From Liolophura sinensis (lineage: Eukaryota > Mollusca > Polyplacophora > Chitonida > Chitonidae): DNA of 64,000 nt. How positions within the stretch are numbered: the first letter of the stretch is position 1; each line of letters begins with the position of its first letter. Shown piece after piece: positions 1-64,000 of the stretch. Made by a program: the position numbers and the translations under genes. The stretch spans positions 57,572,984-57,636,983 of the forward strand of contig NC_088300.1 in NCBI RefSeq assembly GCF_032854445.1, read 5' to 3'. The notes beneath the pieces are model-generated. The model saw only the letters and a list, made by a program, of their open reading frames with translations. It was not told the origin of the DNA and did not search any database.

Positions 1-288
1 GCAAAATTTCAATTCTCATTTAAGTTCTCCGTAAATTAATCGAATCATAAGTAAAGAACATGCGTGGTGTATATAAATGGTGAAGTCGGGTATTCACGTG
101 CAAGCTGCTTAATTCTTAATGTATCCTGGCCTATAGGAATGGATGACAACTCTTACGTTTATTTCTCTTTTCTTTTTCTTTTATTTTTTGCTTGTTTTCC
201 ATCCCTTCACCAAAAAAGCATTAGCGATTCTTCAGAAAAGAACACCATGATAATAACAAGGTAAAGGGTAAAGGCTAAAAAGCTAAAG

Positions 289-538
289 GCTAGCGCAGCG
301 TAATGACCCAGGAGCCTCTCACCAATGCGGTCGCTGTGAGTTCAAGTCCAGCTCATGCTGGCTTCCTCTCCGGCCGTAAGTGGGCAGGTCTGGCAGCAAC
401 CTGCGGATGGCCGTGGGTTTTCCTCGGGCTGTGCCCGGTTTCCTCCCACCGTAATGCTGGCTGCCGTCGTATAAGTGAAATATTCTTGAGAACGGCGTAA
501 AACACAAATCAAATAAATAAATAAATAATCAAATAAAT
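289..538 (+). mobile_element. CORE/Meta-type tRNA-derived SINE, 5'-truncated
   Basis: It starts inside the tRNA-like head (GCTAGCGCAGCGTAATGACC), carries the conserved body (CACCAATGCGGTCGCTGTGA, TTCCTCTCCGGCCGTAAGTG) and ends with TATTCTTGAGAACGGCGTAA and an (AAAT)n tail. It is one of about 14 copies or fragments of this family in the window. Frames inside it on both strands are not genes. Confidence 0.85.
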
Positions 539-826
539 TTAACTCCCCCACATGGTGAGAGCAACCCATGTATTAGATCACATACTCATTTTATGCATTG
601 GTTCACATTATACTTACATAACTTTTATTAATTACAAAGATATTTTGCTAGTTTATGAATGCCCCTTAATCTCTTTTCGCTGTAACATTGCTCAAATAAA
701 GGATGAAATAGTTTCCTTCTATCATTAAAAAAAACGTCATTTCAGGTGAGTCCGCGGTCTGTTAAGTATAGAACTTTCATTGTCCACTCTGTTTTAGACA
801 TGAAGTACAGGTCATCGTGTCAGAGT

Positions 827-3800
827 TCAAACATAAATGAGAACCTCAGATCCTCTGACCAGTTGTATAAGTACTCTTTCCTGCCAAAAATTGTCCAGGG
901 TGAAAACGTTGAAATATCCACGGTAGAGCTCACCATCCTTCGGAGATCTGTTCAGCTTGTAAGAGCTGTTAGGATTTGTCTTGCGCCTATGACACTCCCT
1001 TTCACTGTACCACCAGCCCCCGTCCAAAGGAGGACAACCCGGTCGTAATTGTTTTCTGTCCCAGGTCATAAACGTTGAACCACTCAATGGATACTGGCTG
1101 CTGGCGAAAGGACGATAAGTAACGTCGTCATAATATAACTGATAATCTTCTGCTTCAGAGCATAAATAATTATTAGCATTGTCAGAAAGGGAGAAGTTTG
1201 ATGTCTGGTTACCGCCGAGAAAAATCTTCACATAGATGCTAAACTTACTCGAGTTGAGCAACGGCCATATGTATTCATTGCCCAGCCAAAATTCTGAGGA
1301 CAAGTCCCCAAACCCCTGTCTGTATTCTTCCCAGGTTTTGTTAAAATCCAATTCTCCATTGATCCGCCGTTGGACGACCATCCAGCCCCTCCCACTGCTA
1401 TCATCACTGTATTCAAAATCACACCACACTAGTCCAAGTTTTTTACCAGGCAGCAGAACTCTGTAGACTCCATTCTCCCGATACCCCTCCGTGTATAGAG
1501 CTGCACAGTTTGTGGAAAGAGAAAATTTATGCTCATGATTATAAAGGAAATAATCCTCATTAAATTCATATTTCAATGGAAGAGAATACTCACGCTTTCT
1601 AAAAAGTATCATATTTTATTATTTTAATGAGATTTCACCGAATAACTTGTAGAACAAAATGACAACGCTGCATAATGACTGGTGTGAGTGGAGGCAGCCA
1701 TGTTGAGAATTTTATCCAATCAAACAGGGTGCTACAGATTGCGCAGCCTATGCTGTGATGTAGCCTTTGCCTATTCGCTGCATGGAGTGACATATGATAA
1801 CACAGAACTACTGCATCAGGCATCATTTTGAGATCATTTACAACGACATAGTTTCGTGTTGCAAAAGGGCCATTCCACATAGTGTTGTTGGGGAAGTCTG
1901 TATCATTTACGGACCATCACAGACGTAAAATCAATTTACAAGCCTTGTAATATTCAATGACGGTATCACAGAATATGTCAGACAGTACCATATGACGTCT
2001 CGGCCGAAACCGCATTCATCTCTCCAAGTACATCTTTTGTCGTTCATTTTAGCGATTAATCAGCAGTTTGTAAATAACAAATACAAGAGTCAGCGCAAAA
2101 TCCATGAGAGTTGCTGAAGGTTTGTGGAAATGAGAAGACGGCATCTCACCGGAAATCGATTAAAAGTGGTTAAATCTTGTGATATAAGTTTTCTCTGAAT
2201 TTATTTCAACTGAAGAATTTAAATTTTGTTCCTTTGTCTTTCAATCATAGAGGGATATTTTCCTATTTTCTTTTATAAAATACAGTCAAACTGTTGAAAC
2301 GCCGTATTCAAGCCGGGGTGCTTTCTTTTACGTCCGGGATAACTAGGTCAGCACTGCTATCATCTTAGAAGCCTCCTCTAAAAATCGAAGCATAAAAGGC
2401 CTAGATCAGCCTCTGAGGTGCTTAGATTTATTTCCATTTGTTTCAGAATTGAGCATGAATCAAGTTGTGCAACAATCCCGTTGTTGTGCCACCAGCACAA
2501 CCCCTCCACAGGCTAAGGCCTTAACCAGGAGCACCCCGACCATGCATGTGCAGCTAGGCTTTTTAAACAGGGTCGCTGGAGTTCCGTGTAAATGATGACG
2601 TGGGCCTACTGTATCAATAGTTCAAGCAGTGAAAGACATATTCTTCCAGTATGTAAAAGTTTCCGAGAAAACTATATTTATCACCTGGGCCTTCATCGCC
2701 AGTCCACAACCTCTATCTGCTGTAGGCTACTGCTTAGACTGTTATGTGGAAAATACCTTCGACGTTAGAGAGCCAAAGTAAACGTGATGTCACCTTGCTC
2801 TCGGTAATGGAGACATGCTGAAGCTGTGTCAAAACGACGTTTCACTAAACTTTTACTGAGTGGAAAAAAAATCTAAAAAAATATTTAATGCCGGTTTACG
2901 ATGCTTTGAATGTTAGCCTTACAGTGAACATAAACATTAGTCAGGTGATGTCTTTCACTTTTAAAGTGTTCATAAAGTCTGCCAGTATGAATACATAGAA
3001 CAAAAAAGAAAACATCACAGACAAATATTTAAAAAAATTCGATATAGTTTTTAAACTAGAGACTATGGAGTTCAGATCTGAGTACATGGCACTGACGGAC
3101 AATTCACTTGGACAAACCATAATGTAGAAGATCTTGAGTTTACATGTGCGCAATTCGTGCAGTTTGTCTTCGAAATGAACAGCGAAGGAACACTGATTGG
3201 ATATACCTATGTAAGTTTGTATATAACTTCAAGTTTCTGCTCTATTTTGCACCTAGTTAAAATATACACGTGTTGGATACATACATATATGATTTGCTGT
3301 CGATTTTAATTTTAAAAAACGGATCCATACGTGGAGTATTCCTTTATCCAGCGAATCACTTTCTTGGGTATAATTTATGCCAATATCAGTCGATGTGAAA
3401 AACTATTTCACCAAACATTATATTAAGATTAGTGGGTGGGTGAATGATATGGTGGGTTTCACTATAATGTCAGGTTTTTCACGAGACGTTATCTCCTTTC
3501 ACCAGTGTACTTGAACATACTTTTCACTCAACTGCTTTTTCTTGAATTTTCCGAGGGCTACACGATGATTAGAGACAGAGCACCGACTTGATCCCTGGAG
3601 GCAATCTGCTATCTATTGCCGACGACGGTTTATTCTTATCAAAGACACCTGTTTACAATGAGAGTGGGTATATTTAGAAAGTCCTAGATTTAAAGCCTTA
3701 ACTGGGCATATATGTACAGGTTACGTGAAGGATTTGTGAATATATGTTCTAGCATTAAACGCACGTGTAAATTTTAGAGAGAGATAGAGGAAGAAACATA

Positions 3801-4948
3801 CCATGAAAAACTTCAGGACTTCTGCTGTTCAGTGGTTCGCCGTTAAACTGAACCCCAATCATGTTCGCCATTTCCCGGTTTTCAAGGATGGGCCCAGCAT
3901 TGTCTTCACTAGAATTGGTAATAGCAAGATATTTTTCTTCAAGAGCAGTGATTCTGTCTTTTAACCATTGTGTAGTGTTATGCAGTCCATTTACGTCTAC
4001 ACCGCTACCCTGTTTTTCCAGCGCGTGTTCAAGCCTCTCCGTCATTTCTTCCAATCGAGTTCTCCTGAGTTTCTCTTGTCCAAGGCTGGCTTTAATATTG
4101 TCAATATCTGTCTTCATGCGGTTCAAAGTTGGTGTATTTTTGTCGGACTTGGTGGGCTTCAGAACTGTCAATGCAGGGGAAGATCCACCAAGAGAAGCCA
4201 AGTGTTGCCGAATCTCCCTTAGCTGTCTCTCCAACATTGCGATTTTTGTGTGTTCTCGAACAAATCTGCTTTCCAGCTCTAGAATTTTATATGTTACATG
4301 AGTTACAAATTAACATCATAAGCAGAATTCCCAACATTGTGACACTTCTTCTCATCGCAGCCAACACATTTTAGCTGAACTATCTTGATGTGTGTATACA
4401 GGCTTGTCTAGAGCCTAAGCTCGATTTGGCGAGTGTTTCAGCTTTATGTATCACTACTCCCGAAATACCCTTCAAAGCCCCTAACGTTCGCTTTACTCCG
4501 TGCCATATGCAATTTTGTGCACAAATCTTAAAGAACGTCAAGGTCACTGTGGTCACGTTAATGTGGATGGAAGTGATTCTAGAAAAATCAAGAACACTCT
4601 CTCTACCCTTGTTTCTTTTTTTTAATGTTTGTACATGCTTTGGAGGAAGTGGAGTGCATATATGTCAATCAAAATGATTCCAATGGACGCATTCACCACT
4701 TTTGTCGAAGTTGAGTCGCACAAGAATAATAGGCCTAGTAATGTGTCGCACTGGGTCAAAAGATCATACCTGTCCAGTGGTGAATGGCACTGATGTGAAA
4801 GCGAGAATATGGAGTTTGCGCATGTAGGCCTATGTGTTGTGAGTGGTATGTATTCCGTACCTGATTACCGTTCCCCAGGCTCGTTGTCTGTTTTGGGGTT
4901 GCTGATGTGTCTGTTTCAAGAAATACGGTACATTGGCTGCGGGCCAGG
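827..4948 (-). CDS. Coiled-coil and fibrinogen-domain (FReD) secreted protein, 3' part of gene
   Basis: Three exons are read on the minus strand: 4948-4869, 4278-3802 and a last exon starting near 1599 or 1500 and ending at a stop at 827. The middle exon codes for a heptad-rich, charged stretch (LESRFVREHTKIAMLERQL) typical of a coiled coil, flanked by phase-1 introns. The last exon is a fibrinogen C-terminal domain: NGVYRV, VWCDFEY, GRGWMVVQRR, DFNKTWEEYRQGFGD, EFWLGNEY, FMTWDR and CPPLDGGWWYSEREC are all recognisable. Such proteins (ficolins, FREPs, angiopoietin-like proteins) are secreted, multimeric recognition molecules or ligands. The usual DRDND calcium loop reads DRKQL, so calcium binding is probably lost. 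The last exon's start is uncertain: the acceptor at 1501 fits the phase but drops the conserved first Cys (TNCAALY), while one near 1599 keeps it but would need another exon. The signal peptide exon was not found. The domain's last 30 residues are atypical. Confidence 0.82.
1613..3801 (-). other. Intron of the fibrinogen-domain gene
   Basis: This is the gap between the coiled-coil exon and the fibrinogen exon on the minus strand. I see no recognisable exon or transposon. A small exon that would supply the missing link (conserved DC before ALY) could be hidden here, because the phase of the longer version of the last exon does not fit a direct join. Confidence 0.5.
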
Positions 4949-5084
4949 CTGCAGATGAAAAACAATGATGTAGACCGACGACTTCTTATCGGATGCCTTG
5001 TTTAACACACTTACAGAACAATACCCATTAGAAAGGCACCAGTGGTTAAAAAGTGGAACTGACTCTAAACCAAATTTTATTTGG
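4949..5084. other. Short non-coding gap
   Basis: No feature is seen between the most 5' recognised exon of the fibrinogen-domain gene and the SINE cluster. Confidence 0.4.
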
Positions 5085-5231
5085 TGAGTGAGTAAGTCCT
5101 TAGGGTTTAACGTCGAGCTGAGTCGAGCTACAACTTCCTCGTTCTAAGGTATTAGGAGTGACCCGACCCAGCACTTATCCTGGATCTACCGCTCCCGAAG
5201 CGGACGCTCTACCAACTGAGCTATCGGGGCC
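5085..5231 (-). mobile_element. tRNA-derived SINE, second family, short copy
   Basis: On the minus strand the head reads like a tRNA (TAGCTCAGTTGGTAGAGCG as A box, then a degenerate B box near GGTAGATCCAGG). The end is a short GACGTTAAACCCTAAGGAC tail and a (CTCA)n run. It is flanked by near-identical AAATTTTATTTGG and AAACTTTATTTGG, likely target duplications. It is not a functional tRNA gene, because the acceptor-stem pairing and the B box are lost. Confidence 0.7.
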
Positions 5232-5245
5232 TGTAAACTTTATTT

Positions 5246-5597
5246 GGGTGGGTGAGTGAGTGTGTGAGTGCTTGAGGTTTAACGTTGTGCTCAACAGTTT
5301 TTCAGTCATATGACGACCAAGGAATCCTTAGGGTGTATGTAATGTACCTCCTTGCTGCAGGACGGATTTCCACCGCTCTTTTATCTAGTGCTGCTTCACT
5401 GAGACGACTTACCGAAGGCAAATAAGCCGCCCCGCCCGAAACATTATACTGATACGGGGCAACCAGTCGTTGCACTATCCCCTTCATGCTTTACGCAAAG
5501 CGATGAAGTTACAACTTCCTCTTTTAAAGTCTTAGGTGTGACTCGACCCACGATTGATCCTGGATCTACGCTCTACCAACTGTGCTAACCGGGCCGG
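5246..5597 (-). mobile_element. tRNA-derived SINE, second family, long copy
   Basis: This is the same family as 5085-5231. On the minus strand it has a tRNA-like head (GGTTAGCACAGTTGGTAGAG), a body with GGGGCGGCTTATTTGCC and GAAATCCGTCCTGC, and a tail CCTTGGTCGTCATATGACTG followed by GTTGAGCACAACGTTAAACC and (CACT)n. The body is absent from the neighbouring shorter copy. A frame of 61 codons inside it is a repeat artefact. Confidence 0.72.
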
Positions 5598-5599
5598 TA

Positions 5600-6490
5600 A
5601 ATTTTTTTTTGGTGTTGGCTGTGTATTACAGTCACACTCAGATATGTCAGTTGCGAATTAGTAATGACAAGTGTCACTGGAAAGTATATAATTTTAATGT
5701 AGAGGAAATGGAACACAAAGGTCCAAAGACAAAGTCCGTACCGTGTTTGAGCACCCCTAAATGCCTTCTCATGGACACTATTTAGTCTCTGGACAACGGC
5801 TTGTGGCATCCTACGCCACTCACGTTGTAGGACAAGTGTGAGATCTCTAACGTTGGCGATTTGAAGTCGACATGCACTGCGCTGTCGCAGGTAGTCGCAC
5901 AAATGCTCAATGGGTGATAGATTGGGAGATAAGCCAGTCCACGACATCAAGTGCATGTTCTGTGCCAGGAAGTTCATAGAAGCACGTGCTATAGGTGCTC
6001 TGCCATTCTCTCGTTGGAAAGTACGCAGCTCATGCTGTTGACGGAAACAGGGGATAAGGTGACGTCTTAAAATGACGTCCCTGTAGAAACTGCATTATCA
6101 CGACGAGTGCATACATGGAGCGCTGTTCTGTGATGAAAGGTGATACCGCCCCAAACGACCTGTCTGCACAACACAATCATCGTGATAAGGTTTACCACGG
6201 CGTCGCCAGACACGTAAACGTCCGTCGGCATTCCTGGGGAGAAATCTAAATTTGTCAGAAAAGGGAATACCATGCCAGCGTCCAAGTAATCATTGTCTGT
6301 GTCTCAGCAACCAATGTACACGTCTATGTTACGTCCCTTCTGCTGAAATAGCTGGTTCAATCTTGTGATGGCACTGGTGACATCCAAACCTTGCTACTAT
6401 GGCACTTGCAGTTAGGCCAACTTAGTCGAGGTATTGGCGCGCTTCCGTTCCTCAGGTGTCAATCGCCACATTGCGTCCCCAGTACTATTC
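5600..6490 (-). pseudogene. Decayed Tc1/mariner transposase
   Basis: On the minus strand, frame-broken pieces of a Tc1-type transposase follow in the correct order. From about 6480 downwards is an N-terminal piece reading WRLTPEERKRA and VARFGCH. Near 6100-6290 is a catalytic-region piece with FGGITFHHRTALHV-like residues. Near 5690-5977 is the C-terminal block MSWTGLSPNLSPIEHLCDYL, then EWRRMPQAVVQRL. The last block holds the final acidic residue context (SPIEHLxD) of the DDE/D core. Several frameshifts and stops separate the pieces, so it is inactive. The ends were not mapped. Confidence 0.8.
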
Positions 6491-8563
6491 CGATACTACA
6501 GCGATCATGCGGATAACCTTTGAATGCCTTCCCTTTATACGCCATTTACGCACCCAAAAGTAATAACTCTTTGAATTGTTCATACTTTGCAGGTGTAAAA
6601 CGTGTTTCCCAGTAATGTGCCCTTTTGCGTTTTGGTCCCGACTCACGTAAAGGCTATCAAACCTGACAACATCTTTAGGGTTTCCTTAACTCCTAATCAT
6701 GGATATTTCCGTTGTATTCTAAAACTATCATATTATAGGTATATATAGATATTTTCATAGCTTCATCTTGGTGTGTTTTTAAAGCCGATCAGTATATATA
6801 CTTGACTGAAAGTTGTTAGTTCATACACCGTTACCTTGAAACAATGACCAAGACTGTCAAATGGGGTACATATACTTCTCCTTTTATTTGAGAGAGAGTG
6901 TTGTCATCCGAACTTCACGGGTCCTTTAAGTCTCCGTACAACACTCAGTCCTCATTTAGATATCCATATAACACGCGCGTAGTAGACTACAGGAGTAAGT
7001 TATTGTATTTATTTATTTATTTTATATGATTGGTGTTTTACGCCTTACTCGAGTATATTTCACCTATACCAAGGCGGCCAGCATTACGGTGTCAGGACTA
7101 CTGGGCAAGATCGTGGGAAACCCACGACCACCCACTATTACCCACGTACGGCCGGAGAGGAAGCCAGCTGAGTTGGACTTGAACTCACTGCGACTGTATG
7201 TGTGAGAGACTCCAAGGTCACGGAGGCTCCAGGAATAAATAAATAAGGTTTTATTGGGATGTTTTTTTCATATTACGATGGCAATATTTACGGTGGCTAT
7301 AGCGGAAGCTTGCTAAATTTTCAACTGCCACTCAATAGAAATATATGAAAATTTTAAAAGATTTATAAATATTCACTACAAATGCAAAATCAAAAACGTC
7401 TATTCTTAAAGTCATTCTTTTGACTTGTGTTACGACTGACTTCCTTCTCCATTTTTTAATGACCTTCACCTAAGAAAAATGAGCTATTTGGCCCCTGTTA
7501 AGTAGTTCATTTCTTTGCAGCAGGAGGAAAATTTGGGGCAATAATATTCGTACTACGCCGAGAAGAAAGATAGGAAACACAATGTTATTTGCACTCTATT
7601 TAAACATCATAGCTGACAAAAGTGAATTTCTTCTCATCCACAGCGGCAACTTTTCTCTCTAAAAATTGCTGGTAATGTCAACTGGTAAGCCCATTTTGTT
7701 AACAAAATAGATCACCGAGTAATACAGCCCATAACTGTGAAGCACATCGATTTCCCAATATCACAGGCCTTATAGTGTGATTAGGTCATCGTAAAGATGA
7801 GATGCTATTCTAAAAGAACACGTGGAAATGTGTTTTAGTCATTTAGTCTTTGATCCAGTGGTTCCACAGATCAGTTCTGCATAAATTACACGCAAAATCC
7901 TAGTCGTCAGTCAGCTACAGTGCATCTTAAATACCTGCATGAATTTTTAACCTAGCTACTTGTATTATGTCATTCTGCTACCACAAGCTTGATACTGCGC
8001 TGTAGGCTTCCTACATGTTTTAACATCATTAGCTTGATTTAATGAAAATACCTGTGTGTTCTTTACTGAACACACTTCCCCATCATGGCACAAACATAGT
8101 AGCAGAAATATACATTAACAACTATGACTTCAATTCTCGGAGTTATTTTTACTTCAGTCTTTGAAAGTATGAAGCTTTTGATTGATTTTGGCTTTACAAA
8201 TTTTCTTTATCCTGTTTGAGCCCTTATCTGCATGCACTGGCTCTAAAATACTTTCTTAGAATACAAAACAATGTTGTCTGAAAACGGAATTATCACAAAA
8301 TGGCAGATTCTCCCATAGATCTGACAAATGTATCTGAAGAAGTAATGTATTAATTCCATTAGCTGAATCATAGGGGGGCAGTTTTGGGTGGGGTTAAGTG
8401 GGTTCTTCACTATTTCGCATGATTCCTCCACTAAATCTTAGGCTTGGTGGGCATCATAAACCAGTTTAGCCATCACAAATATATCATTAAAGATTCTCCA
8501 GTATGTCCTACGCTGTTGCCACATGAAAGGTAGTTGGACTTAGGTGAAGAGAGATTACTGTAA
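6491..8563. other. Non-coding stretch with one SINE
   Basis: It contains the SINE at 7003-7231 and the 3' flank of ISOC2. No exon with a family match is visible. The missing 5' exons of the fibrinogen-domain gene should lie here or nearby, because ISOC2 on the same strand bounds it. Confidence 0.4.
7003..7231 (-). mobile_element. Meta-type SINE, diverged copy
   Basis: On the minus strand, the body and tail of the main SINE family are recognisable (CCACGTACGGCCGGAGAGGA and ATTGGTGTTTTACGCC on the plus strand). The head is degenerate, ending at GGAGCCTCCGTGACC. Confidence 0.8.
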
Positions 8564-11500
8564 TCACACAGTTGTCTCCCCCTTCAGTGTATGGTAGAGC
8601 AACCCACTGTCTGGTGCAGGGTCCCAGATTATCTTCTGTATTTCTCTGAATTTAGGATGACTTGCATCCTGGCACAGGCACAACAACATACTTTCACTGG
8701 TGGTCAAAAACGCTCCAACTTCTTTTAATCTTTGAAAGGCATACATTCTACAAAAGTGAAATTTAACTTTATCAAAGAGTGACACCTACAATCACAACAT
8801 ACTGGAAAAAAAATGGTTCTATCTTGTCACAAAACATACAAGGTCAAAATGCATGTATTGGTGATATATTCAGTGCTTCAACATAAACTTTAATTATGAG
8901 AAGAATAATTATATTAAATTTATTCCAAAGCATTTTATTAATGCTGAAGCAAGTTACTATTTCAAGTAAACAATCAATTACTTAAATATTTCCGAAAGGA
9001 GGACAAATACTGTGAAGCTTAATTTGCATTTTATCACTTTTTGTCAGAGCATGGTCAAATTGTGATAAAATGCTACAGGATTTTGTTCTGTGACATTCTG
9101 CCATTTATAGGGATTGTGCATTGGTTTTATTTTCCTCACAATAATGTATTCTATGATACGAACACCTGAAACACATTAACAAGTAACAAATTGATTTCCA
9201 CTGCATTTTCTTAAAACAACCACTCATAAAAGCCTTCATCCTCCTGGAACATCAAATGTATGATACAACATATGTGCAGGTATAGTGCACTTACCTATCA
9301 ACCATGCTGCGAGAAGAGCAAGCATCCACAATAACATGGACATCATAGTTCTCCTCGATCAGGTCCAAGACTGTTTGAGACACACACACATGTGCCTCAA
9401 TTCCACAAAGGATTACAGATTTTATGTCTGTATAAAAGAGAGAAAAGGTAATGTTTACAAGCAAAAATTGCTTGGGCCAATCACATAAGAAATCTGGATA
9501 TTAATATAATATTCAGACAGCCCTACCACAATATAAAGTACTGAACATTCTCAAATCTTAACATGGAAGCAAACTGTAACAGAAAACCAGTATCTTGCCT
9601 TCAGGTATAACAATACTGTAGGTGAACCACATTTTCACAAGTCCAACGTCTGTTAATTAGCATAAAATTAACTTATTTGGCAAAAAGCAAAATTTTGTGC
9701 ACATATTGGAAGAACTTTCACGACATTTTGTTTCTAAAGTAGTTACACAAATACACGTTGCACAGCTAGTGTTAGACAGTCAGACGAGCAGACGGACAGA
9801 TGCTCAATGATTTCCAAGTCTATGCCTTACCTACTTTCACACAAGGGATACAAAAGAGTCTAGGTGATCACGACATATGCCCCAACAAATACATTTGTTT
9901 GAAATGCATAAAAGAATACCAGCAGCATGGTGGTGAGTATAGCCTCTGAGGGGAATCTTCATTGCAAGTTGACAAAGGTTTCCACCTCAAATCCAAACTT
10001 TATGCGGAAAACAGTTGGAGTTGTAGCCCGGACGTGAAAACATTTCTATTTATGTAGTATATATAAGGAAAATCGCCTTCTCATTACCATGACAACCACA
10101 AAAATGGAGACGTCGTCATCTGTGTATCTATGTATCCACCAAAAATTCAAACTCTATGTGGAAAACAGAGGAAAAGTATTTCCCAGACATGAAAATCAAA
10201 TCTATTTTAATATATAGTATATATAAGGAAAATGGCTATCTAGTTACCATGACAACTGCGAGAATGGACAAATGTGAGTCGCAACATATCGTCATCTGTG
10301 CATCTATGTGTCCACCAAAAATTAAAACTCTATGTGGAAAACTGTTGGAGTCATAGGCCTGAGACACAATCATATCTATTTGTACAGTATATATGGGGAA
10401 ACTAGTGATCTGGTAACCATGACAACGGAAGAAATGAACAAATGTTAGAAGTGACACATCTTCATCTGTGTATGTTTGTATCCACCAAATATTAAAACTC
10501 TACACAGGAAACAGTTGGAGCTATAGCCCAGACATGAAATCATATCTATCTATATAGTATATATAAGGCAAATGGCTATCTGGTTACCATGTCAACTGCG
10601 AAAATGGACAAGTGTGAGTTGCGACACATCATCATCTGTGTATCTATGTATCCACCAAATATTAAAACTCTATGTGGAAAACTGCTGGAGTTATAGCCCA
10701 GACACAATATCATATCTATTTATATAGAATACATAGGGAAATGGCAATCTGGTAACCATGACAACTGCAGAAATGGACAAATGTGAGTCGCGACACATCG
10801 TCAATTGCGGATGTATGTATCCACAAAAATTAAAACTGGAAAACTGTTGGAAAATTGTTGGAGATACAGCCTGGACATGAATACGGACGAAAAGACAAAT
10901 GAACAGACAAGCAAAATTGCTACAACATAATACGCTCCACCATGTGGTTGAGGTGTATAAAAATAGTAATTAATGCTTTGTTCAGATATGTTACTAAAAA
11001 GCACAATAACATTATACCTCTGTATATGAAAGTCATATATATGCATAGTATATGTAGGCCTACTTACTACCAAGCTTTTTGATGTGTTCCTTGACATCTG
11101 GAACTAACATAGAAAATCTGGTTTTGGGGAACACCTTTAGCTGACTGACATCCAGCTCAGTCACAGTTGGACCCAGACCTGCAATGAATGCTGCACAATA
11201 ATCCCACATACATATATATATATATGATATGATATAAACTGTAAAGTCATGTATTCCATGCTCATACACCTGTTTACCATTGATATGTAAATGTATTTTA
11301 TATATTCTAGTCACATAACACAGAGAAGAGCATTATCAAAAGAACCTTCTCCAATGTGCTAGAATTATAGTGAGGAACATTCACTGCTCCCATATACGAA
11401 GGCTTAGTTTTCATCTAAAGTGGTCTACCACTTGAATTGCAAAATGTCTAGAAAGTGTCAAGAATGCGCACAAGTTCTCAAAGTCAAATATACGCTTTAT

Positions 11501-12077
11501 AAGAACAGCAGACAAATTTTTTTGCAATCATCTTGTTGCTGTGAGAATGATCTCCGTGGTTCTGACACCTTTGTCTTGTGAAGGTTCTAGTGTAAGTATT
11601 TAACTCCAACAACTTTGTTGCCTTAAGAAAAGCCAGTGTAGTTTAAAATCAAGTACATTCGCTATGTACAACCAGTCTGTTGACAATTAAGTTAATAATA
11701 TATATGTAATTTTATACCAATTGGTATAAAATTACACACACATGCACACATACATAAAGACAATAACATTTGTACATGCATGTAAGAATACATCAAAATA
11801 TCAAAATCAAAATATTATTTAATTTTCAACTAGTTTTTGCTAGTTTGCAGATTCTGCATGTCACTGAGCTTATGAAATAATAGGTACCTTTAGGATACTG
11901 CTCCGTGACAACAACAGGCAGGTTTAAGATATTGGATGCATCGAGCATACGTTTTGCTGTCGCTACAACCTGCGGATAAAACTGAATAGTTGGTCGAAAC
12001 TTTTCCTGCATGTCACAAAGAAACAAACTCGAGCTATCCAGGGCAACTTTGCCAAGACGCCGAGAAGCCATTTTCAC
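8564..12077 (-). CDS. ISOC2: Isochorismatase domain-containing protein 2 (cysteine hydrolase fold)
   Basis: Complete gene with four exons: 12077-11888, 11178-11068, 9427-9295 and 8747-8564. They join in phases 1, 1 and 2 to give 205 residues, the same length as human ISOC2. Every junction has a GT donor and AG acceptor, and the resemblance to the family runs across each join. Visible family motifs are [10 protein letters not shown] (Asp22), [25 protein letters not shown] (Lys82), LCGIEAHVC (Cys115), DACSSRS and the C-terminal [21 protein letters not shown]. Asp, Lys and Cys form the triad of this hydrolase superfamily; the physiological substrate of animal ISOC proteins is not settled. A second Met at residue 3 could also be the start. 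No signal peptide is seen, so a cytosolic, nuclear or mitochondrial product is expected. Intron 2 holds a ~170-bp satellite and intron 1 a 30-bp palindrome. H6PD begins head to head about 0.65 kb away. Confidence 0.95.
9985..10880. repeat. ~170-bp satellite, about five to six units, in ISOC2 intron 2
   Basis: The segment CCACCAAAAATTAAAACTCT recurs at about 9989, 10137, 10313, 10482, 10652 and 10820, giving steps of mostly 168-176 bp. Each unit also holds a TATATAGTATATATAAGG-like element, a GGTTACCATGACAACTG-like element and a GAATGGACAAATGTGAGTCG-like element. The first unit is shortened and the last is truncated. Confidence 0.85.
11706..11735. repeat. Perfect 30-bp palindrome
   Basis: The two halves GTAATTTTATACCAA and TTGGTATAAAATTAC are exact reverse complements with no spacer. 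It lies in intron 1 of ISOC2 between a TA-rich and a CA-rich stretch. Confidence 0.9.
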
Positions 12078-12720
12078 TCAGATATACTGCGCTTTAGTAC
12101 AAGTGCACCATCTCTGACCAGGGGTCGAAGTTCTTCTGACCGATATGAGCAGACGATTTCAAATACTGTCAGCTTAGCCGAAGTTTCGTATTCATAATAT
12201 AATCTAAATTTTGCCTAATTACTGGATGATTGTGTAAATCTCGGGTATGTGATTAATTGCTTTAATGTCATTTTCAGAAATGTTAGCCTCTTAGCAATTC
12301 TTGAGACAAGAGTTGAAAAGTAATTTGTGTCTTAAATACGAAACAGTGGCAAGTGCCCGCAAACAGGTGAAAATGCAGACTTGCAGAAAGGGAAAGAGGC
12401 ACTGACAGGAGAGAGGGGCATGATCTGGCAGGCGTCCTGCAGGAACTTAAACTCTTTTTAAACTATTGAGTTGGATAGCATCGGCTCTCGACGTTCAAGT
12501 GACATTTTTTCACGTGTCTGTCACCTGTACAGGAAATAATTATCGCTGTCATTCTTCTGAGTATTTGTGTGACGCATGGAAATGTGGTGGTTTAAACTGG
12601 CACAGTCAGTTAATATGTCAAGCGCTCCCACAACAGCAAATAACTCAACCGCAACCGCTGTCGTAGTTTGACACCTTTTTCGAACAAGCTGTGTGCATTA
12701 CGGGCTTTTTGACTTATAAC
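12078..12720. promoter_or_regulatory. Shared 5' flank of ISOC2 and H6PD
   Basis: The first codons of two divergently transcribed metabolic genes lie about 0.64 kb apart, so this stretch must hold both promoters and both 5' untranslated regions. No clear TATA box is visible at a sensible distance from either start. The interval near 12360-12430 is purine- and GC-richer than its surroundings. Calling it a bidirectional promoter is inference from gene order. Confidence 0.55.
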
Positions 12721-15700
12721 ATGACCTCTGCATCGTTACTGTTGCTTTTCACATGCCTTGTTCTACTCCCCCCTGTAGTAACTCAGCCCGCCGCTCCAGG
12801 GGCAGGCCCGAATAGTGTCATCCACGTGGTTATCATTGGAGGGACTGGGGATTTGGCTCAGAAGTATTTATGGCGAGGGTTTTTTGAGCTGTTCCAGGAG
12901 AGACATGGCAAGGATGTGTGGTACAAGTTTTATGGAAGTTCTCGTGGTTCCTCGGATGAGGAGGCCCCAAAGTTACTGACCATTCTCAATACTAAGCTGA
13001 CCTGTGTAGACAGCAGAACATGTGAGGAACAAAAGAGCAAATTTATAAACCAAACTCAGTACTTCCAACTGAAAACCGAACATGACTACCAACAACTGGC
13101 TAAACATCTTCATGAAAGTGCTCGAGACAAGTATGGCAAAGAAATAGGGCGTGTGTTTTATTTGTCCTTACCACCCAGAGCATACTTGCGCGTATCAAAT
13201 TTAATTCATCAGCATTGTCGTCCGGAGAATGACTCCACCTGGATTAGACTGGTGTTAGAAAAACCATTTGGTCATAATAAGGAGACTGCTTTGAATATGA
13301 CAAAAGTTCTGACTAGCCAGTTTCAGGAAGATGAGATATACAGAGTGGACCATTATCTGGGCAAAGGTGTTGTAAAACACATTTTACCTCTCAGGTGAAG
13401 TATTAATACAATTCTGGTCATCCGTGCTATATTTGTATTAGATTGCGTTTCTGCAGACAAAAAAATTTACATGACTGATGATGTATTTAATATGTAGTTA
13501 AAGGTTTTCTTCTGACAACAAATACAAACTGAAACACAGTGAATAGAATAAAAGAAATAGTGTTACATTGTACCGAAATCTTAAATAGTTCATGTTTGGA
13601 ATGTCGTGATTTTTTAATATCTTTAGAATTAATATCTAAGTGGTTTTCTACAGGGCGATGAACAGAGAAAATCTGGATGAACTGCTAAACAGAAATCATG
13701 TGGAGAGAGTGGAAATTTCCATGCTTGAGACTGTTGGACTGAAAGGTACTGTTATTGACCAATATACTGAGATAATATATAACATCAGTATTGCTGTACA
13801 TAGCTCTTCATCAAAATTACAGAACACTTTCCAATCATGTCATGACAAAGATCGACTTAAATGAATTAAAATTCTCTTAATAAGTACTTATCTTGTGTTG
13901 TGTCTTCAGCTTGATATTCCAGTGAGGCAGCACTAAATGAACTGATGTTAACCATTTTTAGCTAGGATTATTGTGATGAGTTGGGTCAGGAATTAAAGTG
14001 TTGGTATGTGATGAGACATCTTTGTAAGTGCACAGTGTACATTTATGTTAATTTGCATGTTTGCATTAATTGTAGTTTGTTTTGTTCAAAGGCAGATATT
14101 TTAAGGGTTTTGTTCATAAACCAATCGAAAGGGTAGTTATAGATTTCTATGCTTAGCTTTTTACTTTAATTAAACGTATTTTTTTTCTTTCAAGGCCGTG
14201 TGGACTTCTATGACCAATATGGGGTCATTTGTGATGTAATGCAGAATCACATGTTAGAGATGATGACTCTAATAGCTATGGATTTGCCAGTCAATATTTC
14301 TGATTCTGACCAGATTAAAGACAACAAATTACGCTTGATCAAGCAGATTGTCAAGGTTCAGGGGAGATCACTCTTGACAGCTCAGTATGATAACTATCAA
14401 GTGGACGGCGCTCAGGAATCTGGGAACTCTAATTTCTCCAGTGAGACGGCCACATTCGCCGCGGCAGTCTTGAACATAAACAGCCCCAGATGGCAGGGTA
14501 TACCCTTCATTCTCGTGTCGGGTAAAAAACTTAAGGAGAGGGTCAGTTACATCAGAATCATTTTTAAAAATAGTGTATTTAATTTGGCTAATAGTCGGCC
14601 GTTTGCTGATGAGAGAACGATGCTCCAGCAACTGGTGTTTCATATAGAGCATGGATCGGAATCAGAACCAGCGATCTTTGCGAGCAGATCTCTAGCCACC
14701 CTCAACATTCCTAACAGTTTAACATTCCACGCCAAAACTTTATCAAAGACAATTTACCAACAGCCTGCCGATGATATACTGTCATTTTGTCTGACCAACA
14801 ATGTGGATGCTTATACAGCTGTTATAGTGAACATACTGGATGGGCGACATGAACATTTTGTTGGCTCGGATCACCTTTTGTCGTTGTGGGATGTCTGGTC
14901 CGGCGTCCTGTCCACAGAGTCCATGGCTGCACCTAGACTGTATAACCCCAGTCAGAGTGACAGCCAGCTGGCTTTCTCACTCAAGGCTGATACTTTGACA
15001 TATAACGTGAAATTAACAAAAAATGTCATAAATGCAATAGACAATGATAATCACCTCAAAATTAAAGTAAAGCCGTCTGAATTTTTAGATGGAAAACTGG
15101 TTGTGAGCGATACGGATGATGTAATATCTTCCATGTCTGGTGATATTAGGACCTTAGTTGAGAGAGCTGTGGAGGAGAGGGGCATGGCCCACGTAGCCTT
15201 CTCTGGTGGCCGCACTGCCCAAGGGTTATTCCGATACCTGGCTCAGCAGGGCTCTGATCTCCCCTGGGCATATGTACATATCTGGTTAGTGGATGAACGC
15301 TGTGTGGCTATGAGTGACCATCAGTCCAACTTTGACAGTCTGCAGCAAAATTTGTTGTCATTTGTAAACATTCCGTATTTAAACGTCCACCCCATGTGGG
15401 TAGAGACGGCAGGGCGTATTTGTGAGATAGGGGATAGGGCTGACCAGCTGTACGAAGCTTCGCTACGCCATTGGTTGCCCAATCTACAGTTTGATTTGAT
15501 CGTATTAGGGGTCGGGACGGATGGTCACACGGCGTCTCTTTTCCCAGGCCAAGCCTCTCTTGGGGAGAGGAGCAGACTTGCAGTGAGATCCACGGCGCCA
15601 CACTCTGACGTCACACATAGAATCACCATGACGTACACCACAATTAACTCTGCTTGGAACGTTTTCATTCTTGTCACAGGAGAAGGGAAACACGACATCA

Positions 15701-15813
15701 TTCAGGTGATTCAAAGTTCTGAAGCCGATAAAAATAATTTCCCAATATTAGGTGTTCAACCAAAACATGGCAACGTAACCTGGTATATGGATGACAACTG
15801 CTTCTACGGATGA
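12721..15813 (+). CDS. H6PD: GDH/6PGL endoplasmic bifunctional protein (hexose-6-phosphate dehydrogenase)
   Basis: Complete gene with three exons: 12721-13394, 13654-13745 and 14195-15813. The introns are phase 2 and phase 1, and the product has 794 residues (human protein about 791). The start MTSASLLLLF gives a hydrophobic signal peptide; an in-frame Met at 12691 would add ten residues. The dehydrogenase half shows the dinucleotide-binding GGTGDLA (about 40-46), LEKPFGHNKETA and the catalytic RVDHYLGKG (208-216). The C-terminal half is 6-phosphogluconolactonase: FSGGRTAQGLF (near 592), VDERC (near 621) and GVGTDGHTASLFPG (near 694). The enzyme works in the ER lumen, oxidising glucose-6-phosphate and hydrolysing the lactone, which supplies luminal NADPH. 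Exon 2 matches the family block NRHHVERVEI (here NRNHVERVEI). There is no frameshift or missing key residue. A candidate polyadenylation hexamer AATAAA lies near 16223. The gene shares its 5' flank with ISOC2. Confidence 0.96.
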
Positions 15814-18800
15814 CTGCAATTTGAATGCATTTAACAACTATTTTTATAACAATATTTATTCATCTGTCCATTTAAATATGTATTTTTGGTGTTGGTCAAA
15901 TGGAAAGTCTGCTTGAAAACAAAAGAATCATATTCTTTCAAGAATAAGTCTTCTTTGAATCTTGGTCGAACCATCCATGGGGTCAAATCTTCACTGTCCA
16001 TCTGCTTTGAATGAGTCTCCGTCCGTAATCTGCTCATTTCATATGTAATGTTGATAAGAATTATGTTCATCGTCGTTTTTGTTCTCTGTTTTGATTGTGT
16101 TATTATTTTTTGAACTGTTTCGACGAGTTCTTCACATTGGACCGCTATCACGTTCGAATCCAGCCCCGTCTAGCTCGGTCTGATTGATACGCCAGGAAAT
16201 GTAGTGAAACATACTTATATCGAATAAAGAAATCAAACACCGTGTCTATTGTGTTTTCTACGTGTATCCATGTAGCCTTCGTGTGATTGTGATCAGCTTG
16301 CTGTTAACAGTCCTGATGCCCTACATTCTGGTCCACCTTCAGAAACTTAATAAATCCTTTCTTGCCTGTGACAAGTAGCTTTAGTCGCCAGGTAGGCCGG
16401 TCGGTCTGTAGGTCGGTCAAATGTTTGACATCCTGTCTTTGAACTTTGAACTTTCACAAATAAGGAGAGGCCATGATGAAGTACATGTAACGTACGGCAA
16501 CACGAGTGAGTTGTTCCATCGTTGATGTCCTGTGTGCATACGAATTAATGTAAATTGCGAAATTACGAGTTGTCTATTAAAATGTGATCAGGTAAATGTT
16601 AGGGATGGTATCTCGAAAAAGTAAAACATCATTGATGTCGTACATGAGTGAAAATTCCCGCAAATACCAAATTCATGACCTTTACGTCTCTTGTGTGTAT
16701 TTGAATGCATGCTAAGGTAAATGTATAACTCCTGTTTGTCTTGTCTTGAGTTCAGCATGTGTGTCCTACAGGTGAGCTCTTTGGTAAACATTCTACCAAG
16801 TCTTAAGTTGCGGAATGTTACAAGCACGTATTGCCAATTTGCACCTTTCCTGTTATTCTGTAAGACAGATCGGAAGCTAGAGACCACGTGATCTCTTTAG
16901 TAACAAACGGCGTGGATGAAGAAAACGGTCCTCCCAACCTTATTGCATTGGAAAATACTTATTTTTGAGTATTTTTCGGCAGAGCTTTCGTGACGCTATT
17001 TTTGTACAACTAGGCTGGTCGCTAGTGAAGTGGCAAAAATGACTTTTTCCCCAATGCTATAACATTTATCGGCTATTCTGTTTTAGACACGAAAAGGTGG
17101 TCACGCAAACCCCAACTTCCGACTCGTCTTACAGAATTCGGCGACTCTTTTTTTTTATACAAGGAAAAAAATTGGGCTCATGGCTGCCTTGTAGCCTGTA
17201 TAAACGAAAATATTGAATTTTAATCTGTAGTACTTACTACATCCGAATAGATTTAATATTCAATCTAGGTGGAAACTGGGACTCTTGGATCCCTGGAGAG
17301 ACTGACATGGCCGTGGCTTTTGTCGAATTATTTCTGATGACTGTTGGGAATTGTTTGGTGAATTTTTCAACGTTTAAGGTCGAAATGGAATAATCGATTG
17401 GTATAAAGGCATTGAGGTGTTGGAGCGGGTGTTGGGGGTGGGGGGTGGGGCTGCTTCATCAGATGTATTAACAACCCGTTGGCACAAAATTTGCCAATTA
17501 CAAGGACTACAACTATAAGGAAATCCGTCTTTACAAGTCTTTGGGGAGTCACTGATCAGTCTAACATCTCCCCCCCCCCCTTTCACCCCCTGTAAGTTTG
17601 ACCAATGAATTGACAATACGCCACAAAAACTGTACACCTTACTCATATTTGCCGCAGGTAAACTTCTCAATGCCATAATAACGTCGTAATCGGGCAATGC
17701 ACAGGGCGAAAACCATGGACTTGGTGGCTGTTGTTATATACCAGTGTCGACAACCGATTAAGCCAGCATAGGCACGCATGCAATGAATCCAGTTAACCTG
17801 CCACCACTGCGGTACTACAGGTCGGCAGATTTGCCATGTAGGTCTATACATCACTACCGTCATGTGTAATGATAATGCCCCGTTAAACATTCCGTGAATA
17901 AATGACTACAGTGGTCACATGTCATTTCACCGTGGGAGCTGAGATGGAAATTAGCCAAGACTCCAGTTTTGATTACGGTAATAAGAAATACCCAATTTCT
18001 CGTATTCTTCAAGTTCGAGATGCTGAACACAGTTTAAAATTATATTAGTTTATTCTTTCGTTATGCTGTATAGTCTACTAAATTATCCATGAGGTTAGAA
18101 ATCCGATTACAAAATTTGAGAAAAGGTGATTGTCAAGGGAGAAGAGGCTAGCTTTCTTCATATGTTGAACCACTGACATCCAGATGGCGCACTCACCTCT
18201 CAATATGATGTCACCAGTAAACCAGTGATCTTCGACACGCCCCCAACGCGCGCAGAAACAAGACTTTCTGGTCTGAATAGCCCGGTGAAGGCAGCCAGGT
18301 TAAAACCCACCGACCCCAAGAGACAAACCGTCATTTAGCAAGGTATCTTATTTTCTAACTACTCTTGTCGCATGCTGCGTCTTTGAAGGTCGACATCAAG
18401 ACCACTATCAATCAGCCAAGCCAACATTCAAATCTCTTAGCAAGGAATTACCATATATCAATTCATATTATAAGCACGTATAGGTGGAGAGAAATCAATG
18501 AGCCCGTTTGTCTTCATATGTTGAACTTTAAGAATAGTGCGGTCAGTTCATTCAGACCTGTAGTTCGTCACCTTCAAAAAATCTCTTCAGTACGGTGTTA
18601 AACAAGGATCAACGAGAAATTTTTGTGCAAATTGACATGCACTTAATATAGGCCTGTTGCGGTATTTAACCAGATAAGCTTTCCTGTTCAAAAGGACCGA
18701 TGTACATATATCAGAATACTGGATAAACACATAATTCCAAGACATCCAATGTATTTTTTTCTGCGTTACATAACTTGCTGTAAAATATAAAGATGTGATA

Positions 18801-19832
18801 CTGAGTATGTAAACTTGCCTCGGGACATCCTACATCTAAATATCACCTGAGAGAGAACGGGAAAAACAATGTCGGTGGATATATAGAGGCATCAAAATTA
18901 GATGCTTAACAATTCTAGAAACGTAATCCATGAGGTCGTATGTAGGGCCTACGAATCGAGTTTTCGCTGCTTCGGCTTCAAACACAATGACATTTACATG
19001 CGTGACTGACAACGAACTGATTAGACCCCCAAAAATGTCTAACCAAGATATTCAAGAATTCAGATATCCATAGGCCGTATATCTAGATATCAAAAATTGC
19101 CGAAAAGATCACCCACTAATAGTTTTAATGCAATGTTCTTCATACACATCAACATCACAAAGTCATGATTTTCACCCACCTAACATTACCACACGTTCAG
19201 TATGTGTAGAAGTGCATGTGCACCTTTCATTCGTTTCAGCATGCGCATGACACTTGAGACAAAGAGAGACCATGCAGATACACTTGAAGGTTTCGTCTCG
19301 GACAGGCAACGTAGAGAGCATTTCCAAAATAATAGGACCAGTAGTAGGTTGTTTACGAGCAAGCAGTCGCCAGAGAGCTCTCAAAGGGGGATAAATGCTG
19401 TGGAATAAACGCACGTAATCGTTGGATATTAGCACGAGATCGTTGGATATTGCCTAGTGAACGTGGGATATTACTTTGTGAGCGTGATGTTGCATTCATT
19501 GTCGCGCGTGATGGTTGTACATCATGTTTCACGGACTATCATGTGACCATCTCTCGACCAATGGAAACCGAGAATTACCCGATGAGGTATAATAATGCCA
19601 GATTATAAGTGGCAAAAAGTGCACCTGCCTTTCGAGGTACGAAAGTACATGCCATAAAATCTTACAAATAGGTATAAAATCGATGGAAGAATTGAGTGAC
19701 ATTTGTTGAGTATCCCAAATCATTTTACCAGACTGCGTAAAAAGCGCTTTGCATCATCTTGAACGAAGAAACCGAAATTATGTCACTCAGTACCTTAGCC
19801 TAGTATGCCATTCAGCTGCCATGATCTGAGTT
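15814..19832. other. Non-coding stretch downstream of H6PD
   Basis: It includes the presumed H6PD 3' UTR, with AATAAA near 16223 and again near 16349. Beyond that I see only low-complexity tracts (G-rich 17420-17450, C-run near 17570) and no recognisable exon. Confidence 0.4.
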
Positions 19833-20106
19833 GTATTTATTTATTTATTTATTTGATTGGTGTTTAACGCCGTACTCGAGAATATTTCACTTATACGACG
19901 GCGGCCAGCATTGTGGTGGGAGGAAACCAGGCAGAGCCCGGTGGAAACCCACGACCATCCGCAAGTGGCTGGCACACCTTCCCACGTACGGCCGGAGAGG
20001 ACGCCAGCATGAGCTGGACTTGAACTCACAGCAACCGCATTGGTGGGAGGCATCTGGGTCATTATGCTGCGCTAGCGCGCTAACCAACTGAGCCAGAGAG
20101 GCCTCC
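19833..20106 (-). mobile_element. Meta-type SINE, near full-length
   Basis: The full family structure is present on the minus strand: a tRNA-like head with A-box GGCTCAGTTGGTTAGCG, B-box-like GTGAGTTCAAGTCC, the body, the TATTCTCGAGTACGGCGTTA core and a (TAAA)n tail. Several frames of 60-90 codons inside it are repeat artefacts. Confidence 0.9.
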
Positions 20107-20107
20107 G

Positions 20108-20640
20108 TCTGAGTTGTACATTTCTAAATTACGAACCTGTGTGTCCATATAACAACCGAAATCAGCCTTTGCACGACAATACTTGCTATGAGTTGCACAC
20201 TTCTAAACCGCAAACATCTGCTATTATAACAACAGAAATCTCTATTATCATCACAACGGAAATCTCTGCTATCATAACAACCGAAATCTGCCTTTAGAGT
20301 TGCACACTTCTAATCCACGAACATCTGTTCTTATAACAAAAGAAACATGTGCTTTTATAGCAACCCAACCCCGCCTTTGCCTGACCTGTTTGAGTTCTAC
20401 ACTTCTAATCCATAGATCTTTGTTGTTATAACAACAGGAATCTTTGTTATTATGACAACTGAACCCCGCCTTTGCCTGACCTGTTTGGGATGCACACTTC
20501 TACTCCACGAATATCGGTTATTATAACAACGGAAATCTTTATTATAATAACAACCGAAGTTCGCCTTTGCCTGACCTGTTTTTCTAATTTATGAATCTCT
20601 GTTACTGGTATTATAACAAGGCAAATCCATTTTTGTACAG
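20108..20640. repeat. Degenerate tandem array of ~115-bp units with ~25-bp sub-repeats
   Basis: GAGTTGCACACTTCTAA-like, TTATAACAACGGAAATCT-like and GCCTTTGCCTGACCTGTTT-like segments recur in this order about five times. The TTATAACAACNGAAATCT part is itself doubled within several units. The array starts directly at the end of the SINE at 19833-20106. Confidence 0.75.
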
Positions 20641-23256
20641 CAAGTCCATTCATATAACTATCATAGAGAGCACCTGTATAGCTCGCCCACAAAATATTAG
20701 CTAAACTCACCTGGTGACTACATATCCACCACCAGCAACACCTACGACTTGTAGCCTTCCAATTCCCATCTACCGGCCAGGTTTTAATCCATGCAGCAGG
20801 GACAAAATGGTGTCGATACTACGTTTTACCCTTGCTCACCACTCGCCTCTATCCACCTCAGTTTGTCCTCACAGATATACCATCAACAGCTTTAAGCCGA
20901 TCCCATGACTGACAGCTGGAAATCGGCCTGGCTTTTTAGAAAGTTAATTAGAGCCTTTTGCGTATTAGGGAAGGGTTATATTTTGCGAGTGGTGCATAAA
21001 ACATTGACCCTCATCTAGAGCCATATATTATAACTATGTGGACAAACGACAACAGTATTTAGTGTACACTATAACTGTTAACTGTAAATTGACAGAGCGA
21101 CTTAAACGTGCATGATTAGGTGTCCGGCTGTCGGACAACCTCATGTGTCAGGTCAATAGCCTCGGTAACATCGGCAAATGGATTTCCTGTGTCTTTCTAA
21201 GCTGGACTATTGCAGAGTGGGACTGAAGTCACTGGATGAAAGAGACCGCAGTAGAACCTTAGCCCATACACTCTGGCGATATCCAGATACCATTCCAATA
21301 ATTTTGAAGTAAAATCTTTGTCAGTCGTATTTTGCTAACCACCAGTATAGTGTAGTGTGCTCCATTTTGCCGAAATATTATCACATCAGCCAGTGTCCTA
21401 CCTCTCGAGCTATCGCTCAAGACGGATGATCTTCGTCATTTGTAAGCTGCTCTAATTTCAAAGTGGACACCATCAATCGGCATCACGTTTGTCATTTTTT
21501 TTTTGGAAGGATAAAATTATTCTGCCTATAAAATTTATAATATATATATCACCATTATGTAAATCGTTTTTTTTTTGTTTTTTTTCCCCTTTTTTAGCCT
21601 TTCTAATAACTGACCTAGTGTTATAACCTAGACAGCGTAATTTTTTTGTCACGAAATTAGGTTACGAATTTCAGTGAAAGATAACCCCAGTTCCTCATTT
21701 GATTAAATATTCAGTGCCCAATCTATCAGCCGTTTATTATCGCTTCGTTGCCGACTTTCTTTCTAATAGGTGTACATGGAACCACAAGAGATGGTCTACC
21801 AACAATCTTATTGCGTAACAGCCAGGCTATGTATGTACAATACTAGTAACAAATGGCACCTTCAGAGGGCGTGACATGATCAGCCAGTGAGAAACGTGTT
21901 ACCGATTTGAATCTTGTTGTTTCGCACTGATTAGACGGTAGTCACAGTCCGGTTCCAGCATGACTGACGTAGATATATTATTCTGTTGAAATAAGCTATG
22001 CCATTCGTAGTTCCCGGAGCCTTGTTGACAATGCTTGTGTTATCTTGCATATAGTTCTCCAGGCACTACTTGCCTTCTGCCAATATGACATTTGTCGGAT
22101 GTGGGAGAGTTCGCCAGTAACTCGCCAGAGGTCAGTGGTTAAAATTGTGACAGTACACCCTATTACAAATTATACATTCGCTTGTTTAGTTACCTGGGTA
22201 GCGTTCTGCGAAGCTTTCGTAACGTTAAGTCAATTACAAATTGTGGCACGGATGTATGTCTTATGGACTTACGTGCAATATGGACGTTACGAAATTGGCC
22301 CTCTTGCGAGACGAGCACCAAGTCTGCTCCGCGACTGTCTCCCTATTTTAAAGTTTTATAACAGTTAAATTTAAAGAGATATTCATTATGTTCCATAGAA
22401 AAGGTAGCAAAGCTCCATTCAACACATTACACTGACACCAAAATTTTATAACAGCTCAAATTTAAATAGATATTCAAGAGAAAGGGTTTGTAAAACACGT
22501 GCTGATATCACATATTCTATTAAACCAAGAACTGCTAGGTAAGTAAAACAAAGTATGAGATAACGTTAACTTGTGAATTATTGAGCCACTATATATTTGA
22601 TCCCAGCCATAAAATTGATCTACTTCAAACTAAATCATAAAATCATAAAAGACCATTCTCTGCTTTATGTTTCGTCTCTGTATAACATAATAAGGGATGA
22701 GACTAATAAATGTCGTTCATTCACTGTTTGTAACTGTTAATAGCTCATGCCCTTCAGGATACTAAAAACAATAAGATACTGATATAGGACGATATTCTGT
22801 GTATATTTAACAGGATCTGTAGTCAATGGTTGAAGAATCAGAAATAATAGATGTATTTACATAAATCGACACCTTGAGGCACGATATTACTGGATCAGTC
22901 TCCTCTCACGGAAGGTAAGGATACCGAGGCGATAGCCTGATTGGATTTTTCGGAGAGTTTTAAGACGGATTAGCTGTTATCTATAGTCGTTTAGAACAAA
23001 GCCATAAAGAGATAAACAAAAGTTAGATGTTCATAAACAAGCGTGATGGTTGAGAGAGTCTTCGATCCGGCCCATCAGCCGAAGGCGTTTTGCTGGCCTG
23101 TTGACACCCGGAGGGACATTGACGACCGCACATACACGTAGGAACTTGGCTGTGTGGCAGATGGTTACCTTCTTCATATCTCCTCTCTAGAGGAGAAAAT
23201 CTGTATAGTACTATAGTCCACTGGTATACAACAGTGCGCTGTACTCCTCGGTGGGC
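20641..23256. other. Non-coding stretch before peptide gene A
   Basis: It contains poly-T tracts near 21490 and 21570. No gene, known transposon or structured repeat was recognised. A 107-codon frame at 22045-22368 shows no domain. Confidence 0.4.
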
Positions 23257-25557
23257 CTATCTCCTGGCCAGGCCCACTACACAGTCCTTGTAGGTGCTGA
23301 ATGTTGGGTCAAACAGACACTTGTAAGTGAGTTCTGGTCCGAACACCTCGCCGCAGTACTCACACGTCTTTGAGAACTTCTCCATGGTCTGACCGGGCGG
23401 AGGAGACCTACACAATATGGACAAGACATCCAGGGGTTTCAAATTGTGTACCTGTTAAGTAAGCTTAAGAAAAAAACACTCGCATATTTCGACTACGTAT
23501 TATTAAAGTAGAACACACTCTTTGCTGTTTGTCTTAATATCACAGGTATATACAAGAAAGACGTATGCAGATGTTCGACATACATACATACGTATATGCA
23601 TTATTCAACTGTAAATTAAAACTTTAATAAACAAATAATGAAAAATAAATGTCTACTACAGGAACTTCAGTATTTTGCAACTCGTCATGTTATGATGACA
23701 TCCCTTCTTCGACGAAAAACGGAATCGTGTACAGGTCGGAAACATGCATTATTGCCTTCCTTGATGCATCAGTTAATATGTGTACTTACAACGTGTTGTG
23801 TTGACGACTTGGTTCAGTGTGTTGTCTGAGCTTTAACATCGTTTTCAATTCTGGTTCCATGCAATAGGTCGGTCCCAATAAACGATATTCGACCCGCGGA
23901 AAGAGAGCGAGAGCGATGGAATTTCGCTATGTTAGAGGTTGTAGCAAGGCTTACTAATTTACTCTGTATTTCTGTTTGAAACGAGTAAACTAACCACTTA
24001 TGAGAGGATATGAGAAGACAAATCATACGTTTTCCTTCCGTATATGTCTCCAACATACCCGACGCATTTCTATTCTGGAATGTGTTGACAGATAAGCGTG
24101 GAAACAAAAAATTCCAAAGGCCCCTGCCATCCCAGGATAAAAGGCCTTCGCGCTGTTAGGCTATCCATACTCGCAAAATCCCGTCGCTCTCGAGAGAAAA
24201 CAATTTCAACCAAGTTTGAGCATCCAGCTTCAAACGTCATGATTTGTAAAGAGGATTAGTTTTTAACTGTCCCAATACGGGTCAGTTATATATATATCCA
24301 CATTTGCTGCGTTTCAATCAAAGGAGGGGGGAGATCTTGACGATTGTATACTGACATAATGCAAATAACACTCAAGCTATTTACGAAAAAAATTCCCTTT
24401 ACAAATATTGTTGATATCCTCGTGTCACATCTCCTGCACTTACAGGGTACCCCCTCTCCAAATCAATAATAACATGACTTATTCAAAATACTGTTTCTGC
24501 AAATCCCCGAAGAATTATTTGTGTTATGGAATAGATGAAATATGTAAAGAGGATGTCAATAGTTTTCACTTGAATCGGAAAAGAAGGATATATGTCCCAA
24601 TCATGCACGCAGACATTCTTATTTACCATGAGTCAAAATAAATGAAAAAAATCGCGAATCCTGTTTTTCGAAGTCTGTTTAGCTCATACTCGCGCCTTAG
24701 TGCCATGACATAGAAGTAATCTAAAAAAAATGAAATAATCTTGAGTAAGGTGTAAAAGACCAATCAAATAATAAATAAAATAAATAAATACGATATATCG
24801 TCTCACCCAAAATGTGCAAAGTGGGTCTCTTATTAAAGGGCATATCAAACAGGAGAATGGAGCCTTTAAATTTCCAAGTCTGATTACCTCACACCTCACA
24901 AATCATTCATTTGTCTATAGACGCTATCTCCACTCACCTGATAGGTACAGTGCCTCACACTTCACAGATCTGTCCTTTGTCTACAGAGGCTGTCTCCACT
25001 CACCTGATATGTACAGTGCCTCACACCTCACAAATCTGTCCTTTGTCTACAGAGGCTGTCTCCACTAACTTAATATGTACAGTGCCTCACACCTCACAAA
25101 TCTGTCCTTTGTCTACAGAGGCTGTCTCCACTCACCAGATATGTACAGTACCTGACACCTCACAAATCTGTCCTTTGTCTACAGAGGCTGTCTCCACTCA
25201 CCAGATATGTACAGTGCCTCACACCTCACAAATCTGTCCTTTGTCTACAGAGGCTGCCTCCACTCACCTGATATGTACAGTACCTCACACCTCACAAATC
25301 TGTCCTTTGTCTATTGAGGCTGTCTCCACTCACCAGATATGTACAGTGCCTCACACCTCACAGATCTGTCCTTTGTCTTTAGAGGCTGTCTCCACTCACC
25401 CGATATGTACAGTACCTCACACCTCACAAATCTGTCCTGTGTCTATAGAGGCTATCTCCACTTACCTGATATGTCTTTCTAAAAGTTTGCCAGCTGAAGT
25501 CTGGAGTACAAATAGGGCACAGACCACACTGACGATTAACACTATGTGGGACTTCAT
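23257..25557 (-). CDS. Small secreted four-cysteine peptide precursor, family member A
   Basis: Two exons, 25557-25466 (92 nt) and 23407-23257 (151 nt), join in phase 2 at a split Arg codon to give 80 residues. Exon 1 codes for a signal peptide (start MKSHIVLIVS, hydrophobic to about residue 22) followed by GKLLERHIR. Exon 2 begins SPPPGQTMEKFSK and carries the pattern C-x2-C-x11-C-x11-C: TCEYCGEVFG, then TYKCLFDPTF and TYKDC, ending GLARR. Two clear paralogues in this window (38946-42714 and 50011-51290) share exon sizes, phase and cysteine spacing, which makes the hand-built model strong. The product looks like a secreted peptide hormone, growth factor-like or effector peptide; I do not recognise the family. 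An acceptor-like TTTGTTGTAG directly precedes the ATG, so a non-coding first exon is likely. The 5' splice donor sits at the edge of a 66-bp tandem array that copies it. Confidence 0.86.
24731..24790 (+). mobile_element. Meta-type SINE, 3' fragment
   Basis: Only the terminal core (AATCTTGAGTAAGGTGTAAA, CCAATCAAATAA) and the A-rich tail remain. It lies in the intron of peptide gene A. Confidence 0.65.
24887..25472. repeat. 66-bp minisatellite overlapping a splice donor
   Basis: About eight full units and two partial ones have a 66-bp step. On the minus strand each carries ACATATCNGGTGAGTGGAGA. The outermost partial unit contains the true donor of peptide gene A exon 1 (ATATCAG|GTAAGTGG at 25466). 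The 66-bp period is a multiple of three, so a 258-codon repetitive frame stays open on the plus strand. Confidence 0.92.
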
Positions 25558-25963
25558 CTACAACAAAGATGAGGCGATCATTAGAAGTGTGAGAAACCAG
25601 ATGACACAGATGGCCGACAAGGTGTGTATTGGCGGTAGGATTTTCCAGGTGTATGAACCGATGAAGTATGAATGCAAGATAATGTGAATGCCATATGTAG
25701 TTACGAATGTCAGCTGTATAAAATACAAAATATGTCTAAATGAACAAAATAACTTACAACACGGCTTTGATGAGGTGAATTAGTTGGTTGTTAGTGTGAT
25801 ATATTCACACATACAGCATAGGGATAGGCAACTGAATGAACAAGGTAGTACAGCACGACTTTGATGAGCTGGCTAAAGAGGTTTTACAACATACACGCTA
25901 AGAACAAGCGGGTGAATGAAAAATGCATTTTCGGTACGGCTATGATATATTTACATAGACAAT

Positions 25964-26100
25964 AATTTATTTATTTATTTATTTAATTGGTGTTTTACGC
26001 CGTACTCAAGAATATTTCACTTATATGACGGCGGCCAGCATTATGGTGGGTGGAAACCGGGTACAGCCCGGGGGAAACCCATGACCATCCGCAGGTTGCT
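25964..26100 (-). mobile_element. Meta-type SINE, 3' half
   Basis: This is the 3' half of the main SINE family on the minus strand, from the tail to the GGTTGCTGAT segment. There it is cut off and a 32-bp minisatellite begins directly. Confidence 0.8.
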
Positions 26101-26612
26101 GATTAGCTCAATCAGGTAAAAACAGGCGACATCATTAGCCCAATCAGGTAAGAACAGGCGACTTGTGAGCTGAATCAGGTAAGAACAGGCAACTTGTTAG
26201 CTGAATCAGGTAAGAACAGCCGACACCATTAGCTCAGTCAGGTAAGAACAGGCCGCTTGATGAGCTCAGTCAGTAAGATCAGACGGTTTGATGCGCTGAA
26301 TCAGATGAGAACAGGCGGTTTTGATCAGCTGAATCAGTAAGAACATACGGCTTGATGACCTTAATCAGGTAAGTACAGGCGGCTTGATGAGCTGAATCAG
26401 TAAGAACATACGGCTTGATGACCTTAATCAGGTAAGTACAGGCGGCTTGATGAGCTGAATCAGGTAAGAACATACGGCTTGATGAGCTGAATCAGGTAAG
26501 AACATACGGCTTGATGACCTTAATCAGGTAAGTACAGGCGGCTTGATGAGCTGAATCAGGTAAGAACAGGCGGGTTGATGAGCTGAACCTGGTAAAAACA
26601 GACGGTTTGGTA
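26095..26612. repeat. 32-bp minisatellite with a two-unit higher-order repeat
   Basis: About 16 units resemble GAGCTGAATCAGGTAAGAAC plus AGGCGGCTTGAT. A 63-64-bp double unit (ACATACGGCTTGATGACC variant alternating with ACAGGCGGCTTGATGAGC variant) is repeated between 26330 and 26560. The array abuts a truncated SINE at 26100. Confidence 0.88.
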
Positions 26613-27279
26613 AGTACACCCGATATATAAAACAACCCGTTGGAATCACCTCACTGACATATCCATTGGACATGAGACCACTGAGCGTTGACCCGGACAG
26701 CAGATCAATGAGATAGCCCTGTGTGGCTAAAGTATATAATTATGTCTCTACAACAAACGACAGGCGATGCAAATTATCTGGTAATGGGAGGATAATAACA
26801 GCCAAATAATAAAAGCATACAGACTGTCGCAAAAGAGTGGTTGGGACACATGAGACAGCTACCTGATACAGTAACAAGGCCGCAGAATTGACTGGAGATA
26901 GAGAACTTCGCATACCTACTGAGAGACGTGGAGAGCACAAAATGGGTTGCACAAACACAACAGACATGGACAAGCGGCCCGTTGAGAGACAGAAGAGAAC
27001 GTGGGTGGGAATAAAAGATTGTAGAAAAACGACTCAACGTGACAGGCATTTTGGGAGAGGGAGAGAGAGAGCGCATAAAAGTTTATGCGAGCATCTGACA
27101 GGTGGCTTAGGAAACCTCAAAGAACATAAGAGGCAGAGACATCTAGAAACAGAGACATCTAGAAACATCGTGAAAGACTTCGTGAGGAACTTACAAGGTG
27201 ATGACAGCCCGCTATAGGTTCATTTGTCAGTATTACAAAGGAAGCGGCTGCCGTAAAAGACATTTAAAGCGGCCGAAAA

Positions 27280-27680
27280 TAATGAGAACTGAGCTAAAAA
27301 TGATTGACGTCAAAAACAGCAAGATCATGATAGCCGAAAATAAGGACTGCAAAGAACGTGGTTGACGTCAATGGGAACTAGCAAGATCATGACAGCCAGT
27401 ATTGAATATTGCAGAGAACCCGAACTGAAGAGACTGAGACATCAAGGGGAACTAGCAAGATCGTGGCCGCCCATAATGAGAATTGCAGGAAACATTATTG
27501 GCGTCAATAGGAACTAGCAAGATCGCGAAAGCCCATAATCAAAAATGTAGAAAACGTGGCTGAGGTCAAGGAGAACTAGCAAGATAGTAACACTTTGTAA
27601 TGAGAACTACAAATAATCTGGCTGACGTCAAAGGGAACTCACAAGATCGTGATAGCCCGCAATGAGAACAGTGTGAATAA
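27280..27680. repeat. ~60-bp minisatellite carrying TGACGTCA sites
   Basis: GAACTAGCAAGATCNTGANAGCC recurs at about 27317, 27376, 27450, 27511, 27573 and 27635 (steps of 59-74 bp). Between copies lies TGACGTCA, perfect near 27305, 27363 and 27622 and decayed in the others (TTGGCGTCA, TGAGGTCA). Confidence 0.82.
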
Positions 27681-30209
27681 CGTCTAACGTTCCTTTACTA
27701 ATGTTTTTGCCGTACCAGGAATATGGCTACCCGTACAGAGAACAGCTAAGACCATGCCTGAGGTCCAAGCCAGCTAGCAAGACCTTCAGAAGTCGTTGAA
27801 AAAAGTGATGAGATAGCATATATCGGCTGCTAAAAGAGTAAATGGCGATGGAAAGCTGTAAGAAAAATTTCAGATGCGTTGTGAAAAAAGTCACAAGTAG
27901 TGGACAGCATAAAGTGGTTTGGAAAAAACAAAGGTTGGCTGTTTTCGCGGTGCGACACGCTTAGATTTTTGTGTAAGTGCACACTGCCTAATAATGATAA
28001 GAAAAGTATGAAAAATTAGCATGTAAAATGACTCAAGTGTACAGTAAATAGTTTTTGTATATTTCCCCACTTCCTGTATGGCTCTAGATTTATCACAAGG
28101 TCTAAATAATGCAGCTTGATTTGGTAAACGTCTCTGTGCGTGTACTCCAAGCATACGCCATACACATGAAGTAAATTGCTTGGTCAATATATGCACACCA
28201 ATAGTTATCGTCGTGATTTACACGGACAGGAAATATTAAAGCCTTACAAATACTACAATTAACACAATATATACATCCCGTGCCGTCGAGCTTTCCATTA
28301 AATCCTTAATCAAATACATTATCATTTATGAAGCAGTATTTTTCCATCTCTTTATGATGGTATCCAACTAACCTTTGCATAGCTTGCAATATTGTACTAT
28401 ACAAACTAAAATCCTGCTATAGATGTATTCGGTAAATACTGAATAGCCAGGGTGAATAAATGCACAATAACTATAAATATCATAACTCTAAAAGGTATGT
28501 CAACGTCCTCGTAAGAGCTCTGAGAAAACAAAAACTTGAAGGTTACACGTTTTGAAGACTTAAATATAGCTTTTAAAAAGCCGAGATGAAACTATCATTC
28601 CACCATGTCTTTCTCTGCTCATTCTGTTTTTTTATGTCTTTTATGTTAACTGAAGAGTTGAAATATGTATGTTATTATAACTGTGGCAGTGTTCTATGTC
28701 AGGTAATTCCAATCCTGAAAAACAGGAGTCAAAGTTCGGTTGACAAATTTGCTTGCTTGGTTATGATGGATTAAATGTAATATGAACAATTTTTGAGCAT
28801 ACAGATGATGTTTGTATTCACTCATCCAACTAGTGTTGACTGATGTGATACAATACGGACTTCGTCATTGATTACGCGATCATTTGAATCTTAATACGCC
28901 CAAAACAACACGATTACAAACAGGATTAATTGTGAGTAGCCTATCTGTCATAAGCCTGTGTAGTTTTTGCATGGTGGTTGGCATTGGAATGAAATATCCA
29001 CTTACGAGCCATGGGAAGTCTCGCTCTCAAAATCCTATATATCTCTTTACCTCCGGGGTTATATCCCTCAGACTTTGGTACCCGACCCACCCTTTTGATG
29101 GATCCCGTTTGTGATATCCAATTACAGGTAACCGAATTACACCTGTCGGTATCGGGCTTATAAACCCCTGGGAAGGCAGATGGTACACAAGGAAGATTTC
29201 TGCCCGCATCAGCTAACCCTGCTAACCTACTTATTACATATTTAAGAATATTTGGGATGGTTGCTTAATGTCATTATACCTCAGAGTAAAACATGCATGC
29301 TTACTGGCCCTTTGACAGAAACTCTGCGCTCTCAGACTGTATTCATTATTCATGATCAAACAAGTAAGTACGTTCGTAGTCCATTAAACCTGTGACAATA
29401 GATCAGTGATGCCCCGACCTTCCCTGAGCCCATCGAATCTTTGGAATTACTTGGTCAAACTATAAGACACCACTGTGATTTTAGGTGGAAATGCCAGCAA
29501 CATGCGACTATAGCACGCTAGTCTAACCGGAAATGAACACGAATCGGATGAGCAAGATGTCGAGAAAACTCATTTATCAGCTACAAATGAAATGAAAACG
29601 AAACACATTCAATAGACATTGATGTTAACTCGTGTTCTTGAGTAGACTCCTTCGAGAAGGCAGTGTAGACAATTGCCGTGTAGAGATTCTCCACGTGATC
29701 TGGGTGATGGTTAACCTATAGCTAAGTTAAAAGGCTGTTATTTGTACGTAGCTGGTTTGGTTGACATCCTGAATAAATTGACCGCCTAGGATAGGGCTGA
29801 CAGCGAGGCTTATTACGTGACGTATGACTCAAAGTACCCAGACGAGAATCCGCAATAATGGTCTAAAGCGACAAATATACTTTGGAGGTGACAGAATTTA
29901 GAAAGTATAGGATGTATGCAGAGTTAAATAAAAAGCGATAAGAAAGCAAAAAGGAAATCGCGTTGAGCCATAAACCACGGTAAACCATGCTGGATGACTC
30001 GACAGTAGTCAGTGTTTCAGGAAGTCAACCACATACATGAACAATATGACTGATAACTCCAATTTTCTTAAAAGAAGACAACAAATACTAGGGTTTAGGA
30101 AGTTGTATTTTAAGAGAGAATAAAATAGACCTTCACGGGTATAGGCACTTTTTTCTGACGTGCTTGGCAACTATGTAAATCGAGCTTTAACCAGGAGTTT
30201 TTACGAGGT

Positions 30210-30420
30210 CATGAGCGGCACAATTGCAGAGCAACCGGAAACACGACGAGCCGTCACTCGTAGGGCCTACATCACGCAAATATGGTTTAAACTGGCTTCG
30301 GGTGACGAAAGCGAAAGCAGCCGCGCGATCGGATTATACAAATGTGATTGGTCAAAATTGATAACATGGCGGCGTTTTTGATTGTCTCAATGTGCGCGAA
30401 TTTACTTACTTTGAACTGCG
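30210..30420 (+). promoter_or_regulatory. Candidate CpG-rich promoter
   Basis: This is an unusually CpG-rich block in an AT-rich desert. It has, in order, an ETS-like ACCGGAAAC, an inverted CCAAT box GATTGGTCA and a YY1-like AACATGGCGGCG. This combination is common at TATA-less animal promoters. The ATG in the YY1 motif opens a frame of 30-odd codons starting MAAFLIVSMCANLL, but no clear donor or family match follows. Confidence 0.4.
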
Positions 30421-33400
30421 ATATCTCACATATGCAACATCACAATAATAAAAAGTCTTTTTTACAGTTTTAATGCTTTTTAAACTTCATGTGGTACACT
30501 TCACCGATGCATATATACATTTGGTCTGGCGTTGTCTTTTCTTTTAAAACACCAACTCAGTGCCATAAGTACATTTTGCACATGGTTGTAATCAAGTGCA
30601 AAACTTCAAGAAAATAAATAAACACTAAATACGCTTCTTTACTGTTAACAAAATGTCATAAATACCCCTTTCACAACACTGACTGATGCATATGTGGTAC
30701 TATGAATGTTACACGTTGTAACCCACGCTTATGAACAAATGGGAAAAACAAACATCCTAATCCAAAATATTCAGTCAGCGCTGCAATTCCAGCAATGTTG
30801 CAAAACTTAAGAAGAAAATTCTCCCCTTTACATAGTGTTTGAGTACAAGACCACAGACGTCATTAGCGCATGAAATGTAGTTTGATTTCATACTCTGTTG
30901 ACCGCACTGACCCGTTCACTTAAACCCCCATAACATACGTTGTGTCGTGATTCTAACTCATCCGCATTATAATCTGTAATGTACAATAATGACAACGGTA
31001 TGTACCGTGTATCAAGCTTCCATCCGAAACTGATTGGGTTCCATGTAAGATTTGTGTTCCGACAGTGTCGGTCAGAGGTGTTTGGGGATTCTAGCGCCGT
31101 AACAAAACACCTAGCTGAACTCCACTGGCTACTCCGCAGTCAAGGTCAGCTGATTTCGTTCAGCCTGAAAATAAGCAGCTATATGATTTTCTCTAAACTC
31201 GGAAAATCCGCTTCATATCCATTGAGGTGAACGAATTAAATTGGGAGCGACTTGGCGGTACGAGGGGAAAGGTGACTGGAGTGATCGTTGTAAAGCCCTT
31301 AAGACGACAGGTAGATAGGATCAAGATCTCACAGGTATGGTCATCGCTCAAATATTAATCAGTGGCTATCGGGTCCATATATACCCGTCACCCTGTAATC
31401 ATCGGCTGGTCAGATCCCGCAGGGAAAAAATCGATCTAAAACTACGTGAAGAAAGTCATAAATATAGGATTGCAGTAAGATTGAAGTTTATCGACTACGT
31501 TCTTATCGGCCGTAGTCATCAATTTCTGACAATAAAATATCAGCCAAAGCAAATGTAAAGCAATATGGAATGAAACACATTCTATTCAACTCCTTATAGT
31601 ATAAAGAAACTCTTGGTATATCAGAAATCTCGAAAATTTGGCATTGCACGTGTCATTAGGCAGTTTTGAAGTCCATGATCAACGCTGCCATTCACCTGTA
31701 GTTTTGCCTGTACCAATTTGCAATGGCAGCTGCAGTTATTACCTTGGTAATTATGAATGAATGATTATGGCTTAATGCCATGCACATTCGCAATATCAAA
31801 GCTATATCGTGGAGAGAGCAATTTAGACCCAAATAACAGTATGGTTTTCGATGTGAACATGCCAACACTCGAACCCAAAATAAAAAAGTGACGGATATTT
31901 TCAAAACAAATATCGTAGAAGAAATATGTACAACTAATATCTAGAGAAGAATAGATCTAGTGATAGAGGCGGGAGGCCTTAATATATTGAATGATGCAAA
32001 TAGGTGTGCTTTGTAAAATCTTGGTCGAATATCGACGTCCATACAGTCCATATGTTTCATACCGTATAATGCAAATATACACTGCCGTCTATGTTCCAAT
32101 CAGATATAAATCTGTGAGTTAACTGAGAATGTTCAAAGATAGCTCATTACATATTCCTAATCTCGTTTACATGTTATAAGTGTTATAAGTGTTAAAAGAG
32201 CTTTTTTTACATCAAAGCTTAAAATTTAAAAAAAAACACAGTAATGCAGTACAAGAAATCATAGTACATCAAAGTGTCGTAGCTTTAGGTAATGATGAAC
32301 TGCGTTAATGGCAATATGTATACAGAAAACAAAGTTGGAAAACTATACACCCACCACAGTTCTATCTATATGTAACGTAACAGAGCATATCTACAGACGT
32401 TAATCTGTGGAACTGTGTAAAATAGTTGAACTCATAACATACGTTTCGGAATTGTTTGCAGTGAAAGTATAACTGAAGCCACAATGACTTACTGTCGTTT
32501 GCTATTCACCATGATTCCAATATACATGGTATTGCTCCATAAAAATATTGCCATTACTGTCATCATTATCATTAATGGTTCGGACAGCAAGAACCAAGAG
32601 ACCAATGCCACTGGACAAAGAATATGTAATTGCTTTGTCAATATTGCTAACAGGTAGAGAGGGGCTTACCTTGATTGCGGGAGCTTGTATCACCGAGGTC
32701 CGAGTCTTGCTAGGTGATCCTGCTTACTGGGCTTATATTGAGATCGACGACGCTGACAGAAATAAATCAATATCAAGGCATTATACACCTGGATGTTACA
32801 GAATGGCACTTTACAAAATCTATCAAACAGTTTGTCAGGAAGCGTCAAAGTTAAGGAATAAATCGAGGAAAAAGTTTGAGAAGCAAAACAGGATACGAAA
32901 TAACACACTTCCATGCTCTTCATCTTAATATTATACAGAAAGTATGCTGGCCGGTGACAAATCATCGGGTTGAATCATAAAGACGTCTGGAAACATCGTA
33001 GGGCCTTACCGTGTAAAGTGGTGGTGACAGCGATTAGGACGGTAGTAGGCTTGGAACCAGGTATAAACTGTCAGTTATATAGGGGCTTTGCCTTGCCCTC
33101 CATTCCCCAGGGATTGGGGGCAGAATGATTAATTACTGCGTTATCGGCCTCCATTCCGGTACGACTCGAAGACGAGCAGCTTCCGCCAGTAATCGCATTG
33201 CTTTTTACGTGTAATACAGACGATATATGTTTGCGCGCACACGGAGAAATGGTCCACGCTAGCTACTCATTGTGGAGTCAACAGACAACGTCAGTCCATC
33301 ACTTCTCCTCTTTCCTCACCTAAGTACTGCCATCTATACTAGTCTCCGTAACATCAACGTTCCCGCTTCGTTCACATTTCTGTAGATCCGTTTCTTCTCA

Positions 33401-34869
33401 GGTTTCGGCCAAACTTCCAGACTTCGCAGTCCCTTAGATAACAGCTTTTATTGACCTTCGGCTGAAAGATCCCTCGAGTCCGAAGCACCATCAGTGGAAT
33501 TTAGGCAAAATTTGAAACGACAAGATGATTTTAAATACGGCTCACTGTTTTTTTCTTAAACTGGATGCACTGTTGAATAATTAACAATGTAGAGCATCTT
33601 ACTGCCAGTGAACATTGCAATCCTCTCTCGAATTTCCACTCTTACAATTAGACGTGCAAAATGATACTATAATAAGCTTGAAAAACCAATTTGTCATCTC
33701 CGGCATTTCGCGCATGCTAAACGACCTTCCCAGTTATCCACGGGGAATTCGCTCTTGAAGAACAGTATATTACAGGGCTATCTTTGCATACAGGATTCCA
33801 TTAAAACTTTTACATTATTGCTGACCACTTATTACCACTAAGACCCCGAAAACAGTGAAGGCGGGGAAATCTTGAAAAGTCCCTATGAGTCTAACCACTC
33901 AATTTAGGCAAAATTTAACCACTCAATTTAGGCAAAATTTGAAACGGCAAACGGACACACGACCGCAGATTGTCAGCAAATGGAAAAATCTGCTAATTCC
34001 CTGTTCAAAGTCGGATTCAAACCCGCACTTCAAGTGTCCCAACAATTGAAAGGTAAATGCCTTTAATCATTAGAACACGTGGTCCGATGTTACGAGCTGG
34101 TACAGGTAGGGGCGATAAATATCTCTGCATTAGAAGTCATTAGTGAGTAGGTGACAAATGAACAGAAATGACGATAAATGACGACACAATTCCCTAACTA
34201 CGCGAACAAGTAGAACAAACTGTGGGCTGAGTTTCAGGATGAATTGATATATGATCAAGATGACGCACATGAGGAAGTCCGCATCTGTCTGTGGAAGCAG
34301 TGACAACACAGAATATGCCCAAAATATGACAATATTTAGTCTTTGAGCCCACATTGCAACCCAATATGGGCTTTATGTACCAAGTAGTGGATGTAGTAAA
34401 AATGTTTCTTATAGTGTCGCGCCAAACAGGAATCGCCTAAACATGTCCATTTGTGAGCCTGATATCTTTTTGACGTCTTAAACATTCTAACTTTTCACTT
34501 AAGGTCAAAAATCGCTTTCTTGATTCAACCCCTGGTGTCAAAGCCAATGTCTTGACGGTGACGTGACGGGCACCTTTGCCTCACGACGAGACCCTGCCAT
34601 TAAAATAACATTCTAGGCCATCCATAGCACAATATCACTACCGAAGCATGTGCTTTGTGTATTGCCATCATCGACGCAATGGAGCCTTAAACCGTACATC
34701 GACTGCTCGCGAGGATCAAGCAATTCAAGCAATAAAATCTTCTGTCGATTGTTAAGTTGTAATTCAATACCTGAATTATCGTCACATTTCTCCTGTAGAA
34801 ATCACACTGTGAGGTGGTGGGGTGGGGGTGGGCTGATGGGGGAGGGGCATATGTCGAGATAGGCAAAAA

Positions 34870-34890
34870 TTACATCCTAAGAGGATGTAA
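34870..34890. repeat. Small perfect hairpin
   Basis: TTACATCCT and AGGATGTAA form a 9-bp stem around a 3-nt loop. No adjoining gene is recognised, so a terminator or RNA role is unsupported. Confidence 0.6.
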
Positions 34891-36930
34891 AATGACATAC
34901 TAAGAAAGTATCGCATTCATTCAGTTTGCAAGGGGCTGATTGAATGTGGATGGCAGCCTGACTGAGTGAACAGCATTTATCAGTCGTATACGACATTCTA
35001 GATGGAAGATTTATGCCGATGCCTACGACCTTGAAATCCAGTGTGGGATGAGCAATATTAGACAGATCCATCGGACGGAAACACTTCATGTTCCAGTCTG
35101 TGGAAATAGAGATCATTTCCAGTCGTCCTCTGTTTCATGCTGTGCCGATGAGCTTATCAGTATTAGGAATGTTAGAGTAATGAAGTCGCGAGTAAATGTC
35201 AGCTAACAAGAAACAAATGACTTTTTGTTGTGACAAGATCTCTTCAATTCTGCATGGAATAAAGCGGAATCTATATTTGGTCAGCTTACTTTGTAATAGT
35301 ACCCATTCAAGTTGTTACGTAGTTACTTTCGCCGCGTCTTGCTATTTCGATATATTATTAATCTAATACAGGGTGGCCTGTTTGCCAGTAACCAAGTAAT
35401 ATAGGCTTTCTAACCATTTTTTTTCTTTAGAAGACAAACATTGGTTGTTAACGGTGCCCAAAACAGCACTTAGAGGAATTCTAAGTGAAGTCTAATCATT
35501 TTTACCTAATCCTGCTTAATCTATGGTGTAAGGGGGCGTACAATTTGCTGCTATTTTAAATTTACATGAACAGTTAAAATAAAACGTTAACTGAGGTAAA
35601 TTGATCAGAGGCCGTTTTTCACCAGTTACGCGTGACCATTTGCCAACTACTAGTATCACACTGTCGTTGTATTAAACAGTGTATATGCGTATAATGACCT
35701 GCTGTATATGTATTATGTGATTCTCACTGTATGACCATGGAACATTTCATATTGTTGTGACACCGGTAATTAAAAGTGGTCTCATTTTAGGTGCGATATC
35801 TCAGAGAAGTCACTGAGACCTGCCTGTAACTGCGGGTGAGAGCCCGGTGTTGCTAGGCCGGTTTGTGCAATTTCAATAACTAGCTTGGTGAAGCTTCCAC
35901 ACGTTCTTGTTTGTAAAGAACTTGCTAGACCGCAAACCTATACAGTCAGGAGGATTTCAAATTCATCATCTTGTTTTAGTATGTTGCAGGTGGAATGGAA
36001 TTCACGATAATTAAAAAGGGAGCAACCATATCATTGGATAAGCTGTGTGTGCGATCCAAACTAACCAGTATAAAGCAGGTCGTGCGATTCAAATGTCAAA
36101 TCGCTGATCATATCACGTGACTTTCACCATAATTCGTAATACTGACATATAGGATGGCGATGTAAAATGTTAGAGTAGCTACTACAAAGAAAACACGCAA
36201 GGGTGATTCTGTTTAAGGATGCTCCAATAGGGCATAAGTTGATTGAACTGACATCAATAGACCTGTGGATTGTCTGATGTAACCGGAAAGTTTGTGCAGC
36301 TCGGTAACATAATGTGTATAGCGGCTGCGGGCACGAGTACACAGGGCCTGTGTATCGATCCGGGCGGGGCAGTGGACAAGGATATTTGTCAGGCCGGGGG
36401 CTGTTTAATTCATAAACCTTGTCACACAGGTAGAATTCATTTCCTAAACGGTGGGCGAACAAGATTGACAGAGGAGGAAATACTGTTACAGATTGAAAAG
36501 AAAATCATTAGATTTACATTTCCCTCTCCGCGCGTGTCAAGGCGTCCAATTAGTCCACGTTGTTGGTCAGGGCAACTTCGTGTTTCTCACCGTCATAAAA
36601 AATTCATTTTCGGTATGAAATGGGGGAAATGGGTAATTTTCAAATAGATTTCTTCATTCGGCCACTTTTTAGGGGGAATCTTGTCCGTATAACCCAGATG
36701 CCACTTTCATAATTGGGCCAATGAACCTGTGACGGTTTTTCGCTAATATTGTCATGGACAACACCGAGTGCCAGTAGAGTGGGCAGAAATTCTCGATAAG
36801 CATTTCTGAACCCACTTATGCAGCGAAAAGTTCGTATCATACAATACAGCAGCCCACAAATTATCTTCGCACTCTCTAAAAACTACTGCGTACTAGTGGT
36901 ACACAATGTTGTGGCAAAAAATGCACATCC

Positions 36931-36966
36931 ACATAATTTTGTGTACCAGCAGTACACAAATTATGT
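36931..36966. repeat. Inverted repeat with 5-nt loop
   Basis: ACATAATTTTGTGTAC and GTACACAAATTATGT pair over about 15 bp with one bulged T around CAGCA. No gene is nearby. Confidence 0.75.
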
Positions 36967-38945
36967 AATTCATGTCACACATTCACAGTTAGTTGGGTAT
37001 ATATGTGTATACTGATGATACACAAGTCACTGTGGATGTGAAAATTTGTAAACAATCGTTTTTAGAGAGCAAATAAATGCACTGAAATCGAATCAAGACT
37101 GGACGAAATCAAATAAAGAGAAAATGTGTAAGATTTTGGCTTGTTTATAGACGGCGTTGTAAGCGATGCTCAAAATAACGCTCTTTGTCACAAGCCGCCA
37201 TCTGTCACCTGTTTACCATACACGACATCTTATCCCGATAATGACTGCTATCTATTTGACACCAGATAAAACTATTGACGTCCTCAGGCCGATGGAGGGT
37301 ACGCTGTGAATAACGTCAGAGAAGAACCTGATCTGGCATTATTCCTCTGTCACTTGCCTTATCCACGATCTGGTGATTTGTAAACCGCCTTAACCCTGTA
37401 TGACAGCCACGACTTGTGGAGGATTTCTGTCTGTATTACGTCTTCTCCTACATTTCCGCACCCGTAAAGTTCGCTTAAAGTAGTCTAAAAAAATAACGAT
37501 CAATCTTCAGCCCATAAATATACGGATACACGATTTCTCTTCGGAAAATACATCTACACAGTCACAAAAAAGATGAAGAAGTTTTCGTGACAGATTGTAT
37601 GCTATCATGTTGCATTTATTAAAACTTTTTGCTGACGAAGACGGTATTACGTAACGGTACACATTGTTGAGTCACTCCCAGATATCTCAGCAATGCATTA
37701 ACAGTTTTCATCCATAACATAATTCACACACTGCACGATATGGGTCTGAACAATATAGCCACATTTTGTAATATACATATTTATAAACCACGCACTACTC
37801 AATACTTACAGCCGATGATGCTTAATATATGATTAACACAGTGCTTTACGTTAAAAAGCAAAAAAGTATATTTTTAAGTGTGTTTACTATGCTTAACACC
37901 ACCCACCCCTACCTACTACTCACTTATTGACAGTTTATTAATTGTACTTGTTGCACCTATTTAACAGTCTGTGATATGAATTTATTGCGCATGCGTGTTG
38001 AACATTTATTACCTGTTATGTGTCGTACATTTATTGCGGATCAGCTGTTACACATTTATTGCCCATGTCGCACTCCACACATAGCTGACTGAGTATTACA
38101 TAATTTGGGATACACATTTATTGCACTCCACCATACCGTGCTACGGACTTGATCTCCCATTTTTCGGTTACATATCAACCAGGACATCCAGAAGGTAAAA
38201 GAGGAAACACAATGTCGCCCTCGCAATTCTTTTCTTAATAACCCTACCTCATTGTCGTAAACCAGAAAACGTTATTTTAACTAATATGTCGTTTTTTGCC
38301 ATTAAACTCTAACTTGTGGTTTTTATCCTTATATATCGAAACCAAAATGGTTTTCCGAATTTACGCCTATTTCGTCATAACACGATTGGTTTGTTAACTA
38401 TTTATGAGGAGCACCACAAATAGAGCATCAGTAACCAGGCCCTCATTTTCATATTTTAGTTCATGTTACATAAAGACATTATTTGTGTGAAGAGAACTCA
38501 TGAAACTCATCTCTGCCAATGTCCCTTAATCAATCAAATCATAAATCTGCAGCCAAGTTTTCCTCAAGTAAAACCATCTTCTCATTTCCTTGTTGCTGTC
38601 ACCAATATTAAACACAATGAACAATATGGGAGCATTACCAATGAAGATAGCGAGTTTAAAAACCACTGAAACTAGATCTCGGTGTGTGGTAAAATCCTCT
38701 AAGCTTCTAGAGATACATGTATGAGAGTCGGTGTCAAAGTAAACTAGAAACAATGGAAGAACGCAGTAAACAACATGGTCATGTTCACACTGATGCTCCG
38801 TGACGTCATAGTCATCACGCCAAATCCCGCAGTATTTTACAGTCGTGTATATGGACGATTCCAATCCGGCAGTCAACAATGTAAGGTGAGATTATTTTGG
38901 GTCAGTCAAGCCGTTGACGACCCAAGAGACCCTAGACCTGCCCAT

Positions 38946-41900
38946 CTACCTGCCAACCCCCAGCAAACACTTCTTGTACGTCTGATAGGTGGGATCATAC
39001 AGGCACTTATAGGTGTAGTCAAAACCAAACACATCGCCACAGTATTCGCAGGTCTTCGCAAACTTCTCCAGACTCTCGCCAGGTGGAAGTTCCGGAGGCG
39101 GGATTCTGGAAGAGAAGCATCTCTGATGGAGTGGTTGACTGACTGATTAGCATATACCCATGTAGAGACGGTGATGTTCTCGACGTAGATACTCTCATAG
39201 ATAATTTGTCAACATTTTCAATGCGTTAAAGTGATACAACATGTAAGTGCCAGCATTTTAGAATGTTACTCTGCGTAATGATTCTTTGTAGGTTGTAACA
39301 AGATTTTTAATATTTATAATGCACTTAAAAGTGTCAAGATTGTCTTAGATCACAACCTTTTTAAGCATTATGTGAAGTGTTAAATTTGAGATGCTTTTGA
39401 AAGTGTTAATCTAACATTAGATATACTTTCCCTCCTCCCACCACTGATAAAACGTTGAATTTAACATTTATTAAGGATGCATATAACGACGGAAGGTCTG
39501 CCAGCAAACTGCGGATGGTTGTGGATTTCTCCCGGGCTCTGCCCGGTTTCCACCAACCATAATGCTGGCCACCGTCGTATAAGTAAAATATTGTTGAGTA
39601 TTGCTTAAAACACCAATCAAATAAATAAACAAATAAATAAATAAAAAAGTTCACTGAGATTTTGCCAATTGTTGGTGGTTTATGCCGGGCTCCCCAGTAT
39701 CTTTTACATATAACATGACTACCAATGAATACAAGAAAAATTCTTGCGTGACAACAATGAAAAAAGACTTTAAATAAATAAATATGCCTATTATAACATA
39801 AATAGGCTACTTTCTTGGACTGACTGCGTATCAAGATATATTATTTTAAACAGCCGTTTTAAAATCATATACAGGTCTACACTGCTACGTATAAATGTAT
39901 CTATGTATTGTGGTTTGTGGGATATCTTGCCTTTAACACTGACTGTTCTTCGAGTACCAATTAAACTTCGTTATTCAGCAGCCTTTAGAAAAGAACTGAC
40001 CGGAAAAACATATCCAATTTTACCTTTTAACTCATGGCCTGTATAGAGGAGCTCAAAAATGAGAAAACCGCATGAAACCAAACTCATGGGCCTAATCCCA
40101 GCTCGTCGATCCAGAAAAATAGGTATAACAGTTAGTGTAAATATGCATGGAAATAAATGAAAGTATTTCAAGTATCGACTTCGCTTGTCAGTTAAAGATG
40201 TTTCGGCTATGTAAGTACAAACGTATATAATGTTTTATTAAAGGTTACATGAAACGATACTAAAGCGAAAGGTATGATTTTAAGAAAAGATATAAAAAAA
40301 TATGCAAAAAAACAATTTTCACTTTGTGGAAAGTTTCAGATTTCTTAATACCGTTTCTATTTTATGCATATTTTCCGTCAGTGGTCGGAAATATTCCGTT
40401 TTGACGTCATCGATGAACATACTGGGAACATTTGAGGCCTCCCCCGAACAAAGTTGCTTTGACAGCTATCACCGTTGATGTCAACACAGCAGGCTACTTA
40501 ATTTCCTGATTGGCAGGAGTGGCCTTAAGAAAATCGTAGTTTAAATTCCCTTTTACGCCACAAGAAGAAAGCTGAGACAGCAGTTTATATGTTATGCCAC
40601 CTCATACACTCCGTAGTAAAGAATGACAACCAAGCGTTTCATGTATCCAATAAGTTTGATAAGAGTACAGTTTTGAATTCTAACGCCAACTGCGTTGATG
40701 AAAAGTCTTTACTTGTACTGCTAGTCCTACATCTCAGTACAACTAAAACAATGTTCCCATAAACAGTGCTTAACCAATGTGTCCAAGATATTTTCATTAA
40801 TTTAATACCCATTTATTAATGTAGTCAAAATATTTAAGAAAAGGGCAAAGCATAGCCTAAGAAAAGGACAAAACATAGCCTAAGAAAATAACAATTATCA
40901 TAAAAACTAAAGAGAAAAAGTAAGAAAGGTTGTAAAAATGATATTGTAGAAATGTATACACAGCCACGATAACTTAATATGTGCATCGGAAAAATCGCCA
41001 AATTCAATGAATCTACACGTGTAGCAGTCTACAATGGAACTTTGAGTTTGTTATTAAACTATTCATATTCCTAAAAAGTTTTCAACAAAATAAATATTGT
41101 GTTCATGTTTCAAGCAATACATGGCACAGACGGTCGGTATCAATCAGCCGCTGTGCTTTTATAAAGATGGTGGTATAGGGGCTGATGTTCTTGATAATGG
41201 TATCAGATTTGTCGAGAGATCTGCTCTCAACCGACGAGGTTAGATCGAGCCCACATGTAGTATGTGACAGGCCTGTGGATTTAGGTTTGCAGAATGTACT
41301 TCAGAATGCCGGGTGTTAGTCACACGCTGAAATTTGTCCAGTTATTACATCGTCTGGACGATTCTACGGTCTGAAATGCCGAGTCAAGCAAAGCTGGTGC
41401 CGGTGAAACTTTTACAGGAAATTCGCGCAATCGAGGAGTTCCAGAAAAGTATGTCAGATGTGTTTTGCACACGTTCCCACTAAAAGATCCTATTCTTCCT
41501 GATTGTTTCACAAATCATATGCACGCACAGAATCCGGGAGCGTCAGTCAGCTTGATTGTTACATTATCAGAGTTCAGTAAGAACCTTTCCACAATAATTC
41601 CCTCCCTAAAAGCGAAGGAGCACGTGAAGACATATAGAACAAAGCTGATCACGACCTATGGACCATTCCATTTGTGATATCTCCGTTGATCCAGAAGTGC
41701 CAACGGCCCATCAAACAGTTATACCAGAAGCGAGGAAGCAGGGGTGACTCAGCGAGTAATGATGACAAATGTATCTAGTCGAATAATGTGGATACCCGAA
41801 GACAGTTTTCGCTTTACAGAATTACTCAGATTCAGAGAGAACCTGGACTTAATGTTTTTATAAGACGGGAGCTTTAAGGAATACCAATGATACCAGAGTT

Positions 41901-42714
41901 AAAAAATTGAATTGACCCTATTTCCTTATCTGACAGGGTACTTACGCAAATTTTCTTTGTACGAATGCGGTGAAATTACTGGGTGGGTAAAACAGAGATC
42001 TAGAGGTACACCATGTGAGCCCAAAGTGTATGTCATGTTGGTGAAAGGCAAATTATTTCCAAATGACTTCATGTAAGACGACTTGAATGACGATTTAATA
42101 AGCACAACAAGGACAATCGGCAATAGTCCTTGTCCTAGGTTGGTATTAAACCAACATCCTTCCTGTCCACATATAACGCCATATTCAAAATCAAAATACT
42201 CGTACATCTTGTACAATTTGCTGGATTTGACGTAAAAGTGTTGCTTATGTGACGGCTACATGGCAAGCAAGAAAAAAAGCTTGCAAAAGACGTATTCATG
42301 CCCTGCATGTTGGCTATAATTTAGAAAAGCAATCCGGTTTATGTTGCTCCTTATTATAAAAACCTTCTTTTGGACCTGGAGAACGTCTATAAAAAGGCAT
42401 CAGTGAGAATTTGACCGGACGCATTGGGATAACATCAGTTATATCAAGATAAAATCGCGCCTTGAGAAGACCCCAATTAAAAAAAGAAGTTGGTCCGTTA
42501 AGAGAGCTTCGGAAAGATTCTGAGCTAGCAGAGAGTTTTTGCTTTACGCAGGCATGCTGAAGTTTCGCAGATAATCCAGGTATCGTTTCTGCAACAAAAC
42601 TATCTCATTCTCTTTGACCTACCTTGGAGTTGTGCGGATGAGCTTGTATCCCAGTGTGGTGTGAAGCGCACAGACGATGACCACCAGACTAGCCGCAACG
42701 CCGTACATTTTCAT
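38946..42714 (-). CDS. Small secreted four-cysteine peptide precursor, family member B
   Basis: Two exons, 42714-42623 (92 nt) and 39105-38946 (160 nt), join in phase 2 to give 83 residues. Exon 1 (start MKMYGVAASLVV) is a signal peptide followed by YKLIRTTPR. Exon 2 reads IPPPELPPGESLEKFAK, then TCEYCGDVFG, TYKCLYDPTY and TYKKC, ending GVGR. The spacing C-x2-C-x11-C-x11-C is identical to members A and C. It is the most divergent copy: it has a PPELPP insertion before the cysteines, Tyr for Phe in two places, and a 3.5-kb intron that contains a 5'-truncated SINE at 39492-39648. The first ATG is preferred over a second one two codons later because it makes exon 1 exactly 92 nt, as in the paralogues. 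GCGTTTTAG precedes the ATG and may be an acceptor of a 5'-UTR intron. The C-terminal Gly-Arg could allow amidation; this is inference. Confidence 0.86.
39492..39648 (+). mobile_element. Meta-type SINE, 5'-truncated, in intron of peptide gene B
   Basis: It begins at GAAGGTCTGCCAGCAAACTG and runs through the body to TATTGTTGAGTATTGCTTAA and a repeated AAAT tail. It lies antisense in the intron of the gene at 38946-42714. Confidence 0.8.
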
Positions 42715-45700
42715 CTAAAACGCAAATCATCCATGGAATAGTAACCTTTGCATTTTGAAAGTCATAGAAGACCTAGATAAGGATGGCATTTAGATATCTC
42801 CTTGCAGAAGGACTAAGACATATTCTTTAGGATTCTGTTTCACAAAACGGTTGTAAGCTAAGTTGTTTGTAACTTGTGTAAGACATATGCAACCATGGTA
42901 TTTACAGTTGAGTTAGCCTGCAATTGCTTTGAAGAACAGCCCACTTTGTTGCCTCTAAGTTCTAACTTTTTATTTCTCATATCATTCTATTTGATACAGG
43001 AACGGAAATAAAATCCACATAGACTGAACTCTTTGCCTTAAAAATGATTAAAAAAACAATAGAAAGAACTTTTTAAAACCCCTTACTTTCAAGGAATAAA
43101 TCTCAAGACTGCTGAAGACACATTGGAAAGCTTACCGTTCGTCAGGTGTAGGATCCGAATGCACGCGTTAGAGTCGGCAGGTAAGAGCATACGGAAGAAA
43201 TGGTCAAGACTCGACGTTATATACCTTCCTCTGACCCATCAGCGTGGACATCACATCATCTCTTTAATGTACGCCTTGTATTTCTCCGTAACAGTACCCA
43301 AGCCTAAGGCATTTGCTTCATATTTTCCAATTTCCTCCACTAAGCCATTAGCTCATCCTATCTCTTTAGAAGTTTGCCCGTCCCTTCCTAGGTACAATAA
43401 CAACCCATGTTCCGGGACGTCCTGGATTACACATCACAACTGTCATAAACTAGAAACAGCTAGCTTCTCTCGCAAGCACCTTAACAGAAAAATGGCGAAA
43501 ATGATATTAAAGCTTCCACCGTATCGCTTTGTATGGGCATTCATGACATGAAGTATCGTTTAAAGTCGTGGTTTATTGTGTAAACGACCACGACAGTTTG
43601 TCCTCAAAACGATGTGATCGTGCTTGTCAGATTTCAGAGATCGTGGTCACCGATAAAGACAGACTGGAAATTAACCAAATGCCACGCTTTATGGTGCAGT
43701 TACTTCTGGTTACTTTGCAATGTAACCAAAGACAAATCAACATCCAGTAAAATTCTCTCACAAGTTCATAAACTATGTTGCAAACTATGGCGCTTTTGCG
43801 TGCATGCACCGAAACTGGTTTTATTCAGAACTGCATGATCTCCAGTGACGCAAACATTAGGCCCATCATGATTGGAATAACAATACTTAACAGTTGGTTC
43901 TGCAGGAAAGATGCGCCTTGGTGCAAAACAGCCATTTAAGTGAAAGTCTGACTGACAGACTTTTGCATTGGTCTTTCCTTGCTCAGAATTGACTCTTGAC
44001 AGGCTTGTTGAAAATTAGTGTCGTATGGTCACAGTTTGGTTGTGGTTGACCTGGGAGAACAGTTCAAAACTTAGAAAGTCTGATCCGGCTGTTTGCGGTC
44101 AAGACCAGCGTCTGCAAATCGGCTGCAAATTTTGAAATTTTTCACTTATATTGATGTCAGACCCAGACAATTTCAAACACAGACATGGGCATACCAGCCG
44201 TCAACCACAATGGGCGACCCTGGTCAATAATCGCAAAACCAATTTCCACAACAACGTTCAACCCAAACCACCCAAAAATAAGAAATTTCTGTAAAAAAAT
44301 AAGTCAGGACAAAGCCGTGCAAAGAGGATCAGTCAACAGGTGTCCATGATATCTAACAGACGCAACAAATGTTCCAGGAGTATAAATACATTCAGTAACA
44401 TAATCCGGTACATGTACCATACATGTCTAAGGTGTTCTTATTCAAAATATGTATCATATTTCAACGTCGGTGGTTTTATTCAACACTAAGGATACTAAGC
44501 TCCAAAACCTTCTAAAGCATACTCTCCGCCCACATTATACTCATAACAGAATAATATTTTTTGTAAAACATAAGAAACTTGGAATAAAGGCATTTGAGGG
44601 AATATCCTTGACAAGCTATATATTTTGTAGCAATAACTTGTGGCGTTGATAGAAATCGTCTCACAACATACAGGATCTAAAATATTCTACGCAAAGCGAA
44701 ATGTGTAGGCCTACTTGTCATAAGCGCATTCGGCATATTTTTTTATCTGTATAAGATTAGCAATGTGTAAAAATTTAAACTATCCCTTTATAAATACGAA
44801 GTGACGGAAAACGCTTGCCCTCTTTGTAAAAGTATAAGACTAAGTAGGCTGTACCATCTGCAATGTACTTTAAAACCCGTGAAACTAGATACATTTCTTT
44901 AACAGCCTTTGCTATATATGGATAGGAAGATCTGGTACGTGGTAAATGAGAAGGGTTCAGCTTCTTTAATAACTTTTACGTTTAGTCGTATCCATAAGAG
45001 AGTAGGTTCATGTCTGCCGGATGGGGGGCGATTTTTATACGGGTCGGAATACCTATACACCGTTGGCGTTTGGTTTCCTCAAATTTCACATAAACGTTAT
45101 TGAGAAGAAATTCAAGCAAGTCAATGCACAACACACATCCCTTGTATATGTAACAGAAATGAAGGAGGTTTGCGGGGTCTGCAGGGGAAGGGCTGGTTTA
45201 ACTAAACCAATGTAACATCTCACCGGGATGATATTGTAATCAGGGGTCATCTAGCGCAATCTGTAATTTATCTTACCAACACATGGAATGGGAAAAGTCG
45301 CATGAAAGTAGAAAAAAATAACAAATGTTACACTTTATACACGTCACAAATTTGGATTTTGTAAAATTCTCTAGAAGTAGCTTGAATACTTATGACAATG
45401 CTTCACAAAAAAACGAAAACAGATGGCTGCACATCATCTGTTCTCATCTTACAAAACAAGTTTAGGACTTTCTTGGGATATGACAAGTGCATTAAAGTGA
45501 TATGGTCGCTCAAAATTTGGATTTTTATAAACGCGCGTCTTAACGAAGTTTTAAAATTCGTCCATAAACTAAATCATCACGCTGAAATAAAAAATATTCG
45601 TTGAGTATGTAGCCCGGAAGAAGTCCTGCCGTTATTCGAATTCAACACAAAGAGGGCGGGCCAGTTCGTTTCATTAATATTCAACCGGAAGGGCCCAAAG

Positions 45701-47817
45701 CATATGCGCAGCGTTCGGAAAGTTCCCTATGATACCGACGTTCGATCAGTCGATGTACACATAGGTGCATGCAGAGTACAGCAGGTTAAACAGTATTGAG
45801 AAAATGTTATGAATAATCTTCTCATTAAACTATGAGTCAGAAACGTGTGCCTGTTCGAAGTTTAACACCTCCTGTCTACAACAACAACAACATTTGTACC
45901 CACCTAAAGACAAAATCAGTGTATTTCACCGTTCATCCTGACCATCAGTTACAACTCTAGACTTGTTTGTCATCTCGTCGAGATCTTTTTTATTCGTCTT
46001 TTTGGCCGATCCTGTCGCGAGCGAGCCGTAAGGCCTTCTTTCACGTGTGTAATCAACTATGTTGACATATGAAGTTTACCGAGCACTAAGCGCATTCTCC
46101 ATTTCCACTGAATTGACAACGCGCCTCATTTAAATATTCCGGCAGAATTTTCAGTTTTCATTTTTTTTTTTTTGTTATTTTTAAACATTCACTTAACGTA
46201 CAGTGCTGGGGTGGGATTAACGAAAAACTTTTCCTTCTTGAGAAAAATGCACGATACTCATGTCATTCTGTAAAAATAGCTAATATTTGGGCGATGATAA
46301 TCTTTAATCAAGTAGGATTATCGAGTAAAACATCCAGCTGTATTATAATTCCAGTATATAAATTGGCTGTCCAAGCTTGTACTCGACACAATAATTACTT
46401 CCGTGATCTTTGAAATAGCTTAAAACTAGGTGAAATGACATGTCGAACAAATTCACACGTACCCATGCAATGCTTCATATTTTGTTTGCAAATTGATTAG
46501 TATCTGTAATCAAAATTTCTGATGTAACCCCATTTTCTACATGTACATAGAAATATGCGCAAACAAAAAAATCGCATGGTCTTAACCTGATTTTGTCTTT
46601 AGTATGTTAAACAGAAGCAATTTTCAGCACCTGGCCTTTATTTTAGTACATGTATAAAATTAGTACTGTCTTCCAAGTGGGTAATTGACCGGTAATTCCC
46701 GGTATAACAGCTACCTGGGTACTCACTAACTGACATGTCCGTGCACTAACAGGAAATTAACACAAATACTCTACGGAGAAATGTACTAATTAAGAAAGCA
46801 TAGCTCTTGCACAGGAGTTTTTAATTAACATGATGGCTATATCTGAGGGAATCACCAGCATTACGTGTATATATAAAGAAAGCTTGTTTTATGTCGCTTA
46901 TTTCAGCTGGAATTAGCCTGATACATGGGTATTGTGTAGTACTGTAATTGCTATGCTGGATTTAACACCGCCTAGTTCTGCTGCTTGGAACCTCGGTGCA
47001 AGGCTGGATATATACCCCTTCATCTGTCAGTCCTTTTTCAGGGCTGATATGACATGCAAGTGTTTTTTTTTTTTGTACCCAGGGCCAAACCGTCATTACT
47101 GACCACAAGATGTGATGACAGTCTTGCGGACAAGTCAGTCATCAACTATTCATTGTGACTATATAAATACGACTGTTATGACCTTTAGGCTGGAGACCGT
47201 CTATCACTCATTTCGAATATCGACTTTTCCTTGAGTAGAGATCAGTGTCTTAATTTACTAGATTTCTCGAGAATGTGCTCTTAAACTGTATTCGAGACAT
47301 TTGTCCGACGCAGCCTTTGAAAAATGACAAATCAGAAGTGCCAACCAACAGATTGTATATCCGTGTGAAGACCCGCGTGTGGGCGAAGACCAATACGGTT
47401 TGAGAGTACCGCTATGTTTAACAGGATAGCGAGAAGTACAGTGGCTGTATTAACTACACGGTATGCACCTCAGTTGTAATCCGCAACGTAATCTGTTTAC
47501 CAGAGAGATTACGGAGCTTTACAGGGGAATGATTAGGTCTTGTTCTAGCTCAGTTTTAACTTATTAGGGAGTGCAATCAGATTATTAGCTACCGTGTCGA
47601 TGAGACTGAATTAAAGGTAATCGGGTTTATACACAAAAGATGGATATGCCGTCCATAAATTCTATTTTTGTCTGCCGGACGTCTGTTAATTTTCTTTTGC
47701 CTTCAGCCGCCGGATTAATATAATCAAACTATAGTTCATCTGTTCATACTTAATGCGAGTCAATCTGATAAACTCCGGATGAGACACCAAAATGACGGGT
47801 GTTTAACAACAGACAAA
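42715..47817. other. Gene-poor interval between peptide genes B and C
   Basis: No exon with a family match is seen. The only notable block is the GC-box/ETS/NRF1 cluster at 45645-45730. Confidence 0.4.
45645..45730. promoter_or_regulatory. Candidate promoter or enhancer cluster
   Basis: A GC box GAGGGCGGGCC, an ETS-like ACCGGAAGGG and an NRF1-like ATGCGCAGCG lie within about 80 bp in AT-rich sequence. It lies 4.3 kb upstream of peptide gene C on its strand. No exon is recognised next to it. Confidence 0.3.
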
Positions 47818-48015
47818 TATTTATTTATTTATTTGGCTGGAGTTTTTCGCCGTACTTAAGAATACATCACCTATGCCACGGCGGCCAGCATTACGGTGTG
47901 AGGAAACTTTACAGAGCTGGCGGGAAAGTCACGCTCATCCGCAGGTTGCTGCTAGACTTTCCCACGACCGCAGAGGCAATCAGCATGAGCTGACTTGAAC
48001 TCGCAGCAACGACTG
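47818..48015 (-). mobile_element. Meta-type SINE, diverged
   Basis: Tail (plus-strand TTATTTATTTATTTGGCTGG), core (GCCGTACTTAAGAATACATC) and body are recognisable on the minus strand; the tRNA-like head is gone. Confidence 0.78.
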
Positions 48016-48499
48016 ACAAATAGTGTCCTAAACCTGCCATGTCCACGTTAATGCGCCAAGGTTTCTAAACTCTGTTCGCTTAGCCAGGTTGGTAACTGTC
48101 AAACTTGGCGCTCAGCAGAAGGGCACATTCCAAGTACCGGCTCGGCAGGTGTCAGAATATTGTGAGTGGGTGCGTGGAGTGTCATGTCAGCATGGTGGCG
48201 TGTCTAGTGTTATGCCCTGTATGTCACTAGTTCCAGTCTTTCACTCCCTCTCCCGAATAAAAGAAGTAATATTATTTGTTATTTTTTTTTCTTTTCAATG
48301 AATGAGGAACCGTTCCCGCTGACAGTAATTCCGGCCTAAGTTGATGTAGGCATATAGCTTATTGCACACTCCTGTTTTTGCGACATTTTAGCTAGTAGGG
48401 TATTACTTATTCATTGCGAGAGAAGAATGGTCGATCCAGCATGGACCATCACCGTCGACTGTTCATTTGTAGCACTGTGCATACAAGTAATCATCCAAT

Positions 48500-48752
48500 T
48501 TTATTTATATCTTTTATTAAATGTTTACATCGTACTCAAGAATATTTCACTTATACGACGGCGGCAAGCTTTATGGCGGGAGGAAACAGCCCGGCAGAAA
48601 CCCACGGCACTCCGCAGTTTTCTGGAAGGCCTCCCTACGTATGGAGGGGAACCCGACATGAACTGGACTTGAACTCACAGCGGCCGCATTGGTGAGAGGC
48701 TCCTGGGTCATTGCGGCGCACTGGCGTGCTAACCCCCTCGACCATACCGGAT
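48500..48752 (-). mobile_element. Meta-type SINE, nearly full-length but diverged
   Basis: On the minus strand there is a degenerate head (reverse of GCGTGCTAACCCCCTCGACC), the body with AACTGGACTTGAACTCACAG on the plus strand, and the core GTACTCAAGAATATTTCACT. The tail is not a clean (AAAT)n run. Confidence 0.8.
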
Positions 48753-50010
48753 CCTAGTCATCCAATAATTACTAATTTAATACAATGCATGTTAAGTGCG
48801 GCGGAGGAAAACTCCTTATTCGTCATATCCTCACAGACGGCAATGGTATACTTCGCCAATGCTTCCATATGTAAAGAACACAACGAAACATTCATGTATA
48901 AGGGTGTATCTGATTACTGGCAGTGTCTTGTTTTGAGGTCCTTATGTCTTGTTTTGAGATAATGAACAGTATATGACCTATTTTTACCTTTGACGCGGTA
49001 GTGTTAATTACTTCTTTACACACATTTCATTGATCTGTTAATTAACAGGTATTCCCGAGTATGACTATTAGCGGGGGGCTATTAGGAACATCTAATAAAC
49101 TTTATGTAAGAAGACCTAGGAGCCTTAAAAGTATTTTCGATCGATTATTGACAAAAAAGCCGCCAAACGGGAATCTGGAATCGTCCTGCACGAAGTTGGG
49201 CATGTGATTAAGACATGTGTGTCAAATGCGCACCATTCTTTATTGTGGTGTGGAATGAATGAAGGATTATGGCGGAAATATGGCAATAAGAAATGAATGG
49301 TTTTGACTGAAAACTGGGTAGGTTCTATGATATATTACTGATTTATTACTCCAGTGTTTAGTCACACGACATCATGGCACAAACAAATAGCCTCATGATG
49401 TGACAATGTTAGAGCAATCAAACATTTCCACTCCCACTGAAGTTCACCGTATATATAGCAGCTCACTAGTCACATTTCAGTCGTATAACGGAAATACGAG
49501 TGACGTCATAGGCGTTTACAAAGATCGAGCTTTCTCATCCATACATAATAATATCTCAAACCTTCAGTATAACTCAAACTTCGACTTAGAAGGCGTGCAT
49601 AACATTTTGCAGATCACAGTTCAGGTAAAGGAAGTTGATCTCCGCTGCCCTTGGGACGGACATTGAAAATCGGTCTCGTAACGCGGAAGTCCATCAATCA
49701 GCGCCCCTATTGCCATCGAAGTTGTCCTCGTTATGGATTAGGCATCGGCACGCCAGTTTTATGATAATTATATGGGAAAAATATAAAATGGGAAAGAGAG
49801 ATAGATGACTGAAGCGTTTATTCGTCGATAACTTTTCAGTCACAACTCTTGACTGTCGCATCTCACATTATTGGCTCATATAGTTATTGGTCAAGGGAAG
49901 AGTACACAAGCAGTGCATCCTCCACATAAGTGTAGTGTCAATCATATCACGTGTGTTGCAGCAGTTATCATCCCCAGCGGGACGACGTGGGTCATCGTGT
50001 ACAGTCTAAC

Positions 50011-51290
50011 ATGGTGTCTAAAGCTCGCCTCCTGACCACTGCCCTGTGCATCGTGCTCTTATCCCAGGTCGACGCCTCAAAGTTCCTCCACAGGCATATC
50101 AGGTAGGTCTCCGTGAAATTCCCCCACCGGAAGCACAATAAGTTTAGTTTTAACAAAGTGAAATATTTTTTTTTGTTTAAAGTCAATGGTGTTAATAAGA
50201 CGGGTACGGATTAGTATTATCAGATTATGTCCGGTGAGTGAGTATCATCAAACCGAATACTGAAACCCTCAAAGAATAATGGGAATATTCCACAGAAGAA
50301 CAAGATCGACAAAAACGCAGGGAGCTTGCTGGTTCCGTACAATAGAACACGTGATTACTGAAACAGACGAGTCGGAAACATCCTGGTGAATCCCCCACAC
50401 AAATGAATATACATGCATCAGCCAACAAAATAGACGTGTTGTCATTTAGGTGTTTTTTTTAAGCGATAAAAAACGACATGGTACGCTATTTGGAAATATT
50501 TCATACGTTCTTTTCCGCCTTAACTATTGTGTTTGACCATTTGTTGGTCAACGCACATTTCAATTTATTATTTAACCCGAGGTTCACTAAGATGCCGCCA
50601 TTCTTCTCCAGATGACTACTGGCATGTTACGAAATTGATCAATTTGGCACGTTTCCAATGTAAGGACTTACTTATTATCACTGATGCTTTAAGTTTTATT
50701 TTTCACTGTTAATAGCTGAGATCTTTTCAAAATCAGAACCTATAAACCTGGTTTGTACAACAAGCAGGTCTAACTTATTTTAAAATTTTAAAAGGCGTTC
50801 TAAGGCTTACTGTTACACGTCTTACCTTGTTGAAGCGAAAAAGGAAAATGGGATTTTTTTCTCATCATTCTTTGATTTCGATATAAACCTGTGGGTGGTC
50901 GTGGGTTTTCCCCGGGCTTTGACCAGTTTCCTCCCACCATAATACTGGCCGCCGTCCTATCCTTGAAATAATCTTGAGTACAGCATAAAACACCAATGAT
51001 ATAAATAAATAAATTTTTAATCGGCATTCCCTACTCTTTAAGTGATATTCAGGTCGATAAAATTTTACGGACAACGAACGGGCAGTAGCGTAACGGGAAG
51101 CTGGTTTTCTCAGATGTATAGAACTTTTTTTCTGTCCCTCAGGTCCCCTCCCCCTGGTCGCAGTATGGAGAGCTTCGCTCAAACCTGTGAGTACTGTGGA
51201 GAAGTGTTTGGGCCGTCCTTCACCTACCAGTGTCTCTTTGATCCCACCTTTCAAACGTACAAGGATTGCTGCGATGGACTAGCCAGATGA
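50011..51290 (+). CDS. Small secreted four-cysteine peptide precursor, family member C
   Basis: Two exons, 50011-50102 (92 nt) and 51143-51290 (148 nt), join in phase 2 to give 79 residues. Exon 1 (start MVSKARLLTTAL) is a signal peptide ending near VDAS, followed by KFLHRHIR. The same RHIR sequence precedes the intron in member A. Exon 2 reads SPPPGRSMESFAQ, TCEYCGEVFG, TYQCLFDPTF and TYKDCCDGLAR. It has the common C-x2-C-x11-C-x11-C pattern plus one extra Cys directly after the fourth, an odd number that could permit disulfide-linked dimers (inference). This is the only one of the three on the plus strand. The acceptor TTTTTTTCTGTCCCTCAG is strong and the donor is AG|GTAGGT. A truncated SINE (50889-51014) lies in the intron. 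The upstream flank has two inverted CCAAT motifs near 49870-49890 and a CACGTG near 49949. Function unknown. Confidence 0.88.
50889..51014 (+). mobile_element. Meta-type SINE, 5'-truncated, in intron of peptide gene C
   Basis: It starts in the segment GTGGGTGGTCGTGGGTTTTC and ends with ATAATCTTGAGTACAGCATA and (AAAT)n. It sits 130 bp upstream of the second exon. Confidence 0.8.
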
Positions 51291-51701
51291 GAACAACTAT
51301 ACCAAGGGTGACAACTCTCGTGCCTGCAATCCGGTGACCGTCAGTATTGACATTCTAACTACAATTATGTAGTCCATTTTATGCAAAGTTGGTTCCTTAA
51401 TATTTTGAACTGAACAATATTGAAATGAGTGTTACAAAACAACTTATTCAAAGTGTTGTCATTTAATAATAAAAATGGGATTTTGTTCTCTATTCTAATT
51501 TTAGATATTTTAATCGAAATATTAAATACCCTTATGTATACGCACCGATACATAGAAATCTTCGCTGGAGGTTTGATTGTGGTTATTCTGAGAGAGTCCT
51601 TAACACTTAATTATATGAGTGAACGAGTAAATAATTCATACATTTTGGTCCTATGTATACCCTTCGAAAAAAATTCCGACTATCATTTCTTTCCTCATAC
51701 G

Positions 51702-51951
51702 GGGCCTCCGTGGCTCAGTCGGCTAGCGCGCTAGCGCAGCGTAATGACCCAGAAGCCTCTCACCAATGCGGTCGCTGTGAGTTCAAGACCAGCTCATGCT
51801 GCCTTCCTCTCCGGCCGTAAGTGGGAAGGTTTTCCAGCTACCTGCGGATGGTCGTTGGTTTCCCCCGGGCTCTGCCCGGTTTCCACCCACCATAATGCTG
51901 GCCGCCGTCGTATAAGTGAAATATTCTTGAGTACGGCGTAAAACACCAATC

Positions 51952-51980
<29 letters not shown>
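51702..51980 (+). mobile_element. Meta-type SINE, full-length and recent, with target duplication
   Basis: A complete copy beginning GGGGCCTCCGTGGCTCAGTC, with A and B boxes, the body, the core TATTCTTGAGTACGGCGTAA and a long pure A tail. Perfect 13-bp duplications TCTTTCCTCATAC flank it at 51689-51701 and 51981-51993, so it inserted recently. Confidence 0.93.
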
Positions 51981-51984
<4 letters not shown>

Positions 51985-51993
51985 TCCTCATAC

Positions 51994-53635
51994 ACCTGTT
52001 AACCCAGGTTGGTTTGTTCTCAGTGACCAGATCCTTCTAACAGTGTTCACTGAGTGATAAACCGACAGCGAACACTGAGCAAATGAAGGCACGTAGGCCT
52101 ACTACTGATTGGTTATTGATGGATGATCAGATCTGTGAATTGGTCACATGACATAGCTAACTATGATTTTTTATATGTTATTTGTATAGCGTTAGTCTCA
52201 TCTCTCCATTCTGGCTTTCACCTTCCGACAGTCGCTGATGCAGTCCGAATCCAAGTTTGTTGAGAGAATTATAGTGGTGTGAAATGGAAAGCAGATTTTC
52301 CCTCACAGGGGCAACACTGGACCATTGGTGTCTTGTAATACAGGAGTACTGCGTTACCAGTTAGTTCAGGGATCGTTATCACAGAGCCATGTATGAACAA
52401 CGGTCTCCACACTTCCTCCCAACAGGAGGAACTGCACTGGATTAGGACTTATAGGGCGTCAGAAGTCGTTGTTTGTTACTTGACGTCAAACATTTTACAA
52501 GGAGGGTACGAGCTACGGTTTCATTTATGACGTGTATGGATTCTGGGGTTTAATCTAAAACTGCAATACAAATTAAACTCGTATAAAGAAAAAACATCGT
52601 AACTTTAACATTAGCCTTTCTTACCGTAGAATACATATTTAAGAGTTAGGCTGAAACAAGATTGATCATCGGGTTAATTTTAAATGTCAGGGCTTCAGCG
52701 AAGGCATGGTTATACTTAGGAAAGATTAGCTCATCCTTTTTCTGATCCCCAGGTTATTACGTGCAGAAAATCCAGTTATCATTAAGAAAACTATTTGGTA
52801 TATGATCCGGCTGGAGATTTAACTCTTTCGCTCCTGTGTTAGAAGCTGACGAAGTCACAACTGTTCTTCTCGTGCTCATAGAGGACAGAAGGATACGAGC
52901 GCTTGTTTAACTAAATAGTATATAGTACCCACATTCTGGTGTGTGTGCGTTTTGTTTTCAGCAGAAAACCGTATCTAAGCCAGGAAGAAATATAGGAGTA
53001 GAAAATACATATCGAAAATGAAAAACACCGGTATACTGTTTAACAAAAAGAAACTTGAGTCATTTTAATATATCTTTCTTTGATTATTCAGGATTTATTC
53101 ATTATCCTATAACAACATTTTAGATATTTTAAGATATGACTGGTTATTATATAGTGTATAGTAAGTACAAAGCACATTCCAGTCTAACGTCACCAAGACA
53201 CGTCAACCTGGTAGGCGAACTATTTACACCGACAGAAGATCCTCATTTCTATATATGTCTTTCTCATGAAAATATAAACATCCTCACTCATTATTTAATC
53301 ATCATCACACATGTATGTTATCAAACGTTAGAATTAAATTTACCTTTATTGGCATGGTGTCAGGTTTCACTCTCCATGATCAAAATGTCATTCTTGAAAA
53401 CAGTCCAGGACAGATATACATTGTGTCTGTTATTATAATACAAAGACATCACCTCATTGGCTACTATGGTAAGAGACTGCAGTTATTAAGTCTCCGTGAA
53501 TCAGCTTTGTCGTACTTGGTGCATTATTCTCACAACGTTCAACAATGCAGTATAGCTGCTTAAGCATTATTTTCACAATGTAAATTCAGCATTAGCTTTC
53601 GTTTTCTCGTAATGTTAGGCTACGATTTACCTGTC
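51994..53635. other. Non-coding stretch
   Basis: No recognisable gene. Decayed 41-bp repeat units appear from about 53515. Confidence 0.4.
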
Positions 53636-54470
53636 CAAGGTCCAGCTATTCCTTACGCAGTTCAGCATTACTCTTCCAACGTTCAACTCTGCATTACCTG
53701 GCCCAGCATTACTCTTCCAACGTTCAACTCTGCATTACCCGGTCCAGCATTACTCTTCCAACGTTCAACTCTGCATTACCCGGCCCAGCATTACTCTTCC
53801 AACGTTCAACTCTGCATTACCTGGCCCAGCATTACTCTTCCAATGTTCAACTCTGCATTACCCGGTCCAGCATTACTCTTCCAACGTTCAACTCTGCATT
53901 ACCCGGCCCAGTATTACTCTTCCAACGTTCAACTCTGCATTACCCGGCCCAGTATTACTCTTCCAACGTTCAACTCTGCATTATCCGGCCCAGCATTACT
54001 CTTCCAACGTTCAACTCTGCATTACCTGGCCCAGCATTACTCTTCCAACGTTCAACTCTGCATTACCCGGTCCAGCATTACTCTTCCAACGTTCAACTCT
54101 GCATTACCCGGCCCAGTATTACTCTTCCAACGTTCAACTCTGCATTACCCGGCCCAGCATTACTCTTCCAACGTTCAACTCTGCATTACCCGGCCCATCA
54201 TTACTCTTCCAACGTTCAACTCTGCATTACCCGGCCCAGCATTACTCTTACAACATTCAGCTTTGCCTTACCCAGTCCAGCATTACTCTCACAACGTTCA
54301 GCTTTGCTTTGTTCAGTCCAGCATTATACTCTCCAAACATTCCGCAAGCTTCACAAAGTCCAGCAATACTCTTACACCCTTCAGCATTGCCTGGCCCGGT
54401 CCAGTATTATACTCTCCAAACGATACACCAGTATTATACTCTCACAACATTCAGTTTTGCATTTGTACCC
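53636..54470. repeat. 41-bp minisatellite
   Basis: About 15 near-identical units of the form CAGCATTACTCTTCCAACGT plus TCAACTCTGCATTACCCGGCC occur between 53660 and 54260. Decayed units follow to about 54470, and faint ones precede it from 53515. The unit has no stop in any of the three plus-strand frames, which produces a long spurious frame with a 41-residue period. Confidence 0.92.
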
Positions 54471-55411
54471 ATAATCGGCCAAACATCACTTGGCTCAGCA
54501 CTGTTTTATTCCAGCAAGATTTGCCTGGCACAATCCTGCATTGCATGACCAGTACTGCTTCAAACCGGGTCGGTGTTTGTTCATCCATATGCTTCTCTAC
54601 CGACTATCAAATCCAAAACCATGACTAAAACTCTCAGACTTTTCTGCTCCCACCGAAATTAGACAAACTCTCCTCGCGTTGCTTAAATGATAACTGCATC
54701 ACCTTTGCCAAATTTATAAATTTTATGAACATCCAATGGTTGGTGGCAGGTAACTGTCTTTATAACCAATTGTATATTGTCACCGATAGAGTAGTGCCTA
54801 TAGCGACATATATCAATGGAGAGACTGCTAACTGTTCTCAAAAGCAACAAAGTAAAATCATTAGGCCAGTAACTACAAAAGGCTTTTCTGAATGCAAATG
54901 TACAACGTCCAAAGCAGTATCTGTGATAGATCTTACTTCTTACATGCATGTCCCATAGCGACTGTTGCCATCCATAAGGGCATCCATCACCGGCATGTTA
55001 CAGGAAAAAGTGTTCACTGGACTGCACTGTTCGCCTTCAAAGGGAGATAATACGCGATACCATGCAAACACCGATGACCCAGTTTATCCAGAAGATGCAG
55101 GCGGCGTGGCAGACCCTCCGCGGTTTTTTACGTCGGGAAGACCGCCTAGAAAATGATACAAAGCATATTAACTTATTTCCATTACCGCTTTCATCTCAGG
55201 AAATTAACCCTTGTGCAAATTTTTTGAACAAGGCAAAGCGGGTCCTATAAAATGAGAAGCATGGTCACAATGCTTGTTTTACATTACTACCTCCACGCCA
55301 CGCTTGCGACATATGTAGTCCTGACCTACAATCAGTGTATTCTGTTCTTGAGTATCTATGTGTTGAAACAGTTTCAACTTAAATTTCTTTTCAATTTTTT
55401 TTCTCATTGAC

Positions 55412-55437
55412 AAAGATGCGATAACTAACGCATCTTT
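55412..55437. repeat. Perfect hairpin around the stop codon of the basic tail exon
   Basis: AAAGATGCG and CGCATCTTT form a 9-bp stem. The 8-nt loop (55421-55428) contains the minus-strand TAG that ends the basic exon. It does not fit the histone 3' stem-loop consensus. Confidence 0.7.
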
Positions 55438-57726
55438 AAGATTACTTGCCCAGATTGCCGTCGACTTTTTCTGTTTTTCCCCTTGCCAGATTTCCCGTCA
55501 TCGATTTTCTTGTCAGTCTTTCTGCCTCGCCGCCTCGATCGCTTTCCTCCACGCTTCCGGCCGTTACGTCTGCCCTTCCGGCTGCGTCGACCTTTCCTTC
55601 GCTTCGCCCACTTCTTGCATCAAACAGAACAGGAACCAATTAATCATTTATCATTTTGTACTGAGTGATTAGAATTGCTTTACCCTTGAACGTGTGTTAA
55701 TTTTAGGGTGAAACATATTTTGTACACACTGTATTTTTCAGATAAAAAGGCTACAGGACAAACTTCTAAAACTAACACTATCAACGATGCAGGTCGCTCG
55801 TGTGTAACGATATTATGTCTTTTAGGCAACCGATACAACTAAAGCTAGTGGAAAAGGTTGCCTTGATTCCAACAAGATTAGACATGCGGTTTGGTCTCTG
55901 TTTCAAGTGATCCAGCCAGAATTCCTACCTTTTCCAAGCCAATTTACTCCCGTCTTGTAATTTGCCGGAAGAACTGGGGATAACAGGGCACTGACTAGTG
56001 TCCAATCGGAGACAAAGACGCAAATTTCATTGGCTTAATTCAAATGCCAGTTGTGAACATTAAGCTGCCCTCAAGCCAGTATGATCTGAGAAAACGTGGC
56101 ATAAATCTACATGTAGTTTGACACTGTGAAGATGCATTAAACCTCTTGGAATACCAAAATAACATTAAATGTTAAAAATTAAAATTAACAGAATACACTT
56201 TGTTTTAAATTAGCCTCTTGTAATAGGTTCATTTCGGTTACGAAATGCCAATTTCGCCATTCAGATCCCCGAGCGAACAATTGCCAGAGAACGCGCTATG
56301 CCATGTTCACACGGTGCCATTTGGTCGTATCGACTCGTCGAATTAATCGACCAAAAACAAGAATAACTTCATTTTATACAATCACACGGTGTTAACGCGT
56401 CTTATAAAACAGCATTAGTTCTTTTTTCGTTTTACTAGTCGAATTCGAGGTGCCGGTACGACAAAACGTGCAGTATGAACTCCACTTTGTACCTAGGCCA
56501 ATACAACTTGTGAAACCAGGACTGCAGCAAATAACACAGACCCCCTGCATTTTTTAAAAAATTTTTATTTATTTGTTTATTGGACTGATGTTTTCACACC
56601 GTACTCAAGAATACGTCACTTACACAACGGTGGAAAGCAAGACCACCCGCAGCGGCAGGTTGCTGATAGACCTTCCCACGTAGAAAGGAAGAGAGGAAGC
56701 CAGCTTGAGCTGGACTTGAACTCACAGTGACCACATTGGTGAGACTTTTTGGCACGCTAACCACCTCGGCAACGGAGACCCCATCTTTAAAGTTTACGAT
56801 ATGGAGATTAGTACTGGACTGTGACTTAAAATATCTTTCTTGCCTAACTGTGTTGTAATCAAATGGAATCAAAACAAAGCTAAATGGGTTTTTCACTATA
56901 CTGAAGACCAAAGGTATTCCCTTGTTTGAATCGCCTCGCGGTTTGCAATATACAACCTAGACTGCGGAGAAAGGAAATAAGAACATAGCTTTAATTTTGC
57001 CCTAAAATTTCTCTGCAAAACACTTCCGGTTGAAGGAACGCACTGAGAATCTACCAAACTGGTGAAAGCATTGCGCAACCATAATTTAATTTTGGTTTCC
57101 CCTAATTCTTACATTCTTACCTTCACTCGAGATTCCCACTTTTTCCTCCACGGAACAGCAATGGAGTTTTCCAGATACAGCAACTTAGCTTGATCCCCAT
57201 CCTCGAAGCCAAGAATTAAGTATTCTTTGTTCAGAACCAGTTCTGGACAAATACAGGTAAAGTTGGACCATAATTCCACACTACTTCCGATTTTGATGGG
57301 TACTTTTCCGACCACAGGTGCGGATAGAACCTGAACTCTGGTTACTGCCCTATTTCCGGTTCGCAAACTGTGGATTGGCTTAGCCTGCATTGCTGTATAA
57401 AGGTAGATATGAGTCAAGACAATATTAATGTCAAGGACACTGAAAATGTTTTAAACTGGAATTTTTTTTCATTTTTGCTCTCAAAACAATGTACATATAT
57501 TACTAAAGTAATGAAGTTGGTATTATGGAATATAAGCCTTGGACGGTATCGGGAATTATGTATTGGAATCAATGTTATCATTCCGTCTGATCCATTTGCA
57601 AAAAAAAAATTACACATGACAATTATTTTAAATATTTAATAAACTTTCATGAATTTTACGGAACTTACCAAAATTATAACCATTTTTTCTGTAGAGGTTT
57701 CTGTTTGGACGAGCCTGCTTTGGACA
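55425..57726 (-). CDS. NTR (netrin/C345C) domain protein, 3' end, with basic C-terminal tail
   Basis: Exons 57726-57669 and 57392-57121 join in phase 1. They code for CPKQARPNRNLYRKNGYNF, then VTRVQVLSAPVVGKVPIKIG, TCICPELVLNKEYLILGFED and IAVPWRKKWESRVK. The CxCPxL...YLILG and W..W blocks are typical of the netrin module found in netrins, secreted frizzled-related proteins and ADAMTS-like proteins. The exon ends in phase 0 at AAG|GTAAGA. Two downstream phase-0 exons could follow. One is 55613-55425, a 62-residue tail dominated by Lys, Arg, Gly and Ser (KWAKRRKGRRSRKGRR...). The other is 56961-56896, coding for 21 residues (SRLYIANREA...). The basic tail resembles the Lys/Arg-rich ends of netrins, which bind heparan sulfate, so I prefer it. 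The upstream exons (EGF-like, Ig or others) were not found between 57727 and 64000. One module cysteine seems replaced (LYRKNGY). Confidence 0.68.
56562..56782 (-). mobile_element. Meta-type SINE, internally deleted
   Basis: Tail, core (plus-strand CGTACTCAAGAATACGTCAC), shortened body and degenerate head are recognisable on the minus strand. It lies between the two candidate last exons of the NTR-domain gene. Confidence 0.78.
56896..56961 (-). CDS. Alternative last exon of the NTR-domain gene
   Basis: A very good acceptor (TTATTTCCTTTCTCCGCAG) at 56962 opens an in-phase 22-codon exon. It codes for SRLYIANREAIQTREYLWSS plus one residue and ends in TAG. It lies 160 bp downstream of the NTR exon ending at 57121 and joins in phase 0. 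It competes with the basic tail exon at 55425-55613. Either it is a true alternative terminal exon giving a short uncharged end, or it is a chance open stretch behind a pyrimidine tract. Confidence 0.4.
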   Translation of the reverse strand, partial: SRLYIANREAIQTREYLWSSV

Positions 57727-57907
57727 CTTACAATCTTAAAACAGAATAATATTAAAATGTGCTTTAAGGACGAACATTCAGAACTGTTACAAACGTCGAT
57801 GTGTAGTAACTAATACTACAGTATATAGAACACATATAGTCGAAGATTCTATTTGCGTAATGACCCAGTATGGTATATTTACAACATTTTCCATATGTAC
57901 GTTTTGG

Positions 57908-58132
57908 TTTATTTATTTATTTATTTGATTGGTGTTTTAGCAGCATTATGGTGGGTGGAAACCGGGCACAGCCCGGGGGAACCCACGGCCATCAGCAGGT
58001 TGCTGATAGACCTTCCCACGTACGGCCAGAGAGGAAGCCAGCATGGACCTGAACTCACAGCGACGGCATTGGTGACAGACTCCTGCGTCATTACACTGTG
58101 CTAGCGCGCTAACCAACTGAGCCACGGAGGCA
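57908..58132 (-). mobile_element. Meta-type SINE lacking its conserved core
   Basis: The head and body are well preserved on the minus strand, and the (TAAA)n tail and ACACCAATCAAATAAATAAA are present. About 38 bp holding the normally most conserved GAATATTTCACTTATACGAC core are missing between GGTGTTTTA and GCAGCATTATGG (plus strand). Confidence 0.85.
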
Positions 58133-58362
58133 CCTTGTACGTTTTGAAGACATGTCACTTTCTGAACCGAAAATTACAAAAGCTTGTATTGGAAGAGCAT
58201 TTACTACGTATAAAACCAAATTACTAACCCATATGGCTATGTCGTGGGAATCTCTAAAGGCAATGCTGAATCGTGAGCCAAATGAGAAATACATACATAC
58301 AGTTTGAACATGGCACACTGCATGATGTGCTTATCTAGGAAGATTATAAAGAATCTATCCAG

Positions 58363-58575
58363 TATACGATACTGGGTCTATCGTGTCTAAAATCAAGTAA
58401 ACCCCAACAAATACTATGGCCCAACACAGGACTTAAAATCTGATTTTATATTTTGTTGATATTTGTAAAAATACCCCAAAAATATCAAATATTATAAAAT
58501 ATTGTATTTTAGAGACTGAGTTGGCTATAGTATTTGTCGGGGTTTACGTTATAGACACGATAATTAGCTGTATAC
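58363..58575. mobile_element. MITE-like element with ~43-bp terminal inverted repeats
   Basis: The left arm starts ATCGTGTCTAAAATCAAGTA and continues AACCCCAACAAATACTATGG. It is mirrored by the right arm ending CGGGGTTTACGTTATAGACACGAT (reverse complement ATCGTGTCTATAACGTAAAC...). The arms match with few changes and enclose about 100 bp of AT-rich sequence. A GTATAC lies outside both arms and may mark an extended end. No coding capacity. Confidence 0.75.
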
Positions 58576-59979
58576 GCATCCAGTTGAATCGTGCTGTGAG
58601 ACTTGGGCAATAACCACGTACGTCACAGGGTAGGATCATTATGCTTATCAAGTGGGTTATTATAGCGAAATGCTGGGTGTAATTTACATCCCGAGGCGCT
58701 TCAAATCAGTAAAAGACCTTAGTGGCCGCTTTTTAGCAACGACAAATTGATTTAAAAGGAGCTGAAAAGTAAACGATAGTGGCATGTCTTTTGGATGGGA
58801 ACACTGATAAGGTTTTATGCTGCGTGCTAATGCAGGGGACGGTTTGCCTGTACTTCAAAGCCTTGTTACATAACAGTCGGTTAGTGACTTTCTTTTTGTG
58901 TATGCCGTGAAGGAAACCCAGTATGTCTGTTTTCCCACAACTCAAACAAACATACTTCAGACAGAAAGGGAAAATAAATCACCCCTCTAAAGTGAATTGC
59001 AATTTTGCCGTCGAAGTCAAAGGAACTTGTCGAGACGAGTGTAACTCTATCACGATCTCACACGGACCGAGTGCGGTACACTTGTTTCTTCGCGCGCTCG
59101 TTTGCCCTGAAAAGGTCGGCAAAGTTTTCATGCTTGTTTATACAATTACAAGTGAAAGAACTAAAGTCAATCCTACTGCGCCACACTACAGACAAACCCT
59201 ATCAGGTTTCCACACGACTGAGTAGATTGTCACATAAGTCATGAGCAGTCAAGGAGGGAATCTCATTACGGAATGGTACACTTCATTCTACAGCTCTCAG
59301 AAGCTCAATCCTTCACGTTGCTTCATCTACGTTTCTTCTGCTATACCCACTCGACCCAACCTGTCAAGTGTATAGTGTATGTACTTACCAGGGCTTCGTC
59401 CACGGTTCGTCCATTCGTCCTGATTCCCGGGCGACTTGCCTGGTGTTAATCCTTTCCCTCCATTCTCTGTAAGTACATTTACCTTGATTACAGGTAAATA
59501 ACGATGTGGATTATTTCCACTATTTCACAGAGGTGAGACAGATCTCATCAGATTATATGGATTTGTCATGCATGAACTGTAAATTAAATAATTATAAATT
59601 TTATCTAAGTCCGATCGACATTCACACTCCATTCGTAAATCTTACAGTGCGTTCTAAGTCGATTATCACACGGCCAATTTCCTAAACAACCCAAAACACC
59701 AGTTCCCAGTGGAATATGTATTAAATAATATATAAATAAGAATAAAGCTGGTAACATGTAAGAGAGAAGCAGTCAACAATTCTCAGTCATGCATGGAAGA
59801 CAATCGTCATGCTAGGCGTGACGTCCAATTCAGATTTCAAACTCATAGTTCGAGGATAATTTCCAGATCCCCTTTCCAAAAGTGCCTATAAAACTAGTTC
59901 CCAAATGAATACGTAAGAAATAGTTTAAAAATAAAGCTCGTAACATGTAAAACAGAAACAGTCATTTTTCAATGACGCA

Positions 59980-60048
59980 ACCGCTCTCGCATAAGTGAAA
60001 TATTCTTGAGTACGGCGTGAAGTCTTAAATAAAATAAACAAATAAATC
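59980..60048 (+). mobile_element. Meta-type SINE, 3' fragment
   Basis: Only GCATAAGTGAAATATTCTTG, GAGTACGGCGTGAAG and the A-rich tail remain. Confidence 0.7.
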
Positions 60049-61728
60049 AACGGTGCAGAGAGGACTTTCGATATTTTAGGTTTGAACATTAAAATTTCAA
60101 ATTCGTAGTCCGTGAATATTTTCCAGGTCTAAGACAAATATAGATATCTTAGTCACCCTTTGATTGCAGCTAATAAATAAAACCACCATTTGTATGTATT
60201 AAATTTAAATACTTATACATGCATTGAAACATTCAATTAATTGTGACCTTGATCTATTTCAACTAAGAAATTCACTAGGCATTTTGGGCATTAAAACAAC
60301 ATTTCAGTGGTAATTGAATTTATTGCGAAATTTGATCAATTTAATACCAGTGTTGGGCGAGGTAAATAATGGATTATCTCTAGCACCCACTTTCACCATG
60401 AAGTGTATACTATGGAACGTCTTAGGAACCCACAGCCACTATATACTATAGAATATAGAACACCATAAGCACCCACTTCCACCATGTAGCATGTTTCCGG
60501 TTCCAAGTCTATACGCCAACCACAGGCCTGCTACACGCCTTACGACAACTGCTACAGACACATCATATACGCACCGACCAACCACATGAGCATCATAAAA
60601 CAGACAAGTTATATACGCTTCTGTCAAGCAATAAAGAGTTCTTGCAATTATTGACCTGGAATGTCGATGGCTGGATGAGAGCTTTTATCTGAACGTCAGT
60701 TTTGATACATAGATAATAAACTTACTATAAACTTTAAACACCGTTTTGATAATGATAGGAAAAACTTACTAATCTGGTACACATTCATAACTCTGAGTCA
60801 CAGAGCTATTATGTCATGACATACATGTATACCTACACACATCAGCTTTGGCACAAAAAGTGGCCGAGGTTAGATTATCTACTCATTTGGGGTGAAATGG
60901 CCACTTATTACACGACAGTTACACAGGCGTGACATTGAAACAATTGTGCGGAGTAGACAACCAGAATATTATCGACGGTATAAAGAAACAATAGAGCATA
61001 CAGAGTAAAACCAGAGCAGCGACGACAGTGTGATAGTTGGCAACATGTTACAAAGTCAGGAATTAGATTTAGAGCATACTCATCGATGGTACTTGCAATA
61101 CTTTCAAGGTTTAACAGGATACCTTGTTACCACTGACCATCTCCCACTTGAGCAAATCACATGAGTGTTTATCAATGATGAAATGCCCCCAATAGATTGT
61201 AAAGTAGTCAGTGAAGAATCTCAAAGAAGTAAGCAAAGTAAATATTAATGAACTTAAAAACATGTGATGTTTTCAAAGTCCTATAATGTCTCAGTATCAC
61301 TTCCAAAAATAAAACGGCTTACGACAACCCACTGAAAGTTAACCATGGGGGGAAAACGTGGGTCGACGAGCTAGGCCGCGAAAATGAATTGGCCACATTG
61401 CTTTACCTTTGGCAATAAAAGCTGAACTTAGTGTTACCCTGAAATATATGTGTCAATCAGTCACTATGTGTGTGTGTGTTTAAATTTGTACAGCAACAGA
61501 GTTAAGATACGCTATGATACGTCTTGGCTGTGACAAACATGAACGATTTGTGTGGAAAACGACCCACAGCAAGCCATCATCCTCATTCTGCGCTCAACAC
61601 ATTGTAATTCTACCATCAGCTCTTCACACTTCTGAAACCAACCAGTCCCAGTCCAACCACCAAACAACACCACTTATGTGATATATACAATTCTGCCACC
61701 TACCCATCTAACTTCCACGTTCTACTTA

Positions 61729-61992
61729 GGGGCCTCCGTGGTTCAGTTGGTTAGCCCGCTAGCGCAGCGTAATAACCCAGAGTCTCTCACCAATGCGGTC
61801 GCTGTGAGTTCAAGTCCAGCTCATGCTGGCTTCCTCTCCGGCCGTACGTGGGAAGGTCTGTCAGCAACCTGCTGAGGGTCGTGGGTTCCCCCGGGCTGTG
61901 CCCGTTTTCACCCACCATAATGCTGGCCGCCGTCGCATGAGTGAAATATTCTTGAGTACGGCGTAAAACACCAATCAAATAAATAAATAAAT
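61729..61992 (+). mobile_element. Meta-type SINE, full-length
   Basis: A complete copy from GGGGCCTCCGTGGTTCAGTT to the core TATTCTTGAGTACGGCGTAA and (AAAT)n tail. A short TTCTACTT on both sides may be the remains of a target duplication. Confidence 0.9.
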
Positions 61993-64000
61993 CTACCTTC
62001 TACTTTGCGCCATCAACCATCCTACTACTGGTACCAAACAATGCCACTTCTACACCAACTAACATCACATGTTCTAGCTCTCTTACAAATCTACAATTAT
62101 CTCCACGGCCATCAGTCAGCTTACTTTTCTCATCAATCCAACTCGTTTCTATTACTTCTAGCCTGAACGCACCACCTCTCTTCTTTACCCTCTTTTCATT
62201 TCTGATATAAAACTGATCCAAACACATGACAATGGCAAACCAAACATGTTTCTGCCCTAAAACCATGCAGTTCGTCCAATTCTCATCAGTACATTAAACT
62301 TATCTGTCAGCAACCTTTCAAACATCTCCAACCGTCGGGCCTTACCCATAGATTCTGTCACCAGTACATGTCAGTTTCATTTCTGTCATCATCTGATACC
62401 GTTTCTGGGACTACACAATCCTTGCCTCAAACGGGCAGTCATTGTCAATAATGCATTACATGTTCTCCACAAAACTCATCATTCTTTTGTCACGATTTCA
62501 TTTCTTTCAAAAATACGTACATACCATTTTGTTCAATCAACTCAAACAACTTGCATGATTAACGCATGTTTTTTTTCATAACTTCATCTCCCTTCTGTCA
62601 CCATTCCATCCCACCGTTTTCACCATTCTTGATTGCAATCAAGACATCCCGCTTCTGTGACTATAACGTATCATTTTTGCCACAAAGCATCCTAATTTTG
62701 TACTGTGAAATGTATCATGGAGTCACGATTAGCCACTATGATGTCCCAACTAGTAGTTGGCCCAGCAAGACTGGCGGGTCTGCTTGTTCTCTGTCTTTCT
62801 CCATACATTCATTCACGGATTTATGTGTACCTTTTAGCACTACCCCGCCTCATTCCACACCGCCCCCTCACTAGTTAAGGTGTATTGTATAACATAAACT
62901 ATTTCCTGAATTTCTTTCCAAACCACATGAAAGCATGTCTGAGAGACTTCCTCTGTGCAACTTACTTTGATCTGATGAATAAGGTAAGCGCAGAGGAGGG
63001 TAGCAAAACAGTAAGCTATCTCAATGCATCTCTTTGAAGTTCCGAAAAAATCGCCTGTAGACTAAATAGGTGTTAGCAACGAGTGAACTGAGACACATAG
63101 TTCTTCTGGCTGCACTCAATCCCTGGCACTTACATAACGGCCAGCGCAGTAACCCAAATCTACAGTCTGTGGTTCCCCTACCCTAGACTGTATACATGCA
63201 TATCGCTACACTGTGATCAACCGACACATTTTCCGCATAGAACATAGCGGCATAATAAATAACAGATTTTGCTGATTGGGGCAAAACTGGAGCAGATGTA
63301 AACTAAAACATGGCCGTATGATATTATGTCGTTATGCAATTTTCTGTATGATACCATAACTAAGAGGTAAGGATCACCAATATGAAAATATTACAAGGGA
63401 AGGTACGACGTAACATAATAGAACTACAAAGACTGTGGGGACAAGACTGGATAAGACTAGGCTGGAATCACTGTATATGACTGCGGTACCTTCGTTATTT
63501 ACTTTCACATTGTGTTTACTTGACCCACATATAATAGTCGCTCACCCTGCCATCACTAACTTAAATGACAATTAGATGGTTAAAGTGTGGCTCTTACAAC
63601 GGCAGTGATGGGCCACACACCAAAAGAAGAACTTGCTTTGCTTATTTTTACTCCAATATGTTTGGAAGTGTGGTAAAATTCACAATATCCAACAAGCAGC
63701 TAAATCTCAGTATTATTTTTCATCGTGGGCAAATTTTGATAGATCAAGAGGTATTTAACATGTTCCCCTTTAACTCATAACCAATGAGGTAGGATGTTTC
63801 AAGGAAGCTCTAGCTAGTCTATCTCTGTCAGTTCAGAAGCGCTTTAATAACCCTGTTGCTCTAAGTAAACCATTCAACACAATCGCGTGATCGTATTAAC
63901 AGTTCCAATTTGTCCGAGCGTACGTCTATTTGTTCGTTGAACAATCTTAGTGGACAAAAGCTATTCCAGAGATAAAATTGACCCCCACTGGTGAAGCCCA

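Follow-up and report, generated by a model that had tools for sequence, protein, structure and literature searches.

Among small cysteine-bonded hormones, eclosion hormones (EHs) pair their cysteines C1–C5, C2–C4 and C3–C6, and their receptor is a membrane guanylyl cyclase. The insect EHs compared here (n = 16, the named ones from Lepidoptera or aphids) have the framework C-x3-C-x2-C-x12-C-x3-C-x10-C. CHH/MIH/ITP peptides are described as having six cysteines and ~72 or more residues (PMC7560641). A third family, PXRX, appears in a 2019 survey as a conchiferan, mollusc-restricted family of four-cysteine proneuropeptides with the motif P[FM]R[WY]; the same survey places chitons among the mollusc classes that had no thorough peptide survey before it (PMC6425005).

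The window studied here, a stretch of 64,000 nucleotides from the chiton Liolophura sinensis, carries three genes, labelled A, B and C. With a probability of about 0.5, we take them to encode small secreted peptides in precursor form, most likely ligands of a receptor. Their predicted exons and introns, in window positions, are as follows.

25557-25466, minus strand: gene A exon 1, 22-residue signal peptide, GKLLERHI and the AG of a split Arg codon (from hydropathy and the exon-1 scan)
23408..25465, minus strand: gene A intron, 2058 bp, GT-AG, phase 2
23407-23257, minus strand: gene A exon 2, SPPPG, C-x2-C-x11-C-x11-C, GLARR and stop
42714-42623, minus strand: gene B exon 1, signal peptide, YKLIRTTP and the AG of a split Arg codon (from hydropathy and the exon-1 scan)
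39106..42622, minus strand: gene B intron, 3517 bp, GT-AG, phase 2
39105-38946, minus strand: gene B exon 2, IPPPELPPG, four-cysteine core, GVGR and stop
50011-50102, plus strand: gene C exon 1, signal peptide, SKFLHRHI and the AG of a split Arg codon (from hydropathy and the exon-1 scan)
50103..51142, plus strand: gene C intron, 1040 bp, GT-AG, phase 2
51143-51290, plus strand: gene C exon 2, SPPPG, four-cysteine core with one extra cysteine, GLAR and stop

The predicted products, of 80 (A), 83 (B) and 79 amino acids (C), have no internal stops. As an earlier note on this DNA had proposed, the genes share a 92-nt first exon with a signal peptide, judged by hydropathy and cleavage residues (3/3), a phase-2 intron with predicted splicing at a split Arg codon (3/3, all GT-AG) and the pattern C-x2-C-x11-C-x11-C in exon 2, to which gene C adds a fifth mature-region cysteine (..KDCCDGLAR). 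The proline-rich start of exon 2 is likewise present in all three, with a 4-residue insertion within it in gene B, and the proposed C-terminal G-[LV]-[AG]-R fits B (GVGR) and C (GLAR) but not A, which ends in GLARR, so that G-L-A-R are not its final residues. Most of a 66-bp tandem array lies inside the gene A intron.

The cysteine pattern occurs in 3 of the 2903 six-frame segments of at least 15 amino acids in the window, which are exactly genes A, B and C. The spacing alone is common enough, with 0.33 chance occurrences expected per 264 kb; what is rare is the sequence common to the three copies. Exon 2 gives tblastn E values of 1e-25 (A–C), 2.7e-20 (A–B) and 3.6e-19 (B–C). Exon 1 is matched between A and C at E 0.001–0.002, and that of gene B is matched solely by a profile built from all three genes. 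A scan of 2623 ATGs on both strands for the form of exon 1 (ATG start, phase 2, 60–150 nt, one of eight donor pentamers, hydrophobic core) returns genes A, B and C and nothing else, with both the eight donors and the 2.7 limit on hydropathy chosen when the genes were already known; a narrower, earlier donor filter returned gene A alone. Four rows rather than three come from the scan because in gene B a further ATG lies 6 nt downstream of the first.

Genome searches with each exon 2 (609 Mb) give genes A, B and C as the only matches below E 1, and no further copies were found in the flanks (100 kb on each side; 264 kb in total including 200 N). The genes form one 28-kb cluster and are the sole copies found in the genome, so the word ‘dispersed’, which the earlier note had used, does not describe them. 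A TC[ED]YCG-type pattern has 12 matches genome-wide and its reversed control 10; each of the 9 of these 12 that lie outside the three genes was inspected, and none has the core. Inspection also excluded from the family two weaker hits in the genome, L036 at E 1.97 and L040 at E 7.2.

Over the 46 sites of the core, 30 (A–B), 35 (A–C) and 30 (B–C) are identical, i.e. 65–76%; over the 22 sites of the signal peptide, 6, 6 and 2 are. Core differences fall at third positions in 28 of 45 cases for A–B (p 7e-5), 30 of 44 for A–C (p 2e-6) and 24 of 43 for B–C (p 0.002). The Ks test between copies, which the earlier note had suggested, points the same way: dS is saturated for A–B and A–C and 1.57 for B–C, against dN of 0.22, 0.18 and 0.26 (A–B, A–C, B–C). 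Outside exon 2, the gene regions have in common only repeats and one 22-bp match (E 0.01), and with so little similarity there the copies are old, yet constrained. These comparisons show protein constraint on the core between copies, a constraint that rests on paralogues rather than orthologues since the three sequences come from one genome, and by the same sequence evidence genes A, B and C are best described as old clustered paralogues.

No relatives of the three genes were found in Pfam, NCBIfam, PDB sequences, a set of 5.8 billion proteins or viral contigs, the NCBIfam result being weak evidence because its models are bacterial and archaeal. For the protein-set search, up to 100 words were taken from the three sequences, and the proteins covered were of 0.55–1.75 times their length, a range that fused longer models escape. 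Animal proteins are present in that set: all 68 candidates of a Manduca EH query were returned, those with names coming from moths, butterflies or aphids, and an H6PD query returned 52 at E ≤1e-100 of 7997 scored. None of five core strings occurs in 5.39 million papers, a text search that misses sequences given solely in figures or supplements, and two papers listed for PXRX and four-cysteine families both lack the term PXRX. A comparison of plasmid DNA with a repeat gave no match and is uninformative. The earlier note had not recognised the family, and this stands after all of these protein, domain and viral searches and that of its own genome; it is apparently lineage-restricted, and apparently an undescribed kind of short secreted peptide.

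In the hydrophobic, signal-like N terminus, mean hydropathy peaks at 3.35 in gene A, 2.93 in B and 2.78 in C, and the residues at cleavage position 22 (TSA, TLG and VDA, respectively) are acceptable; by these two measures the products carry a predicted signal peptide, as a prohormone should. An invariant Lys24 follows the cleavage site, Arg31 falls exactly at the splice junction, and the basic sites ahead of the core are R-x-x-R at 28–31 in A and C and a single Arg in B, none of them dibasic. In the processing that we propose, the 22-residue signal peptide would be removed and the precursor cut after Arg31, at the R-x-x-R of A and C and the single Arg of B, to leave a mature peptide of ~48–52 residues with two disulfides. 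Its terminal Arg would be trimmed by a carboxypeptidase, after which the gene B product (..GVGR) could be amidated. The lack of a dibasic site ahead of the core and the T-T-P-R of gene B, a poor convertase site, count against this scheme. Net charge at pH 7.4 is −0.9 (A), −1.6 (B) and −3.9 (C) for a cut after Arg31, and +1.5, +1.4 and −0.8 for a cut only at residue 22. The peptide would most likely act as an extracellular receptor ligand, whether a peptide hormone, a neuropeptide or growth-factor-like, and the three copies may each serve part of this role, in different tissues, at different stages or through different receptors. RNA-seq has been published for digestive gland, foot, gill, gonad and heart (PMC11068029).

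It is highly improbable that these are chance open frames or repeat relics rather than genes: no annotated protein of such size was found in the protein-set search, as for a non-gene, but one two-exon layout recurs without stops in three copies, third positions are biased with dS saturated, and three matches only fall below E 1 genome-wide. It is rather unlikely that the products belong to a structure or matrix (shell plate, girdle, radular tooth or egg coat) or are secreted for some other purpose than signalling. They are predicted to be secreted and disulfide-bonded, relatives outside the genome were not found, and a conserved disulfide core is also compatible with shell, tooth or egg matrix, inhibitor or carrier roles; they are, however, very short and non-repetitive, without low-complexity or acidic runs, and one compact core is strictly kept across old paralogues.

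A role in venom or in defence, antimicrobial activity included, seems quite unlikely. Small size, predicted disulfide bonding, clustering and the lack of found relatives would suit it, and removal of the signal peptide alone would leave A and B weakly basic, so that the argument from charge hangs on the Arg31 cut, after which the peptide would be acidic to neutral rather than strongly cationic. Venom-type families conserve the signal peptide and have a hypervariable mature part, whereas here the mature part is conserved and the signal peptide variable (30–35 of 46 core sites identical, 2–6 of 22 in the signal), and just three copies were found genome-wide. Because of this conserved core and variable leader, the lack of strong positive charge and the low copy number, a receptor ligand is favoured over a venom or antimicrobial peptide; of the functions listed in the earlier note, a hormone or cytokine-like ligand would fit best and the venom or defence role poorly. 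A receptor ligand of this kind would add a peptide family without a detected relative to chiton signalling molecules. As the genes are short, with kilobase introns and no matching annotated protein in a set that holds another Liolophura sinensis protein, they may escape automatic annotation; the core being fixed in all three paralogues, they could be used directly in peptidomics and receptor tests.

We consider unlikely a divergent EH or CHH/ITP-type fold in which the C1–C5 disulfide was lost as a pair and C2–C4 and C3–C6 were kept. Set against the insect EH framework, the genes read F-x3-C-x2-C-x11-C-x3-P-x7-C, and with F at the C1 place and P at the C5 place the two missing cysteines would be the pair bonded in EH. 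In a profile comparison the first two cysteines fall in EH register (P 0.021). Oyster and other molluscs are reported to have EH, and ITP/CHH has been suggested to share its origin (PMC8398477, PMC6660194); the second source also describes cnidarian EHs with five cysteines. However, the hhalign score of 16.5 is matched or beaten in 33 of 200 column shuffles that keep the cysteines in place and in 31 of 200 that do not, and since shuffles attain it EH membership is not claimed; exon 2 alone gives P 0.13. Pfam Eclosion and Crust_neurohorm do not match at E up to 10, a range in which HMMER filters discard most hits above 0.1, whereas positive controls reach 3.5e-35 by hmmscan (Manduca EH, PF04736) and 1.8e-20 (CHH, PF01147). 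Genes A, B and C keep 4 of the 6 cysteine positions, all of which are reported as kept in every EH orthologue except the cnidarian ones (PMC6660194), and the cysteines of ITP and echinoderm EH do not align (PMC5627052).

Across the chiton genome 13 candidates were scored against PF04736 and 9 of them match with E no higher than 10, the best at 0.096 and none over the cut-off; of 14 control genomes, one, that of a bacterium, gives a signal. Several matched stretches have EH-like cysteines, foremost L045 (C1:84544113-84544190) with five in exact EH spacing, an arrangement expected by chance ~28–39 times in a genome this size. No frame ending in [LIVMF]P[DE]C was found downstream of L045 or in four other inspected loci, where splice sites are unconvincing. 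PF01147 has 17 matches, the best at 0.196 and one reaching 25.8 bits only with in-frame neighbours, and gives a signal in 3 of 14 control genomes, none over the cut-off. We consider it quite improbable that the EH/CHH–ITP helical hormones gave rise to this family in the chiton lineage, as a two-bridge version of an ancient hormone fold that shed the C1–C5 disulfide and kept the receptor logic in a non-moulting animal.

Compared with known systems, the TCEYCG-VF stretch recalls C2H2 zinc fingers (PF00096; BCL11A, ZFAT and SALL4 in PDB) at E 0.35 or worse, a chance match over 9–20 residues, and unlike zinc fingers the products are predicted to be secreted and have no histidine after C-x2-C. With PXRX they share the number of cysteines, four (gene C has one more), two expected disulfides and an apparent restriction to molluscs, but P[FM]R[WY] is absent from A, B and C, and chitons are not conchiferans. 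CHH/MIH/ITP (PF01147) resembles them in C-x2-C and a third cysteine ~12 residues on, and differs in its cysteine number, four here, and in the profile, unmatched at E up to 10. From EH (PF04736) they differ in a C4–C6 stretch of 11 against 14, the PPPG start and two missing cysteines, and resemble it as small secreted single peptides with near-identical spacing of 4 of the 6 cysteines and L/F-G after C-x2-C.

Three predicted four-cysteine peptide genes in the window (G000:C6:57572984-57636983 in genome coordinates), hereafter labelled genes A, B and C, appear to encode a genuine small family of secreted, disulfide-bonded chiton peptides that seems not to have been described before and whose function we infer. 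These genes, the other genes and domain frames, and the copies of a scattered repeat are as follows:

25557-25466 and 23407-23257, minus strand: gene A, exons 1 and 2
42714-42623 and 39105-38946, minus strand: gene B, exons 1 and 2
50011-50102 and 51143-51290, plus strand: gene C, exons 1 and 2
12691-15813: gene of the GDH/6PGL endoplasmic bifunctional protein (H6PD)
827-1612, minus strand: frame with a fibrinogen C-terminal domain
57109-57417, minus strand: frame with an NTR/C345C domain
25965-26101, 39502-39638, 50886-51014, 51835-51970, 47818-47951, 48500-48624: copies of a repeat of ~110-160 bp

Assembled from the window, each predicted gene has a first exon of 92 nt and a GT-AG phase-2 intron interrupting an Arg codon, which bears out the architecture and four-cysteine pattern described in the earlier note. 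The second exons measure 151, 160 and 148 nt with the stop (A, B and C), for predicted products of 80, 83 and 79 aa. The protein alignment has 32 invariant columns, 28 of them downstream of the splice junction, in the stretches PPPG, E-x-F, TCEYCG-x-VFG, TY-x-CL-x-DPT, TYK-x-C and G-x-x-R. The proline-rich start is common to all three, but interrupted in gene B by a 4-residue insertion; the C-terminal G-x-x-R is likewise invariant, but gene A extends one Arg further. Gene C has an additional cysteine adjoining the fourth. Over positions 14200-15813, the H6PD frame matches a Liolophura sinensis protein at 100% identity.

Of the 2903 six-frame segments of the window, 3 contain the exact cysteine pattern. 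Its spacing is not rare by itself (0.33 expected by chance in 264 kb, hundreds over this whole genome); what counts is the shared sequence, with pairwise exon 2 matches at E 1e-25 to 4e-19. Because exon 1 shows less sequence similarity (E 0.001-0.002 for A-C; B reached solely via a joint profile), it was tested by form. A scan of 2623 ATGs on both strands for phase-2 exons of 60-150 nt with a hydrophobic core and one of eight donor pentamers, its cut-off and donor list fixed with the genes already known, matched at A, B and C only, each 5′ of its own exon 2 on the same strand (4 rows, gene B contributing a second ATG); an earlier, narrower donor filter had returned gene A alone. Across the 609,464,459-base genome, the exon 2 peptide of each gene led to the same three places. 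These searches scored only loose first-pass candidates, 4 per query, and may therefore overlook highly diverged members. The only two other matches (E 1.97 and E 7.2) were rejected after reading the sequence, and no further copy was found within 100 kb either side of the window.

The window also contains tandem arrays. A 66-bp array (24887-25474, 8.9 copies) overlaps gene A exon 1 by its final 9 bases, where the array begins, and duplicates the splice donor of that exon. There are four more donor-like sites (~25402, 25270, 25006 and 24940); splicing at any of them would bring the in-frame stop that lies right after the first donor into the reading frame. The unit of a 32-bp array (26100-26609, ~16 copies) contains the donor-like string CAGGTAAG. 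An open frame of 338 aa (53612-54628), about two thirds of it a 41-bp array (15.7 copies), is probably not a gene. Copies of the ~110-160 bp repeat, 73-92% identical, are strewn around and inside genes A, B and C.

Judged from sequence, the copies are old and their predicted mature part has been conserved. In the core, the conserved 46-codon four-cysteine part, differences at codon positions 1/2/3 number 10/7/28 (A-B), 7/7/30 (A-C) and 9/10/24 (B-C), a third-position excess with p of 7e-5, 2e-6 and 0.002; dN is 0.22, 0.18 and 0.26, and dS is past saturation in two pairs and 1.57 in the third. Identity is 30/46, 35/46 and 30/46 in the core versus 6/22, 6/22 and 2/22 in the signal peptide, and outside exon 2 the gene regions have nothing in common beyond dispersed repeats and a single 22-bp match (E 0.01). 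Exon 1 differences between A and C (19/11/20) are only slightly biased towards third positions.

The signal peptide would be removed after residue 22, a position shared by all three and followed by x-Lys24, and the precursor cut after Arg31, the split codon (A and C read R-H-I-R here, B reads T-T-P-R). The mature peptide would carry two disulfides, with the C-terminal Arg trimmed and the gene B product possibly amidated. Computed pI values are 6.1, 5.1 and 4.3 (A, B and C) if cut after Arg31, and 8.5, 8.4 and 6.7 with only the signal peptide removed. Between the hormone- or cytokine-like and venom or defence roles originally suggested, a venom or antimicrobial peptide is disfavoured by a conserved core combined with a variable leader, by a copy number of three and by the absence of any strong positive charge. 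A matrix protein is possible; the peptide would work extracellularly, most likely via a receptor.

The family, unrecognised in the earlier note, likewise matched no relative in the databases searched. Pfam gave nothing except, for gene A, a zinc-finger hit attributable to chance (E 0.67), NCBIfam (bacterial and archaeal protein models) no match, and PDB sequences 8 matches (E 0.35-1.2), every one a zinc finger. There was no relative among 17 word-sharing candidates from a 5.8-billion-protein set, nor among 63 pattern-matching stretches of viral contigs. Since the protein set includes animals and another Liolophura sinensis protein, the search would probably have caught any annotated protein of similar length, and a longer fused model would escape.

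A PF04736 (eclosion hormone, EH) search of the chiton genome gave no match above cut-off. One weakly matching open stretch (L045 1501-1578, G000:C1:84544113-84544190; E 4.8) has five cysteines at exact EH spacing, which may be chance, as 28-39 frames of this kind would be expected genome-wide. Elsewhere, G000:C11:16432755-16438771 holds seven weak matches to PF01147 (CHH/MIH/ITP neurohormones) with near-equal scores in frames of 245-400 aa, one summing to 25.8 bits, and looks like a repeated gene.

A claim of membership in the EH family is not upheld by cysteine number, Pfam or profile. Fetched and aligned insect EHs read C-x3-C-x2-C-x12-C-x3-C-x10-C; setting their cysteines 2, 3, 4 and 6 against those of A, B and C leaves C1 and C5 as the absent two, which in EH are joined in one bridge. 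Profile comparison recovers the same cysteine register over 21 aligned columns (P 0.021; 0.13 with exon 2 alone), a score reached by 33/200 column shuffles with cysteines fixed and 31/200 with cysteines free. The likeness to EH in cysteine layout is a lead, on which PMC8398477, PMC6660194, PMC5627052, PMC4772807, PMC7560641 and PMC6523705 bear.
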